From the NCBI RefSeq assembly GCF_036237315.1, contig NZ_CP108356.1, positions 3,406,501-3,470,500 on the forward strand: a stretch of 64,000 nt of DNA, in the 5' to 3' direction. A program made the translations under genes and the position numbers. The DNA is from Streptomyces sp. NBC_01351. GTDB lineage: Bacteria > Actinomycetota > Actinomycetes > Streptomycetales > Streptomycetaceae. A model generated the notes under the pieces. The model saw nothing but the letters and a program-made list of their open reading frames with translations, was not told the DNA's origin and did not search any database. Shown in pieces: positions 1 to 64,000 of the stretch (positions are counted from its first letter, which is position 1; each line of letters opens with the position of its first letter).

Positions 1-55
1 CGTAGCTCAGGTCCAGCCGCACCCGGACGTGCCCGGGCTCCACCTCGTCACTCAC
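1..55 (-). CDS. truA: tRNA pseudouridine synthase A, N-terminal fragment (cut by window edge)
   Basis: Only the first 18 codons lie in the window. They start at a GTG and read MSDEVEPGHVRVRLDLSY, which matches the start of TruA, the enzyme that converts uridines 38-40 of the tRNA anticodon stem-loop to pseudouridine. A GAGAGGA ribosome binding site lies about 8 nt upstream of the GTG. The gene follows rplQ on the same strand, its usual place in Streptomyces, but a strong hairpin at 101-133 separates the two. The identity rests on a short N-terminus plus position. Confidence 0.75.
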   Translation of the reverse strand, partial: MSDEVEPGHVRVRLDLSY

Positions 56-100
56 GTGACCGATCCTCTCAGAAGCTCACGGATGAGCTCACACATGCAG

Positions 101-133
101 AACGGGCCCGCCCCGGGAAGGGGCGGGCCCGTT
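101..133 (-). terminator. Perfect 14-bp hairpin after rplQ
   Basis: The arms AACGGGCCCGCCCC and GGGGCGGGCCCGTT pair perfectly around a 5-nt loop. The hairpin lies about 30 nt past the rplQ stop and is the likely end of the alpha operon. There is no U-tract, as is common for GC-rich Streptomyces terminators. Confidence 0.8.
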
Positions 134-164
134 CAGAGCCGTTCAGCGTGATCCCGAAGGGGGA

Positions 165-629
165 TCAGGCCTCCTTGGTCTCCTCGGCGGCGGGAGCCTC
201 GGTGGCCTCCGCCTCCTTCACGGCGCGCTTGGTGGCGGCCTCGGCCTCACCAGTGGCCTGCTGGGCGACCGTAAGGGCCTCGACCAGCTCGATCACGGCC
301 ATCGGGGCGTTGTCGCCACGACGGTTGCCGATCTTGGTGATGCGCGTGTAACCACCGGGGCGGTTCTCGTAGCGCGGGGCGATCTCGGTGAACAGCGTGT
401 GCACGATGCTCTTGTCCGTGATCGTCTGCAGCACCAGGCGACGGTTGTGGATGTCGCCCTTCTTGGCCTTGGTCACCAGACGCTCGGCGTAGGGACGCAG
501 GCGACGGGCCTTGGCCTCGGTGGTGGTGATGCGGCCGTGCTCGAAGAGCGCCTTCGCGAGGTTCGCGAGGAGGTGCTTCTCGTGCGCGGCGGAGCCGCCC
601 AGGCGGGCACCCTTTGCGGGACGCGGCAT
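165..629 (-). CDS. rplQ: 50S ribosomal protein bL17
   Basis: This 154-residue protein is bL17, which sits near the exit of the peptide tunnel of the large subunit. The first ~118 residues are the conserved core, beginning [18 protein letters not shown]. Residues ~120-154 form an Ala/Glu-rich tail, an extension common in actinobacteria and likely disordered. The ATG at 629 follows a GGAG element. It is the last gene of the alpha operon, downstream of rpoA, and a 10-bp hairpin lies in the gap between them. Confidence 0.97.
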
Positions 630-702
630 TGTTACTCCTTCAAATCTGCACCGGCCGTGTCAGGTACCGGAGTCAGTTCCCTCAGGCGGTCGCGAGAGGG
701 GG

Positions 703-726
703 TGTGGGGGGCGTGAGCCCCCCACA
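703..726 (-). other. 10-bp hairpin between rpoA and rplQ
   Basis: TGTGGGGGGC pairs perfectly with GCCCCCCACA around the loop GTGA, just downstream of the rpoA stop. It may be a partial terminator, or an RNA processing or stability element that sets different levels of rpoA and rplQ. No function can be shown from sequence alone. Confidence 0.6.
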
Positions 727-733
727 AGCTTTT

Positions 734-1756
734 CTAGTACTGCTCGGTCTCGACGAAACCGGCGTCCGCGTCGTCCTCGGCACCGAAGGCGTCCGCGGCA
801 GCGGTCGGGTCGAATCCGGGCGGGCTGTCCTTGAGGGCCAGGCCCATGCCGGCCAGCTTCGCCTTGACCTCGTCGATCGACTTCGCACCGAAGTTGCGGA
901 TGTCGAGCAGGTCGGCCTCGGAGCGGGCGACGAGCTCACCCACGGAGTGGATGCCCTCGCGCTTGAGGCAGTTGTACGACCGAACGGTGAGCTCGAGCTC
1001 CTCGATCGGCAGCGCCAGATCGGCGGCCAGGGCGGCGTCCGTCGGCGACGGGCCCATGTCGATGCCCTCGGCGTCGATGTTGAGCTCGCGGGCCAGACCG
1101 AACAGCTCGACCAGGGTCTTGCCGGCGGACGCCATGGCGTCACGCGGGCGCATGGCCTGCTTGGTCTCGACGTCGACGATCAGCTTGTCGAAGTCGGTGC
1201 GCTGCTCGACTCGGGTCGCCTCGACCTTGTAGGTGACCTTGAGGACCGGGCTGTAGATGGAGTCGATCGGGATACGACCGATCTCCTGGCCCAGCTGCTT
1301 GTTCTGGACGGCGGAGACGTAGCCGCGACCGCGCTCGACGGTCAGCTCCATCTCCAGCTTGCCCTTGCCGTTGAGCGTGGCGAGGACCAGGTCCGGGTTG
1401 TGCACCTCGACACCGGCCGGGGGCGCGATGTCGGCAGCGGTGACCAGGCCGGGACCCTGCTTGCGCAGGTACATCACGACCGGCTCGTCGTGCTCCGAGG
1501 AGACGACCAGCTGCTTGATGTTGAGGATGATGTCGGTGACGTCTTCCTTGACGCCCGGCACGGTGGTGAACTCGTGCAGGACGCCGTCCACGCGGATGCT
1601 GGTGACAGCGGCACCCGGGATCGAGGACAGGAGCGTACGGCGCAGGGAGTTACCGAGGGTGTAGCCGAAGCCCGGCTCCAGCGGCTCGATCACGAACCGC
1701 GAGCGGTACTCGTCGACGACCTCTTCGGTCAGCGAAGGACGCTGAGCGATAAGCAT
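734..1756 (-). CDS. rpoA: DNA-directed RNA polymerase alpha subunit
   Basis: The 340-residue alpha subunit dimerises to nucleate RNA polymerase assembly. The N-terminal assembly domain covers roughly residues 1-230. The C-terminal domain, residues ~247-306, holds [12 protein letters not shown] and [15 protein letters not shown], the two helices that bind UP-element DNA and activators. An acidic tail follows (307-340). Start is the ATG at 1756. It lies between rpsK and rplQ in the alpha operon. The 150-nt gap to rpsK carries a UUCG-capped hairpin. Length and domains are normal for Streptomyces. Confidence 0.98.
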
Positions 1757-1837
1757 GTCTGTGTTCCTTCATTCGTGGACGCCCACTATTTGACGCCCGA
1801 CGGGACGCCGTACCGGAGTACGGCTACTGCAAGGGTA

Positions 1838-1873
1838 CGGGCGGCACGGCCCCCGAAGGGGTCGTACCGCCCG
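1838..1873 (-). other. UUCG-capped 16-bp hairpin between rpsK and rpoA
   Basis: Read on the minus strand, CGGGCGGTACGACCCC and GGGGCCGTGCCGCCCG flank the tetraloop TTCG. Of 16 positions, 14 are Watson-Crick pairs, one is a G-U wobble and one is a mismatch. It lies about 80 nt before the rpoA start. An intercistronic processing site or partial terminator is plausible. Confidence 0.65.
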
Positions 1874-1906
1874 GACACTCAAGAACGCACAGGTGCGTCC
1901 GCTGCG

Positions 1907-2311
1907 TCAGACGCGGCGGCGCTTCGGCGGGCGGCAGCCGTTGTGCGGGGTGGGGGTGACGTCCTGGATCGAGCCGACCTCGAGGCCAGTGGCCTGGAGG
2001 GAGCGGATCGCGGTCTCGCGGCCGGAGCCCGGACCCTTGACGAAGACGTCAACCTTGCGCATGCCGTGCTCCTGCGCGCGGCGGGCGGCCGACTCGGCGG
2101 CCATCTGCGCGGCGAAGGGGGTGGACTTGCGCGAGCCCTTGAAGCCGACGTGGCCGGCGGAGGCCCAGGAGATCACGTTGCCCGAGGGGTCGGTGATCGA
2201 AACGATGGTGTTGTTGAACGTGCTCTTGATGTGGGCGTGCCCGTGAGCGACGTTCTTCTTTTCCTTGCGGCGCACCTTCTTGGCAGCGCCCTGACGACCC
2301 TTGGGGGGCAT
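1907..2311 (-). CDS. rpsK: 30S ribosomal protein uS11
   Basis: The 134-residue protein is uS11, part of the platform of the small subunit near the mRNA exit. The body with [20 protein letters not shown] is characteristic, and the basic C-terminus ends in [11 protein letters not shown]. It starts at the ATG at 2311 and follows rpsM after a 54-nt gap. Length and sequence are standard for actinobacteria. Confidence 0.98.
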
Positions 2312-2365
2312 CTAAATCTCCTACGGGAGGTGGTCGGTCCTACAGCGCAAGACCGCTGAACAGGA

Positions 2366-2746
2366 CTACTTCTTGCCCGGCTTCTTCTTACCGGCGATCG
2401 CGCGACGCGGGCCCTTGCGGGTACGCGCGTTCGTGCTGGTGCGCTGACCGTGCACCGGCAGGCCACGACGGTGGCGGATGCCCTGGTAGCACTGGATCTC
2501 GATCTTGCGGCGAATGTCGCCCTGGATCTCGCGGCGGAGGTCACCCTCGGTACGGAGGTTGGCGTCCACGTACTCGCGGATCTTGACGAGGTCCTCTTCG
2601 GCCAGGTCACGAACGCGGGTGTTCGGGTTCACGCCGGTGGAGGCGAGGATCTCCTTGGACCGGGTGCGCCCGATACCGAAGACGTAGGTGAGTGCGATCT
2701 CCACACGCTTTTCGCGCGGGATGTCAACACCGGAAACGCGTGCCAC
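2366..2746 (-). CDS. rpsM: 30S ribosomal protein uS13
   Basis: The 126-residue protein is uS13, which contacts the P-site tRNA and the 50S bridge. It begins [21 protein letters not shown] chose the GTG at 2746 over an upstream in-frame start because it gives the conserved N-terminus and an AGGAG lies about 7 nt before it. The C-terminal tail GKKKPGKK reaches the decoding region. It follows rpmJ in the alpha operon after a ~200-nt gap. Confidence 0.97.
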
Positions 2747-2944
2747 AAATGGCTCCTGTGTGTTCGGGGGTCTTCCGCAGAACCACTCCCGACCGCCGAC
2801 CACCCGAAGTGGGTGATGGTACGTCCGGGTCCCCGGCCCCCGCCGGAGGTACCGCCGGCCCCTCGCAGGGCTGGGCGGGTTCTGCGTATGTACGTTTTCT
2901 TACGTCGCGCGAAGAACTGCGAAAGGCAGGTCGGTCGGCGTGCG

Positions 2945-3058
2945 TCAGCCCTGGCGCTGCTTGTGGCGCAGGTTGTCGCAGATGACCATGACCCGGCCGT
3001 GACGGCGGATCACCTTGCACTTGTCGCAGATCTTCTTGACGCTCGGCTTGACCTTCAT
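2945..3058 (-). CDS. rpmJ: 50S ribosomal protein bL36 (zinc-binding form)
   Basis: A 37-residue protein reads [20 protein letters not shown] at its start and ends NLRHKQRQG. Residues C11, C14, C27 and H32 form the zinc ribbon, so this is the C+ form used when zinc is sufficient. It lies between infA and rpsM, its normal place. The small size makes it easy to miss in gene calls. Confidence 0.96.
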
Positions 3059-3132
3059 GTTGGTGAGGTTCTCCGGGTCAGTGCCACCACCCGCGCCGGG
3101 ACAAGACGCCCAGGCGGGAGTGAAGACAAGAT

Positions 3133-3354
3133 CTACTTGTATCGGTAGACGATCCGGCCACGCGTCAGGTCGTACGGAGAAAGCTCCACGACAACCCGGT
3201 CATCAGGGAGGATGCGGATGTAGTGCATGCGCATCTTGCCGCTGATGTGCGCGAGGACCTTGTGACCGTTCTGGAGTTCCACCTTGAACATCGCGTTCGG
3301 GAGGGACTCGATCACGGTGCCCTCGATTTCGATGGCACCTTGCTTCTTGGCCAC
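3133..3354 (-). CDS. infA: Translation initiation factor IF-1
   Basis: The 73-residue OB-fold protein blocks the A site of the 30S subunit during initiation. The sequence begins [20 protein letters not shown] and contains [13 protein letters not shown], typical of IF-1. The GTG at 3354 is chosen because it gives the exact family length; an in-frame ATG 63 nt upstream would add an unconserved N-terminus. It is the first gene of the alpha operon, with a candidate promoter 80-110 nt upstream. Confidence 0.97.
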
Positions 3355-3432
3355 GCTTCGCCTTTCGAATCGGCTACCTTGATCGGCCTCGCGCGCCATG
3401 CAGGCATGGGGGTGCACGAGAGCCGACGAGTC

Positions 3433-3462
3433 AGTCTACGTCAGGGCATCCCGAAAGACGAA
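3433..3462 (-). promoter_or_regulatory. Candidate promoter for infA-rpmJ-rpsM-rpsK-rpoA-rplQ
   Basis: On the minus strand a TAGACT hexamer (3438-3433) matches the HrdB -10 consensus. TTCGTC lies 18 nt upstream as a weak -35. It is in the map-infA gap, giving a leader of roughly 70 nt. No experimental start is known to me. Confidence 0.5.
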
Positions 3463-3492
3463 TCCGGAAAGTTTGCCCCAGAGTCTAGATCA

Positions 3493-4344
3493 TTAACCGA
3501 GGGGGTCCGGAGCCGTGGTGACCCCGTACTCCGCCAGCTTCGCCTTGCCGCAGTCCGGGGAGGTCAGGACGATGGGCCCGGCCTCCGTCAGCGCGATGGA
3601 GTGCTCCCAGTGCGAGGACCAGGTGCCGTCCGTCGTGATGACCGTCCAGTCGTCGGCCAGTACCTCCGTCTGGGCGGTGCCCAGGGAGACCATCGGCTCG
3701 ATCGCCAGGCAGACGCCCGGGACCAGCTTGATCCCCTTGCCCCGCTTGCGCGAGACGTAGTTCAGCAGGTGCGGGTCCATGTGCATCTCGGAGCCGATGC
3801 CGTGGCCGCCGTAGTCCTCGATGATCCCGAACTTGCCGAGGCTGTGCTCACCGGTGGTGGGGCGGGGCTGGCGCTTGATGTACGTCTCGATCGCCTTCGA
3901 GATGTCCACGAGGCGGTTACCGAGCTTCATCGCGGCGATACCGGCCCACATGGACTCCTCGGTCACCCGGGAGAGCTCGACGAGCTCCGGGGCGTGCCCC
4001 GTGCCCACGAAGGCCGTGTACGCGGCGTCGCCGTGCCAGCCGTCCACGATCGCGCCGGCGTCGATCGAGATGATGTCGCCGTCCTTGAGGACCGTCTTGT
4101 CGTCCGGGATGCCGTGGACGACGACCTCGTTCACCGAAGTGCAGATGGTCGCGGGGAAACCGCCGTAGCCGAGGAAGTTCGACTTGGCCCCGGCGTCCGC
4201 GATGACCTTGCGGGCCACCATGTCCAGATCCAGCGTCGTGGCGCCGGGCACGGCGGCCTCACGGGTCGCCGCGTGGATCGCGGCGACGACAAGTCCCGCC
4301 TCGCGCATCTTCACGATCTGCTCGGGGGTCTTGATCTGGACCAT
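3493..4344 (-). CDS. map: Methionine aminopeptidase, type I
   Basis: The 283-residue enzyme removes the initiator methionine from nascent proteins. The five metal ligands of the pita-bread fold are all present: D95 (IISID), D106 (GWHGD), H181 (GGHGIG), E216 (AIEPM) and E247 (WEHS). The start MVQIKTPEQI at 4344 follows an AGGGAAGG element about 9 nt away; a longer reading to 4422 lacks conservation. It follows adk, but a 15-bp hairpin sits in the 169-nt gap, so separate control is possible. Confidence 0.97.
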   Translation of the reverse strand: MVQIKTPEQIVKMREAGLVVAAIHAATREAAVPGATTLDLDMVARKVIADAGAKSNFLGYGGFPATICTSVNEVVVHGIPDDKTVLKDGDIISIDAGAIVDGWHGDAAYTAFVGTGHAPELVELSRVTEESMWAGIAAMKLGNRLVDISKAIETYIKRQPRPTTGEHSLGKFGIIEDYGGHGIGSEMHMDPHLLNYVSRKRGKGIKLVPGVCLAIEPMVSLGTAQTEVLADDWTVITTDGTWSSHWEHSIALTEAGPIVLTSPDCGKAKLAEYGVTTAPDPLG

Positions 4345-4458
4345 TGGAACAGCCTTCCCTCTTCTGCGGCTAGACCGCCGCCGCTCTCGCGGAGGTGGTT
4401 GCTCTCCGCTGTGGTTCCTCAATTATTGGCTGATGTCGTACGAAGCCGCGTCATGCAG

Positions 4459-4493
4459 ACGGCCGCGGTGTCCCGAGGGGACACCGCGGCCGT
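4459..4493 (-). terminator. 15-bp perfect hairpin between adk and map
   Basis: ACGGCCGCGGTGTCC pairs with GGACACCGCGGCCGT around a 5-nt loop, about 20 nt past the adk stop. It probably ends or attenuates the secY-adk transcript before map. Confidence 0.75.
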
Positions 4494-4513
4494 ACCTGCA
4501 CAACAAAGGGTGA

Positions 4514-5161
4514 CTACTTCTTCAGGGCGTCCATCGCGCGCTTCGTCACGTCCGCGACCTCACCGAGGGCGGGGATCGTCACGAGCAGGCCCTGGGCCTT
4601 GTAATAGTCGATGATCGGCTCGGTCTGCGTGTGGTAGACCTCGAGCCGGTTGCGGACCGTGTCCTCGGAGTCGTCGCCGCGCTGGTACAGCTCGCCGCCG
4701 CACTTGTCGCAGACGCCCTCGGCCTTCGGCTGGGCGTACGCCACGTGGAAGACGTGCGCCGAGTCGTTACGGCAGATCCGGCGGCCGGCGATCCGCTTGA
4801 CCACCTCGTCCTCCTCGACCTCCAGGTCGAGGACGGCGTCCAGCTTCATGCCGGCGGCCTGGAGCATCTCGTCGAGGGCCTCGGCCTGCGACACGTTGCG
4901 CGGGAAGCCGTCGAGCAGGAAGCCGTTCGCAGCGTCCTGCTGCTCCATGCGGTCCTTGGCCATGGCGATGGTGACCTCATCGGGCACCAGGTCGCCGGCG
5001 TCCATGAACGCCTTGGCCTGCTTGCCCAGCGGGGTGCCCTGGCTGATGTTGGCCCGGAACAGGTCGCCCGTGGAGATGTGCGGGATCGACAGGTTCTTGG
5101 CAAGGAACGCGGCCTGCGTTCCCTTGCCGGCACCGGGCGGTCCGACGAGGACGATTCGCAT
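4514..5161 (-). CDS. adk: Adenylate kinase
   Basis: The 215-residue enzyme interconverts ATP + AMP and 2 ADP. The P-loop GPPGAGKGT is at residues 7-15, and LDGFPR follows in the core. The LID domain has a zinc-type CDKC pair after an upstream C/H region, as in many Gram-positive forms. The ATG at 5161 overlaps the secY stop (ATGA), so the two genes are translationally coupled. This is the conserved secY-adk-map order. Confidence 0.98.
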
Positions 5162-6474
5162 CAGCGGAGGAACCCTTCGTAATTACGCTGCTGGAGCTGG
5201 CTCTCGATCTGCTTCACGGTTTCCAGACCCACACCCACGATGATCAGGATGCTCGTTCCCCCGAAGGGGAAGTTCTGGTTCGCTCCGAAGCCGGCCAACG
5301 CCATCGTCGGCACAAGAGCGATGAGACCCAGGTACAGCGACCCCGGCCAGGTGATGCGGTTGAGTACGTAGCTCAGGTACTCGGCGGTAGGTCGACCGGC
5401 GCGGATACCCGGGATGAACCCACCATACTTCTTCATGTTGTCTGCAACTTCCTCGGGGTTGAAGGAAATCGCCACATAGAAGAACGCGAAGAAGACGATC
5501 AGGAGGAAGTACACCGCGATGTAGTACGGGTGGTCGCCCTTGACGAGGTGCTTGTTGATCCAGGTGGCCCAGCCCGCGGTGGACCCGCTGAACTGCACGA
5601 CCAGTGCCGGGATGTAGAGCAGCGACGAGGCGAAGATGACGGGGATGATGCCCGCCTGGTTCACCTTGAGCGGGATGTAGGTCGAGGTACCGCCGTAGGC
5701 ACGGCGGCCGATCATGCGCTTCGCGTACTGGACCGGGATCCGGCGCTGCGCCTGCTCGACGAAGACCACCAGGCCGACCATCGCGAGGCCGACCAGCATG
5801 ACGACGCCGAACTCGACCCAGCCGTCGGCGATCTTGCCCTGCTCCTTGATGGTCCACAGGGCGCCGATGAAGCCGGCGGCGATCGAGATGAACATGAGGA
5901 TCGACATGCCGTTGCCGATGCCGCGGTCGGTGATGAGCTCACCGAGCCACATGACGACGCAGGTACCGGCGGTCATGGTGAGCACCATGACGACCGTCGT
6001 GAAGATCGACCGGTTGGGGACGATCTGACTGGCGACCTGGCAGCCCTGGAACAGGGCGCCGGTGCGGGCGGTGGCCACGAGGCCGGTGCCCTGCAGGATC
6101 GCGAGCGCGACCGTCAGATAGCGCGTGTACTGAGTGATCTTCGCCGTGCCGGACTGTCCCTCTTTTTTGAGGGTCTCCAGCTTCGGGATGACCACGGTCA
6201 GCAGCTGCAGGATGATGCTCGCCGTGATGTACGGCATGATGCCGAGCGCGAAGATCGTGATCTGCAGCAGCGCACCGCCGCTGAACATGTTGACGAGGCC
6301 GAACAGCCCATTGCTGCTGCCCGCCTGTTCGACGCAGATCTGGACGTTCTTGTAGCTCACGCCGGGTACCGGGATGTGGGACCCGAGCCGGAACAGCACG
6401 ATGATGCCGAGCGTGAAGAGCAGCTTCTTGCGCAGGTCGGGCGTCTTGAACGCCCGGGCGAACGCGGTGAGCAC
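5161..6474 (-). CDS. secY: Protein translocase subunit SecY
   Basis: The 437-residue membrane protein is the channel of the Sec translocon, through which unfolded preproteins cross or enter the membrane. About ten hydrophobic segments are visible, with the cytoplasmic loop [17 protein letters not shown] and the C-terminal [10 protein letters not shown]. The GTG at 6474 is chosen for its strong AGGAGG site 4 nt upstream. It follows rplO after 188 nt that hold a 12-bp hairpin, so it may have extra control. It overlaps adk by one base. Confidence 0.98.
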
Positions 6475-6594
6475 GGTGCCTCCTGCGACCCCCGCGCTAC
6501 TGCGTCAGAGGTGACGGTCTGAGGGATCGACGTATACGACAAAGCAAAGGTGCACGCCACCTTACCGGCGAGTGTGCCCCCCGTGGAACGACCA

Positions 6595-6628
6595 ACCGGG
6601 GATGCCCCTTATGTGAGGCATCCCCGGT
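6595..6628 (-). terminator. 12-bp hairpin between rplO and secY
   Basis: ACCGGGGATGCC pairs perfectly with GGCATCCCCGGT around a 10-nt loop, about 35 nt past rplO. Because secY is essential and continues on the same strand, it is likely a partial terminator or processing site. Confidence 0.65.
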
Positions 6629-6662
6629 CGGGTTTCGAGCTATTTAGTCACAAGAATTCGTC

Positions 6663-7118
6663 TTAGACGAGCTCGGTGACAGTGCCGCCGGCAGCGGCAA
6701 TCTTCTCCTTGGCGGAGGCGGAAACGGCGTCAACCGAAACCTGCAGCGCCACGGAGAGCTCGCCCTGGCCCAGGACCTTGACGAGGCTGTTCTTGCGAAC
6801 CGCGCCCTTGGCGACCAGGTCGGCCACCGTGACTTCTCCACCCTCGGGGTAGAGAGCGCCGAGCTTGTCCAGGTTGACAACCTGGAACTCGGTGCGGAAC
6901 GGGTTCTTGAAGCCCTTGAGCTTCGGCAGACGCATGTGGAGGGGCATCTGCCCACCCTCGAAGCGCTGCGGGATCTGGTAACGGGCCTTCTGGCCCTTCG
7001 TACCACGACCGGCCGTCTTACCCTTCGACGCCTCACCACGACCGACACGGGTCTTCGCGGTCTTGGCGCCGGGGGCGGGACGGAGGTTGTGGGCCTTCAG
7101 CGGGCTGTTCTCAGCCAT
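6663..7118 (-). CDS. rplO: 50S ribosomal protein uL15
   Basis: The 151-residue protein is uL15, a late-assembling large-subunit protein. The Gly/Arg/Lys-rich N-terminus with [20 protein letters not shown] threads into 23S rRNA; the C-terminal half is globular. The ATG at 7118 lies 2 nt after the rpmD stop. It is followed by secY. Sequence is standard for actinobacteria. Confidence 0.98.
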
Positions 7119-7120
7119 GA

Positions 7121-7303
7121 TTAGTCAACCTCCTCAACCGTCACGAGGTGGCGGACGGTCTGCACCATTCCGCGGAACTCGGGGCGGTCCTCCTTGACGA
7201 CGACGTCGTTCAGGCGCTTGAGCCCGAGCGAACGCAGCGTGTCGCGGTGGTTCTGCTTGCTGCCGATGTACGACTTCGTCTGCGTGATCTTGAGGCGAGC
7301 CAT
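7121..7303 (-). CDS. rpmD: 50S ribosomal protein uL30
   Basis: The 60-residue protein is uL30, beginning [20 protein letters not shown] and ending TVEEVD. The ATG at 7303 overlaps the last base of the rpsE stop (TAATG), which decides the start and implies coupled translation. A longer in-frame reading upstream is only the rpsE shadow. Confidence 0.97.
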
Positions 7304-7908
7304 TACGCAGCCCCCGCCCCGGCACGTGCACGAAGGAGAGCCGCGGGAGCGACGTCCTCGAGGGGCAGACCACGGCGAGCCGCGATCTCCTCGGGACGCT
7401 GCAGGCCCTTGAGGGCCGCCACGGTCGCGTGCACGATGTTGATCGCGTTGGAAGAGCCGAGCGACTTCGACAGGATGTCGTGAACGCCGGCGCACTCCAG
7501 AACGGCGCGCACCGGGCCACCGGCGATAACACCGGTACCAGGGGAAGCCGGCTTCAGCAGCACGACGCCCGCAGCGCGCTCGCCCGTGATCGGGTGAGGA
7601 ATGGTGCCCTGGATGCGCGGAACCTTGAAGAAGTTCTTCTTGGCTTCCTCGACACCCTTGGCGATGGCCGCGGGAACTTCCTTGGCCTTGCCGTAACCGA
7701 CACCTACGGTGCCGTCACCGTCGCCCACCACGACCAGCGCGGTGAAGCTGAAGCGGCGACCACCCTTGACAACCTTGGCGACGCGGTTGATCGCGACAAC
7801 GCGCTCAACGTAAGCGGTCTTCTCGGCGGCAGGGCCACCGTCGCGACCCTTCCGGTCCCGCCGCTCGCCGCCACCGGCACCGCTTCCGCGGCGCTGGGGT
7901 CCAGCCAT
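7303..7908 (-). CDS. rpsE: 30S ribosomal protein uS5
   Basis: The 201-residue protein is uS5, which helps maintain decoding fidelity and mRNA helicase activity of the 30S subunit. A basic N-terminal extension (residues 1-~30, rich in Gly/Arg) precedes the double-stranded RNA-binding fold starting near [20 protein letters not shown]. The extension is normal in actinobacteria. It overlaps rpmD by one base and follows rplR by 45 nt. Confidence 0.98.
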
Positions 7909-7953
7909 TGGATTACCTCTCTCTGTTACGTCCGTGAGTCCCGGAACCGGGGC

Positions 7954-8337
7954 TTAGAACTTCAGCCCGGCTTCGCGGGCGGCGTCAGCCAGAGCGGCAA
8001 TGCGCCCGGCGTATCGGTTGCCACCGCGGTCGAACACGACGGTCTCGACACCCGCAGCCTTGGCACGCTCGGCGACGAGTGCGCCGACGGCCTGGGCCTG
8101 GGCGCTCTTGTCGCCTTCGCCACCGCGGATCGAGGTGTCCAGGGTCGACGCGGACGCCAGGGTGTGACCCTGGAGGTCGTCGATGACCTGAGCAACGATG
8201 TTGCGGTTGGAACGCGTCACGACGAGGCGCGGACGCTCCGCCGTACCCGACACGTTCTTGCGAATGCGGATGTGGCGGCGAGCCTTGGCAGCGCGCTTGT
8301 ACGCGTCGCCCTTGGCGATCTTCACACCGTATGCCAT
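7954..8337 (-). CDS. rplR: 50S ribosomal protein uL18
   Basis: The 127-residue protein is uL18, which binds 5S rRNA with uL5 and bL25. Conserved [19 protein letters not shown] and the end [14 protein letters not shown] identify it. The ATG at 8337 lies 2 nt after the rplF stop, so the pair is tightly coupled. Confidence 0.98.
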
Positions 8338-8339
8338 GG

Positions 8340-8879
8340 CTACTTACCAGCCTTTCCGACCTTGCGGCGGATGACTTCGCCGGCGTACTTGACACCCTTG
8401 GCCTTGTACGGGTCGGGCTTCCGCAGCTTGCGGATGTTGGCGGCGACCTCGCCGACCTTCTGCTTGTCGATGCCCTCGACCGAGAACTTGGTCGGCGACT
8501 CGACCTTGAAGGAGATGCCCTCGGGCGCCTCCACCAGGATCGGGTGGCTGTAGCCGAGCTGGAACTCCAGGTTGGAGCCCTTCGCGGCCACGCGGTAACC
8601 GACACCGCTGATCTCGAGAGCCTTGACGTATCCCGTGGTCACACCGGTGATCATGTTCGCCACCAGCGTGCGGGACAGGCCGTGCAGGGCCTTGTTCTGA
8701 CGCTCGTCGTTCGGGCGGATGACGTTCAGAACGCCGTCCTCACCCTTGGCGACAGCGATGGGCGCAGCGACGGTGTGCGAGAGGGAACCCTTGGGGCCCT
8801 TCACCGCGACCGTACGGCCATCGATGGTGACGTCCACACCGGCGGGAACCTGGATGGGGAGCTTGCCGATTCGCGACAT
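8340..8879 (-). CDS. rplF: 50S ribosomal protein uL6
   Basis: The 179-residue protein is uL6, near the factor-binding site of the large subunit. It begins [17 protein letters not shown] and has the two tandem domains of the family, with [13 protein letters not shown] near the C-terminus. It lies 20 nt after rpsH and 2 nt before rplR. Confidence 0.98.
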
Positions 8880-8899
8880 TGCTTTTCCTCCGTTCCCGA

Positions 8900-9298
8900 C
8901 TACCAGACGTAGGCGAGGACTTCCCCACCTACGCCCTTCTTGCCTGCCTGCTGGCCGGTCAGGAGACCGTGGGACGTGGAGATGATCGCCACGCCCAGGC
9001 CGCCGAGAACCTTCGGCAGGTTGGTGGACTTTGCGTACACGCGCAGACCGGGCTTCGAGATCCGCTTGATGCCCGCGATGGAGCGCTCACGGTTCGGCCC
9101 GAACTTCAGCTCGAGGACGAGGTTCTTGCCGACCTCGGCGTCCTCGACCTTCCAGCCGGTGATGAAACCCTCCTGCTTGAGGATCTCCGCGATGTGCGAC
9201 TTGATCTTGCTGTGCGGCATCACGACGGTGTCGTGGTACGCCGAGTTAGCGTTACGCAGACGGGTCAGCATGTCTGCGATCGGGTCAGTCATGGTCAT
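8900..9298 (-). CDS. rpsH: 30S ribosomal protein uS8
   Basis: The 132-residue protein is uS8, a primary 16S rRNA binder needed for assembly of the 30S central domain. It begins [20 protein letters not shown]. The ATG at 9298 gives family length; a reading from 9433 adds 45 residues without conservation. In many bacteria uS8 represses its own operon; no clear target was identified here. The 223-nt gap to rpsN upstream is long for this operon and I see no gene in it. Confidence 0.97.
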
Positions 9299-9521
9299 GA
9301 AGTGGCCTTCGGCCTCTCTCGCCGGGGTTTCCTGTATGCGCCATCCCTCTCCCCACTCAGTGGCGGGACGGGTGCGGTGCGGGGACCTACGGCGTAGTAA
9401 GTCGTTATGGGCGGCGGACGCCCAACCACACAAGCCTAAGGCATGCGCGGCCGGGCACCCACCGTCCAGATGCTTACCGAGAGTGCCTGGTACTTCCCAA
9501 GTCCTTGCGGACCGGGAGGAG

Positions 9522-9707
9522 TTACCAGGAGCTCTTGGTCACGCCCGGCAGCTCGCCACGGTGAGCCATCTCACGAAGGCAGACGCGGCACAGGCCGAAC
9601 TTGCGGTACACGGAGTGGGGGCGACCGCAGCGCTGGCAGCGGGTGTACGCACGCACACCGAACTTGGGCTTACGGGCAGCCTTCGCGATGAGAGCCTTCT
9701 TCGCCAT
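9522..9707 (-). CDS. rpsN: 30S ribosomal protein uS14, short zinc-binding form
   Basis: The 61-residue protein is the short type-Z form of uS14. The zinc ribbon is CQRC followed by CRVC, so this is the zinc-replete (C+) version; Streptomyces usually carry a zinc-free paralogue elsewhere under Zur control. The ATG at 9707 lies 5 nt after the rplE stop. Confidence 0.97.
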
Positions 9708-9712
9708 CTCGC

Positions 9713-10264
9713 TTACGCCTCCTTGAAGGGGAAGCCGAGGTGACGAAGGAGCGCGCGGCCCTCAGCGTCGTTGGTCGCCGTGGTGACCACGGTGATGTCC
9801 ATACCCCGGGTACGGTCGATCTTGTCCTGGTCGATCTCGTGGAACATGACCTGCTCCGTGAGACCGAAGGTGTAGTTGCCACGGCCGTCGAACTGCTTCG
9901 GCGACAGACCACGGAAGTCACGGATACGCGGCAGCGCGAGCGACAGCGTACGGTCCAGGAACTCCCACATGCGGTCACCACGGAGGGTGACGTGGCAGCC
10001 GATCGGCTGACCCTCGCGCAGCTTGAACTGCGCGATGGACTTGCGGGCCTTCGTGACGGCCGGCTTCTGACCGGTGATCGTCGTCAGGTCCTTGATGGCG
10101 CCGTCGATCAGCTTGGAGTCGCGGGCGGCGTCGCCCACACCCATGTTGACCACGATCTTCACGAGACCGGGGATCTGCATGACGTTCTCGTAAGAGAACT
10201 CTTCACGCAGCTTGCCCGCGATGTCCTCGCGGTACTTCGTCTTGAGACGCGGAGTGGTAGCCAT
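9713..10264 (-). CDS. rplE: 50S ribosomal protein uL5
   Basis: The 183-residue protein is uL5, which binds 5S rRNA and contacts P-site tRNA. The family block [20 protein letters not shown] is present, and the protein ends HLGFPFKEA. Its ATG at 10264 overlaps the rplX stop (TGATG), giving coupled translation. Confidence 0.98.
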
Positions 10265-10575
10265 CAGATGTCCTCACCCGTCCGCTTGGCAACGCGGATC
10301 TTGTTGCCCTCGTCGTCGAAGCGGTAGCCGACGCGGGTGACGACCTTCTTGCCGTCCTTCTCCACAACCAGCTGAACGTTGCTGACGTGGACCGGGGCCT
10401 CGGTGATCACAATGCCACCGGCCTGGTTCTGCGCAGCCTTGGTGTGCTTCTTGACCCGGTTGACACCCTCGACGAGGACGCGGTTGTCAGCGGGGAAGGC
10501 GACGATGACCTTGCCCTGCTTGCCCTTGTCCTTACCGGTGATGACCTGAACCAGGTCGCCCTTCTTGATCTTCAT
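10264..10575 (-). CDS. rplX: 50S ribosomal protein uL24
   Basis: The 103-residue protein is uL24, an assembly initiator at the tunnel exit. The KOW motif lies near the N-terminus ([20 protein letters not shown]). It starts 2 nt after the rplN stop and overlaps rplE by one base. Confidence 0.98.
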
Positions 10576-10577
10576 GC

Positions 10578-10946
10578 TTACAGCACCTCCGGCGCGAGCG
10601 AGATGATCTTCATGAACTTCTTCTCGCGCAGCTCACGGCCCACCGGGCCGAAGATACGGGTGCCGCGAGGGTCGCCGTCGTTCTTCAGAATGACGGCGGC
10701 GTTCTCGTCAAAGCGGATGTACGAGCCGTCCTGGCGGCGACGCTCCTTGACGGTGCGAACGATGACCGCCTTGACGACGTCACCCTTCTTCACGTTGCCA
10801 CCGGGGATCGCGTCCTTGACGGTGGCGACGATGACGTCACCGATGCCCGCGTAGCGGCGACCGGAACCACCGAGAACACGGATGCAAAGGATTTCCTTGG
10901 CACCAGTGTTGTCGGCGATACGCAGTCGCGACTCCTGCTGGATCAC
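10578..10946 (-). CDS. rplN: 50S ribosomal protein uL14
   Basis: The 122-residue protein is uL14, at the subunit interface. It begins [18 protein letters not shown] and contains [15 protein letters not shown], both hallmarks. It opens the spc operon; the 105-nt gap after rpsQ separates it from the S10 operon, although read-through is likely. Confidence 0.98.
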
Positions 10947-11051
10947 GTGTATCTCCTGTTTGTCTGCCGGTTCCCGGCGGGGGCTTCACTCCGGAGAGCT
11001 GAGCCCCCACCGAGCCTGGCGGAACGAACCTAAGGGAAACCCCTCAGGTGC

Positions 11052-11333
11052 TTACTTGGCCTTCTCGAGGATCTCGACGATGCGCCAGCGCTTGCTCGCC
11101 GACAGCGGACGCGTCTCCATGATGAGGACGCGGTCGCCGACGCCGGCAGCGTTCTGCTCGTCGTGCGCCTTGAGCTTGTTCGTACGGCGGATGACCTTGC
11201 CGTACAGGGCGTGCTTCACGCGGTCCTCGACGGCGACGACGACGGTCTTGTCCATCTTGTCGCTGACGACCAGACCCTCACGGGTCTTGCGGAAACCGCG
11301 CTCGGTCTTCTCAGTCACGTTGTTCTCGCTCAT
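11052..11333 (-). CDS. rpsQ: 30S ribosomal protein uS17
   Basis: The 93-residue protein is uS17, an early 16S rRNA binder with an OB fold. A short N-terminal extension ([16 protein letters not shown]) precedes the core, as in other actinobacteria. The ATG at 11333 overlaps the rpmC stop by one base. It is the last gene of the S10 operon. Confidence 0.98.
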
Positions 11334-11557
11334 CAGGCGCTCTCCACCGTCTCGATACCGAGCTCACGCTCGTGCATCAGGGTGTAGATGCGAGCGATGT
11401 CCTTACGGACGGACTTGAGCCGGCCGTTGTTCTCCAGCTGACCCGTGGCCGCCTGGAAGCGGAGCTTGAACAGCTCCTCCTTGGCCTCGCGCAGCTTGCC
11501 AACGAGCTCCTCGTTGCCGAGCTCACGCAGCTCGGACGCCTTGGTTCCCGTCGCCAT
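11333..11557 (-). CDS. rpmC: 50S ribosomal protein uL29
   Basis: The 74-residue helical hairpin protein is uL29, at the tunnel exit near the docking site for SRP and trigger factor. It starts [19 protein letters not shown] chose the ATG at 11557, which overlaps the rplP stop (TGATG), over a GTG one codon upstream. Confidence 0.97.
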
Positions 11558-11976
11558 CACGACTCACCTGCCTCGCGCCGAACAATCCGGCACTTCATCG
11601 GAAGCTTGTGAGCAGCGCGGGTGAGCGCCTCACGAGCAATCTTCTCGTTCGGGTAGGACAGCTCGAACATGACCCGACCCGGGTGCACGTTGGCGATCCA
11701 CCACTCGGGAGAACCCTTACCGGAACCCATGCGGGTCTCGGCAGGCTTCTTGGTGAGCGGGCGGTCCGGGTAGATATTGATCCAGACCTTGCCGCCACGC
11801 TTGATGTGACGGGTCATCGCAATACGAGCCGCCTCGATCTGGCGGTTCGTGACGTAGGCGGGGGTGAGCGCCTGGATGCCGTACTCGCCGAACGAGACCT
11901 CAGTACCGCCCTTGGCCATACCGCGGCGCTTCGGGTGGTGCTGCTTACGGTGCTTGACCCTACGAGGGATCAGCAT
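11557..11976 (-). CDS. rplP: 50S ribosomal protein uL16
   Basis: The 139-residue protein is uL16, needed to form the A site of the peptidyl transferase region. It begins [19 protein letters not shown] and carries the [12 protein letters not shown] loop. It starts 5 nt after rpsC and overlaps rpmC. Confidence 0.98.
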
Positions 11977-11981
11977 GTTGG

Positions 11982-12824
11982 TCAGGCCTCCGTTCCGGTG
12001 CTCTCAGCCGGAGCGGCGGCGGGAGCGTCGGCCTTGGGGGCCTCGGCACCAGCAGCCTGCTGCGGCTTGCGGCCACCACGGCCGCCGCGCTCGCCACCAC
12101 GGCCACCACGGCCGGCGGGACGGTCGCCAGCGCCCTGCGCGCCACGGGCCGGGCGGTTACCCGCACGGGCCGCAGCGTTCTCGGCGCGAACCTCGGCGAT
12201 GTTCTTGACGTCGCCCTTGTAGATCCAGACCTTCACACCGATACGGCCGAAGGTGGTCTTGGCCTCGAAGAAGCCGTAGTCCACGTTCGCGCGCAGCGTG
12301 TGCAGCGGCACACGACCCTCGCGGTAGAACTCGGAGCGGGACATCTCGGCGCCGCCGAGGCGACCGCCACACTGGATCTTGATGCCCTTGGCGCCGGCCT
12401 TCATCGTGCCCTGCATGCTCTTACGCATGGCGCGACGGAAGGAGACGCGGGAGGAGAGCTGCTCGGCAACGGCCTGGGCAACCAGCTGAGCGTCGACCTC
12501 GGGGTTCTTGACCTCGAGGATGTTCAGCTGGACCTGCTTGCCCGTGAGCTTCTCGAGGTCACCGCGGATGCGGTCGGCCTCGGCGCCACGGCGGCCGATG
12601 ACGATGCCCGGACGAGCGGTGTGGATGTCCACACGCACGCGGTCACGGGTGCGCTCGATCTCAACCTTCGAGATGCCGGCGCGCTCCATGCCGGACGTCA
12701 TCATCCTGCGGATGGCGACGTCTTCCTTGACGTAGTCCTTGTACAGCTTGTCGGCGTACCAACGCGACTTGAAGTCGGTGGTGATGCCGAGCCGGAACCC
12801 GTGCGGGTTTACCTTCTGGCCCAT
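11982..12824 (-). CDS. rpsC: 30S ribosomal protein uS3
   Basis: The 280-residue protein is uS3, at the mRNA entry channel. The N-terminal KH domain includes the GXXG loop in [12 protein letters not shown]. Residues past ~215 form a low-complexity tail rich in Gly, Arg, Ala and Pro, longer than in E. coli and usual for Streptomyces. It overlaps rplV by one base. Confidence 0.98.
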
Positions 12825-13171
12825 TACCGGGAACCTTCCTTGCTGCTGACGACCACGGTGATGTGGCTGGTCCGCTTGCGGATCCGGTAGGCACGGCCCT
12901 GCGCACGCGGACGGAACCGCTTCAGGGTCGGGCCCTCGTCCACGAACGCCTCGCTGATGACCAGCGTGGAGGCGTCCGGGTGGTTGTAGTTGTGTGCGGC
13001 ATTGGCAATGGCGCTGTCCAGCACCTTGCCAACCGGCACGCTCGCGGCCTGCGGGGCGAAACGCAGGACCGCCTGAGCCTCCGTGGCATCCATGCCACGG
13101 ATAAGGTCCACCACTCGGCGGGCCTTCATGGGCGTGACGCGGATGTACCGCGCCTGGGCCCTGGCTTCCAT
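12824..13171 (-). CDS. rplV: 50S ribosomal protein uL22
   Basis: The 115-residue protein is uL22, whose beta hairpin lines the peptide tunnel and influences macrolide action. It begins [20 protein letters not shown]. The ATG at 13171 matches the family; two ATGs further upstream in frame would add 12 or fewer unconserved residues. It overlaps rpsC. Confidence 0.96.
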
Positions 13172-13214
13172 GGTTGTCCCTTCGGTGTAAGTCATAGTCG
13201 TAACCACCCCGCCT

Positions 13215-13496
13215 TTAGCGGCGCTTCGACTTCCGGTCGTCCTTGACGTGGCCGCGGAAGGTGCGAGTCGGCGAGAACTCGCCGAGCTTGTGGCCGACCA
13301 TCGACTCGGTGACGAACACCGGGACGTGGGTCTTGCCGTTGTGCACCGCGATGGTGTGACCCAGCATGCTGGGGATGATCATCGAGCGACGGGACCAGGT
13401 CTTGATGACGTTCTTGGTGCCGGCTTCGTTCTGGACGTCCACCTTCTTTACGAGGTGGTCGTCGACGAAGGGCCCCTTCTTGAGACTGCGCGGCAT
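13215..13496 (-). CDS. rpsS: 30S ribosomal protein uS19
   Basis: The 93-residue protein is uS19, in the head of the 30S subunit, partner of uS13. It begins [20 protein letters not shown] and has [16 protein letters not shown]. It lies 12 nt after rplB. Confidence 0.98.
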
Positions 13497-13508
13497 CTAA
13501 ACCCGCTC

Positions 13509-14345
13509 CTAGCGCTTCTTGTTCGTCTTGCGGCGGCGGACGATGTACTTGCTCGAAGCCTTCTTCGGCGAGCGAGTACGACCCTCCTTCTGACCCCACG
13601 GGGAGACCGGGTGGCGACCACCACTGGTCTTGCCCTCACCACCACCGTGCGGGTGGTCAACCGGGTTCATCGCGACACCGCGGACGGACGGGCGAACGCC
13701 CTTCCAGCGCATGCGGCCGGCCTTGCCCCAGTTGATGTTCGACTGCTCGGCGTTGCCGACCTCACCGACGGTGGCGCGGCAGCGCGCGTCGACGAGACGG
13801 ATCTCACCGGACGGCATACGAAGGTGGGCCATGGTGCCCTCCTTCGCCAGCAGCTGCACGGAGGCACCAGCGGAGCGGGCGAACTTGGCGCCGCCACCGG
13901 GACGGAGCTCGATCGCGTGGATCGTGGTACCGACCGGGATGTTGCGGAGCGCCAGGTTGTTGCCGGGCTTGATGTCGGCCGTGGGGCCGTTCTCAATCCG
14001 GTCGCCCTGCTTCAGGTTCTTCGGCGCGATGATGTAGCGCTTCTCACCGTCGGCGTAGTGCAGGAGCGCGATGCGCGCAGTGCGGTTGGGGTCGTACTCG
14101 ATGTGCGCGACCTTGGCCGGCACGCCGTCCTTGTCGTGACGACGGAAGTCGATCACACGGTAGGCGCGCTTGTGGCCGCCACCCTGGTGTCGAACCGTGA
14201 TCCGACCGGTGTTGTTACGGCCGCCCTTGCTGTGCAGGGGGCGGACCAGCGACTTCTCCGGCGTGGACCGCGTGATCTCGACAAAGTCGGCGACGCTGGA
14301 GCCACGACGGCCCGGGGTCGTCGGCTTGTACTTGCGGATACCCAT
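13509..14345 (-). CDS. rplB: 50S ribosomal protein uL2
   Basis: The 278-residue protein is uL2, required for subunit association and peptidyl transfer. The conserved loop [20 protein letters not shown], which holds the functionally important histidine, is present near the C-terminus. Start [15 protein letters not shown] at 14345 is standard. It follows rplW by 39 nt. Confidence 0.98.
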
Positions 14346-14384
14346 TTCTCAGTCCTCGTCCGATTCCGGACGACTAGACCTCCG

Positions 14385-14708
14385 TTAGGAGGCCTGGCCG
14401 CCGAAGATGTCGATTCGGTCGCCCTCAGCGAGGGTCACGATGGCGCGCTTGGTGTCAGCGCGCTTGCCGAAACCGGTCTTGGTGCGCTTGCGCTTACCCT
14501 GACGGTTGATCGTGTTGACCCCGGTGACCTTGACCCCGAAGACCGCCTCGACGGCCTGCTTGATCTGGGTCTTGTTGGAGCCGGGCGCGACGATGAACGT
14601 GTACTTGTTCTCGTCCAGCAGCGCGTAGCTCTTCTCCGAGACAACCGGCTTGATCAGCAGGTCGCGCGGGTCAGTGAAGGTCTTGCTGGTAACGGTCGCC
14701 TCAGACAT
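14385..14708 (-). CDS. rplW: 50S ribosomal protein uL23
   Basis: The 107-residue protein is uL23, the main docking site at the tunnel exit for trigger factor, SRP and SecY. Conserved [20 protein letters not shown] identifies it. The ATG at 14708 overlaps the rplD stop by one base. Confidence 0.98.
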
Positions 14709-15358
14709 CAGGCGTCGCTCCCTTCGGTCTCATCGGCCTTGGGGCCAGACACGAAGGACTCGAAAGCGGCCTGAGTGAAGACCACGTCGTCAGAGACGAT
14801 CACGTCGTACGTGTTCAGCTGGCCCGGCTCCAGGATGTGAACCTGGGGCAGGTTGCGGGCGGACAGCCACGCGGCCTCGTCGGCACGCTCGACGACCAGG
14901 AGCAGGTTCTTGCGCTCCGAGATCTTGCCGAACAGCGTCTTGGCGGCCTTCGTGGAGGCGGCACCCTCGACCACGCCGGTGACGACGTGGATGCGGGAGT
15001 GACGCGCACGGTCCGAGAGGGCACCGCGGAGGGCGGCGGCCTTCATCTTCTTCGGGGTCCGCTGGGAGTAGTCACGCGGCTGCGGGCCGTGGACGACGCC
15101 ACCGCCGACGAACTGCGGAGCGCGGGTGGAACCCTGGCGAGCGCGGCCGGTGCCCTTCTGGCGGTACGGCTTGCGGCCACCACCACGGACTTCGCCACGA
15201 CGCTTGGTCTTGTGCGTGCCCTGACGGGCAGCTGCCAGCTGGGCGACAACGACCTGGTGGATCAGCGGAACGCTGGTCTTCGCGTCGAAGATCTCCGCGG
15301 GGAGCTCGACGGTACCGGCCTTGTCGCCTGCCGGCGAAAGGATGTCAATGGTGCTCAT
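14708..15358 (-). CDS. rplD: 50S ribosomal protein uL4
   Basis: The 216-residue protein is uL4, lining the tunnel; its loop residues [16 protein letters not shown] match the region altered in macrolide resistance and appear wild type. I chose the ATG at 15358 ([15 protein letters not shown]), which follows rplC closely, over a reading from 15457 that enters rplC. In enterobacteria uL4 represses the S10 operon; that is not known to apply here. Confidence 0.97.
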
Positions 15359-15362
15359 TACC

Positions 15363-16007
15363 TCAAGCCCCCTTGGCCGCGGTACGGACCAGGACGAGGC
15401 CGCCGTTCGGACCGGGGACCGCACCCTTGATGAGGAGCAGACCCTTCTCCGCGTCAACCGCGTGGATGGTCAGGTTCTGGGTGGTGACGCGCTCGTTACC
15501 CATACGACCGGCCATGCGCATGCCCTTGAAGACACGCCCAGGGGTGGCGCAGCCACCGATCGAACCGGGGGAGCGGTGCTTGCGCTGGACGCCGTGACCG
15601 GCACCGAGGCCCTTGAAGTTGTGACGCTTCATGACACCGGCGAAGCCCTTGCCCTTGCTGTTGCCCGTGACGTCAACCTTGACGCCGGACTCGAACACCT
15701 CGGCAGTGATCTCCTGGCCGAGCGTGTACTCGCTGGCGTCGGAGGTGCGGAGCTCCACCAGGTGGCGGCGGGGGGTCACGTCGGCCTTGGCGAAGTGGCC
15801 CTTGAGGGGCTTGTTCACCTTGCGCGGGTCGATCTCGCCGAAGGCGATCTGGACCGACTCGTAGCCGTCGATGTCGTTCGTACGGACCTGGGTAACGACG
15901 CAGGGTCCGGCCTTGACCACGGTCACCGGGACGACACGGTTGTTCTCGTCCCAGACCTGGGTCATGCCGAGCTTCTCGCCCAGGACGCCCTTGATCTGCT
16001 TTGCCAT
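15363..16007 (-). CDS. rplC: 50S ribosomal protein uL3
   Basis: The 214-residue protein is uL3, an assembly initiator near the peptidyl transferase centre. It begins [20 protein letters not shown] and contains [20 protein letters not shown], the loop that reaches the active site. It starts 14 nt after rpsJ. Confidence 0.98.
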
Positions 16008-16021
16008 CTTCTCGACGCCTC

Positions 16022-16330
16022 TCAGAGCTTGATCTCGATGTCAACGCCGGCCGGAAGGTCCAGGCGCATCAGCGAGTCAACGGTCTTGGGGGTCGGGTCG
16101 AGGATGTCGATCAGGCGCTTGTGCGTGCGCATCTCGAAGTGCTCGCGCGAGTCCTTGTACTTGTGCGGCGACTTGATGACGCAGTACACGTTCTTCTCAG
16201 TGGGCAGCGGCACCGGGCCCGCGACCGACGCACCAGTGCGCGTCACCGTCTCGACGATCTTCTTCGCCGAGGAATCGATGACCTCGTGGTCGTAGGCCTT
16301 GAGCCGGATGCGGATCTTCTGTCCCGCCAT
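16022..16330 (-). CDS. rpsJ: 30S ribosomal protein uS10
   Basis: The 102-residue protein is uS10, first gene of the S10 operon; it also pairs with NusB in antitermination. It begins [20 protein letters not shown]. The ATG at 16330 gives exact family length; a reading to 16672 is spurious. A leader of nearly 400 nt with two hairpins and a strong promoter lie upstream. Confidence 0.98.
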
Positions 16331-16727
16331 GGCTACTCCGTAGTCCTGTCTGTTATGTGGAAACGCTCTGGCTCTCGATCGGCTGCGGGAGCGATCCCGC
16401 GGCCTCTCCTCCGACCCACGCGGTCGGGCGTGTCGCACTCCCTCTACAGAAAATTCCCATACGGAAATTCCCTCGTCCAAGGGGGTGCGGTCCCTGTGAC
16501 CGCGATTCGGGGGAGAAACACCCACCGAGCGCCTGGTGGGCACCGTGCTGACACTTCCCAGAAGATTCCCGTACGTCCGCCCCCATTGCTGCCCCGGAAG
16601 GCAGATTAAGGACGACGAGTACTGTGGGACTCGCTTCCGGTCCTCCCGGCGGGAGGCGCGCAGCATCGGCACTCAGCCGAGCAACTTGAGTAGTCTGCCA
16701 TACGAGGCACGTACCTGGCCAATCGGG
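16331..16727 (-). promoter_or_regulatory. Long structured leader of the S10 operon
   Basis: No gene is visible in this stretch. If transcription starts near 16727 the leader is about 395 nt. It holds a perfect hairpin at 16385-16400 (GCGGGA, loop, TCCCGC) and another at 16411-16428, CCGACCCACGCGGTCGGG, which recurs with its flank in the rpsL leader. These could support attenuation or ribosomal-protein feedback. The start site and any regulator are inferred. Confidence 0.55.
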
Positions 16728-16733
16728 CGGAAG

Positions 16734-16761
16734 AGAATACCCCGCCACGCTGAGTGGTCAA
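16734..16761 (-). promoter_or_regulatory. Promoter of the S10 operon
   Basis: TTGACC (16761-16756) and TATTCT (16739-16734) on the minus strand are separated by 16 nt, a good fit to the HrdB housekeeping promoter. It lies between rpsJ and the next gene upstream. A second, weaker candidate nearer rpsJ (TTGGCC and CAGACT, 19 nt apart) cannot be excluded. Confidence 0.65.
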
Positions 16762-16814
16762 ACCGACGCACCCATGCCCCCCGGGCGGGGTATCTCATCC
16801 GGCATCTCCCCCGG

Positions 16815-17942
16815 TCAGGAGCGGGACACCGTCCCGCAGCCCTCCTGGCTGGTCTCCCCGATGCCCTTGCTCCGGTCGTACGGGTCCTCGGGCGTACCGG
16901 AGGGCGTGGATCCGACCACCGGATCCGCGTCGAAGGACGGGTGGATGTACCCGTCGTGCACGTCACAGGCGCTGTTGGCGAGGTCGACGCGGATGTCGCC
17001 GAGCCGGATCCGGCCCGCGGTGACCTGCCACTTGCGCGGGTCGGCGACCGTGAAGGTGAGCTCGCGGCGCACGATGGTCCGCTCGACCTGGTCCGCGCCC
17101 TGTGCGGCCTTCACCAGCGGGTAGACGAACGAGTAGTCGACCCGGATGTCGGCGCGGCCCGCCTCCTTGCCGGCTTCCACCCACATCCGGCCGCGGACTT
17201 TGACCACCTCGCCCACGAGCTTCGCCTCGGCCGGGTTGTACCGGGTGAACAGGTTCAGCGGGTCCTGCTCCTTGCCCGGCTGGGCCAGGGACTTCTCCAG
17301 GTGCGCCGACAGCTCCTTGTCCAAGGGGTCCAGCAGGGCCAGGGCCGCCTCGGGGCGCCCGCCCCGCAGCGTCGCCGGGTCCAGGTTCGCCGCGACCAGG
17401 AACGCCTTGGCCTTCTGGAGCGCCTCGGCGACCTTCTCCTTGGACACCCCGCCGACGGCCTCGGCCACGGGGAGCTCGATGCCGGCGGCGCCGTCCGCCC
17501 ACTGGAGGGCCGGGGAGCCGCGGAAAGGTTCCTGCAGGGTCGGGGCGTCCGGGTGCACCGACGGCGGCGGAGCCGTCGGGCGCCCCGACTCGGCGGCCAA
17601 CGGGTTCTTGGCGTCCTCGCGGGCCTGCGTCTTGCCGGTGACGCGGTCGATGACCAGTTCGGGCCGTACGGCGATCAGCGCGACCCCCGCGATGACGACG
17701 ACGGCCAGCAGCGCCTTCAGGCGCCGCTTGCGCTTGCCGCGGCCCTGCATCTCCTGCCAGGCCGGGCCGGTGCGCCAGCCCGGCGGGTCCTGCTGGTGCC
17801 GCAGCCGCTCGGTCACCATCCGCGCCCGTGCGGACGGCTCCTTGGGAGCGTTGCCCTCCCCCGCGGCGGCCTGTTCCATGAAGCGGGCCAGCTCCTCGTC
17901 GGAGGGCACCCGCCCGTCTGCGTGTTCCTCGTTCCTGCCCAT
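16815..17942 (-). CDS. Membrane-anchored protein of unknown function
   Basis: I do not recognise this 375-residue protein. Residues 1-~70 are hydrophilic and probably cytoplasmic, then a basic GRGKRKRR stretch is followed by one hydrophobic segment (~76-95). The rest, ~280 residues, is likely outside the cell. The topology resembles an anchored regulator or envelope sensor. The C-terminal half is beta-rich and has two cysteines (SACDV and EGCGT) that could form a disulfide. It lies between the S10 operon and a secreted amidase on the same strand. A hairpin upstream (17969-18002) separates it from the amidase. Confidence 0.7.
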   Translation of the reverse strand: MGRNEEHADGRVPSDEELARFMEQAAAGEGNAPKEPSARARMVTERLRHQQDPPGWRTGPAWQEMQGRGKRKRRLKALLAVVVIAGVALIAVRPELVIDRVTGKTQAREDAKNPLAAESGRPTAPPPSVHPDAPTLQEPFRGSPALQWADGAAGIELPVAEAVGGVSKEKVAEALQKAKAFLVAANLDPATLRGGRPEAALALLDPLDKELSAHLEKSLAQPGKEQDPLNLFTRYNPAEAKLVGEVVKVRGRMWVEAGKEAGRADIRVDYSFVYPLVKAAQGADQVERTIVRRELTFTVADPRKWQVTAGRIRLGDIRVDLANSACDVHDGYIHPSFDADPVVGSTPSGTPEDPYDRSKGIGETSQEGCGTVSRS

Positions 17943-17968
17943 TTCCCCACCCTGAGTCCGGAGCGTGC

Positions 17969-18002
17969 GAGAGGCCCCGCACCATCCGGTGCGGAGCCTC
18001 TC
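17969..18002 (-). terminator. 15-bp hairpin after the amidase gene
   Basis: GAGAGGCCCCGCACC pairs with GGTGCGGAGCCTCTC with one mismatch around the loop ATCC, about 25 nt past the amidase stop. It is a likely terminator. Confidence 0.75.
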
Positions 18003-18025
18003 ACCTGCGGCTATGCCTGACTAGC

Positions 18026-20668
18026 TCACTTGCTGAAGTACCCGGTGATGTCCGCGATCAGGTGGACGCCGCCCGAGTGGTTGTAGAAGCTGACCTTCCC
18101 GTCCTTGACCGGGACGATCACCAGGTTCGGGATCGTCTGGCCGCCCGTGAAGTTCAGGTTCGACACGCCGGGACGGGTCTCGTTCGCGTCGCCCGGGTAG
18201 ACCGAGACGAAGCTGCCCTGCGTCGGCTCGGTCGCCGTCACGTTCAGCACGACCGAGGTGACCCCGGTGGCCGGGATCCCGTCGATGCCCGCGAGCGGGA
18301 GGGTGACGGCGGTGCCGCCGTTCACCTTGCCCTCCGGGGCGCCGAGGCCCGCACGGGTGTCCATGAGGCGCTTCGGCCCGATGTTGGTGTGCGTCGAGCC
18401 CGCGGTGCTGTCCGAGAAGTAGCCGGTGATGTCCGCGATCAGGTCGACGGCGCCCAGGTGGTTGTAGAAGCTGACCTTCCCGTCCTTGACCGGAACGATC
18501 ACCAGGTTCGGGATCGTCTGGCCCGCCGTGAAGTTCAGGTTCGACGCACCGGGACGGGTCTCGTTCGTACCGCCCGGGTAGACCGAGACGAAGCTGCCCT
18601 GCGTCGGGTTGGTCGCCGTCACGTTCAGGACGACCGCCTTGGCGCCCGCGATCGGGACGTCGAGGCTGACCGCGCTGCCGCCGGCCACCTTCTGCTGCGC
18701 GACGCCCAGGCCCTCACGGGTGTCCATCAGGCGCGTCGGGCCGTGGCTGGTCTGCGTGGCGCCCTCGCCGCTCGCCGTGAAGTAGCCGGTGATGTCGGCG
18801 ATCAGGTCGACGGTGCCCGCGTGGTTGTAGAAGGAGACCTTCCCGTCGACGACCGGGACGACCACGAGGTTCGGGATCGTCTGGCCGGCGGTGAAGTTCA
18901 GGTTCGACGCCTCGGCGCGGGTGGTCCCGTTCGGGTAGACCGAGACGAAGCTCGCCTGCGTCGGGTTGGTCGCCGTCACGTTCAGCACGACCGCGGTCAC
19001 GTTGTTCATGCCCGCGCTGGTGACCGGGAGGGTCACGGAGGTGCCGCCGGCGACCTTCTGCAGCGGGACGCCCAGGCCCTCACGCGTGTCCATCAGGCGC
19101 TTGGGTGTGACCGGGACGAACTTGATGTCCTTGACCGCCGCCACGACGGTGACCGGCAGGCTGGTGGACACCTTGCCGTTCGTCGTGGTCGCCCGGATCT
19201 GGAGCTGGTGGCTGCCGACGGCCAGCGTCGTCGAGGCCTGGGTCGCGGTGCCCGCGGTGGTGGCGACCACCTGCTCGTCGACCAGCAGCTCGAACTTGGT
19301 CACCAGGGCCGCCGCCGTGCTGGTCGACCAGGTCAGCGACACCGGTCCGGGGGTCTCCACGGAAGTGCCCGGCTGCGGGGTCGCGCCGTTCACATTGGTG
19401 ATCTTCAGCTTCGCGGCCGGGCCGGACTTCCGGATCGTGTCCAGCTGCGGATACAGCTGGTTGCCCGGGCACTGGGTGTTGAAGCCGTCCCGGTGACCCG
19501 AGAGCGTCTTGAAGTCGTACGACTGACCCTTGACGTACTTGGCGCCGAAGTAGTTGGTCAGGTTGTCGGCCGGCGCGACCAGCTTCGTCGTGCCGTTGAT
19601 GTCCCCGTCGTACTGGCCCAGCTTGTACGAGGCCACCTTCGCGACGGCGTCGAGCGCGGCGGCCGAGGCGCCCGCGTGCGTGTAGTCGCCGAGGACGGCG
19701 ATGCCGCTCGACTCGCCGTTCCAGCCGAAGGTGTGCGCGCCGTTCACGGGCTGGTCGACGCCGCCCTTGCGGCCCTCGAAGACCGCGCCGCACTTGTCGA
19801 CGACGAAGTTGTAGCCGAGGTCACGCCACTTGTTGACCTCCACGTGGTACTTGAGCAGGCTGCGGACCATGGCCGCGGACTCACTGCACTCGTACGGGTC
19901 GGCGACCGCGGTGTGGTGGACGAAGGTGGCCTTGACCTTGCCCGCGGGGAGGTAGATCGGGCCCTCGACGACGATGGACTCGTCCGCGCCCCAGTCCTTG
20001 CGCAGCACCACGTCCGGCTTCGGCGCGGTGGAGTCGGGTCCGGGGACCGACGGCGGGACGCTGGGCGGATCGGTGGGCACCGGGTCCACCGCCGGAAGGG
20101 CGAAGGCGACCGGGGCGGCCCCGAGGTCGCCCTTCTTCTTGGGCTTCGCGGCACCCGGGTCGACCAGGTTCAGCTCCAGGCCCTCGGGGAGCTCGGCCGC
20201 GCCGCCGCCCACCCGGACCTCGGCGCCGTCGGAGGGGCCGACCCACACGGGCTCGGTGGCGCCCTTCAGACCGGGACGCTTGCCGTCCATGGTGGCCTTG
20301 ACGGCCTCAAGGGTGATCCACTTCGACCACTTGCCGGACTCCGCGTCGCGGGTACGGGCTTCGATGGCCCCCTGGACCGTGGCGTCGGGGTCCTTCCAGG
20401 AGACGCCGAGGAGCCCGAAGGGCTTCGTGTCCTGCTGGGAGAGCACGGCCTTGCCGGTCCCCTTCGGCTTGAGCGCCAGCTTCTGGAGCTTGCCCTCGAC
20501 CGGGGCCTTCGTCTTGCCGGTGGCCTCGTAGCGGGCCCCTGCGGCCTCGTCCGGGGAGTCGGTTCCGAAGCCGTTGGCCGCTCCCTGGAACCCGAGTACC
20601 GCTACGACACCGAGCGCGGCGGCGAGAGCCGTCCCACGCACTCGTCCTAGTTTCAACTTGTTCCCCAA
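18026..20668 (-). CDS. Secreted N-acetylmuramoyl-L-alanine amidase (PGRP type) with three C-terminal repeats
   Basis: An 880-residue exported cell-wall hydrolase or peptidoglycan-recognition protein. A signal peptide covers residues ~8-33. Residues ~215-410 are the amidase domain, with HH at 251-252, H392 and C400 (TQCPG) as likely zinc ligands. An Ig-like stretch follows (~425-515). Three repeats of about 120 residues occupy 522-880, each starting RLMDTR and ending DLIADITGYF or similar; such repeats occur in actinobacterial surface proteins. The start is uncertain: TTG at 20668, or TTG at 20656, which has a better placed GGGG. It probably acts on the cell's own wall. Confidence 0.85.
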   Translation of the reverse strand: MGNKLKLGRVRGTALAAALGVVAVLGFQGAANGFGTDSPDEAAGARYEATGKTKAPVEGKLQKLALKPKGTGKAVLSQQDTKPFGLLGVSWKDPDATVQGAIEARTRDAESGKWSKWITLEAVKATMDGKRPGLKGATEPVWVGPSDGAEVRVGGGAAELPEGLELNLVDPGAAKPKKKGDLGAAPVAFALPAVDPVPTDPPSVPPSVPGPDSTAPKPDVVLRKDWGADESIVVEGPIYLPAGKVKATFVHHTAVADPYECSESAAMVRSLLKYHVEVNKWRDLGYNFVVDKCGAVFEGRKGGVDQPVNGAHTFGWNGESSGIAVLGDYTHAGASAAALDAVAKVASYKLGQYDGDINGTTKLVAPADNLTNYFGAKYVKGQSYDFKTLSGHRDGFNTQCPGNQLYPQLDTIRKSGPAAKLKITNVNGATPQPGTSVETPGPVSLTWSTSTAAALVTKFELLVDEQVVATTAGTATQASTTLAVGSHQLQIRATTTNGKVSTSLPVTVVAAVKDIKFVPVTPKRLMDTREGLGVPLQKVAGGTSVTLPVTSAGMNNVTAVVLNVTATNPTQASFVSVYPNGTTRAEASNLNFTAGQTIPNLVVVPVVDGKVSFYNHAGTVDLIADITGYFTASGEGATQTSHGPTRLMDTREGLGVAQQKVAGGSAVSLDVPIAGAKAVVLNVTATNPTQGSFVSVYPGGTNETRPGASNLNFTAGQTIPNLVIVPVKDGKVSFYNHLGAVDLIADITGYFSDSTAGSTHTNIGPKRLMDTRAGLGAPEGKVNGGTAVTLPLAGIDGIPATGVTSVVLNVTATEPTQGSFVSVYPGDANETRPGVSNLNFTGGQTIPNLVIVPVKDGKVSFYNHSGGVHLIADITGYFSK
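18029..19105 (-). repeat. Three in-frame repeats of about 120 codons in the amidase gene
   Basis: Units lie at about 18740-19105, 18377-18739 and 18029-18376. They are very similar at DNA level: the segments at 18091-18141 and 18477-18527 are almost identical over ~50 nt. This points to recent duplication or gene conversion and to possible copy-number change. Confidence 0.85.
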
Positions 20669-20755
20669 CCCCTGTTTAGAGCTCAGCAGGTGACACCTTC
20701 GAACGGCCGGATGCTACTGGCACCGAGTTTCGGCCGGTCCACCGGGGTCGGGTGA

Positions 20756-22588
20756 TCAACCGCGGCGCCAGATCACGTACTTCTGGTTCTCCTGGCCCTC
20801 GCCCTCCCGGTCGACGTGCCAGCCGGCCGGGGCGTTCTTCCAGCTGGCGGCCGCGGGGGCCTTCGGGTCGGCCACGCCGATCACGGCGACGTTCGCCTTG
20901 GCGGGCGGAGTCTCGTTCACGTTAAGGTTGCGGGTCCAGACCCGGCCTTCGAGCAACTGGTAGCTCATCGCCGCCCGGGTCGTCCAGCTGAAGGCCTCGT
21001 CCATCACCAGCCGGTCGTCGGGCCGCAGGCCCGCCCGCTCGATGAATCCGGTGGTGTCGCTGTGGCTCCACTCCATGTTGGGCAGGGTGACCTTGTCGGT
21101 GATGGAGACGGTCGCCCAGCCGGCGAACACCGCCGCCGCCACCCCGACGGCGCCGGTGGCGAGCGCGATGCGGCGACTGCCGCCGAGCAGGCGCAGCCCC
21201 AGCAGCACGGCGAACACGACCAGGGCGACCGCGGTGGTGCGCGCCCCGTGGAAGTGGGTCCAGTCCTCCGACCACAGGCTGGAGAGGAAGGTCGCGTCGG
21301 GCAGCCCCCACAGGATGAACACGGACTTGGAGAGCTCACCGCCCGCCATGTGGAGCAGCGCCGCCGTGAGCGCCAGCGTCACGCCCGCGGAGGCGGCGCC
21401 GAGTGCGGCGATCTTCTTCCAGCCGCGGATGTGGAACAGCACCGCCATCGCGACCAGTACGAACACCACCGCCAGCGGGGACAGGTAGCGGGCGTAGACG
21501 ATGGTGTCGACCCGGTGGTCGTCGGGCAGGCCGGCGGCCGCCGCCAGGGTGATGCCGCCGAGCAGCGCGACCATCAGGAAGGCCACCACGCGGTTCGCCC
21601 GGGTGAAGCGCGAGCTGAACACGGCGTACACGCAGACCACCAGGGTCAGCGCGCCGAGACCCCAGGTGCTGGTCATGAAGTACCAGACGTGCCCGATCAT
21701 CCGCATGAGGGTGCGGCGGATCAGGCGGGTGTCCTGCAGCGTCTCGAAGACGACGTTGCCGACATAGCTCGCCTGGGCGCCGTCGATCCGCGAGATCAGC
21801 CAGGTGGTCATCAGCTGCTTGACGACGAACATGACGGCCAGCACGGCCAGCCCCAGCGCGGTGGCGATCCGGGGGGCCCACTTCAGGACCAGCGCCACCA
21901 CCAGCACCAGACCGGTCAGCGCGATGATCACGCCGCCCCGGTCATGGGTCAGCAGGCAGTACCCGGCGGAGAAGGCCCCCAGCAGGCCGAACGCGATCCG
22001 GCGCCGTCGGCTGCCGCCCTCGGAGAACAGGCCGTGCAGGCCGATCAGCCAGGCCAGCACCAGGGCCGGCAGGGGGGTGTCGGCCATCCCGAACTGGGAG
22101 TAGAAGACCACCGGCGGGAGCAGCACCGCCGCGCAGGCGGCGGCGAACGACACCGGCTTGGAGACGTTCAGCCGGCGCATCGCCCAGTACCCCAGCGGCA
22201 GCACCAGGCAGCTGAGCAGGGCGTTGATGCCCAGCATCAGGTGGTAGGCGAACACCGGCTCCTGGGTGATCCACAGAGCGGGCGAGATGAGCAGCGAATA
22301 GCCCGGCGGGATCACCACGTCCTGGGGGATCTCGGTGGTCGGCAGGCCGGCCAGGATCCGGGCCATCACGAGGTACATCGGCTCGTCCGGGCTGACCATC
22401 GGGTAGTCCAGCTCGGTGACGAGAGACAGCCGGAACAGCACGTTGAGCACGTATCCGACGACGAGAGAGACCGGCACCACCCACCGGGCGTGCCACCACC
22501 CCGCCCTGGTACCGGCGTCCGCCGAGGAGTCCCCGGCGGTCCGTTCGGTCTCCGGCTCGGCCGGGGACAGGGGGGCCAGTGGCGTCAT
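20756..22588 (-). CDS. GT-C type integral membrane glycosyltransferase
   Basis: The 610-residue protein has about ten or more hydrophobic segments and an acidic pair D68-E69 (MVSPDEPMY) in the first outer loop, the usual catalytic site of GT-C enzymes. These use polyprenyl-phosphate sugars on the outer face of the membrane. The C-terminal ~140 residues are soluble and probably extracellular. It is next to two GT2 enzymes on the same strand, one of which resembles a polyprenyl-phosphate sugar synthase that could supply its donor. The acceptor cannot be told. Start is the ATG at 22588. Confidence 0.75.
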   Translation of the reverse strand: MTPLAPLSPAEPETERTAGDSSADAGTRAGWWHARWVVPVSLVVGYVLNVLFRLSLVTELDYPMVSPDEPMYLVMARILAGLPTTEIPQDVVIPPGYSLLISPALWITQEPVFAYHLMLGINALLSCLVLPLGYWAMRRLNVSKPVSFAAACAAVLLPPVVFYSQFGMADTPLPALVLAWLIGLHGLFSEGGSRRRRIAFGLLGAFSAGYCLLTHDRGGVIIALTGLVLVVALVLKWAPRIATALGLAVLAVMFVVKQLMTTWLISRIDGAQASYVGNVVFETLQDTRLIRRTLMRMIGHVWYFMTSTWGLGALTLVVCVYAVFSSRFTRANRVVAFLMVALLGGITLAAAAGLPDDHRVDTIVYARYLSPLAVVFVLVAMAVLFHIRGWKKIAALGAASAGVTLALTAALLHMAGGELSKSVFILWGLPDATFLSSLWSEDWTHFHGARTTAVALVVFAVLLGLRLLGGSRRIALATGAVGVAAAVFAGWATVSITDKVTLPNMEWSHSDTTGFIERAGLRPDDRLVMDEAFSWTTRAAMSYQLLEGRVWTRNLNVNETPPAKANVAVIGVADPKAPAAASWKNAPAGWHVDREGEGQENQKYVIWRRG

Positions 22589-22680
22589 GACAGGTCACAC
22601 TTCCGTGAGATGTCCGTTGCGGACGGGTTCGGTCGTGCGGCGCGGCGCGGCGCCCCGCAGGGGTTCGGCAAGCCGTGCGC

Positions 22681-23565
22681 TCAGCGCGTGGCGTGGCGCA
22701 GCATGGCAGTGGCCCCGAGCCGGCCGGCGTACTTGACGGCGGCGGGCAGCAGGGTGAGTGCGTGCAGCCGGGAGGAGAGGTGGAGCCGGGAGATCTTGGC
22801 GGCCTGCCGCCAGCCGAGCCGGTCGAGGCGGTCGGCGGTCTCGCGGAAGAAGCGCTTGGCCTCCTCGAAGCGGTGACCGGTGTACGCCGTGGCCGAGGAC
22901 TCGCTGTCGGCGTGCCGGCGGTAGCTGAAGCAGACCTCCGGCGTGACGGCCAGGGTCTCCCCCGCCACCAGCAGGTCCATCACCAGGGCGAGGTCCTGGA
23001 TCACGGTCAGGTCGACGCGGAAGCCGAAGCGCTTGACCGCTTCGGTGCGCCAGCAGATCGAGGGGAAGTACAGCCAGTTGCCGCGCAGCAGGCCGGCGGC
23101 CAGCTCCTCGCCGCCGAGCAGGGCCGGGCCGTGGTCCTTGGGCGAGTACAGCTTGCGCTTGGTCCGGTCGACGAGCGTGTCGTACGGCAGGCCGTCGGAG
23201 CCGATCACCCGGACGCCCGGCTGGATCATCGCCGCGCGCGGTTCGCGGACGGCCGCCGCCCGCACCACCCGGAGGTAGTTCGGGTGCATGAGGTCGTCAC
23301 AGCCCATGAGCACCAGGTACTCGTACTCGGCCAGCTCGACGCAGCGGTTGAAGTTGCCGGTGACGCCGAGGTTGCGCTCGTTGCGGTAGTAGCGGACCCG
23401 GGGGTCCGCCAGCGCCTCGAACCACTCGGGGACTCCCGGCTCGTGGCCGTCGTCGACCACGGTGAGCCGCCAGTCGTCGCCGTCCTGGGCGAGCACGCTG
23501 CGGACGGCGTCCTGCATCAGCGCGACGTCGCCGTAGTACGGCAGAAGGATCTCGAAACGCGACAT
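22681..23565 (-). CDS. GT2-family glycosyltransferase
   Basis: A 294-residue GT-A fold enzyme. VVDDG (D38-D39) and MGCDD (88-92) are the nucleotide-sugar and metal-binding motifs. There is no clear membrane segment, so it probably works at the inner face of the membrane on a nucleotide sugar. The donor and acceptor are unknown. It lies 10 nt from the next gene upstream (23576-24382) and is likely in the same operon. Rhamnosyltransferase is one option, given rmlD and rmlA nearby. Confidence 0.8.
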   Translation of the reverse strand: MSRFEILLPYYGDVALMQDAVRSVLAQDGDDWRLTVVDDGHEPGVPEWFEALADPRVRYYRNERNLGVTGNFNRCVELAEYEYLVLMGCDDLMHPNYLRVVRAAAVREPRAAMIQPGVRVIGSDGLPYDTLVDRTKRKLYSPKDHGPALLGGEELAAGLLRGNWLYFPSICWRTEAVKRFGFRVDLTVIQDLALVMDLLVAGETLAVTPEVCFSYRRHADSESSATAYTGHRFEEAKRFFRETADRLDRLGWRQAAKISRLHLSSRLHALTLLPAAVKYAGRLGATAMLRHATR

Positions 23566-23575
23566 CGTCAGCCGC

Positions 23576-24382
23576 CTAGGCCTTGGTCAGCTCACGACCG
23601 AGGAGCTCGGCGTTGCGCCTCTCGTACGCGGTGTACGACGGGGACCCGGGCGTGAACGCCTTGAGCTCCTCGGGCATCCGGCGGATCATCGCGAGCAGCA
23701 GCACCAGGCCGGCCCGGGTGAGGTAGACCATCGCCCGGAACGGCGAGGCGCTCGGGCGGCCGGTGGTGCGTTCCCGCATCGCCACCGGGATCTGGCGGAC
23801 GGTGAAGCCGGAGCGGGCCGCGCCCACCATCGACTCGATGGTGTCGCCGAGGTACTCCACCGGGTACCAGCGGGCGAAGAACTCTATGAGCGGCCGGTTG
23901 CAGGCACGGAAGCCCGAGGTGGTGTCGGTGAGCTTGGTCCGGGTGATGCGCGACAGCACCACGGACAGCAGCGACATCGCCCACTTGCGGGGGCCGCGCA
24001 CCTGGTAGTCGCCGTCCCCGGCGAACCGGGCGCCGATCACCAGGTCGGCGTCGCCGACGGCGAGCCGCTCCAGCAGCGCCGGCACGTACGCCGGGTCGTG
24101 CTGGCCGTCGGCGTCGACCTGGATCGCCACGTCGTAGCCGTGCTGCTGCGCATAGCGGTAGCCGAGCCGCATCGCGCCGCCGACGCCGAGGTTGAAGGGC
24201 AGCTGGGCGACGGCCGAGCCGGCCGCCCGGGCCACCTCGGCGGTGTTGTCCGCCGAGCCGTCGTCGACCACGAGGGTGTCGACGTAGGGCAGCTGCTCCT
24301 GGATCTCGCGCAGGACGGAGGGCAGGCCCTCCTCCTCGTTCCAGGCGGGAAGAATGATCAGAACGCGACGACCGTCGTTCAC
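23576..24382 (-). CDS. GT2 glycosyltransferase resembling dolichol-phosphate mannosyltransferase
   Basis: The 268-residue enzyme has the DPM-synthase signatures PAWNEEEG (12-19), VVDDGSADNT (38-47) and DADGQHDP (90-97). Such enzymes load a sugar onto polyprenyl phosphate. A short hydrophobic stretch near the C-terminus (LTRAGLVLLLAMI) may touch the membrane. The GTG at 24382 overlaps the stop of the DUF2304 gene by 4 nt (GTGA), which decides the start; DUF2304 proteins often accompany this family. Confidence 0.82.
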   Translation of the reverse strand: MNDGRRVLIILPAWNEEEGLPSVLREIQEQLPYVDTLVVDDGSADNTAEVARAAGSAVAQLPFNLGVGGAMRLGYRYAQQHGYDVAIQVDADGQHDPAYVPALLERLAVGDADLVIGARFAGDGDYQVRGPRKWAMSLLSVVLSRITRTKLTDTTSGFRACNRPLIEFFARWYPVEYLGDTIESMVGAARSGFTVRQIPVAMRERTTGRPSASPFRAMVYLTRAGLVLLLAMIRRMPEELKAFTPGSPSYTAYERRNAELLGRELTKA

Positions 24383-24837
24383 GGGTTCACCTGTGCCTCG
24401 GTGGCGCCGGAGCCGGAGTCCTCCGTGCGCGGCGACGTGTTGGGGTAACCGCCCTGCTGGACGAGGTGCGCGCGGATCAGCGCCACGTCCTCCGCGAGGG
24501 TGCGGGTCTCCGCCTCCAGCCGGCTGGTCTCCCAGCTCAGGTGCAGGCTGACCAGCAGGACCAGCACGAAGCCGACGAACAGCACCAGGCTCACGCCCGA
24601 GGCGATGCCGAGGCCCCTGGCGACCGGGTCCAGCAGAGCGGGCACGAACCCGAGCGGTGCGACCACGAGCCCGATGGCGAGCCATATCGCGGCGTACTTC
24701 TCCCGCAGTTGCTGACGGCGCAGCAGTTCGAGGATGTACCCCAGCACCAGGAGACCCGTGATGGAGGTCAAGACGGAGAGTTGCACTGCGAGCGGCGCCT
24801 TTCGCGCGAAGGGGCCAACGTTTTGTTGGACAAGCAT
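24379..24837 (-). CDS. DUF2304-like small membrane protein
   Basis: The 152-residue protein has three hydrophobic segments (about 20-37, 49-70 and 80-100) followed by a hydrophilic, coiled-coil-prone tail. This pattern and the RREKYAAIW-like region fit DUF2304. Members sit beside polyprenyl-phosphate glycosyltransferases and may act as their membrane partner, perhaps in flipping or anchoring. It overlaps the downstream GT2 gene by 4 nt. The ATG at 24837 has AGGTG upstream; a GTG further in is also possible. Confidence 0.72.
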   Translation of the reverse strand: MLVQQNVGPFARKAPLAVQLSVLTSITGLLVLGYILELLRRQQLREKYAAIWLAIGLVVAPLGFVPALLDPVARGLGIASGVSLVLFVGFVLVLLVSLHLSWETSRLEAETRTLAEDVALIRAHLVQQGGYPNTSPRTEDSGSGATEAQVNP

Positions 24838-24927
24838 ATGGCACCTGATGACGCCACCGGGGCCCCCGAGAATGCGGTCCCGGCACGACCGGATGACGTT
24901 CGGGTGAAGGTGACCTGCTGCTCCCGC

Positions 24928-25839
24928 TCAGCCCTGCGAAGGAGATCGCAGCAGGTCAGCGAAGGCCGGTCGGACGATCGCCGCGGCGAGCTGCTCCCGC
25001 CAGTCCGCCAGCGGCTCCAGTCCGGCCTCCGCCCAGCGGTCGTGACCAAGGACACTGAACGCCGGACGGACCGCGGGGCGGACGAACGCCGCCGAGCTGG
25101 TGGGCCGGATCCGCTCGGGATCGAGGCCGCTCAGCCGGTACGCCTCCCGCGCCAGCCCCATCCAGGTGGTCTGGCCGCTCGCGGTGCCGTGGTAGACCCC
25201 GCCGGGGGCGCGGCCCTCCAGGGCGGCCAGGCCGAGCTCGACCAGGCGGCCGGCCAGTACGTAGGACCAGGTGGGCTGCCCGTGCTGGTCGTCGACCACG
25301 TCGAGGGTGTCCCGCTGGGCGGCCAGCTTCAGCATCGTGGCGACGAAGTTCGGGCCGTGCTCGCCGTACATCCACGCGGTGCGGACCACGTAGCCGTCCT
25401 TCGGCAGCAGCTCCGCGACGGCGTGCTCGCCGATCAGCTTGCTGCGCCCGTAGGCGTTGACCGGGCCGGTCGCGGCGTCCTCGTCGTACGGGTGATCGGC
25501 GTCGCCGGGCAGCACGTAGTCGGTGGAGACGTGCAGCAGGCGCGCTCCGGCGTCGCCGCAGGCCTCGGCGAGGATGCGTACGCCGGTGCCGTTGACGGCG
25601 GTGGCGGCCGCCTCGGCGGTCTCGGCGCCGTCCACATCGGTCCAGGCGGCGCAGTTCACCACGACGGCGATGCCCTCGACGGCGGCGCGGACGGCAGCGG
25701 GGTCGGTGACGTCGAGATCGGGATGTCCGAGGCCGATGGCCTCGATGCCCGCATCGCCGAGCACGGTCAGGACGTCCCTGCCGAGCATTCCAGCGGCTCC
25801 GGTGACGAGCCAGCGCCCCGCGCCGGGGTCGGCCCTCAT
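24928..25839 (-). CDS. rmlD: dTDP-4-dehydrorhamnose reductase
   Basis: The 303-residue SDR enzyme catalyses the last step of dTDP-L-rhamnose synthesis. The Rossmann glycine motif is G14-x2-G17-x2-G20, and the catalytic Tyr/Lys pair is Y130/K134 (YGRSK). VNCAAWTDVD and HVSTDYVL are typical of RmlD. The ATG at 25839 overlaps the stop of the truncated rmlB remnant (ATGA). rmlA lies divergently about 240 nt away; intact rmlB and rmlC are not in the window. Confidence 0.9.
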   Translation of the reverse strand: MRADPGAGRWLVTGAAGMLGRDVLTVLGDAGIEAIGLGHPDLDVTDPAAVRAAVEGIAVVVNCAAWTDVDGAETAEAAATAVNGTGVRILAEACGDAGARLLHVSTDYVLPGDADHPYDEDAATGPVNAYGRSKLIGEHAVAELLPKDGYVVRTAWMYGEHGPNFVATMLKLAAQRDTLDVVDDQHGQPTWSYVLAGRLVELGLAALEGRAPGGVYHGTASGQTTWMGLAREAYRLSGLDPERIRPTSSAAFVRPAVRPAFSVLGHDRWAEAGLEPLADWREQLAAAIVRPAFADLLRSPSQG

Positions 25840-25985
25840 CCCCGCACAGCCGGATCGGCCTTGACGTGGACCGTGGCGAGGGTGTGACCGGGGTGGCCGG
25901 CAACCGTCGCGAAATCCGTGCCGAGCCGGTTGCGGACGAATCCTGATCCGATGACGCCGGCGCCGCCGGTCACGAGGATGCGCAT
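25836..25985 (-). pseudogene. Remnant of dTDP-glucose 4,6-dehydratase (rmlB)
   Basis: A 49-codon ORF begins MRILVTGGAGVIGSGFVRNR, the NAD-binding N-terminus of RmlB-type enzymes, then departs from the family and stops after residue 49. A full enzyme is about 320 residues, so most of the gene has been deleted. The remnant still has the original start and overlaps rmlD by 4 nt, so it may now act only as a leader ORF that couples rmlD translation. It cannot be an active dehydratase. Confidence 0.75.
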
Positions 25986-26075
25986 AATACGAGGAGTCTA
26001 GAGGAGACTGGCGGACCCCGGAATGGCGTGTCACGAGCCAGGCTCCCCCGCACCCCTCTCCCTTAGGTCATCCCC

Positions 26076-26954
26076 ATGCGCGGAATCCTCCTGGCCGGCG
26101 GCACCGGATCGCGGCTCTGGCCGCTCACCCGGGCGGTCTCGAAGCAGCTGCTGCCCGTCTTCGACAAGCCGATGATCTACTACCCGCTCTCCACCCTGGT
26201 CATGGCCGGGATCAGCGAGATCCTGATCATCACCACCCCGGACGACCGCGAGCAGTTCGAGCGGCTCCTCGGCGACGGCTCGCAGTTCGGCCTGCGTCTG
26301 GAGTACGCCGTCCAGGAGCGTCCGGAAGGCATCGCCCAGGCGTTCGTCCTCGGTGCCGACTTCATCGGCGACGAGTCCGTCGCGCTGATCCTCGGCGACA
26401 ACATCTTCCACGGCAGCGGCCTCGGCACCCGCCTCGCGCGGCACACCGGCGCCAAGGGCGGCCGGGTGTTCGCGTACCCGGTGGCGGACCCGACCGCGTA
26501 CGGCGTCGTCGAGTTCGACGGGCAGGGCCAGGCCATCTCCATCGAGGAGAAGCCGGTCAGGCCCAGGTCCCGCTACGCGGTGCCGGGCCTGTACTTCTAC
26601 GACAACCGCGTCGTCGAGATCGCCCGGGGCCTTACGCCCAGCGCCCGCGGCGAGCTGGAGATCACCGCCGTCAACGACGCCTACCTCCAGGCCGGCGAGC
26701 TGAACGTGACCATCCTCGACCGGGGTACCGCCTGGCTCGACACCGGCACCTTCGTCTCGATGGTGCAGGCCTCCGAGTTCGTCCGCGTGATCGAGGAGCG
26801 CCAGGGTCTCAAGATCGGCTGCGTCGAGGAGGCGGCCTGGCGGGCCGGCCTGATCGACTCCGCGCAGCTGCGCGCGCTGGCCGAGCCGCTGACGAAGAGC
26901 GGCTACGGCGACTACCTCCTGCAGCTGCTCGACGAGTCGCTCCCCGCGAGCTGA
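26076..26954 (+). CDS. rmlA: Glucose-1-phosphate thymidylyltransferase
   Basis: The 292-residue enzyme makes dTDP-glucose from glucose-1-phosphate and dTTP, the entry step to dTDP-rhamnose. The nucleotide-binding loop [13 protein letters not shown] (6-18) with K23, then [10 protein letters not shown] and the EEKP motif, identify it. Length is typical. It is transcribed away from rmlD and the rmlB remnant, with a ~90-nt divergent promoter gap. A hairpin at 26973 ends it. Confidence 0.95.
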
Positions 26955-26972
26955 CCGGCCGCCGTGCGAGTG

Positions 26973-27006
26973 GAGGGCCGCATCCCGTGCGCACGGGGCG
27001 GCCCTC
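26973..27006. terminator. Bidirectional terminator between rmlA and the lipoprotein gene
   Basis: GAGGGCCGC and CCCGTGC pair with GCACGGG and GCGGCCCTC, a 16-bp stem with a 2-nt bulge, followed on the plus strand by TTCTTCT. It lies between convergent genes. Confidence 0.8.
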
Positions 27007-27012
27007 TTCTCG

Positions 27013-27378
27013 TCAGTGGACGACGGAGAAGCTCCGCCACGGGAGGCTGCCGGGGGCCGTCACGTTCGACATGTTGGTCGCGACGTAGATCCCCTCGGCC
27101 CGGTCCGTCTTCTGGCAGTTCGGCGTCCGGTACATGACCACGTCGACCAGGCTGCCGTTCTCCACGTGGGCCGCGCCGCGCGGGAGCAGGATCTTGTGGC
27201 AGCCCTGCACGGGGGTGTTCGAGTACGTGACCTCGACCGGGGAGTCGTGGGCGCGGAAGGTGAGCGTGCCCACGGTGGTCTTGCCCGCCGAGCAGGCCGT
27301 GGCCGTGGCCGTGAGCAGCAGCGCCGTCCCGGTGATGACGCCGATGCGCCGGAGCCTGCCGCCTCCGTGTTCAAACAT
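27013..27378 (-). CDS. Small secreted lipoprotein of unknown function
   Basis: The 121-residue protein has a short basic N-terminus, a hydrophobic stretch and a lipobox ending at C29 (TATAC), so it is likely diacylglyceryl-anchored outside the cell. The mature ~90 residues are beta-rich with two further cysteines (GCHK and NCQK) that may form a disulfide. I do not recognise the family. The ATG at 27378 has GAGGA about 8 nt upstream. It lies downstream of tuf but beyond a strong terminator. Confidence 0.7.
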   Translation of the reverse strand: MFEHGGGRLRRIGVITGTALLLTATATACSAGKTTVGTLTFRAHDSPVEVTYSNTPVQGCHKILLPRGAAHVENGSLVDVVMYRTPNCQKTDRAEGIYVATNMSNVTAPGSLPWRSFSVVH

Positions 27379-27487
27379 GACTCGGTCCTCGTCTGTGCGG
27401 TGAAGTCTGCCCTTGACCGCAGCCTCGCGCGCCGCGCCCCGGGAGGCATCCGCTGCGCACCCGAAAGAGGGACGGCCCCCGCACGCC

Positions 27488-27531
27488 GAAGGGCCCCGCC
27501 CCACCGCCGAAGCGGTGGGACGGGGCCCTTC
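27488..27531 (-). terminator. Strong terminator of the str operon after tuf
   Basis: GAAGGGCCCCG and CCCCACCGC pair with GCGGTGGG and CGGGGCCCTTC, a stem of about 20 bp with one mismatch, capped by a TTCG-type loop on the minus strand. It lies ~50 nt past the tuf stop. Confidence 0.88.
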
Positions 27532-27579
27532 AGTGCAACTTGGTGCCCGCCTGAGCGAGCTACCAGGTCAGAACACGAA

Positions 27580-28773
<1,194 letters not shown>

Positions 28774-28850
28774 GGGGGTCCTCCTGAGAGTGGTTCTGTA
28801 CGCCTTACAGATCGGCGCCAGGTGATCTTTGCTGGATAGCCGGTTCCCCC

Positions 28851-28880
28851 GGGGCAACGGGAGGTGACTCCTGTTGCCCC
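28851..28880 (-). other. 13-bp hairpin between fusA and tuf
   Basis: GGGGCAACGGGAG faces CTCCTGTTGCCCC around the loop GTGA with one non-canonical pair. It may be a processing or partial-termination site that allows separate tuf expression, common because EF-Tu is needed in excess. Confidence 0.6.
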
Positions 28881-28921
28881 AGAGGCTCCGGTGGCAAGCC
28901 TAAAGCGTGAACTCCGAAGAG

Positions 28922-31054
28922 TTACTCGCCCTTGGCCTTCGCGATGATCTCCTCGGCGACGTTCCGGGGAACCTCGGCGTAGGAGTCGAACTGCATCGAG
29001 TAGCTGGCGCGACCCGAGGTCTTGCTGCGGAGGTCTCCGACGTAGCCGAACATCTCCGAAAGCGGCACGAGGCCCTTCACGACGCGAGCGCCGTGACGCT
29101 CCTCCATGGCCTGGATCTGGCCACGGCGGGAGTTGATGTCGCCGATGACGTCACCCATGTAGTCCTCGGGCGTGGTGACCTCTACGGCCATCATCGGCTC
29201 AAGGAGCACGGGAGAAGCCTTGCGCGCGGCCTCCTTGAAGGCCTGCGAACCGGCGATCTTGAACGCGAGCTCGGAGGAGTCGACCTCGTGGTAGCCACCG
29301 TCGAGAAGAATGACGCGGACGCCGGTCATCTCGTAGCCCGCCAGGATGCCGAACTGCATGGCTTCCTGCGCACCCGCGTCGACCGAAGGGATGTACTCCT
29401 TCGGGATGCGGCCACCGGTGACCTTGTTCACGAACTCGTACGCCGGACCGTCGGTCTCGGTGATGGGCTCGATCGCGATCTGCACCTTGGCGAACTGACC
29501 GGTACCACCGGTCTGCTTCTTGTGGGTGTAGTCGTGACGCTCGACGCCCTTGCGGATCGTCTCGCGGTACGCGACCTGCGGCTTGCCGACGTTGGCCTCG
29601 ACCTTGAACTCGCGCTTCATACGGTCGACCAGCACCTCGAGGTGCAGCTCGCCCATACCGCCGAGGATGGTCTGGCCCGTCTCCTCGTCCGAGTGAACGT
29701 GGAAGGAGGGGTCCTCCTCCGCGAGACGCTGGATGGCGACACCCAGCTTCTCCTGGTCACCCTTGGACTTGGGCTCGATGGCGACCTGAATGACCGGGGC
29801 CGGGAAGTCCATGGACTCCAGGATGACCGGGTTCTTGTCGTCACACAGCGTCTCACCGGTGGTGGTCTGCTTCAGGCCCATGACGGCGACGATGTCACCG
29901 GCGCCCACCGCGGCGATCTCTTCACGCTTGTTGGCGTGCATGCGGTAGATCTTGCCGATGCGCTCCTTCTTGCCCTTGACGGAGTTCAGCACCGCAGTGC
30001 CGGCCTCCAGGCGGCCCGAGTAAACCCGGACGAAGGTGAGCTTGCCGAGGTGCGGGTCGCTCATGATCTTGAACGCCAGCGCCGCGAGCGGCTCCTCGTC
30101 GGAAGGCTTGCGCTTCACGACGACCTCGGCGTCGCGGACGTCGTGGCCTTCGATGGCCTCGATGTCCAGCGGCGACGGCAGGTAGCGGACGACGGCGTCG
30201 AGCAGGGGCTGAACGCCCTTGTTCTTGAACGCCGTGCCACAGAACACCGCGGTGATCGTGGGCTCGCCCTTGCCCTTGCCGGAGCCGAGGATGATGCGAC
30301 GGACGGCGGCGTGCAGCTGCTCGACGGAGGGCTCGTTGCCCTCCAGGAACAGCTCCATGATCTCGTCGTCGTTCTCGGCGACGGTCTCGACCAGCTTGCC
30401 GCGCCACTCTTCAGCAGCCTCGGTGTGCGTGGCCGGGATGTCGACGATGTCGTACATCTCGCCCTTGGTCGCCTCGGCGGACCAGACGAACGCCTTCATG
30501 GTGACCAGGTCGACAACGCCCTGGAAGTCCATCTCGGCGCCGATGGGGAGCTGCATGACGATCGGAACCGCACCGAGGCGGTCCTTGATCATGTCGACGC
30601 AGCGGTGGAACTCGGCGCCGGTGCGGTCGAGCTTGTTGACGAAGCAGATACGCGGCACGCCGTAGCGGTCCGCCTGACGCCAGACAGTCTCGGACTGCGG
30701 CTCTACGCCGGCCACACCGTCGAAGACGGTGACGGCGCCGTCGAGGACGCGGAGCGAACGCTCCACCTCGACGGTGAAGTCGACGTGACCCGGGGTGTCG
30801 ATGATGTTGATCGTGTGGTCAACGTCTTCGAGGGGCCAGTGGCAGGTCGTCGCGGCAGACGTGATGGTGATACCACGCTCCTGCTCCTGCTCCATCCAGT
30901 CCATCGTGGCAGCGCCGTCGTGGACTTCACCGATCTTGTAAGACACACCGGTGTAGAACAGGATGCGCTCGGTGGTGGTCGTCTTGCCCGCGTCGATGTG
31001 GGCCATGATCCCGATGTTGCGGACCTTGGCCAGGTCAAGCGAAGTGGTAGCCAT
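28922..31054 (-). CDS. fusA: Elongation factor EF-G
   Basis: The 710-residue GTPase moves tRNAs and mRNA after peptide bond formation and splits post-termination ribosomes with RRF. The P-loop AHIDAGKT is at 18-25, with DTPGHVDF and NKLD following. Domains II-V are complete. The ATG at 31054 is standard. It lies 40 nt after rpsG. Confidence 0.98.
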
Positions 31055-31093
31055 AAGGCTTCGGTCTTCTCTCGGTCTCGATGTGGGGTGGGA

Positions 31094-31564
31094 CTACCAG
31101 CGGTAGTGCGCGAAGGCCTTGTTGGACTCGGCCATCTTGTGCGTGTCCTCGCGCTTCTTGACGGCAGCGCCAAGACCGTTGGAGGCGTCGAGCAGCTCGT
31201 TCATGAGGCGCTCGGTCATGGTCTTCTCACGACGGGCGCGGGAGTAACCCACGAGCCAGCGGAGGGCCAGGGTCGACTGGCGACCCGGCTTGACCTCGAC
31301 GGGGACCTGGTAGGTCGCGCCACCGACACGGCGGGACTTGACCTCGAGGGACGGCTTGACGTTCTCCAGCGCGCGCTTCAGCGTGATGACCGGGTCGTTG
31401 CCGGTCTTCTCGCGGAGGCCTTCCATGGCGCCGTAAACGATGCGCTCGGCGGTGGAGCGCTTGCCGTTCAGGAGGATCTTGTTGATGAGCGAGGTCACCA
31501 GAGGAGATGCGTAGACCGGGTCGATGATGACCGGGCGCTTCGGGGCGGGGCCCTTACGAGGCAT
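31094..31564 (-). CDS. rpsG: 30S ribosomal protein uS7
   Basis: The 156-residue protein is uS7, which nucleates the 30S head and contacts E-site tRNA. It begins [20 protein letters not shown] and contains [13 protein letters not shown] and RWLVGYSR. It starts 2 nt after rpsL. Confidence 0.98.
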
Positions 31565-31566
31565 TC

Positions 31567-31938
31567 TTACTTCTCCTTCTTGGCGCCGTAGCGGCTGCGG
31601 GCCTGCTTGCGGTTCTTGACAGCCTGGGTGTCAAGCGCACCGCGGATGATCTTGTAACGAACACCCGGCAGGTCCTTCACACGGCCACCACGCACGAGCA
31701 CGATCGAGTGCTCCTGCAGGTTGTGTCCCTCACCCGGAATGTAAGCGGTGACCTCGATGCCAGAGGTCAGACGCACACGCGCGACCTTGCGCAGCGCCGA
31801 GTTCGGCTTCTTCGGGGTGGTCGTGAACACACGCGTGCAGACGCCGCGACGCTGGGGCGAAGCCTCAAGCGCGGGGGTCTTTGTCTTCTCGACCTTGTCC
31901 TGCCGGCCCTTACGGACCAGCTGCTGGATCGTAGGCAC
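31567..31938 (-). CDS. rpsL: 30S ribosomal protein uS12
   Basis: The 123-residue protein is uS12, at the decoding centre. K43 (TTPKKPNS) and K88 are the streptomycin-sensitive residues, so no resistance or dependence allele is present; changes there are known to activate antibiotic production in Streptomyces. The start is GTG at 31938 with GGAG nearby. It is the first gene of the str operon. Confidence 0.98.
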
Positions 31939-32126
31939 TACTTCTCCGGTTTCTGTGTGCCGTTAGTGAAGCTAACCTGGAACATTTGCCGACCCACGCG
32001 GTCGGGTGTGTCGGATCCTGCACGCCTTCACCGAAGTGAAAGAGGGCGCGGATCGCGGTGTGGTCTTCTCGGCTCACCGCGGGGTCTCAAGCACACGCGG
32101 GAGCCCAGGGCACACCCCAGGCACAA
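31939..32126 (-). promoter_or_regulatory. Structured leader of the str operon
   Basis: No gene is visible. Reading toward rpsL, the leader holds TTCAC-TTCG-GTGAA (a UUCG hairpin at 32027-32040), then the CCGACC/GGTCGG hairpin at 31989-32006 with flanks shared with the rpsJ leader, then GTTAG-CTTCA-CTAAC (about 31961-31975) just before the ribosome binding site. The start of transcription near 32126 is inferred from the promoter. Confidence 0.55.
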
Positions 32127-32132
32127 GGTCAG

Positions 32133-32161
32133 AGCGTACCTACCTCACAGAGGTAGGTCAA
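32133..32161 (-). promoter_or_regulatory. Promoter of the str operon with a palindrome in its spacer
   Basis: TTGACC (32161-32156) and TACGCT (32138-32133) are 17 nt apart, a strong HrdB-type match. The dyad CCTACCTC-ACA-GAGGTAGG at 32139-32157 (plus-strand reading) fills the spacer and touches the -35 box, so a repressor could bind there. The regulator is unknown. Confidence 0.7.
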
Positions 32162-32273
32162 AACAAATGCCCAGCACGAAAACACACCGGGCGCAAGCCG
32201 GACGCAGCGGCCGGTTCCGCCCGACCTCCGCCCGCGGTACCGCGCCCTGCGTGTGGCGCCTCGCGGCGTCGCG

Positions 32274-32747
32274 TCAGTCCCGGGCCCGGCGGCGGGCCTC
32301 GGCGGCGGCCGGTACGTCGGCGGGGGCCTCGGCGGGAACCTCGCCCGGGGCCGCGTCGGGCTCCAGGAACTGGCTGACCACCTTGACGAAGACCTCGCGG
32401 CGGGCCTCGGGGACGCCGAGCCACTGGGCGAAGTCCTCGATGGTGGGCCGGCGGCCGCCGGGGGGCAGGTCCTGCGAGGTCAGCGGGAGTTCCTCGGGGG
32501 CCACCCGGCCGGAGCGGATCAGCATGTCGCGCACCGAGACTCCGAGCAGCGGGGCGATCCGGCGCATGGTCTCCAGGTCGGGCATGCTCTGGCGCTGGAG
32601 CAGCCGGGTGACGGCGGCACGGTGCACCCCGGCCTCGTCCGCGATCCTCGACTTGCCGCCGCCTCGCGGGCTGTCGATGTCGTACCCGCGCTGCCGCATC
32701 AGGGTTTCCACCCAGGCCGCGAACGCGTCCAGTTCGAGAGTGCTCAT
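32274..32747 (-). CDS. XRE-family DNA-binding regulator
   Basis: The 157-residue protein has a lambda-repressor-type helix-turn-helix at residues ~12-78 (SRIADEAGVHRAAVTRLLQR), then a variable C-terminus rich in Ala/Pro. There is no peptidase or sensor domain. The ATG at 32747 has GAGGAG 7 nt upstream. It is divergent from the Wbl gene and the tail block. Its upstream region holds a palindrome (32801-32816) that could be its own operator. I infer, without proof, that it represses the tail block; it might instead be a general regulator unrelated to it. Confidence 0.8.
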   Translation of the reverse strand: MSTLELDAFAAWVETLMRQRGYDIDSPRGGGKSRIADEAGVHRAAVTRLLQRQSMPDLETMRRIAPLLGVSVRDMLIRSGRVAPEELPLTSQDLPPGGRRPTIEDFAQWLGVPEARREVFVKVVSQFLEPDAAPGEVPAEAPADVPAAAEARRRARD

Positions 32748-32800
32748 ATGCCGCTCCTCAGTCCGCAATCCGCAGTCCGCACCATGACAACACACTTTAA

Positions 32801-32816
32801 CGTGCTTGCGCGCACG
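32801..32816. promoter_or_regulatory. Palindrome upstream of the XRE gene
   Basis: CGTGC-TTGCGC-GCACG is a perfect 5-bp dyad 55-70 nt before the XRE start. On the minus strand TAAAGT lies just downstream as a possible -10. Its core TTGCGCGC also occurs in the two promoters at 32878 and 34424, so one regulator might bind all three. Confidence 0.5.
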
Positions 32817-32877
32817 GAATTACGTCTTCCACGAATCCATCACATACGGAGCTAGGGGCTGCCCCAGGCGGTCTTGA

Positions 32878-32906
32878 TTGCGCGCTCGCACGCAACGTGT
32901 CACAGT
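32878..32906 (+). promoter_or_regulatory. Candidate promoter/operator of the Wbl operon
   Basis: TTGCGC and CACAGT are 17 nt apart, with the dyad TTGCG-N8-CGCAA (32878-32895) over the -35 and spacer. The same design, nearly base for base, occurs at 34424-34452. Transcription would start near 32913, ~35 nt before the Wbl ATG. Confidence 0.6.
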
Positions 32907-32948
32907 GGCTCCGCCGTGAGCCACGGCCGTCACACCCGCGGAGTCGCC

Positions 32949-33347
32949 ATGCCCCTTGCCCCGTCCCCAGTCCACCCGACCGCCGGATCCACGCCCGCGT
33001 CGACCGCCGCGTCGCCCGTCGCGTCCGCCGCAGTGCCCGTTGCCGCGTCCACCGCCGCGCGGGTCGACGCGCCCACCGCCGTGCCGGTCGCCGCCTCGCC
33101 CGCCGTGCCCTGGCCGTGGCAGGACTCCGCCGCCTGCGCCGGCCTCCCGCCCGCCGTCGTCTTCACCAAGCGGGCCAAGGTCGCGGCCCCCGCCCTGCGC
33201 GCCTGCGCCGTCTGCCCCGTCCGGCGCGAGTGCGAGCAGGCCGTCGCACCGGCCCAGAGCTGGTTCGACGGGGTCTGCGGCGGCCGCCTGTGGCGCAACG
33301 GCCGGCCCGCCGCCCTCGCCTCGTCCTCCGGGAGCCCCCGTGTCTGA
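32949..33347 (+). CDS. WhiB-like (Wbl) iron-sulfur regulator
   Basis: The 132-residue protein has the Wbl cluster ligands C63, C86, C89 and C95 (C-x22-C-x2-C-x5-C) and a GVCGG turn (108-112) where most members have GVWGG. These bind a [4Fe-4S] cluster and act on promoters through the sigma factor region 4. Residues 1-55 are an Ala/Pro/Val-rich low-complexity extension. The ATG at 32949 has GGAG upstream. The stop overlaps the next gene by 8 nt. Wbl genes are common on actinophages, so it may be the block's activator or a redox-linked switch. Confidence 0.82.
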   Translation: MPLAPSPVHPTAGSTPASTAASPVASAAVPVAASTAARVDAPTAVPVAASPAVPWPWQDSAACAGLPPAVVFTKRAKVAAPALRACAVCPVRRECEQAVAPAQSWFDGVCGGRLWRNGRPAALASSSGSPRV

Positions 33348-34050
33348 CCGCAGCACCGGCCACACCGCCCTGTGGATCGCCTCGCTGATCCGCCACTTCC
33401 CCGAACTGTGCGAGGAGCTGGCCCCCGGCCGCGCCGCCCCCTCCTCCTTCCACGTGCCCGCCCCCCGCACCCCGCGCGACGACGAGCTCGTCCGCGAGGA
33501 GCGGCGCGAGGCGCTGCTTCTCCAGCAGCGCCACGGCCTGGCGGTCCCCGGCCACGGCTCCGCCCCGGTCCGGCTGCACGTGTCCGACACCATCCGGGAC
33601 ATCACCGACGGCGTGGTCGAGCTGGAAGAGGCCGTGTGCGCCCGGCTCGGCATCCCGCGGCCCCGCCGCGCGCCGGTGCCGGAGCGGCTGCGGCGCCTCG
33701 CCGGGCTGCTGGCCGAGATCGAGGCGCAGCCCGTCCTGGCACGGCACGTGCGCGACGAGACCCGCCGGATGGCCCGCCGCTGCGCCCGCGTGCTCGGCGA
33801 CACCGAGCAGGTGGTGCGGGTCTCGGGGCGCTGCCCCTGGTGCGACTCCGTCTCGCTGCGCGCCTTCCCCGACCGCCGTGCCGTGCTGTGCGTGAACCCG
33901 GCCTGCCGGTGCACCGCCGAGGACTGCGGCTGCCACGACGATCCCGCCTACCGCCACCTGTGGCCCGAGACCGAGTGGGCCACGCTGGCCGCCGAATCGG
34001 GCTGCCGCACCGAGGAACTCGACTCCGCGATGGAAGGCACCCCGCAGTGA
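33340..34050 (+). CDS. Cys-rich protein of unknown function, possible zinc-binding regulator
   Basis: The 236-residue protein has a helical N-terminal ~155 residues and a cysteine cluster: C165, C168, C184, C189, C191, C196, C198 and H199. CPWC followed by CVNPAC suggests one zinc ribbon, with more ligands behind. I do not recognise the family. The GTG at 33340 has GGGAG upstream and lies inside the Wbl gene (8-nt overlap); its stop overlaps the next gene by 3 nt. Such coupling supports one regulatory operon. Confidence 0.68.
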   Translation: MSDRSTGHTALWIASLIRHFPELCEELAPGRAAPSSFHVPAPRTPRDDELVREERREALLLQQRHGLAVPGHGSAPVRLHVSDTIRDITDGVVELEEAVCARLGIPRPRRAPVPERLRRLAGLLAEIEAQPVLARHVRDETRRMARRCARVLGDTEQVVRVSGRCPWCDSVSLRAFPDRRAVLCVNPACRCTAEDCGCHDDPAYRHLWPETEWATLAAESGCRTEELDSAMEGTPQ

Positions 34051-34250
34051 TCTCCTCCTTCTCCCCGCTCCCCTCCCTGATCCCCGGCCCGGTGGCCGCC
34101 CACGAAGCCGGGGTCGCCCCGGCCACCATCCGCAAGTGGGTCCAGTTGGGCCGGCTCACGGCGGCGGGCAAGGCGGGGCGCGCGCAGCTGTTCCGGCTGG
34201 AGGACGTGTTCGCCGCCGAGCGCGCCGCCAGCCGGCGCCTCCCCGCCTGA
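34047..34250 (+). CDS. Small MerR/excisionase-like HTH protein
   Basis: The 67-residue protein has a winged-helix-like pattern: VAAHEAGVAPATIRKWVQLG is the helix-turn-helix, then GRAQLFRLEDVFAAER resembles the wing and last helix of AlpA/Xis-type proteins. It could be an excisionase relative or transcription factor; with no integrase nearby, regulation is more likely. The GTG at 34047 overlaps the previous stop (GTGA). Confidence 0.75.
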   Translation: MISSFSPLPSLIPGPVAAHEAGVAPATIRKWVQLGRLTAAGKAGRAQLFRLEDVFAAERAASRRLPA

Positions 34251-34285
34251 CCCCGCGCCACCCGCACCCAGTGCCCGGTACCGCC

Positions 34286-34352
34286 CGTACATACGAACGC
34301 CGGATGCCCGGTCTCCCCCGTGGAGGCCGGGCATCCGGCGTTCGTGCGTACG
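34286..34352 (+). terminator. Very long hairpin after the regulatory operon
   Basis: The 26-nt arms at 34286-34311 and 34327-34352 pair with only two mismatches around a 15-nt loop; the inner core is ACGCCGGATGCCCGG. It lies 36 nt past the HTH gene and 72 nt before the promoter at 34424, so it probably insulates the two operons. The rest of the 34251-34586 gap holds no gene. Confidence 0.8.
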
Positions 34353-34423
34353 AGGGGGCGCGCGTGGGACCCGTACGGAAAGAGCCGCGCGGGCAGCTCG
34401 TAAGAACCGACCGCCCGAACTTG

Positions 34424-34452
34424 TTGCGCGCGCGCACGCAACGTGTCACAGT
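34424..34452 (+). promoter_or_regulatory. Candidate promoter/operator of the tail operon
   Basis: TTGCGC and CACAGT, 17 nt apart, with the dyad TTGCG-N8-CGCAA at 34424-34441. It matches the Wbl promoter at 32878 at nearly every position. Start would be near 34459, ~128 nt before the first tail gene. Confidence 0.6.
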
Positions 34453-34586
34453 TGGTGCAGCGGCAGAGCTGCGCCCGCAGGACGGGCGGCGGCCGGCCGC
34501 TCCCCCCGCCGGGCGGTGCCCGTCCCCCGCCCCCCCTTCGGGCACCGCCCGGCATCCCCGCCACCCACCAGCTGAGGTGATCCGTC

Positions 34587-34994
34587 GTGACCACTCCCCC
34601 GAGTGCCTTCCCCGACGTCGAGGCCCTGGTCGTCGACGTCCTCAAGGCCGACCCCGCGCTGTCCGCGGCCACCGTCGCCGTGGAGCCGCCCGCCGGCTTC
34701 AACGGCACGCAGGCGGCCGTCCTGGTCAACCGCCGCGGCGGCGCCTGGACAGGTGACCTGCACGTCGACATGCCGCTGATCGAGCTGGAGGTGTACGGCC
34801 CGAGCAAGGCGGCCGCCCACACCCTGGCCAACGCCGCGCGCCGCGCCCTGCTCGCCACCCTCGGCAAGCGGGTCGGCGTGAACACCTTCACCGACGTCGT
34901 CGAGTACGACGGCCCGCGCTGGCTGCCCGACTACCTCTACACCGCGGCCAACCGCTACACCTGCGTGCTCCAGGTGTCCCTGAGCGTCTTCTGA
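34587..34994 (+). CDS. Phage tail terminator / tail completion-like protein
   Basis: The 135-residue protein resembles the small proteins that cap the tail tube of siphophages (DUF3168/gpU-like): an N-terminal helix, the GGAWTGDLHVDMPLIELEVYG strand region, then a helix with AHTLANAARRALL. Such a protein fixes tube length and in phages joins head to tail. The GTG at 34587 has GAGGTGA upstream. It is first in the tail operon, directly before the tube gene. No head-tail connector precedes it. The family is inferred from pattern and position. Confidence 0.6.
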   Translation: MTTPPSAFPDVEALVVDVLKADPALSAATVAVEPPAGFNGTQAAVLVNRRGGAWTGDLHVDMPLIELEVYGPSKAAAHTLANAARRALLATLGKRVGVNTFTDVVEYDGPRWLPDYLYTAANRYTCVLQVSLSVF

Positions 34995-35008
34995 CGCCCC
35001 CACAGACC

Positions 35009-35035
35009 AAGGCCCTGCCGTCCGGCGGGGCCTTT
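35009..35035 (+). terminator. Hairpin between tail terminator and tail tube genes
   Basis: AAGGCCC-TGCCG pairs with CGGC-GGGGCCTT and is followed by T. It would act as an attenuator within the tail operon. TATATAAGGAG at ~35084 before the tube gene could reflect a local promoter or only a strong ribosome binding site. Confidence 0.65.
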
Positions 35036-35103
35036 GCCGTACCCGGACCCGGACACCCCCGCGGTCCGGTGCGGCAGACCTCTATATAAGGAGAAGCATC
35101 ACC

Positions 35104-35706
35104 ATGGCAGGAAACTCGTCCGAGATCCGCGTCGCCGGTAGCGGCCGCCTCTTCGTCGCCGCCGCCGGTACGGCCCTTCCGACCGCCTTCACCGGTGCTC
35201 CGGACACCGACTGGGGCGCCAACTGGAAGGACCTCGGCTACACCACCGCCGACGGCGTCACCTTCTCCAAGAAGGACAAGCTGGAGCCGGTCGACTCGTG
35301 GCAGGCCGTCAGCCCGGTCCACTTCACGTACTCCGACCGGGACCTGTCCCTGAAGTTCTCGCTGCTCCAGTTCAACGAGCTGACGCTGCCGTTCTTCATG
35401 GGCGGTGGCGCGGTGGCCGACGAGGCGACCCCGTCCAACGGCATCTACCGCTACGACATCGCCGACTCCCCGAAGGCGGACACCCGCGCCCTCGGCATGG
35501 AGTTCACCGACACCAAGGCGAGCAACGGCACCGTCGTGACCTACCGCTTCTACATCCCGCGCGGCCAGGTCACCGCCTCCGACGACATCAAGCTGGCCCG
35601 CAAGTCGGCCTCCACGCTGGGCGTCACCTTCACCGCCCTGCACTCGGGCGACGACAAGCCGCTGGCCAGCTTCATCATGAAGGACAGCGCGTACGCCGCC
35701 GGCTGA
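35104..35706 (+). CDS. Major tail tube protein
   Basis: The 200-residue protein looks like a siphophage tail tube subunit: an N-terminal GSGRLFVAAAGTALPT strand pair, the LGYTTADGVTFSKKDK motif common in actinophage tube proteins, and a beta-rich body. Many copies stack as hexameric rings. AAGGAG lies 9 nt before the ATG, a strong site fitting high expression. It is followed by the chaperone gene, the normal tail order. Confidence 0.8.
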   Translation: MAGNSSEIRVAGSGRLFVAAAGTALPTAFTGAPDTDWGANWKDLGYTTADGVTFSKKDKLEPVDSWQAVSPVHFTYSDRDLSLKFSLLQFNELTLPFFMGGGAVADEATPSNGIYRYDIADSPKADTRALGMEFTDTKASNGTVVTYRFYIPRGQVTASDDIKLARKSASTLGVTFTALHSGDDKPLASFIMKDSAYAAG

Positions 35707-35801
35707 TCCAGCCCTTGACGGGGGCGGGGCGGCCCACCCGGCCGCCCCGCCCCCACCCCTTCTTCTTCGCATTTCCCTTCACCCAGAGGAGACCCATCAC
35801 C

Positions 35802-36092
35802 ATGGCAGGCTTCGACGTCAACGCGGCCCGCGCCCAGCGCCAGGAAGCGCTCGGGCGCACCTGGTCCTTCGAGCTGGACGGCGAGACGTACACCCTTCCC
35901 ACCGAACTTTCCCGCGCCGCGGCCAAGAGCCTGCGCAAGCTGGACGACAACGACGTGGACGGTCTGCTGCGACTCCTCCTGGGTGAGAAGCAGTTCACGC
36001 GCTTCGAGCAGCACGACGTCACGATGCAGGACATCGCCGCGATCCTCGAGGCCTACGGCAAGGAGTCCGGGCTCGGCCTGGGGGAAGGCTGA
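35802..36092 (+). CDS. Tail assembly chaperone (G-type short product)
   Basis: The 96-residue protein sits where the tail assembly chaperone lies in siphophages. It is acidic and helical past residue ~30, with LRKLDDNDVDGLLRLLLGEK. These proteins coat the tape measure before tube assembly. The ORF ends at TGA 36090-36092, and the downstream -1 frame stays open to 36511. A G-run, GGGGGAA at 36080-36086, occurs just before the stop and may be the slip site. Confidence 0.75.
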   Translation: MAGFDVNAARAQRQEALGRTWSFELDGETYTLPTELSRAAAKSLRKLDDNDVDGLLRLLLGEKQFTRFEQHDVTMQDIAAILEAYGKESGLGLGEG

Positions 36093-36511
36093 GCCTCGTC
36101 GAGTTCGTCGACGAACACGCCGAGGCCCTCGAAGCGGACCTGCTCCGCTACTACGGCAAGGACCTTCTCGACTGGCACCGCGGGGAGCTCTCCTCGCGGC
36201 GCCTCCAGGTCCTGATCAAGCACATGCCGCGGGACAGCGCCGTCAACCGGGAGCTGTTCGGTGAGGCCGCCGACTGGTCTGTGACCGATCACCTGCTGGC
36301 GGCGACCGTGGACCATCTGGCGGCCGCCAACTGGATGTTCTCCGTCGTCAACGCGGCGGAGGACTCCGACCAGCCGGATGCTCCGGAGCCGGTGCCGAGG
36401 CCGGACGGGAAGCCGTACGGCAGCTCGGACGACCTGGACTCGGAGTCGGGGGAGGCGCCGGGCACGACCGACGCCGTGTCCCCGGAAACCCTGGTCCGCT
36501 TCTTCGGCTGA
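36083..36511 (+). CDS. T-domain extension of the tail chaperone, reached by -1 frameshift
   Basis: This -1 frame continues as SLVEFVDEHAEALEADLLRY and on through the DLLDWHRGELSSRRLQVLIK region, a pattern typical of actinophage chaperone extensions. It has no start codon of its own near 36090; the first ATG is at 36224, inside the conserved part. Slippage at 36080-36086 would give a fusion of about 236 residues. The rate and exact site are inferred. The last ~60 residues are acidic and likely disordered. Confidence 0.68.
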   Translation, partial: GRLSLVEFVDEHAEALEADLLRYYGKDLLDWHRGELSSRRLQVLIKHMPRDSAVNRELFGEAADWSVTDHLLAATVDHLAAANWMFSVVNAAEDSDQPDAPEPVPRPDGKPYGSSDDLDSESGEAPGTTDAVSPETLVRFFG

Positions 36512-36541
36512 CCGACGACCGGGCTTTGCGGCCGGGTCAGC
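36507..36541. terminator. Possible convergent terminator
   Basis: GCTGACC and GGTCAGC form an outer stem, with CCGGG...CCGGG-rich sequence inside, between the chaperone gene and the opposed gene. The inner pairing is imperfect. Confidence 0.4.
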
Positions 36542-37397
36542 GGCTCTTCTCGGGGACCTCGGGGCGGCTCGCGCCGCCCCGGGTCTCCATTTCCGTCGCC
36601 AGAGCCCGAGCCCTGGCGGCCAGGCTCCGCCGTTCCGGTTCCCCTGTCGTCCCCGGCCCGTCCGCCGGGTAGTCGGCGGGGGTGCCTTGCGGACGGGGCT
36701 GCACGGGTACGGATTTCAGCGGCGGCACTATGGGCCGCCCGTTGCGCCGTACGACCTTCCGGCTCGCCGGGGGCGTGCGCCGCTCGCGCGCGTCCGCGCT
36801 CGCGCGGGAGGCGACGGGCTGCGCGAGCGGCTCTGAGCCCCGTGCCTCCTCGGGCTCGGGCGCGGCCTCGACCACGCCCTCGACCGCGGCTGCGGCCTCA
36901 GCCCCTACCGCGGCTTCCACCTCACCTCTGGCATCACCCGCGGCATCGCCCCCGACCACGTCCTCGGACCGCCGGTCCAGGATCTCCTGGGCACGGCGCA
37001 TCCGCTCCTCGGTCTCCACCACCAGGGGCGACGGTTCGAGCAGCGTGGCGAACGGCAGCCGGATCACGGTGGCGCCATCGCCCTTGGCGGCGGTACGCCG
37101 GGCAGCCGTGTCCGTGCCACGGCCGCCGCCGGCAGCGTAGGCGTCGGCGACCCGCTTCTCGTACTCGCGGCGGATGCGCGGCAGTTCCTCGGACATGGCC
37201 TCGGCCCATCCGGCGGTGAAGGCGGCCGTCTCGCGGCGGTCGATCTCGGACCGCGGGATCAGGACGAGGTCCTCGGGTGCGTAGCCCGCCGCATGGACGA
37301 GTTCCGACAGGCGGGCGAACAGATGGGGCAGGTCAGGGGCCATTTCAAGCCAGTCAATGGCATGGTCACGCCTTCTGGCGCCCGTTTCCCTGTCCAT
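36537..37397 (-). CDS. Opposed gene of unknown function within the tail block
   Basis: The 286-residue protein is not recognised. Residues ~19-105 are helical and contain RETAAFTAGWAEAMSEEL. The same motif occurs in the 64-residue protein encoded just across the divergent gap (RETRAYTAGWNDALAE). The C-terminal ~180 residues are low complexity (Ala/Glu/Pro/Arg) and probably disordered. The start may be 37397 (GGAAGG upstream) or an internal ATG at 37343. It is the only tail-block gene besides the XRE gene on the minus strand, so it may be a regulator or an immunity-like accessory; neither can be shown. Confidence 0.6.
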   Translation of the reverse strand: MDRETGARRRDHAIDWLEMAPDLPHLFARLSELVHAAGYAPEDLVLIPRSEIDRRETAAFTAGWAEAMSEELPRIRREYEKRVADAYAAGGGRGTDTAARRTAAKGDGATVIRLPFATLLEPSPLVVETEERMRRAQEILDRRSEDVVGGDAAGDARGEVEAAVGAEAAAAVEGVVEAAPEPEEARGSEPLAQPVASRASADARERRTPPASRKVVRRNGRPIVPPLKSVPVQPRPQGTPADYPADGPGTTGEPERRSLAARARALATEMETRGGASRPEVPEKSR

Positions 37398-37558
37398 GCG
37401 TCAGCACTGCCTTCCCGCCCCCGGGCTCCCCTCACGCCCCGAGTGACCCACGTTTTCCTGGGCGGGGGAGCAATGATCAAGCCTACCGCCTCGTCCGGAA
37501 ACTCCCTGTTCGTTGTGCCGACCGTCACGGACGGGACGCGCCGAGGGAGCTTTCCAGC

Positions 37559-37588
37559 TCGACAAACATCGAACGAATGTTCCAGACT
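37559..37588 (+). promoter_or_regulatory. SOS-type promoter with LexA-like box
   Basis: TCGACA (37559-37564) and CAGACT (37583-37588), 18 nt apart, differ from TTGACA/TAGACT by one base each. The spacer holds TCGAACGAATGTTCCA (37569-37584), which matches the actinobacterial LexA core GAAC-N4-GTTC. LexA bound there would block the promoter, so transcription of 37681 onward should rise after DNA damage. A half-site GTTCGA lies at ~37602. Confidence 0.7.
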
Positions 37589-37680
37589 CTCTTCGCACAC
37601 TCGTTCGACCACTGGTGCCCCCGCTCCCGATCCGCGGCGCCACCACACAGCAAGGGCAAGCAACTGGAAGGCAGGCGTCC

Positions 37681-37875
37681 ATGACCCAGCAGGCCGAGGG
37701 ATCACCGCAGTTCACGCTCCACGACCGCCTCAGCCAGCTCCTGGACGGACCCGCCCCCCTCGACAAGAGGGCGCTCCTCGGCTCCCTGTACGCGGAGATC
37801 ACCACCCGTGAGACCCGCGCGTACACCGCCGGCTGGAACGACGCCCTCGCCGAGTCGCGGCGCCCCACGCAGTAG
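37681..37875 (+). CDS. Small helical protein of unknown function
   Basis: The 64-residue protein shares RETRAYTAGWNDALAE with the opposed gene across the gap, so the two are related in part. GGAAGG lies ~11 nt before the ATG. It is the first gene after the SOS-type promoter. A tail accessory or regulatory role is possible but there is no direct evidence. Confidence 0.62.
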   Translation: MTQQAEGSPQFTLHDRLSQLLDGPAPLDKRALLGSLYAEITTRETRAYTAGWNDALAESRRPTQ

Positions 37876-37971
37876 CCCCAGCCCTTCCTACGACCGAGCC
37901 CCCGCCGATGTTCGACCGGCGGGGGCTTCTCGGCGCTTGGCCCAACCAGCCGAAAGCGGAGGAAGACCCCC

Positions 37972-38952
37972 ATGGCAATCGAAGACCCCCAGCCTTCACG
38001 GGTGATAGGCCCACCACCCGAGCCGCCCAAGCCGGGAGATAAACCACCCACACCCAAGCAACTGCTCGATCTCTACCTCCAGAACCCGCCGGACCTCGTC
38101 AAGCATCTGGGCGCGGCGAACCTCGTCACGAATGTCAGCCTGGCCGCACTCCTGGAGCCCATCGCCAAGGACATCAAGGAAATCCGCGGCGAGGTAGTAA
38201 ACCCCTTCTTGGTGGAGATGCTGAAGCAACTCCGCCTCGAAGGAGCCGCCAACGCGCTCAAGAAGAGCCCCATCTACGAGGACAACCCGGATTGGTTGTG
38301 GTGGGTGGGTACCGGCATCGCCGGAATCATCGTCACCATCCTCGCCGCCCGCTTCATCGCCAAGCTCCCCGCCAGGATCGTCGGCGCCGCAAACGCCGCC
38401 GGGGACCTGACGCCGGAGCAGGTGCAGAACCTCCGCACCGAGCTCGACCTGACCAACCCGGCCCTGGCCGACTTCGTCAAGGAAGTGAGGCGGCTCCCCC
38501 GCGCCAAGGAACTGGCCGCCCGGGCGAAGGCCATCGGCACGCTCAACACGGCCGTGGCGAACCAGAACAACGGCGCGGTCGAGGCGGCCGCCGAAGCCAT
38601 CCGCAAGCTCAAGACCGCCCTCAGGAACTTCGACCACAAGAAGATCCCCCGGGACCACGCGGCGCTGACGAAGACCGCCGACGCTCTCGACAAGCTGCGA
38701 CTGGCGATCGGCCGACTGAAGCTCGATGACGTGAGGAACGCGACCTCGGCCCTGCTGCGCCTCAAGCTCGTCATCAGGAACCTCAAGCCCGAGAACATCC
38801 CCAAGTCGGGCGACATGCGCGCCGCCGCCAAGGCCGCCAACAGCCTCGACAAAGCCGCCCGCAATCTCAGGGGCTCCCTCACCCCGCTGGGTCCCGCGCT
38901 GCGGGGTGTCAGCACGGCCGCCGCGGCCACCGCCGGCGCCCTCGGCGCCTGA
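37972..38952 (+). CDS. Tape-measure-associated protein, part 1
   Basis: The 326-residue protein has a Pro-rich start (residues 8-27), a helical region, one hydrophobic segment (~108-128, WLWWVGTGIAGIIV) and then ~190 residues of Ala/Lys/Leu-rich helix with periodic LR and KL repeats. Such long helix with a membrane segment is typical of tape measure proteins, which set tail length and help DNA or the tip cross the membrane. It lies directly before two more such genes. GGAGG precedes the ATG. No known domain is recognised. Confidence 0.6.
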   Translation: MAIEDPQPSRVIGPPPEPPKPGDKPPTPKQLLDLYLQNPPDLVKHLGAANLVTNVSLAALLEPIAKDIKEIRGEVVNPFLVEMLKQLRLEGAANALKKSPIYEDNPDWLWWVGTGIAGIIVTILAARFIAKLPARIVGAANAAGDLTPEQVQNLRTELDLTNPALADFVKEVRRLPRAKELAARAKAIGTLNTAVANQNNGAVEAAAEAIRKLKTALRNFDHKKIPRDHAALTKTADALDKLRLAIGRLKLDDVRNATSALLRLKLVIRNLKPENIPKSGDMRAAAKAANSLDKAARNLRGSLTPLGPALRGVSTAAAATAGALGA

Positions 38953-38988
38953 TCCGCAGCCCCCACCCACAAAGGAGGTGTAACCACC

Positions 38989-40188
38989 ATGTCTCTCGCG
39001 AGTTCCACCAAGCGCGCCTCGGACGCCCTGCGCAATCTCAAGACGCAGGCGTCCGGCGCCGCAGCCCCCGTCAAACGGGTCGGCGACGCCAGCCGCGGCG
39101 CTTCCGGCCAGCTCAAGACGCTCCGCACGAACGCCCAGGGCTCCACCGGCCAGCTCAAGAGCCTCAAGACCGCCGCCGACCAGGCCGAGCGGGCCATGTC
39201 CAAGGCCGGGCAGACCGGTCAGCGGGCCGGCACGCAGCTCGGCCGGTTCAAGACCGGCGCCGACCGGGCCGCCCAGGGCCAGGACAGGCTCAACAAGTCC
39301 ATGCGGGGCAACTTCCTCGCCCGACTGCTCGAACTGTTCATGCCGCTCATCGAGAAGATCGTCGAAATGGCGATGCGCTCGAAGACCATGCAGGCCGTGA
39401 TCCGGACCGCGTTCGGCGCCATCAGGAACGTGATCTCCGCGGTCATCAAGGCCATCGGCCCGATCATCCGCGGCGCCGGAAACCTGATCAAGTCGGTCTG
39501 GAACAGCGTCAAGAACGCCGTCATGCCGATCGTCAGGGCCATCGGCAGCGCCGTGTCGTCCGCGTTCAACGGCATCAAGTCGGTCATCGGCACCGTCATG
39601 AACGCCGTCCGCTCGGTCATCAGCAGCGTCTGGAACGGCATCAAGGGCATCATCATGCCGGTGGTCGACTGGATCAGGTCGGCCGTCCCCAACGCGTTCA
39701 ACGCCGTCAAGGACCGGATGTCCAGCGCCTGGAACGGGCTCAAGGGCATCGCGTCCGGCGCCTTCGGCGCCATCGTCGGAGCGGTCAAGTCCCCGATCAA
39801 CTCCGTCATCGGCCTGATCAACTCGATGATCAGCCGGATCAACCGGATCCGCGTCAGCGTCCCCGGCTGGGTCCCCTTCGTCGGCGGCAAGAGCTTCGGC
39901 GTCAGTCTGCCGAACATCCCCATGCTCGCCACCGGCGGTGTGGTCATGCCACGCAGCGGCGGTGTCCCGGCGATCCTCGCCGAGGCCGGCGAGGCCGAAG
40001 CCGTCCTGCCGCTGTCCAAGCTCGACCGTCTGCTGTCCCGTACGGCCGCCCGCGCCCGGATGACCTCCGCCGCCCCGGGCTCCGGTGAGGGTTCGGCCCT
40101 GCACATCGAGCACTACTACGCCGCGCAGAACACCGACCCGCAGCGCACGGCCGACGCGCTGATGTACCTGGCGAAGGCGCGCGGATGA
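38989..40188 (+). CDS. Tape measure-like protein, part 2
   Basis: The 399-residue protein has an Ala/Lys/Ser-rich helical N-terminus (1-105) and then amphipathic repeats of the type SVWNGIKGI, SVWNSVKNA and SAWNGLKGI (~150-275), a hallmark of tape measures. The C-terminus has IPMLATGGVVMPRSGG (near 305-320), a known end motif. A perfect AAAGGAGGTG lies just before the ATG, so translation should be strong. The stop overlaps the next gene by 4 nt. Its short length implies a short tail, or assembly with parts 1 and 3. Confidence 0.78.
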   Translation: MSLASSTKRASDALRNLKTQASGAAAPVKRVGDASRGASGQLKTLRTNAQGSTGQLKSLKTAADQAERAMSKAGQTGQRAGTQLGRFKTGADRAAQGQDRLNKSMRGNFLARLLELFMPLIEKIVEMAMRSKTMQAVIRTAFGAIRNVISAVIKAIGPIIRGAGNLIKSVWNSVKNAVMPIVRAIGSAVSSAFNGIKSVIGTVMNAVRSVISSVWNGIKGIIMPVVDWIRSAVPNAFNAVKDRMSSAWNGLKGIASGAFGAIVGAVKSPINSVIGLINSMISRINRIRVSVPGWVPFVGGKSFGVSLPNIPMLATGGVVMPRSGGVPAILAEAGEAEAVLPLSKLDRLLSRTAARARMTSAAPGSGEGSALHIEHYYAAQNTDPQRTADALMYLAKARG

Positions 40189-41465
40189 GTGCGGCCGTCG
40201 TCGCGAACCCCTTCGCCCGCCTCACGAGGTCGATGGGCGGTGTCCGTACCCACGCCGTGGCGGCCACGCGGAACGCCCGCCAGGTCACCTCGTCGCTGAA
40301 GCAGATCGGCTCGACGGCGAAGAAGGCCGCCACCGACGCGACAGGGCTCGCGTCGGCGGCCTCCCCGGCCGGCAAGGTCCTCTCGACGCTGAAGACCCAG
40401 GCCACCGCCGCCGCGACCTCCGCGACCAAGGTCGGCCGCTCCGCGACCCTCGCGTCCACCGGCACCAAGCGGGTCGACTCCGGCGCCCGCGGGGTCGTGG
40501 CCTCGCTGCGGAAGCTGGGCGGGAAGACCGGCGGGGTCCTGGCGATCATCGGCGCCCTGCTCCCGGCCATCGGGATCGTCTCCACGCTCATGAGCACCTT
40601 CGGGATCGCCATGACCGTGGGCGCCGTCGTGATGACCGCGGTCAACGTGGCCATGCGGGCCAACCCGATCGGCTTCCTGCTCGGCATCCTGATCCCGCTC
40701 GGCGCCTGGCTGATCGAGCTCGCCATGAACTCCGAGACCGGCCAGCGCCTCATCGAGCAGACGTTCACCGTGGTCCTGGGCGTGTTCGAGGAGTACCTGA
40801 AGGTCCTCATCCCGGTGCTCGCGTTCGTCGGCTCGATCGTGGCCTCGTACTTCAAGGGGTACTTCGGCGTCATCACGTCGGTACTGGGCGGTCTGCGCGG
40901 AGCCGTCAACGGCTTCTCCCAGACCGGCAGCACCGCCCGCTCGGCCACCAGTGCGCTGCGCGGCATCGCGTCCGGCGCCTTCAACGCGATCATGGCCCCG
41001 ATCCGCCCGGTGATCAACTTCCTGACCGACAGCCTCCCCGGCGCCTTCGGCCGCGTCAGCGGCGCCCTGTCCGGCTCGCTCGGCGGCATCGGCCGCATGG
41101 TGACCACCGGTATGCAGGCCGTGCTCGCCGTGGTCACCGGCCCGTTCAACGGCATCATCGCCTTCGCCAACTGGATCATCGACGGCCTGGAGGACCTCAG
41201 CTTCGAGCTCCTCGGCAAGAAGTTCGGCGTCGATCTCGACAAGATCCCGATGCTCGCCGAGGGCGGTGTCGTCTGGCCGATGTCCATGGGCTCGGCCCCT
41301 CGGATCAACCCCGTCTCCGACCTCGACCACCGTCGCGTCACCCCCGCCGACCCGCATTCCCTGAACAAGGGCCCCCACCGCGTACGGGTCTACCGGGAGG
41401 CAGCCGGCGCGGGCCCCCGATCCACCGCCGAGGACCTGCTCTTCCTCGCCGCCGCCCACGCATGA
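40185..41465 (+). CDS. Tape measure-like protein, part 3
   Basis: The 426-residue protein has an Ala/Thr-rich helical start (1-105), two or three hydrophobic segments (~110-190 and ~205-225), an amphipathic middle, and IPMLAEGGVVWPMS near the C-terminus. That end motif is shared with part 2, so both genes may come from duplication and split of one tape measure. The ATG at 40185 overlaps the upstream stop (ATGA). Confidence 0.74.
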   Translation: MSAAVVANPFARLTRSMGGVRTHAVAATRNARQVTSSLKQIGSTAKKAATDATGLASAASPAGKVLSTLKTQATAAATSATKVGRSATLASTGTKRVDSGARGVVASLRKLGGKTGGVLAIIGALLPAIGIVSTLMSTFGIAMTVGAVVMTAVNVAMRANPIGFLLGILIPLGAWLIELAMNSETGQRLIEQTFTVVLGVFEEYLKVLIPVLAFVGSIVASYFKGYFGVITSVLGGLRGAVNGFSQTGSTARSATSALRGIASGAFNAIMAPIRPVINFLTDSLPGAFGRVSGALSGSLGGIGRMVTTGMQAVLAVVTGPFNGIIAFANWIIDGLEDLSFELLGKKFGVDLDKIPMLAEGGVVWPMSMGSAPRINPVSDLDHRRVTPADPHSLNKGPHRVRVYREAAGAGPRSTAEDLLFLAAAHA

Positions 41466-41500
41466 AACAGAACCCCCTGAGAGCGAGGTGACGGCCCGCC

Positions 41501-42412
41501 ATGGCCGAGACCACCACAACCGCATACACCGCCGACCACGCACCCGGCTCACTCATCACCCAGGACGGGCAGATGCAGTGGGCCGGTCTGCTTATGGGCC
41601 CCGGCACCCCGTTCACCATCGACAAGTCGGGCCTGACCGGCTGGGAGGACCTGCCGGAGTACGACAGCTCCGACGCCGAACGCCCCACGGGGCACGGCGC
41701 CTGGCCCGGTGCCCGCTACGCCAAGCCCCGCAAGATCGGCGGCACGGTGTGGATGCTGCCCGAGCGCGGCGCCTCGCTGGCCACCGTACGGATCCTGCGC
41801 CAGGCGATGAACCTGGGTGACGAGGAGCGCTGGCTGGCGGTACGGCTGCACGGCGAGGTCCTGGCCGTGCGGGCCAGGATCAGCCAGCGGGTGCTGCCCG
41901 CCGACCGGGTGTACGCCACCCAGGGCGCGGCCAAGGCCGCCGTCCAGTGGACGGCGACCGATCCGCGCCGCTACCTGACCAGCGAGCAGAGCACCATCGT
42001 CCCGGCGCCGGAGCCGGAGAGCGGCCTCGTCTGGCCGCTGGTCTGGCCCCTCAACTGGGGCCAGGCCGCCAAGACCGGCGACGCCGGGGCCGAGAACACC
42101 GGCTCCGCCCCCACCCATCCGGTGATCACCTTCCGCGGCCCGTGCGGCACCCCCTCGGTGACCGAGCGGACCACCCGCCGCCGCCTGCGCTACGCCATCG
42201 ACCTGACGGCCGGCGACCAGCTGGTGGTCGACACCCTGGCCGGCACGGTCACCCTCAACGGCACCGCATCGCGCCGCCACACGGCCACCGCGGACAGCAG
42301 CCCCGAGGAGCTGTTCGCCTTCGAGCCGGGCGTCGCCGAGCTGTCGTTCCGCCCGGACAGCGCCGAAGAGGGCGCCTCGATGACCGTCAGCTGGCGCAGC
42401 GCGGACTGGTAG
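41501..42412 (+). CDS. Distal tail protein (Dit)-like
   Basis: The 303-residue protein has the Dit/phage tail fold pattern: a beta-rich N-terminal half with ITQDGQMQWAGLLMGPGTPF and VWMLPERGASLATVR, a W-x-ATDPRRY strand, and a C-terminal galectin-like beta domain (CGTPSVTERTTRRRLRYAID). Dit forms the hub to which fibres attach. GAGGTGA lies before the ATG. It follows the tape measures as in phages. Confidence 0.77.
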   Translation: MAETTTTAYTADHAPGSLITQDGQMQWAGLLMGPGTPFTIDKSGLTGWEDLPEYDSSDAERPTGHGAWPGARYAKPRKIGGTVWMLPERGASLATVRILRQAMNLGDEERWLAVRLHGEVLAVRARISQRVLPADRVYATQGAAKAAVQWTATDPRRYLTSEQSTIVPAPEPESGLVWPLVWPLNWGQAAKTGDAGAENTGSAPTHPVITFRGPCGTPSVTERTTRRRLRYAIDLTAGDQLVVDTLAGTVTLNGTASRRHTATADSSPEELFAFEPGVAELSFRPDSAEEGASMTVSWRSADW

Positions 42413-42455
42413 CCGGGCCCGTGCCCCTCCCCGCCCTTCACGAGAGGAACGCTCC

Positions 42456-43649
42456 ATGACCGTCCGGGCAGCCTGGCTCACCCCCACCGGCCAGACCCGC
42501 GAGGACACCCGCATCGCGCTGTCCGCACTGCTCACTCCCAATGGCCAGCTCGACGCCAACATCCCGCTGAAGTCCCGGGGCGGCGTCGTCCCCGGCGGCC
42601 TCACGCTCACCGCGGTCTCCGCCATGCAGTGCTCCATCGGCACCGGGCGGGCCGTCATCCAGGGCGACACCAACCAGGGCGCCTACATGGTCGCCGTCAC
42701 CGTGCCGGAGAGCCTGACCCTCGCGGACGGCGATCCCCAGCTGGACCGGATCGACCTGATCGAGCTGGTCGTACTGGACGACGCGTACGACGGCAGCGGC
42801 AAGACCGAGGCCCTGGTGCGCCTGGTCAAGGGCACCCCGGCGGCCGTACCGGTGGCCCCGGCCACCCCCTCCGGCACCGCCATCCCGCTGTACTCGATCA
42901 AGGTCAAGGCCGGTACCTCCGCGGGCAACGGCGGCGTCACCTGGTCCGAGGCCGTCAGTCTGCGGTACCCGACGGTCGCGCTCGGCGGCATCGTCCCGGC
43001 CGACGGGTTCAAGGGCGCGTACGTGGGCCAGTACCGCGACGCCGGCGGCAAGTTCCAGCGCTGGGACGGCGCCACCTGGGTGTCGTACGCGCCGGAGGTC
43101 GGCGGCATCGCCCCGGCGGGCAAGCTGACGACGGGCACGTACGTCGGCCAGTACCGGGACGGCGCCGCCGGTGTGCTGCAGCGCTGGGACGGGACCACCT
43201 GGCAGTACGCGGAGGGCCGCACCGCGGTCCTTTTCAGCGCCTCCCAGACCGCGATGCAGTCCATCCCGTCCTCCAGCACGAGCGGCTGGTACGCCGTCAC
43301 CCTGCAGACCGTCGACATCGACGACCTGACCGGCTGGAACGGCAACGACACCTACACCGTGCCGCGCACCGGCTGGTGGCGGGTGTCCGGGCAGGTGGTC
43401 TTCTCCGCCGACTCGACCACCGGCTCCCGCGGCGCCCGCCTGATGGTCGCCGGCGCCGGGATCCCCCGCGCCACCTGGCTCGTCGGCGCCGGCCCCGGCG
43501 CCACCGCCGTCGGCGGCCAGGCGCTGGTCAAGCTGACCGCCGGCCAGACCCTCCAGCTGCACGCCCACCAGAACAGCGGGGCCGCCGTCCGCACCTTCGG
43601 CGGTTCGGGTTACGCCTGCTCGCTCGCCGCCGAGTGGATCAGGTCCTGA
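42456..43649 (+). CDS. Tail fibre / receptor-binding protein 1
   Basis: The 397-residue protein shares its first ~165 residues with the next two genes (start RAAWLTPTGQTREDTR), followed by two repeats of about 40 residues built on GQYRDxxGxxxRWDG. The C-terminal ~140 residues have a beta-sandwich look (YTVPRTGWWRVSGQVVFSAD, QLHAHQNSG), like C1q or collagen-trimer heads. The N-terminus should attach to the baseplate and the C-terminus bind the target. Placing fibres between Dit and Tal is unusual. Confidence 0.72.
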   Translation: MTVRAAWLTPTGQTREDTRIALSALLTPNGQLDANIPLKSRGGVVPGGLTLTAVSAMQCSIGTGRAVIQGDTNQGAYMVAVTVPESLTLADGDPQLDRIDLIELVVLDDAYDGSGKTEALVRLVKGTPAAVPVAPATPSGTAIPLYSIKVKAGTSAGNGGVTWSEAVSLRYPTVALGGIVPADGFKGAYVGQYRDAGGKFQRWDGATWVSYAPEVGGIAPAGKLTTGTYVGQYRDGAAGVLQRWDGTTWQYAEGRTAVLFSASQTAMQSIPSSSTSGWYAVTLQTVDIDDLTGWNGNDTYTVPRTGWWRVSGQVVFSADSTTGSRGARLMVAGAGIPRATWLVGAGPGATAVGGQALVKLTAGQTLQLHAHQNSGAAVRTFGGSGYACSLAAEWIRS

Positions 43650-43716
43650 CGGGCGGTCGCCGCCCGTCCCTCCCCCGCCGCCTTCCCCTTCCCCTTCCCG
43701 GAAACGGAGTCATTCG

Positions 43717-44904
43717 ATGAACCTGCGCGCCAGCTGGGTCGCACAGACCGGCCAGACCCGCGAGGACACCCGCCTCACCCAGATCGGGGCCACCACCCCG
43801 GTCGACCCGATCCGGGCCCGCTCGGGCATCCTGCCCGGCTCGTACACCGGCCAGCACCGGGTCTCCGGCTTCTGGCTGGAGGGCAAGTCCGCCATGGCCG
43901 CCACCCTCTACAACGGCCGGGCCGTCGTCCAGGGCCTGCACCCGCAGGGCGTCTACCCGCTGGCCATGATCGAGGACGCCGTCCTCACCTTCGCCGACGG
44001 CGACGCCCAGGCCGGCCGCATCGACCTGGTCTGCCTGCGCGTCTACGACGGCTCCTACGACTCCTCCAACAAGTGGCAGGCCGTCGCCGAGGTCGTCCAG
44101 GGCACCCCGTCCGCCACCCCGGTGGCGCCGCCGACCCCGCCGCTCTCCCTCGCGCTGTACACCGTCTCCGTCCCGGCCGGCACCAGCGCCGGCAAGGGCG
44201 GCATCAACTGGGGCAACGCCCTCACCGACCTCCGCGTCCCCGTCGTGTCCCTCGGCGGGATCCTGCCGGTGCTGGGCGAGGTCATCCCCGGCGCCTACCC
44301 GGGCCAGTACCAGGACGTCTCCGGCGGCGCGCTCCAGCGCTGGGACGGCAGCGCCTGGGTCTCGTACCCCTCGGCGCTCGGCGGCATCGCCCCCAAGGGC
44401 ACCCTGACCACCGCCAGTTACGTCGGCCAGTACCGGGACACCCCGCAGCGGGTGCTGCAGCGCTGGAACGGCACGGCCTGGCAGCCTGCGTTCCCGGCGC
44501 CGATCTTCGTGGAGAGCCGCGACGCGGGTACCACCACCTCGACGACGTACACCGAGACGCTCCAGGGCACCGCCGTCACCGCGGTGAAGACCACCTTCAA
44601 CGCCCCGACCTCGGGGTCGGTCCTGCTGAACTTCGGTGCCCGGACGACCAACGCCGCCAACAACGCCGCCTACGGCTACACCAGCGTGAAGGTCACCCAG
44701 GGCGCGACCGTGATCTGGGAGCCGGACGACGAACGGTCCGCGCTGCACGGCGGCGACAGGCCGTCCTCCGTCTCCACCATGCTCCGGCTCGCCTCACTGA
44801 CCGGGGACGCCCCGTACACGGTGACCGTGATGCACCGCACGAGCACGGCGGGCGTGACGACGTACTTCGACAACATCTTCCTGCGCATCGACGCGCTGTT
44901 CTGA
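43717..44904 (+). CDS. Tail fibre / receptor-binding protein 2
   Basis: The 395-residue protein has the same N-terminal module (RASWVAQTGQTREDTR) and two GQY(R/Q)D repeats, then a C-terminal domain of ~145 residues with a beta-rich pattern (FNAPTSGSVLLNFGART, YTVTVMHRTS) that is unrelated to fibre 1. It may recognise a different surface. GGAG lies before the ATG. It is 67 nt from fibre 1. Confidence 0.72.
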   Translation: MNLRASWVAQTGQTREDTRLTQIGATTPVDPIRARSGILPGSYTGQHRVSGFWLEGKSAMAATLYNGRAVVQGLHPQGVYPLAMIEDAVLTFADGDAQAGRIDLVCLRVYDGSYDSSNKWQAVAEVVQGTPSATPVAPPTPPLSLALYTVSVPAGTSAGKGGINWGNALTDLRVPVVSLGGILPVLGEVIPGAYPGQYQDVSGGALQRWDGSAWVSYPSALGGIAPKGTLTTASYVGQYRDTPQRVLQRWNGTAWQPAFPAPIFVESRDAGTTTSTTYTETLQGTAVTAVKTTFNAPTSGSVLLNFGARTTNAANNAAYGYTSVKVTQGATVIWEPDDERSALHGGDRPSSVSTMLRLASLTGDAPYTVTVMHRTSTAGVTTYFDNIFLRIDALF

Positions 44905-44918
44905 GTCTGGAGCACTCG

Positions 44919-46034
44919 ATGAACCTTCGTACCGCCTGGCTCCCCGTCACCGGCCAGACCCGCTCCGACACCCGCGTCGCCTCCCTCGGCGCCCTCACCC
45001 CCACCTCGCCCGTCGCCACCCGGTCCGGGATCCTGCCCGGCTCCAGCGACGGCAAGTGGCGGATCTCCGGATTCACCGTCACCGGCACCACCGCGATGAC
45101 CGCGACCGTCTACCCGGGCCGCGGCGTCATCCAGGGCACCGACTCCCAGGGCGCCTACCCGGTCGCCCTCACCCAGCCCGTGCCCCTGGCGTTCGCCGAC
45201 GGCCACGCCCAGTTCGGCCGGATCGACCTCATCGTGGTGCGCGTCTACGACGACGAGTACGACGCCTCCGGCCGTACCGAGGCCGTCGTGGAGGTCGTCC
45301 GGGGCACCCCGACCGCTACCCCGGTCGCCCCCGCGGCCCCGGCGCTCTCCCTCCCGCTGTACACGGTCACCGTCCCGGCCGGCACCAGCGCGGGCAACGG
45401 CGGCATCAACTGGAACAACGCCCTGACCGGCCTGCGGAACGCCACCGTGGCCATCGGCGGCATCCTGCCCGTCACCACGGACACCGCCATCGGCGCCTAC
45501 CCGGGCCAGTACCGCGACAACTCGGGCACCCTGGAGCGCTGGGACGGCACAGCCTGGATGCCCTACCCGGCGAAGCCCGCATGGCAGAACTGGACGCCGG
45601 TGTGGACCACCTTCACCGGCAACGCCACGCCCTCCTTCGGCAATGCGGAGATCACGGCCCGCTACATCCAGCAGGGCCCGACCGTGCACATGAACTTCTC
45701 CATCATGTTCGGTACCACCACCACCTTCGGTACCGGGGGCAATGCCGGCGACAACTGGCGGTTCACCCTGCCGGTCAAGGCCCTCTCCGCGACCCGGTGC
45801 GTCGGCTTCGCCGAGCTGTGGCCGGCCACGAGCCCGATGAACCGGGTCATGGCCCGGATCCGCAACACCTCGACCACCTTCTTCGAGCTGGAGATCTCCT
45901 CCGGCATGCCGAACGGCGAGACCATCACCAACAGCGGCATCACGGACGCCGTCAGCCCGTGGGGGCCGGGCACGGCCTGGGCCGCCGGCGCAAGCATCCA
46001 CGGCAGCGCCACCTACGAGGCGGCCACCCAGTGA
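44919..46034 (+). CDS. Tail fibre / receptor-binding protein 3
   Basis: The 371-residue protein has the module again (RTAWLPVTGQTRSDTR) and one GQYRD repeat. The C-terminal ~160 residues (WQNWTPVWTTFTGNATPSFG onward) differ from fibres 1 and 2 and resemble phage and bacterial receptor-tip domains. The start is the ATG at 44919; a longer reading into fibre 2 is not real. The stop overlaps the next gene (GTGA). Confidence 0.72.
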   Translation: MNLRTAWLPVTGQTRSDTRVASLGALTPTSPVATRSGILPGSSDGKWRISGFTVTGTTAMTATVYPGRGVIQGTDSQGAYPVALTQPVPLAFADGHAQFGRIDLIVVRVYDDEYDASGRTEAVVEVVRGTPTATPVAPAAPALSLPLYTVTVPAGTSAGNGGINWNNALTGLRNATVAIGGILPVTTDTAIGAYPGQYRDNSGTLERWDGTAWMPYPAKPAWQNWTPVWTTFTGNATPSFGNAEITARYIQQGPTVHMNFSIMFGTTTTFGTGGNAGDNWRFTLPVKALSATRCVGFAELWPATSPMNRVMARIRNTSTTFFELEISSGMPNGETITNSGITDAVSPWGPGTAWAAGASIHGSATYEAATQ

Positions 46035-47146
46035 GCGCCCAGACCCCCTACCGCGCGATCTTCTGCGATCTGCGCACCGACCGGACCATCGACATCCTGC
46101 CCCTGCGGGACGTCTCCATCGACGACTACATCGGCAAGCCCGGCGCCCTGTCCGGCACCATCCCGGTGCCGGACTCCGCCATCGCCACCCGCGTCGCCCG
46201 CATCGAGGAGGGCCGCACCGCGGTCTACCTGGAGCGCGGCGGCGACCTGTGGTGGGGCGGGATCATCTGGACCAGCACCCTGCAGAGCAGCGAGCGGGGC
46301 GTGGTCAGCCTCTCCATCCAGGCCGCGACCTTCGACTCGTACGCCGGCCGGCGCCGCATCCGCGACAAGATCTCCTACCCGGCTCCCGGCATCGACCAGC
46401 TTGCACTCGCCCGCGAGCTGTGGCGCAAGCTTCAGTCCGAGGAGACCCGGCTGGGCGGCAACATCGGTGTCACGTACGGGACGGAGACGTCCACCACGCT
46501 GCGGACGGGCTCGTGGCGGGACGGCGACGAGATCCTCTACTCCGAGGCGCTCGAGTCGCTGGCCACCGCGGAGAACGGCTTCGAGCACTACATCTCCGTC
46601 TTCCGCGACCCGGCGTCCGGGACCCGCACCCGCCAGCTGCGGCTCGGCAGCCCGCGCATCCACACGGGCGTCACCGATCTCGTACTGGACCGCCCCGGCG
46701 CGATCCTCTCGTACTCCTTCCCCCGCGACGCCACTCGCGGCGGCACCACCGCCCGGGCCCGCGGCGCCTCGTCCAACAACAACCAGGCCGAGGAGTCGAG
46801 GCCGAAGTTCTCGAAGGAACTGATCGACACGGACCTGATCAAGGGCGGCTGGCCGCTGATCGACCTGTCGACGGACCACAACGAGGCCTTCGACGAGACC
46901 ACCCTGGACTCCCTCGCCAAGGCCGAACTGGCCCGGGCCCGGGGCGCGGTGATCATCCCTGCGATCACCATCCGGCTGGGCGATGTCGTACCCCCGACGC
47001 TGCTCGGCCGGACCGTCCGCATCCGGATCACCGACGAGTGGTTCTCGCAGGGGCTCGACGCCCGCTACCGGATCATCGGCGTCAAGGTCACCCCGCCGGA
47101 GCGGGGCCGTCCGGACACCGCCGAGCTCTACCTTGAGGAGGTCTGA
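46031..47146 (+). CDS. Tail-associated / baseplate hub protein (Gp37-like)
   Basis: The 371-residue protein fits the siphophage hub family found in actinophages: an N-terminal beta domain with FCDLRTDRTIDILPL, a WWGGIIW motif, and a helix-strand core (GITVTYGTETST-like). It should sit at the tail tip, below Dit. There is no lysozyme or peptidase signature. The GTG at 46031 overlaps fibre 3; the stop overlaps the next ATG (TGATG). Confidence 0.72.
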   Translation: MSAQTPYRAIFCDLRTDRTIDILPLRDVSIDDYIGKPGALSGTIPVPDSAIATRVARIEEGRTAVYLERGGDLWWGGIIWTSTLQSSERGVVSLSIQAATFDSYAGRRRIRDKISYPAPGIDQLALARELWRKLQSEETRLGGNIGVTYGTETSTTLRTGSWRDGDEILYSEALESLATAENGFEHYISVFRDPASGTRTRQLRLGSPRIHTGVTDLVLDRPGAILSYSFPRDATRGGTTARARGASSNNNQAEESRPKFSKELIDTDLIKGGWPLIDLSTDHNEAFDETTLDSLAKAELARARGAVIIPAITIRLGDVVPPTLLGRTVRIRITDEWFSQGLDARYRIIGVKVTPPERGRPDTAELYLEEV

Positions 47147-47862
47147 TGCCCCAGCTGCCCGAGGACATCATCGACCGGCTGACCGCGATGGAACGCCGGA
47201 TCCAGCAGCTGTCCACGGCCGTCAACACCCGCCCCGCGCTGAACACCATCTCGGGCGGCGAGGTCAAGATCAGCGACGGCGGCTCCCTGTCCGTCGTCGA
47301 ACCCGTCAACGGCACCAAGATCCTCGGCGTCGGCGCCTGGTCCCCGACCGAGTACGGCCTGGAGATCAAGCGCAAGAGCGGCAAGACCGTGCTGAGCGTG
47401 CGCAACGTCGTCACCGGCGACTACGACCAGGCCTTCCGCGTCTTCGACTCGTTCAACAACGAGATCCTCGCCGACGACGTGGTCACCGGCGGCCTCGCCC
47501 GCCCCTGGCTGTCCATGCTGCCGCCGCAGGACACCAGCACCACCCGCTGGCCGCAGACCAACGCGACCGGCTGGACCACCGTCGCCCGCTCGTTCAACCC
47601 GCTCTGGCAGCCCAAGATGCGGCTCTACTGCCTCACGGCGGCGGCCGCCGGGGTCACCGGCAAGATCCGGGTCCTCGTCGACGGCGAGACGTGGGGCCCC
47701 GAGGTCACCACCCCGACGGTCTTCGACAACACAGGCAAGGTCGTCCCGGACTTCAACGCCCGGTTCGGCAGCGTGGTCAAGATCGAGATCCAGGCGATGG
47801 TCACGGCCGGCACGGGCCTCGTCTACGTCCAGCCGATGATGCACTACGGCACCCAAAGCTAG
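47146..47862 (+). CDS. Tail tip / fibre-like protein
   Basis: The 238-residue protein has a coiled-coil N-terminus (residues 5-28), then VKISDGGSLSVVEPVNGTKI and a beta-rich body. This is a common layout in small fibre or tail-tip proteins; the coil likely forms a trimer. It starts by overlap with the hub gene. Family is inferred. Confidence 0.62.
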   Translation: MPQLPEDIIDRLTAMERRIQQLSTAVNTRPALNTISGGEVKISDGGSLSVVEPVNGTKILGVGAWSPTEYGLEIKRKSGKTVLSVRNVVTGDYDQAFRVFDSFNNEILADDVVTGGLARPWLSMLPPQDTSTTRWPQTNATGWTTVARSFNPLWQPKMRLYCLTAAAAGVTGKIRVLVDGETWGPEVTTPTVFDNTGKVVPDFNARFGSVVKIEIQAMVTAGTGLVYVQPMMHYGTQS

Positions 47863-47875
47863 GGAGGAGAAACCC

Positions 47876-48241
47876 ATGAACATCGACCCGACCCTGCCCT
47901 GGGGCATCGCCATCGACTACGCGGGCCGCGCGACCGTCATCGAGGACGGCCACACCATCCAGGTCCGCGTGTACGACGCCGGCCTCGGCGGCACCCTCGA
48001 ACCGGACCCGGTCAGCGGCTACCCGGCGGTGTACGTCACCGCCCAGTTCACCGAGAACGGCGACCTCGGCGCCCAGCTCCGCGGCTCCGGCCAGGTGATC
48101 CTCAACCCGCCGCCCACGGGCCCGGTCCTCCCCGACCAGACGGCGGTCGCCGAAGCGGTCGCAGCGTCCCTGGCGGACTTCGGGTCCCGCGTAGCGGCGT
48201 ACACCACCCTCTGCTCCACGTTCACCCCCACAACCCCGTAG
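47876..48241 (+). CDS. Small protein of unknown function, tail-block accessory
   Basis: The 121-residue protein is not recognised. It is acidic, with strands near GIAIDYAGRATVIEDGHTIQ and a helix near VAEAVAASLADFG. AGGGAGG precedes the ATG by ~7 nt. It is the last gene before the repeat cluster. It might help attach fibres, but there is no direct evidence. Confidence 0.55.
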   Translation: MNIDPTLPWGIAIDYAGRATVIEDGHTIQVRVYDAGLGGTLEPDPVSGYPAVYVTAQFTENGDLGAQLRGSGQVILNPPPTGPVLPDQTAVAEAVAASLADFGSRVAAYTTLCSTFTPTTP

Positions 48242-48269
48242 CCATACCCAGCCCCGCCAGGGCATACGC

Positions 48270-48537
48270 AGCCCCGCCGGCGTTTGAGGCGCGGGGCCCG
48301 GGCCGAAGCCCCAGCAGCGACTCCGCGCCCAACCCCCACGCACACCACCCGGGCCGCACCTCCACTCCCGCCGAGCCACAATCCAGCCCCGCCGGCGTTT
48401 GAGGCGCGGGGCCCGGGGCGGAGCCCCAGCAGCGGCGCCGCACCCACCCACCACGCCGCCCCAAAACCCAGCCCCGCCGGCGTTTGAGGCGCGGGGCCCG
48501 GGGCGGAGCCCCGGCAGCGGCGCCGCACCCACCCACC
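48270..48537. repeat. Three copies of a GC-rich intergenic repeat
   Basis: Copies begin at 48270, 48385 and 48470 with core AGCCCCGCCGGCGTTTGAGG followed by CGCGGGGCCCGGG. The last two are almost identical over ~65 nt. This element is familiar from Streptomyces intergenic DNA and can fold into a GC hairpin, so it may end the tail operon. The 48242-48617 gap holds no gene. Confidence 0.85.
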
Positions 48538-48617
48538 GGCCCCGCACCCACCCGCACGGCAAACCCACAGCCCCGAGCCCCCCCGGCCGGGGCTTCCGCA
48601 TGCCCGAAGGAGACACC

Positions 48618-49523
48618 ATGGCCACCCCACTCAGCGCCGACACCCTCCTCAACGCGCTCCGCGCAGAAGGCGTCCGCATCCAGGAACACCCCGGCTGGCG
48701 CACCCACAACCGCAACCACAAGGGCGCCTGGGGCCCCGTCAACGGCATCGTGATCCACCACACCGTCAGCACCGGCTCCGCCTCCAGCGTGGCCCTCTGC
48801 CGCGACGGCTACTCCGAGCTCCCCGGCCCGCTCTGCCACGGCGTGATCGACAAGGCCGGCATCGTCCACCTGATCGGCCACGGCCGCACCAACCACGCCG
48901 GTCTCGGCGACGGCGACGTCCTCGACGCCGTCGCCGCCGAGACCACCCTCCCCGCCCCCCGCCGCAACGACACCGACGGAAACGCCCACTTCTACGGCTT
49001 CGAGTGCGTCAACCTCGGCAACGGCAGCGACCCCTGGCCGGACGCCCAGCTCGACGCCATCGAGCGCGCCTCCGCCGCCCTGTGCCGCGCACACGGCTGG
49101 CAGGCCGCCTCCGTGATCGGCCACAAGGAGTGGACCGGCACCAAGGTCGACCCGCGCGGCTTCACGATGGAGTCGATGCGCGCCCGCATCAAGGCCCGCC
49201 TCGGCGGCGCCCCGGGCAGCGACGCCCCGAGCGGCGGCGGCACCACCACCCCGCCCTCCCCCTCGGCCCCGCGCTACCAGCCCTTCCCGGGCGCCGGCTT
49301 CTTCACCGCCTCCCCGAACTCCCCGATCGTGACCGCCATGGGCCACCGCCTGGTCGCCGAGGGCTGCTCGGCCTACTCGGTCGGCCCCGGCCCCCGCTGG
49401 TCGGAGGCCGACCGCCGTTCGTACGCCCGCTGGCAGCAGAAGCTCGGCTTCAGCGGCTCCGACGCCGACGGCTGGCCGGGCCGCACCTCCTGGGACGCCC
49501 TGAAGGTCCCGCACTCCGGCTGA
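48618..49523 (+). CDS. Endolysin: N-acetylmuramoyl-L-alanine amidase with C-terminal wall-binding domain
   Basis: The 301-residue protein has an Amidase_2 domain at ~20-195 with H47/H48 (GIVIHHTV) and H169 (IGHKEW) as likely zinc ligands and K176. A linker (204-222, Gly/Ser/Pro/Thr) follows. The C-terminal ~75 residues (GWPGRTSWDALKVP near the end) resemble the wall-binding domain of Streptomyces phage lysins. There is no signal peptide, so it would need a holin. AAGGAG lies before the ATG. Confidence 0.85.
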   Translation: MATPLSADTLLNALRAEGVRIQEHPGWRTHNRNHKGAWGPVNGIVIHHTVSTGSASSVALCRDGYSELPGPLCHGVIDKAGIVHLIGHGRTNHAGLGDGDVLDAVAAETTLPAPRRNDTDGNAHFYGFECVNLGNGSDPWPDAQLDAIERASAALCRAHGWQAASVIGHKEWTGTKVDPRGFTMESMRARIKARLGGAPGSDAPSGGGTTTPPSPSAPRYQPFPGAGFFTASPNSPIVTAMGHRLVAEGCSAYSVGPGPRWSEADRRSYARWQQKLGFSGSDADGWPGRTSWDALKVPHSG

Positions 49524-49574
49524 CCCCCACGCAGCTGACCCCCACGCACCACCGCACCACGAAAGAAGGCCCCC

Positions 49575-49892
49575 ATGTCCGACGCCGCCAAGCGCACCCT
49601 CCGCACCATCGTCCAGACCGCCCTGGCCATCGCCGTACTCCTGCCCGCCGTCGTCGACGCCTCCGGCGTCCCCGCCACGCTCCCCTGGGTGGCCGCCGCC
49701 CTCGCCGCGGCCGGCGCCCTCGCCCGGGTGATGGCCGTACCCGGCGTCCAGGCCGTACTGCCCGGCTGGCTGCGCACGGAATGGCCGTACGACAGGGACC
49801 GCGCGCTCCTGGCCCTCATCACCAGCGAAGCCCACGCCACCCGCGCCGACCGCGCCGACCACGCGACCCGCGAGGAAGGCGACCACGCATGA
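49575..49892 (+). CDS. Holin-like membrane protein
   Basis: The 105-residue protein has two hydrophobic segments (~13-30 and ~35-53) and a charged C-terminus, the layout of small holins. It lies 51 nt after the endolysin and overlaps the next gene by 4 nt. The family cannot be confirmed from sequence alone. Confidence 0.7.
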   Translation: MSDAAKRTLRTIVQTALAIAVLLPAVVDASGVPATLPWVAAALAAAGALARVMAVPGVQAVLPGWLRTEWPYDRDRALLALITSEAHATRADRADHATREEGDHA

Positions 49893-50143
49893 CCGACCCC
49901 GATCCGCTCTCCGTCGCCGTGGAGCTGGAACGGCTGCGCGGAACCATGGAAGCCGGCTTCGCCCGCGTCGACGGTTCGCTCGCGCTGCTCGTGCAGCGCA
50001 GCGACCAGACGGACCGGCAGCTCGCCGACCACGAGACCCGCCTCGACGCCCTGGAGCGCTCGCGCTGGCCACTCGCCAGTGTGACGGCGCTCGCGGCCGT
50101 CTCCGCGGTGGTCGTGACCGCCTGGCAGATCAGCGGCCAGTAG
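49889..50143 (+). CDS. Small membrane protein with coiled coil, holin-like partner
   Basis: The 84-residue protein has a helical, coiled-coil-prone N-terminus (residues 8-60) and one hydrophobic segment (~63-80). It resembles the second small lysis protein of actinophages (DUF2746-like). The ATG overlaps the holin stop (ATGA). It is the last gene of the block. Confidence 0.62.
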   Translation: MTDPDPLSVAVELERLRGTMEAGFARVDGSLALLVQRSDQTDRQLADHETRLDALERSRWPLASVTALAAVSAVVVTAWQISGQ

Positions 50144-50288
50144 CCGCCGCCTCCGCGCACCGCGTCCGCACCTGCGCACAGCGGCTCCGCGCACCGCCTC
50201 CGCGCACCGGGGCGGCCCGTCCGGCCGGGCCGCCCCACCCCGGCGACCTAAACTGGCGGCTTGCCGTCGAGCAGCAGGGAGCAGGACA

Positions 50289-52751
50289 TTGGGGACCGTG
50301 GCACCGGAGCCGACCGCCGTCGACTCTCCTCCCCCGGGAGGCCCGGACCGGCCCCCCCGCCGCCGCGCCGCCCGGCTCTACGGGCCGCTGCTCGCCTTCC
50401 TGATCACCTCGGCCGCGTTCTGCGCGGCCTGGGTGGCGCGCGGCACCTTCCCCTTCGGCAACACCGGCCGGGCCATCAACGACCAGGCCAACCAGTACGT
50501 GCCCTTCCACCGGGCGCTGTGGGACCTGGTCCACGGCCAGGCCGCCGGCGACGTGCTCTTCACCTGGCGCGGCGGCTTTGGCCAGCAGTTCCTGTCCGAC
50601 TACTACACGTACCTCGGAAACCCCTTCTCCTGGCTGACCGTCCTCGTCCCGCGCGCCCACGTCGACCTCGCCGTCTTCGCGATCACCCCGATCACGATGG
50701 GCACCGCCGCCGCCCTGATGGCGGTGTACCTCGGCAAGCTGCACCCCGGCCCGTGGTGGCAGCGGGGCGTGCTCGGAGCCACGTACGGCCTGTGCGGCTG
50801 GGCTCTCAGCGACGCCTCCTACATCCCGATGTGGCTGTGGGGCCTGGTGGCGCTGCCCCTGCTCGGCATCGCCGTCGAGTGGTGCCTGGAGGAACGCCGC
50901 TGGCCGGGCGTGGCCCTGCTCGTCGCACTCGCCTGGTTCGGGAACTTCTACACCGCGATGATGGCGACGATGGCCGCCTGCGTGTTGCTGGCCATCCGCC
51001 TGATCACCCGCGACATGACGGGCGCCCAGCGCCTGCGCGCCCTCTGGCGCGCGGGGACCGCCGCGGCCACGGGCATCCTGCTCACCCTCCCCCTCCTCCT
51101 CCCCTCCTTCCTGTCCAGCGGCTCGGCGCAGCCCACCAAGGTCGGCGACTTCGACCCGGTCCGGATCGAGATCTTCCTGTCGGGCATGCTCCCGGCGACC
51201 CACCTGTGGGGCGGCCGCCCCCGCCTCTACGTCGCCTCGCTCGGCCTGATCCTGGCGGGCTCGTTCGTCCTCAACACGCGCATCGCGAAGCGGACCCGGC
51301 TGGTCTGGGCGGCCGCGATCCTCCTCGTCGCCAGCTCGTTCCAGTTCCCGCCGACCCAGTACGTGTGGCACGGCCTGGCCGTCCCGAACGGCAATCCGTA
51401 CCGCGAGGCCTTCGTCTTCAGCGGCATGGTGGTGATCGTCGCCTGGCTGGCCCTGGCCAACCGGCCGCGCCCCCTGCACCTGGCCCTGTCCGCCGCCCTC
51501 CTCGTCGTGGCCACCTTCGTACTGCGCCACACCAACGACTTCGGCGGCTGGACCTGGCCCGCCGTCCTGGGCGGCGGCGCGCTCTCCCTCCTGGCGCTGG
51601 TCCTCCTCCGCCTCGGCGAGAAGCGCCGCTACCTGGTCCCCGTCGCCGCGGTCCTCATGGTCGGCGTGGTCTTCGCCGAGTCCACGGCGGCCGCCGTCAA
51701 CGCGGACTCGCGCCGCGCCCGCGAGCGCTGGGCGAAGCCGTCCGCGACCTCGAACCAGTCGATCACCAACCACTTCGACGCCGTCCGCCGCGTGGACGGC
51801 TGGCCGGCCTACCGGACCGACTCGGGCGCGCCGCAGACCTCGTACAACGACGCCCTCGCCCTCCAGGCGGAAGGCCCGCAGTACTACAGCAGCTACCTGC
51901 CCGAGGTCACGTACCGCGCCCTCGAACCCCTCGGCTACGGCTACAAGAACGACGGCCGGACCTTCTTCGGCGCCGACAACCCGGTGCTCGACGCGATCTT
52001 CTCCATCGGCGCCCGCGTCCGCCCGGACACCGCCCCGAACAGCTGGACCGGCTCCACCTTCCCGGCTCCGCCGCTCGTCACGGTCCGCACGGCCCCCTAC
52101 ACCTCGCCCCACCCCGCGGACAGCGTCTACGCCCGCCAGGAGAACGTCCTCGGCGCCACCGTCTACGAGGTCCCCGAGGTCACCCGCGGCGGCACCGCCA
52201 CCGAGCAGACGTACGCGGCCCGCTGCACCCCCGGCTCCGAGGCCTTCTGGTACTCCCCCGCCCTCTACGGCACCCTCACCACCGGCGCCACCGAGAAGCC
52301 CCTGGAGGACCGGATGACCGGGGTCACCCCCCTCGGCCCGGTCCCCGCCTCGGGCGAACTCGACGTCAAGGTGACCACGCGGACCAAGGACGCCACGGCC
52401 GGCACCCACCCCGTGGGCTGCCTGAACCGCGCGGCCCTCGACCGGACCGTCAGCCACCTCACCGCCACCGGCGCGACCTCGGTCGACACGGGCGGCCACA
52501 CCATCGAGGCCACCCTCCCCCCGGGCGCCCGCGGCACCGCCGTCCTGGCGATGACGAACGTCCCCGGCTGGCAGTGCTCGGCCCCGATCCGTGACTTCCA
52601 CGGCCTGGTCTCCCTGGACCTCCCCGCGGACACCACGAAGCTCTCCTGCACCTTCACCCCGAAGGGCCTCACCCCGGGCCTCACCGGCGCGGCCCTGGCC
52701 CTCCTCACCCTGGTCTCCGTCACGGTCGCCGCCCGCCGCCGCCGCGCCTGA
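50289..52751 (+). CDS. YfhO-family multi-pass membrane protein
   Basis: The 820-residue protein has ~12 hydrophobic segments in its first ~480 residues, a large outer domain (480-790) and one last membrane segment. This is the YfhO (PF09586) layout; members are thought to help glycosylate lipoteichoic acid or related wall polymers. Its N-terminal loop FPFGNTGRAINDQANQY is typical. The TTG at 50289 has AGGGAG 7 nt upstream; the GTG at 50298 is the alternative. It is probably a core gene beside rpoC. Confidence 0.82.
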   Translation: MGTVAPEPTAVDSPPPGGPDRPPRRRAARLYGPLLAFLITSAAFCAAWVARGTFPFGNTGRAINDQANQYVPFHRALWDLVHGQAAGDVLFTWRGGFGQQFLSDYYTYLGNPFSWLTVLVPRAHVDLAVFAITPITMGTAAALMAVYLGKLHPGPWWQRGVLGATYGLCGWALSDASYIPMWLWGLVALPLLGIAVEWCLEERRWPGVALLVALAWFGNFYTAMMATMAACVLLAIRLITRDMTGAQRLRALWRAGTAAATGILLTLPLLLPSFLSSGSAQPTKVGDFDPVRIEIFLSGMLPATHLWGGRPRLYVASLGLILAGSFVLNTRIAKRTRLVWAAAILLVASSFQFPPTQYVWHGLAVPNGNPYREAFVFSGMVVIVAWLALANRPRPLHLALSAALLVVATFVLRHTNDFGGWTWPAVLGGGALSLLALVLLRLGEKRRYLVPVAAVLMVGVVFAESTAAAVNADSRRARERWAKPSATSNQSITNHFDAVRRVDGWPAYRTDSGAPQTSYNDALALQAEGPQYYSSYLPEVTYRALEPLGYGYKNDGRTFFGADNPVLDAIFSIGARVRPDTAPNSWTGSTFPAPPLVTVRTAPYTSPHPADSVYARQENVLGATVYEVPEVTRGGTATEQTYAARCTPGSEAFWYSPALYGTLTTGATEKPLEDRMTGVTPLGPVPASGELDVKVTTRTKDATAGTHPVGCLNRAALDRTVSHLTATGATSVDTGGHTIEATLPPGARGTAVLAMTNVPGWQCSAPIRDFHGLVSLDLPADTTKLSCTFTPKGLTPGLTGAALALLTLVSVTVAARRRRA

Positions 52752-52776
52752 CCCACGCGCACCCCGGACGGGAAAC

Positions 52777-52822
52777 GAAGAAACCCCCCGCCGCTCCTCT
52801 CGGAGCGGCGGGGGGTTTCTTC
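52777..52822. terminator. Perfect 21-bp bidirectional terminator
   Basis: The stem GAAGAAACCCCCCGCCGCTCC pairs in full with its partner around a 4-nt TCTC loop. T-rich ends on both strands allow termination from both YfhO (plus) and rpoC (minus). Confidence 0.92.
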
Positions 52823-52841
52823 TTACGAGCTGTACGAGCTA

Positions 52842-56741
<3,900 letters not shown>

Positions 56742-56838
56742 TGTGCGTCAATCCCTCTTTCGGGGTCGAGTCTCAATCATGGTCTGAACGGTCCCGGGGA
56801 TGACGGGGGGCTCTTGAGCGAGCCCCCCGTCAGGCCCG

Positions 56839-59800
56839 TCAGACCTCTTCGACGCTGCTCGGCTCGCGCCGGGACAGGTCGATACCGAGCTCCTCCGCCG
56901 CGCGGAAGACGTCCTCGTCGGTGTCGCGCATCTCGATGGACATGCCGTCCGAGGACAGCACCTCCACGTTGAGGCAGAGCGACTGCATTTCCTTGATGAG
57001 CACCTTGAAGGACTCGGGAATGCCCGGCTCGGGGATGTTCTCGCCCTTGACGATGGCCTCGTAGACCTTCACGCGGCCGGTGACGTCATCGGACTTGATG
57101 GTCAGCAGCTCCTGGAGGGCGTAAGCGGCGCCATAAGCCTCGAGCGCCCACACCTCCATCTCACCGAAGCGCTGGCCACCGAACTGCGCCTTACCACCCA
57201 GCGGCTGCTGCGTGATCATCGAGTACGGACCGGTCGACCGAGCGTGGAGCTTGTCGTCGACCAGGTGGTGGAGCTTGAGGATGTACATGTACCCGATCGA
57301 GATCGGGTCCGGGAACGGCTCGCCGGAGCGGCCGTCGAACAGACGCGCCTTGCCGGACGACTGGACCAGGCGGTCGCCGTCACGGTTCGGGATGGTGTGC
57401 TCGAAGAGGCCCGCGAGCTCGTCCTCGCGCGCACCGTCGAACACCGGGGTGGCGACGTTGGTACCGGGCGCGACCTTGTCGGCACCGATGACCTTCAGAC
57501 GCTCGGCCCACTCCTCGCCGAGGCCGGAGACGTCCCAGCCGCGGCTGGCGAGCCAGCCGAGGTGGATCTCCAGGACCTGTCCCGGGTTCATTCGGGACGG
57601 GACACCCAGCGGGTTCAGGATGATGTCGACCGGCGTGCCGTCCTCAAGGAAGGGCATGTCCTCGATCGGAAGGATCTTGGAGATGACACCCTTGTTGCCG
57701 TGGCGGCCGGCGAGCTTGTCACCATCGGTGATCTTGCGCTTCTGGGCGACGTAGACGCGGACCAGCTGGTTCACGCCCGGAGGAAGCTCGTCGCCCTCCT
57801 CGCGGTCGAAGACGCGGACACCGATGACCTTGCCGATCTCACCGTGAGGGACCTTGAGCGAGGTGTCACGCACCTCGCGGGCCTTCTCACCGAAGATCGC
57901 GCGGAGCAGGCGCTCCTCCGGGGTCAGCTCGGTCTCACCCTTGGGCGTGACCTTGCCGACCAGGATGTCGCCGGCGACGACGTCCGCACCGATGCGGATG
58001 ATGCCGCGCTCGTCGAGGTCCGCGAGGACCTCCTCGGAGACGTTCGGGATGTCCCGGGTGATCTCCTCGGGGCCGAGCTTGGTGTCACGGGCGTCGACCT
58101 CGTGCTCCTCGATGTGGATCGAGGAGAGGACGTCGTCCTGCACGAGGCGCTGCGACAGGATGATCGCGTCCTCGTAGTTGTGACCTTCCCACGGCATGAA
58201 CGCGACGAGCAGGTTCTTGCCGAGGGCCATCTCGCCCTCTTCGGTCGCCGGTCCGTCGGCGAGGACCTGGGACTCGATGATCCGGTCGCCCTCGTTGACG
58301 ATGACCTTCTGGTTGACCGAGGTGCCCTGGTTCGAGCGGGAGAACTTGGCGACGCGGTACGTGGTGTACGTGCCGTCGTCGTTGGCGACGGTGATGTAGT
58401 CGGCCGAGACCTCCTGGACGACACCGTCCTTCTCCGCACGGATCGAGTCACCGGCGTCGACCGCACAGCGGTACTCCATGCCGGTGCCGACGAGCGGGGC
58501 CTCCGCCTTGATGAGCGGAACGGCCTGGCGCATCATGTTCGCGCCCATGAGGGCACGGTTGGCGTCGTCGTGCTCCAGGAAGGGGATCATCGCGGTCGCG
58601 ACGGACACCATCTGGCGCGGGGAGACGTCCATGTAGTCGACGTCGTCGCCGGCGATGTAGTCGATCTCGCCACCACGACGGCGAACCAGAACGCGGTTCT
58701 CGGTGAAGCGCATCTCGTCGTTCAGGCCGGCGTTGGCCTGGGCGATGACGAAGCGGTCTTCCTCGTCGGCCGTCAGGTAGTCGACCTCGTCGGTGACGAC
58801 GCCGTCGATGACCTTGCGGTACGGCGTCTCGACGAAGCCGAACGCGTTGACGCGGCCGTAGGACGCGAGCGAGCCGATCAGACCGATGTTCGGGCCTTCA
58901 GGGGTCTCGATCGGGCACATGCGGCCGTAGTGCGACGGGTGAACGTCACGGACCTCGAAGCCGGCCCGCTCACGGGACAGACCACCGGGACCCAGAGCCG
59001 AGAGACGACGCTTGTGCGTCAGACCCGACAGCGGGTTGTTCTGGTCCATGAACTGCGACAGCTGGCTGGTGCCGAAGAACTCCTTGATGGAGGCGACGAC
59101 CGGCCGGATGTTGATCAGGGTCTGCGGCGTGATGGCCTCGACGTCCTGGGTCGTCATCCGCTCGCGGACGACGCGCTCCATACGAGCCAGACCCGTGCGG
59201 ACCTGGTTCTGGATGAGCTCGCCGACGTTGCGCAGACGACGGTTGCCGAAGTGGTCGATGTCGTCGGTCTCGACGACGATCGAACGACCCGACTCACCGG
59301 TGGTCTCGGTCTCGCCCGCGTGGAGCTTCACGAGGTACTTGATGGTCGCGATGACGTCGTCGGTGGTGAGCACACCGGCGTCGAGCGGCTCGTCCGCGCC
59401 GAGCTTCTTGTTCACCTTGTAGCGGCCGACCTTGGCGAGGTCGTAGCGCTTCGGGTTGAAGTAGAGGTTCTCGAGCAGCGTCTGAGCGGCCTCGCGGGTC
59501 GGCGGTTCGCCCGGACGCAGCTTGCGGTAGATGTCGAGCAGCGCGTCGTCCTGGCCCTGGGTGTGGTCCTTCTCCAGGGTGGCGCGCATGGACTCGTACT
59601 CGCCGAACTCCTCGAGGATCTGCTCGGTGGTCCAGCCGAGAGCCTTCAGGAGGACGGTGACGGACTGCTTGCGCTTGCGGTCGATGCGGACACCGACCAT
59701 GTCGCGCTTGTCGATCTCCATCTCCAGCCAGGCACCCCGGGACGGGATGATCTTGGCGGAGAAGATGTCCTTGTCGGACGTCTTGTCGATCGAGGAGTCG

Positions 59801-60321
59801 AAGTAGACACCAGGGGAACGGACAAGCTGCGACACGACGACACGCTCGGTGCCGTTGATGACGAAGGTGCCCTTGTTGGTCATGAGCGGGAAATCGCCCA
59901 TGAAGACCGTCTGAGACTTGATCTCTCCGGTCTCGTTGTTCGTGAACTCGGCAGTAACGAACAGCGGAGCCGCGAACGTGAAGTCGCGCTCCTTGCACTC
60001 GTCGACTGAGTTCTTCGCCGGCTCGAAACGGTGGTCGCGGAAGGTCAGCGACATCGACCCGGAGAAGTCCTCGATCGGCGAGATCTCCTCGAAGATCTCT
60101 TCCAGACCGGACTTGGTGGGGACGTCCTGTCCACTCTCAAGCGCCGACTCGACGCGAGACTTCCAGGCGGCATTACCGAGCAGCCAGTCAAAGCTTTCGG
60201 TCTGCAGCGCCAGGAGGTTCGGAACCTCGAGGGGCTCCTTGATCTTTGCAAAGGAGATGCGCAGCGGGGCAGTGCTGGCACCGGTGTTCGTATTGGTCGA
60301 GGCGTTGCGCGAGGCGGCCAA
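56839..60321 (-). CDS. rpoB: RNA polymerase beta subunit
   Basis: The 1160-residue subunit has an intact rifampicin region, [20 protein letters not shown], followed by [11 protein letters not shown]; key H and S residues look wild type. I chose the TTG at 60321 (MAASRNAS) because GGAAGGA lies 8 nt before it and the length fits the family; a TTG at 60405 is less likely. The ~180-nt leader starts at a strong promoter. Confidence 0.97.
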
Positions 60322-60499
60322 GAGGGGGTCCTTCCGAGGGCTCGGACTCACTACGCGCGTACCGGTCCCAGCCGACACATAGGACCAACCTCCCAATCCG
60401 GCCAAAAGACCAGGTCAGGACGGTTCAATCACGTGTGCTTCAGCGTGGGCATGTCCCTGGCGACGGGCAGGGGACAGCTAACAGGCAGCGCAAAGGGTC

Positions 60500-60528
60500 A
60501 GTGTAGCCACTCGGCTCACTGATGTCCA
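60500..60528 (-). promoter_or_regulatory. Promoter of rpoB-rpoC
   Basis: TGGACA (60528-60523) and TACACT (60505-60500) are 17 nt apart on the minus strand, a strong HrdB match. It lets rpoBC be made apart from rplJL. The stretch 60529-60810 holds no clear gene. Confidence 0.68.
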
Positions 60529-60810
60529 GACCAGGTTTCCGGAAACCGGCAACAGGCCTTCCCCATGTCGTAACGTCGCGACCCTCGTACACAGAGCGCG
60601 TATCAGTACTGCCCTCTTCGTAGCCGATCCATGCCTCGGATCTCGGATCGAGGTGGTCGTGCTGCCGACGGGACTGAGAATTGCGCGCCTGGTCCCGTTC
60701 GTCAAGGCCCCCTGCTCCGTGCGGATCATCCTGGGACCCGTCTGCGGAGCAACGATGATCACCCTACTCCCCAACGAGACAGGGGCAAGTCAGGCACTGC
60801 GGATACGCCA

Positions 60811-60864
60811 AAGGGCGACCACCCTTACGGGTGATCGCCCTTGGTTGGGGCCCTAGAGGGCCCC
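60811..60864 (-). terminator. Two hairpins after rplL
   Basis: The first, GGGGCCC-TAGA-GGGCCCC (60847-60864), lies just past the rplL stop; the second, AAGGGCGA..TCGCCCTT with CACCC/GGGTG (60811-60842), follows. Together they likely reduce read-through into rpoB, a known feature of this operon in bacteria. Confidence 0.78.
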
Positions 60865-60871
60865 AGAGGTG

Positions 60872-61255
60872 TTACTTGACCTCGACGGCCGCACCGGCGC
60901 CCTTGAGGGACTCGGCAGCCTTCTCGGCGGCCTCCTTGGTGACCTTCTCGAGGACCGGCTTCGGAGCGCCGTCGACGAGGTCCTTGGCCTCCTTCAGACC
61001 CAGGGAGGTCAGCTCACGCACGACCTTGATGACCTGGATCTTCTTGTCGCCGGCACCGGTGAGGATGACGTCGAACTCGTCCTGCTCCTCGGCGGCCTCG
61101 GCAACGGCGCCCGGACCGGCAACGCCGGCAACGGCGACGGCCGCGGCGGCGGTGACGTCGAACTTCTCCTCGAAGGCCTTCACGAACTCGGAGAGCTCGA
61201 TGAGGGTCATCTCCTCGAACTGGGCGAGGAGGTCGTCCTGAGAGAGCTTCGCCAT
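60872..61255 (-). CDS. rplL: 50S ribosomal protein bL12
   Basis: The 127-residue stalk protein binds translation GTPases. N-terminal dimer region, an Ala/Val/Gly hinge (about 37-55), and the C-terminal domain with [16 protein letters not shown] are present. ATG at 61255 is chosen (MAKLSQDDL). It follows rplJ, with a 9-bp hairpin between. Confidence 0.98.
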
Positions 61256-61324
61256 GATGGGCGATCCTTCCACTAATTCGGCAGGTGCCGGATGTATATA
61301 GAGGCGGGCGTAACGGCCCGCTAC

Positions 61325-61350
61325 GACCCACGCACTAGGCGGCGTGGGTC
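61325..61350 (-). other. 9-bp hairpin between rplJ and rplL
   Basis: GACCCACGC pairs with GCGTGGGTC around an 8-nt loop, just past rplJ. The left arm matches the GACCCACGC in the rpsJ and rpsL leader hairpins. It may be a processing site allowing more bL12 than uL10. Confidence 0.65.
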
Positions 61351-61365
61351 AATGCGCGAGCCGAA

Positions 61366-61896
61366 TTACTCGGCACCGCCCTGCTCGGCGAGCTTGACGC
61401 GAAGAGCTTCCGCAGTGCGGACGAACTTCGACGGCAGCGCCTGGAAGAGCGAGGCAGCCTGAGACTGCTTGCCCTTGAACGCGCCGGCCAGCTTGCTGAG
61501 CAGAACCTCGCGGGACTCGAGGTCCGCAAGCTTCTTGATGTCGTCGGCGGAGAGAGCCTTACCGTCAAGGACACCGGCCTTGATGATGAGGTTCGGGTTC
61601 TCCTTGGCGAAGTCACGCAGGGCCTTCGCCGACTCCACCGGGTCACCGGTGATGAAGGCGACCGCGGTCGGACCAGCGAAGTGCTCGTCCAGCGCGGTGA
61701 TCCCGGCCTGGTTGGCCGCAATCTTGGTCAGCGTGTTCTTCACCACGGCGTACTGGGCGTTCTCACCAAGGGAGCGACGCAGCGTCTTGAGCTGCGCGAC
61801 GGTGAGACCCCGGTACTCGGTCAGCACGGCGGCGTTGGAGCTCTGGAACGCGTCCTTGAGCTCGGCCACCGATGCAGCCTTGTTGGGCGTCGGCAT
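61366..61896 (-). CDS. rplJ: 50S ribosomal protein uL10
   Basis: The 176-residue protein is uL10, base of the bL12 stalk. It begins [23 protein letters not shown] at 61896 gives family length, and a reading to 62412 is spurious. It likely represses its own operon through the leader upstream. Confidence 0.97.
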
Positions 61897-62101
61897 GGTG
61901 CGTTCGCCTCCTTCCGGGTGATGAGGACCGCTCAGAAGGGGCTGACAAACAAAAACGCCCCGGCGTAGGCGCCAGGGCGTAGCTCTACCGAACGAAGTTC
62001 GGGAACTTTCCACAGTCACCTGCGCGGGTCGTCCGCAGTCAGCGGATCCTTCGGCCACCACACCCTTGCAGGCACGGCAACGACCAGCGGTCTTTGGCTT
62101 C
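61897..62101 (-). ncRNA. L10 leader with intrinsic terminator hairpin
   Basis: The leader ends in a hairpin ACGCCC-GGCG/CGCC-GGGCGT (61951-61980) followed on the minus strand by TTTTTG, an intrinsic terminator ~55 nt before rplJ. Upstream sequence can fold in other ways. This is the layout of L10 leaders, where uL10-bL12 binding controls transcription. The 5' end is inferred from the promoter. Confidence 0.7.
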
Positions 62102-62107
62102 TGTGGA

Positions 62108-62137
62108 AGCGTACGTGAAGGGGCCCAGTCGAGGCAA
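62108..62137 (-). promoter_or_regulatory. Promoter of rplJ-rplL
   Basis: TTGCCT (62137-62132) and TACGCT (62113-62108) are 18 nt apart on the minus strand. TACGCT is the same -10 as at rpsL. Confidence 0.6.
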
Positions 62138-62156
62138 ATCGCCTCAGGAGCCGAGC

Positions 62157-63062
62157 TCAGGAGCCGTCCAGCCCTCCCAGTCCGGCGTCCCGCAGCGTCT
62201 TGTCGGCCTCCTTCAGGTCCGCGTCGGCGTCCTTGAGCGTGTCGCCGATGCCCTTCATCACGGCGTCGAAGTCGGCCACCTGGTCCGCGGGCGGCGCTGC
62301 GACGGGTGCGGCCGTGCCGTAGTCGGAGAACTTCGCCGAGACCTTCGTCGTGCCGTCCTTGGTCACCTGCACCGTCTCGACGCGGACGGGGTACCCGTCC
62401 TTGCCGATCCACAGGTCCACGTCGATGCCGGTGTACTCCTTCAGCGCCTCGTGGAGGTACTGGCGGTTCGCCTCCTCCATCACCTTGGTGGAGTCGTCCG
62501 CTGCGAGCAGGTCCGCGTTGGTGAGGCTGCTCTTGTAGTGCCCGGCCTCGACGCCGTCGGTCTGCTCGGTGCCGACCAGCGTGACCTTCTGCTGGCCCAG
62601 GAGCAGCGCGAGGTAGTCGGCCGGGTCGTCGTTGAACCGGTGGCGGGGCTTCCCGTCCTTGTTCAGGTTCATCTTCATCCAGGACTTGCCCTCCAGGGGC
62701 TTGTCCATGTGGGTGTAGATGTCGTCGCCCAGCATGATCTGGCTGCCTGCGCCCGCGCCCTTGGCGTCGATGCCGGTACTGGCCGGGTACCAGCCCTTCG
62801 TACCGGTGAGCTGCTCGGACTTTCCGTCGGCGGTGGTGACGGTCATGTCGTACTTGGCGAACTTCGCGGCCGCCGTCTTCAGGTACGACGCCTTCACCGC
62901 GTCCGCGGGCTGCTGCGCCTCGGCCGTGGCCTTGCCGTCGGCCTTCCCGCCGGCCTTGTCGCCCCCGCCGCAGGCCGTGAGGCCGCCCACGAGCAGTGCG
63001 GCCCCCGCCGCGGCGACACCGGCCCTGGTCAGGGCGTGCTTGTGCATCTGGTTCTCCCCCAT
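62157..63062 (-). CDS. Lipoprotein, LppX/LprG-like fold probable
   Basis: The 301-residue protein has a lipobox LTAC (C31) after a hydrophobic signal. The mature part (residues ~50-260) is beta-rich with WYPASTGID and [12 protein letters not shown], similar in layout to actinobacterial lipid- or sugar-binding lipoproteins. The C-terminal ~35 residues are helical and acidic. It is related to the next lipoprotein. Start at 63062 or 63047. Confidence 0.75.
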
Positions 63063-63135
63063 GGTGGTGCTTTCTTTCCGGTGGTGCTGTCCGTGCTGCG
63101 AAGGCGCGGGGCAGGTCAGACCCCGCTCGGGCCGG

Positions 63136-64000
63136 TCAGGCGCCGGCGCCGGCCTTGCCCAGTTCCTGGAGCATGGCGAAGAGGTCGAGCGTCTCGTTCT
63201 CCGGCGGGGCCTGGACGGTGGCCGCCGAGCCGTAGTCCGAGTAGTGGGCGTCGATCGTCATGGTCCCCTCGGGCGTGCCGATGCCGAACTTCATCTGGGC
63301 CGGGTAGCCGTTCTTGTCGACCCACACGTCCATGTCGTAGCCCTTGATGCCGGCCTTCTTCATGGCCTCGGTCAGCTGCGCCCGCTCGGCCTCCGTCAGC
63401 CCCTTGGACTCCTGGTTGGCCGCGAGCATCTCCTCGAAGGTCAGCGTGCCCTTGTAGTGCGTGGTGTCCACGCCCTCGACCTTCTCGGCGCCGACGCTCT
63501 TCACGTTCGGCGAGGCGAGCAGCAGGGCGAGCTGCTTGGCGGGGTCCTGGCTCTGCTCCATGCCGCCCATGCCGCCGAGCTTCTTCATCGCCTCCGCGTC
63601 GCCCGAGGCCGCCGCGGCGGCGTTCAGGTCGAGCTTCATCCAGCGCTTGCCCGCCATCTCCTCCGGCATCGGCGAGTCGGCCGGCATCTCCACGAACATG
63701 ACGTTGTTCGACATGATCATGCGCACGGGCCCCTCGCCCTTGCCGACCGCGCCCTTCACGGTGATGTCCATGACGTTCGGGTCCCAGCCCTGCACGCCCG
63801 TCATCTCCATCGTCTCGCCCCCGCCGAGGGCGGCCGGCGTCGAGATCGTCATGCGCACCTTGGCCGACTTCGCGGCGGAGGTCTTCTTGTAGGCCGCCGA
63901 GAGGGCCTCGGTGGCGGAGCCGCCGGCCGCGGGCGCGCTGGGCTGCGCGGACGCGTCGGCCGCCTTGCCCGCGTCGTCCTTCTTGCCGCTCTGACATGCC
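63136..64000 (-). CDS. Related lipoprotein, 5' end outside window
   Basis: At least 288 codons are present. The window edge cuts just before the lipobox; the visible start reads ACQSGKKDDAGK, so the signal peptide lies outside. The body has VWVDKNGYPAQMKFGIGTPE, matching the same region of the gene at 62157, so the two are probably duplicates. Function unknown; lipid or carrier binding is likely. Confidence 0.75.
   Translation of the reverse strand, partial: ACQSGKKDDAGKAADASAQPSAPAAGGSATEALSAAYKKTSAAKSAKVRMTISTPAALGGGETMEMTGVQGWDPNVMDITVKGAVGKGEGPVRMIMSNNVMFVEMPADSPMPEEMAGKRWMKLDLNAAAAASGDAEAMKKLGGMGGMEQSQDPAKQLALLLASPNVKSVGAEKVEGVDTTHYKGTLTFEEMLAANQESKGLTEAERAQLTEAMKKAGIKGYDMDVWVDKNGYPAQMKFGIGTPEGTMTIDAHYSDYGSAATVQAPPENETLDLFAMLQELGKAGAGA

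Follow-up and report, generated by a model that had tools for sequence, protein, structure and literature searches.

Between positions 32274 and 50143 of the window, by which we mean the whole stretch of 64,000 nucleotides that was analyzed, we found a siphophage tail extending from the tail terminator to the lysis genes and accompanied by regulators, as judged by PHROG and Pfam profile matches. This locus probably represents a domesticated headless siphophage tail, that is, a flexible (F-type) Streptomyces tailocin induced by DNA damage. At the level of sequence, there is good support for reading it as a headless tail that is inducible by damage and comes with its own lysis cassette. The initial annotation had proposed an F-type tailocin, and the LexA boxes and the lack of a head module described below speak for this proposal.

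Tail and lysis genes between rpsL and rpoC

The locus is flanked by rpsL (31567-31938) and rpoC (52842-56741). Profile matches fall in phage order, starting with an HTH repressor, the tail terminator, the tube, both chaperone parts, two tape-measure-like proteins and Dit, and continuing with three fibers, the hub, phrog_9849, Amidase_2 and two small membrane proteins. This confirms the earlier claim of tail genes in tail order, and the family matches cover a non-contractile tail module with terminator and tube, chaperones, tape measure, Dit, fibers and hub. Several genes between rpsL and rpoC match no family at all. In agreement with the initial annotation, which had seen no portal, capsid, protease, terminase or integrase, the listed genes of this interval gave no convincing match to head or integrase families. 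Likewise, the PHROG and Pfam matches of the cluster included neither a sheath nor a spike nor an AAA+ ATPase, in line with the earlier exclusion of contractile injection systems.

Genes lie on the plus strand unless stated otherwise. The tail terminator (34587-34994; phrog_123, E 9.2e-21) is followed by the tail tube protein (35104-35706), which matched PF25681 (E 2e-60, 204 bits vs a cutoff of 27) and phrog_117 (E 4.7e-39); a PDB sequence search with the tube alignment gave no match. Next comes the short form of the tail assembly chaperone (35802-36092; phrog_10551, E 1.6e-28), with a conserved slippery heptamer, GGGGGAA (36080-36086), as candidate site of a -1 frameshift into a long chaperone ending at 36511. 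The C-terminal part of this long form, reached via the frameshift (36224-36511), matched the chaperone C termini phrog_3656, phrog_1326 and phrog_393. The slippery site is retained in 53 of 54 loci, and the -1 frame is open for 127 to 169 aa beyond the stop in all 54, its length in L093 being counted from a different stop.

A variable, poorly conserved protein (37972-38952; weak phrog_16773), in which one membrane segment was recognized by eye, is possibly associated with the tape measure. The tape-measure proteins are short and, in the class of the window, doubled: protein 1 has 399 aa (38989-40188; phrog_3981, E 1.8e-25; median of 397 aa in 53 loci) and protein 2 has 426 aa (40185-41465; phrog_3981, E 2.3e-19; median of 422.5 aa in the 34 loci of the window's class). 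They precede the distal tail protein Dit (41501-42412; phrog_5577, E 1.2e-79; PF22768 over its cutoff).

Three genes probably encode fibers or receptor-binding proteins. Fiber 1 (42456-43649) matched phrog_3398 at its N terminus (E 3e-54) and, weakly and below the cutoff, BclA_C at its C terminus; fiber 2 (43717-44904) and fiber 3 (44919-46034) matched phrog_3398 with E 3.3e-59 and 1e-67, respectively. The PHROGs of the fibers (phrog_3398 and others) are filed under "head and packaging" and described as virion structural proteins; we did not read them as head because the genes occupy the fiber position, like gp18 of phage SV1. Between the related loci L046 and L047, one fiber was 93 to 100% identical over the first 240 residues and 47 to 60% identical thereafter; the fiber-1 query showed no C-terminal switch between these loci. 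The fiber 2 and fiber 3 queries appear to match one same frame in both of them.

The tail hub or minor tail protein (46031-47146; phrog_1885, E 6.3e-62) is followed by a probable tail-tip accessory protein (47146-47862; phrog_9849, E 2.7e-54) and by a small protein (47876-48241) confined to part of the window's class (18 of the 33 loci L031-L063, and none of the seven prophage-type loci L064-L070). The downstream lysis cassette consists of an N-acetylmuramoyl-L-alanine amidase endolysin (48618-49523; PF01510 [Amidase_2], 79.3 bits vs a cutoff of 26; phrog_880, E 7.5e-76) and two membrane proteins, presumed holins by position and by eye. The first (49575-49892; phrog_4316) has the position of SV1 gp22, and the second (49892-50143; phrog_5225, E 1.7e-29) has a dN/dS of 0.05 to 0.20 (7 pairs). 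The adjacent YfhO gene (50289-52751) was excluded from the system because related genomes that lack the cluster at this site also carry it next to rpsL (L075, L076, L078 and L079). L074 has the YfhO gene as well, its stretch starting after rpsL.

The initial gene list was corrected in several points: it lacked the third fiber, the frameshift site and the WhiB-family regulator, and the start of the hub was moved to near 46031. In the interval between chaperone and tape measure, a LexA box and the two genes flanking it were added.

Regulators, operator and LexA boxes

The HTH repressor-like regulator (32274-32795, minus strand; phrog_3949 transcriptional repressor, E 1.7e-12; HTH_3, 25.6 bits, cutoff 23) is divergent from the gene of a WhiB-like transcription factor (32949-33347; PF02467, 29.5 bits, cutoff 23.6; phrog_472 WhiB, E 5.7e-11). 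The latter is followed by a conserved protein with a C terminus that by eye is cysteine rich and zinc-ribbon-like (33373-34050; only weak phrog_7575 in the PHROG search), present in 68 of the 80 relatives of the 80-locus set, and by a small MerR/HTH-type regulator (34050-34247; phrog_2474 MerR-like, E 2e-12; PF00376 below its cutoff). Weak matches of the MerR-like protein to the small-terminase families phrog_141 and phrog_57 (E about 0.003) fall on its HTH. An inverted repeat with 36-nt arms (34281-34357) is the probable terminator of this regulatory operon.

Two copies of a 29-nt direct repeat, 97% identical, lie at 32878-32906 and, upstream of the tail operon, at 34424-34452; both were found to contain the putative palindromic operator TTGCGYGCNNGCRCGCAA (32878-32895 in the first copy). 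TTGCGYGCNNGCRCGCAA is an exact palindrome of 18 bp, and the window has two sites with at most two mismatches vs 0.17 expected, the motif having been selected from the very sites and loci on which it was counted. It occurs in 34/39 regulator regions and 26/52 regions upstream of the tail terminator, and 3 further sites in the roughly 1.06 Mb covered were left unassigned; the counts come from related loci.

A LexA (SOS) box, GAACGAATGTTC, was found by motif search at 37571-37582, between two divergent genes. On the minus strand, a conserved gene (36537-37397) encodes a product with the N-terminal motif RRETxAFTxGW; its 27-row alignment has invariant residues, and it matched nothing in PHROG, NCBIfam, PADLOC or the PDB. 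On the plus strand, about 100 bp downstream of the box, a 64-aa protein (37681-37875) has a domain in common with this product and had no match in NCBIfam or PADLOC. The window's layout, with the box upstream of the minus-strand gene, was found in 14/20 loci (0.18 expected), and a second layout, with the box in the regulator/WhiB region, in 8/14 loci of the second class (0.07 expected); these counts are not independent because the loci share kinship. A strict box was absent from 6/20 and 6/14 regions of the two layouts, from 21/43 regions of the overlapping 80-locus set and from 27/28 repressor-WhiB gaps of other loci in that set. New in this analysis are the WhiB regulator, the predicted operator, which precedes both the regulator genes and the tail genes, and the two layouts of LexA boxes.

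Published data on Streptomyces venezuelae bear on these boxes. Table 1 of PMC9380542 gives an induction by mitomycin C of 526-fold for vnz_21525 and 190-fold for vnz_21545/vnz_21550, with LexA ChIP peaks. These genes are among the most mitomycin-induced LexA targets in that study, which calls them a "predicted prophage cluster" and terms one of them "phage tail fiber protein" and the others prophage genes, rather than a headless tail (PMC9380542). Both published SOS boxes, TCGAACACCGGCGC and TCGAACACAAGGCC, are present exactly in L047, the family locus of genome G015, and the published spacing of 123 + 182 bp is the same as the distance of 305 bp that separates the starts of the homologous genes in L047. 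In G270, one box is exact and the other has one mismatch. The published box offsets of -123, -182 and -174 differ from the 105, 200 and 184 measured here. We infer that G015 is S. venezuelae, and its LexA-target genes very probably are the orthologous cluster. The pattern TCGAACGTTTGACG, tried as an S. venezuelae marker for G015, was present in 7/9 genomes and is uninformative. At the position corresponding to the published LexA box upstream of Dit, the window has no LexA-type site. Together, the LexA boxes and the published mitomycin induction support an induction of the cluster by DNA damage.

We propose the following model. At rest, the HTH repressor would occupy the palindromic operator before the WhiB regulatory operon and the tail operon. 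DNA damage would remove LexA from its box; in a large part of the window's class this box would control the pair formed by the 64-aa protein and the 36537-37397 gene, and in some members of the second class it would act on the WhiB gene directly. WhiB together with the MerR-like protein may then switch on the tail operon. The -1 frameshift would yield two chaperone forms, the tube would polymerize on the short tape measures into a short, terminator-capped tail, and the amidase and the two holin-like proteins would burst the producing hypha and free the particles. At about 0.15 nm per residue, the predicted tail length would be about 60 nm with a single tape measure as the ruler and about 170 nm with all three proteins (326, 399 and 426 aa) stacked. 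Fibers with exchangeable C termini would determine which cells are attacked; these are most likely other actinomycetes and, by analogy with known tailocins, would die by membrane depolarization.

More tentatively, the family could form a distinct actinobacterial class of tailocins with a very short flexible tail, in which the tape measure, shortened to about 400 residues, is duplicated in the window's class, one copy setting the length and the other being carried along as a pore or effector for delivery, and in which a rewired induction places either WhiB or a dedicated antirepressor-like pair inside the tail operon under direct LexA control. Less likely still, the headless tail and its lysis genes could serve internally, in SOS-triggered lysis, developmental cell death or phage protection (as proposed for the S. 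coelicolor contractile system), rather than in killing competitors. The LexA boxes and the WhiB-type regulator would suit such a role, and earlier work has connected the contractile injection systems of Streptomyces with cell death and development in their producer (PMC10066040, PMC10020575). However, the three fiber genes and the C-terminal switching of one fiber between close relatives point to changing external targets, and the lysis genes lie downstream in the same array.

Distribution, selection and head genes

A tail tube of at least 45% identity was found in 55 of the 295 sampled Streptomyces, roughly one species in five, and presence was patchy even between genomes with near-identical RpoC. 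The tube also matched 37 phage records (28 to 31% identity among the 20 matches listed) and, weakly, four plasmid records (26 to 35%). No tail-tube relative was found in viral contigs, where the SV1 Dit, used as positive control, gave seven loci. The initial annotation had placed the cluster at a fixed site. The rpsL-rpoC site is indeed preferred in the window's class, where rpsL or rpoC was seen near 26/34 loci, but overall this was the case for only 30/55 loci (54 genomes, window included), some stretches in both counts ending at contig ends. In several class II loci and in L096-L100, neither gene was seen in the stretch around the locus, and a single fixed insertion site was rejected.

The core genes are mostly intact and, from their dN/dS values (mostly 0.1 to 0.5), under purifying selection. 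Their lengths are nearly constant across loci, and internal stops were present in 5 of 490 gene-locus alignments, which cover the best aligned stretch only. Damage was seen in a few loci: G166 lacks the regulators, terminator and tube, the G012 locus is split, G008 has its tube in two pieces and G224 has frame breaks that are probably due to assembly. Decay is thus not widespread, and neither this nor co-variation of head genes (see below), the two outcomes that the initial annotation had named as counting against its reading, was observed. The patchy distribution, the damage in G166, in G012 and perhaps in G008, and the Dit, hub and fibers shared with SV1-type phages would fit a decaying prophage remnant that lost its head genes by chance. 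We nevertheless consider this very unlikely, since lengths are mostly constant under selection, the frameshift, operator and LexA boxes are conserved across deep divergence, no head-bearing member was met in the 54- or 80-locus sets, and the family was not seen in viral contigs.

The host genome gave no match to HK97 capsid (PF05065), PF04860 portal, S78 protease (PF04586) or PF03354 terminase, the last being an insensitive query here (detected in 3/60 genomes). HK97 capsids were present in 9/30 genomes with the cluster vs 8/30 without it. Head queries from SV1, Kromp and mu1/6 matched none of 54 and none of 80 cluster loci (overlapping sets, searched in the stretches around the loci), and one SV1 integrase query found no integration gene there. 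The terminase, portal, capsid and integrase of SV1-type temperate phages were thus not found at cluster loci, and the controls, L064 and L067-L070, were positive. Eight flanking ORFs of three loci were host-type genes. Since capsids do not co-vary with the cluster and the four head families searched were undetected in the host genome, we reject, as similarly improbable, a tail-only partner completing the particles of some other element (prophage, satellite or gene transfer agent) with its head elsewhere, even though the retained tail terminator means that a head could in principle dock.

Comparison with known systems

A tailocin in this family would mean that the best-known antibiotic producers also have a non-contractile tail weapon, and would explain the identity of some of the LexA targets most strongly induced by mitomycin in S. 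venezuelae. It would open to direct study, in a standard laboratory strain, what is released by Streptomyces hyphae after damage and which organisms this kills, and would provide a natural set of fibers against soil bacteria of the Gram-positive kind, in which specificity switching is indicated. We found no printed account of this Streptomyces family as a tailocin.

The Listeria monocins (ftb, F-type tailocin) are described as headless siphophage-type tails with a downstream holin-lysin cassette in a single region of a Gram-positive genome (PMC7076858), as is predicted here. They are made under SOS-inducing conditions and related to phage A118 (PMC7076858), whereas the present family has LexA boxes known from sequence and is related to actinophages. 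It further differs by WhiB, the 18-bp palindrome, the LexA boxes, the doubled short tape measures and its patchy presence across species.

Pyocins are controlled by RecA/PrtR-PrtN, unlike the combination of LexA and WhiB seen here. F-pyocins and rhizoviticin, F-type tailocins of Proteobacteria, are non-contractile headless tails, as predicted for our family (PMC10811719, PMC8910223). In contrast to it, F-pyocins are of lambda-type origin, and both have Gram-negative targets. The Streptomyces contractile injection systems (SLPs) are also phage-tail-like but belong to a contractile family, and their control is reported to be bldA dependent (PMC8910223) rather than marked by LexA boxes.

A further comparison is with SV1-type siphophages (Picardvirus; NC_018848). 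The Dit of the window is 44.7% identical to that of SV1, and hubs of relatives are 39 to 50% identical. Unlike the cluster, SV1 encodes TerL, a portal, a capsid and an integrase, and its tail tube query matched none of the cluster loci. Gene order is the same from the connector gp12 to gp23, two genes past the endolysin, with extra genes in the window, and SV1 has a single tape measure of 805 aa compared to the 399 + 426 aa of the window.

Tail genes and the search for head genes

Between rpsL (31567-31938, minus strand) and rpoC (52842-56741, minus strand) lies a plus-strand array of tail genes with a regulatory block ahead of it. Profile searches gave, for this block, an HTH repressor (minus strand), a WhiB-family protein, a cysteine-rich protein with no clear family and a MerR-like protein, in that order. 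For the array, they gave a tail terminator, a tail tube, a two-part chaperone, two tape-measure-like proteins and the distal tail protein (Dit), followed by three fibres, a hub, a phrog_9849 protein, an amidase and two holin-like proteins. This is the order found from the connector gp12 to gp23 in Streptomyces phage SV1, with extra genes in the cluster, and it bears out the tail-order block proposed in the initial annotation. The gene between the cluster and rpoC, encoding a YfhO-family membrane protein (50289-52751), adjoins rpsL in relatives without a cluster at the site and is thus a host gene of the clade rather than part of the cluster. Inside the tail array, two divergent genes (36537-37397, minus; 37681-37875, plus) with a LexA box between them share a RET-x-A(F/Y)TAGW domain that matched no known family. 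They possibly represent an antirepressor pair.

Profile searches of the rpsL-rpoC interval gave no convincing head or integration family, and PF04586, PF04860, PF05065 and PF03354 had no match in the same genome, PF03354 being a weak probe that matched only 3 of 60 Streptomyces genomes. Head queries from phages SV1, Kromp and mu1/6 matched none of 54 fetched cluster loci, a count that applies within the fetched stretches and would miss heads outside them. As a positive control, the same queries detected the SV1-type prophages L064 and L067-L070; two further prophage-type loci gave a weak portal only (L065) or nothing (L066). Co-varying head genes elsewhere, which had been named as a refutation, were not seen: the HK97 capsid was present in 9/30 genomes with the cluster versus 8/30 without it.

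Across the rpsL-fusA genes from the cluster, sugar-nucleotide and glycosyltransferase genes (22681-26954) include a family-2 glycosyltransferase (22681-23565), an RmlD-type gene (24928-26034) and a nucleotidyl transferase (26076-26954); together they may form a surface-polymer locus close to the candidate tailocin. An 880-aa protein with an Amidase_2 domain is encoded at 18026-20668 (minus).

Distribution, genomic site and classes of loci

Of 295 Streptomyces genomes, 91 had a Dit match, ordinary prophages being among the distant matches. The tail tube is a more specific marker, matching 77/295 genomes at E 1e-5 and 55/295 at an identity of at least 45% (the window included; G008 in two pieces). 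A sample of 396 genomes across the phylum gave four tube matches: the window's own, a second from the genus at 27% and two more at 37-38%. A separate scan of titled genome contigs gave 167 relatives; 76 of the best 80 were Streptomyces by title, and the remaining four were Actinobacteria bacterium OV320, Microtetraspora, Kitasatospora and Kibdelosporangium. No relative turned up in viral contigs (the SV1 Dit, used there as a control, gave 7), and 37 phage records matched the tube, the 20 listed at 28-31% identity. We fetched 55 loci from 54 genomes (two from G012), covering 52 of the 55 tube-positive genomes (G008, G024 and G201 left out) plus G166 and G073, found via Dit.

rpsL lay inside the fetched locus in 54 of the best 80 named relatives. 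We considered 95 genomes with both rpsL and rpoC positions among the matches listed, ranked by likeness to the window and not random. Fifteen of them have a close Dit, and all of these but G259, G041 and the rearranged G012 (12 genomes) had an rpsL-rpoC interval of 16.7-22.6 kb, against a median of 1.5 kb in the other 80; the site is therefore preferred. The "fixed place" between essential operons claimed initially is too strong. Short clusterless intervals are common, even where RpoC ends are 99-100% identical. Four of the other 80 genomes had intervals above 15 kb; that of G231 carries a divergent family member, and the window's tail genes gave no match in those of G155, G127 and G173. Intervals of 15-20 kb without a match to these tail genes, as in loci L072, L073 and L074, show that the site takes up other long inserts too. 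In G012 (L034, L110), 3.8 Mb separate rpsL from rpoC, and the divided tail genes span about 170 kb, through rearrangement or misassembly.

Of the 55 loci, 34 belong to the window's class (Dit >48%), and the fetched stretch includes rpsL or rpoC in 26 of these. Class II, 14 loci with regulators, has in common with it the regulators, terminator, tube and chaperones and usually the amidase and holin; sequence queries found no close Dit or hub there. The only class II loci profiled, L095 and L107, have a single short tape measure and tip genes of other kinds. Five loci (L096-L100) have a tail without these regulators, the five upstream ORFs of L097 being host-type genes, and L102 and L110 are partial. 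In L101 and L102, the tail genes adjoining rpoC run in the opposite direction, and in L101 they converge with the regulatory block; the regulatory and tail modules can occur in either relative orientation. L058 (G166) has a cluster at the site without regulators, terminator and tube, a naturally damaged copy. A NACHT-domain protein (L060, 4195-6285; G213) lies directly upstream of a cluster.

Conservation, fibres and tape measures

Lengths were nearly constant for the terminator (133-137 aa in 52 loci), chaperone (95-97 aa in 52/54) and hub (362-394 aa in 38), with a few short outliers, some at the ends of stretches. Over the best aligned stretch only, internal stops occurred in 5 of 490 gene-locus alignments of 11 genes (tube of L071; tape measure of L094; repressor of L036, L043 and L105). 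The core genes are thus mostly intact, largely in line with the initial claim, and decay in relatives, the other refutation named, is not widespread. In seven close pairs, most dN/dS values for the terminator, the tube, the chaperone, the first tape measure, Dit and the amidase fell within 0.1-0.5, with up to 0.8 in very close pairs; maxima were 0.75 for the second tape measure, 0.72 for the hub and 1.3 for fibres. GGGGGAA ahead of the chaperone stop is kept in 53/54 loci (exception, L093), and the -1 frame stays open for 127-169 aa after it.

L037 and L048 share 97% identity in the tube and 84% in Dit, and L046 and L048 share 83% and 98%; as these similarities disagree between pairs, cluster parts seem to have been exchanged between loci. 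In L046 and L047, where tube, Dit and hub are 92-98% identical, one fibre keeps 93-100% identity for 240 residues and drops to 47-60% thereafter (queries 2 and 3 appear to match the same frame), and the fibre found by query 1 is 90-100% identical along its whole length. The window and L031 share 45% identity in fibre 1 and 92% in the tube. These patterns are indications, not proof, of specificity switching, fibre orthology being uncertain.

The first tape-measure-like protein has a median length of 397 aa in 53 loci and the second one of 422.5 aa in 34 loci, whereas those of the phages, by coordinates, are longer (SV1, 805 aa; mu1/6, 1161; Kromp, 1604). Loss of the middle is suggested by two class II loci, whose tape measure resembles the beginning of one long profile in its N-terminal part and the ends of others in its C-terminal part. 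The straightforward prediction is a very short tail. Titles and abstracts, with bioRxiv and subscription papers mostly outside the search, yielded no non-contractile tailocin of Streptomyces or other Actinobacteria. F-type tailocins are a known kind; new here, as far as could be seen, are this lineage, its control and the short doubled tape measures.

Proposed operators, LexA boxes and the S. venezuelae cluster

A 29-nt repeat has one copy ahead of the WhiB gene and one ahead of the tail genes. Its palindrome TTGCGYGCNNGCRCGCAA (at most 2 mismatches) was present in 34/39 regulator regions and 26/52 terminator-upstream regions, with only 3 unassigned sites in about 1.06 Mb of locus DNA; the motif was derived from these same loci, the control being the rest of the same DNA. 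The LexA core GAACNNNNGTTC occurs 36 times in this DNA. It lies upstream of the 36537-37397 homologue in 14/20 loci versus 0.18 expected from shuffles and in the repressor-WhiB gap in 8/14 class II loci versus 0.07 expected, and in that gap in 0/22 window-class loci. In the overlapping named set, the box was upstream of the homologue in 22/43, and other named loci had it in the gap in 1/28. Each layout is thus a property of subgroups rather than of the whole family. A LexA box preceded the terminator gene in 1/52 loci.

A S. venezuelae study reports LexA ChIP peaks and mitomycin induction for vnz_21525 (526-fold) and vnz_21545/vnz_21550 (190-fold), which belong to a predicted prophage cluster and rank with the LexA targets most strongly upregulated (PMC9380542). 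Both SOS boxes given there occur exactly in L047 (genome G015), one between the divergent pair and the other 184 bp ahead of the start of Dit (published, -174). The two divergent gene starts are 305 bp apart, matching the published 123 + 182, with single offsets differing by 18. G015 is probably S. venezuelae itself or a species close to it. L047 also has a stronger LexA core, GAACAGATGTTC, about 100 bp before the small gene. Of the two published SOS boxes, G270 carries one unchanged and one with a single mismatch.
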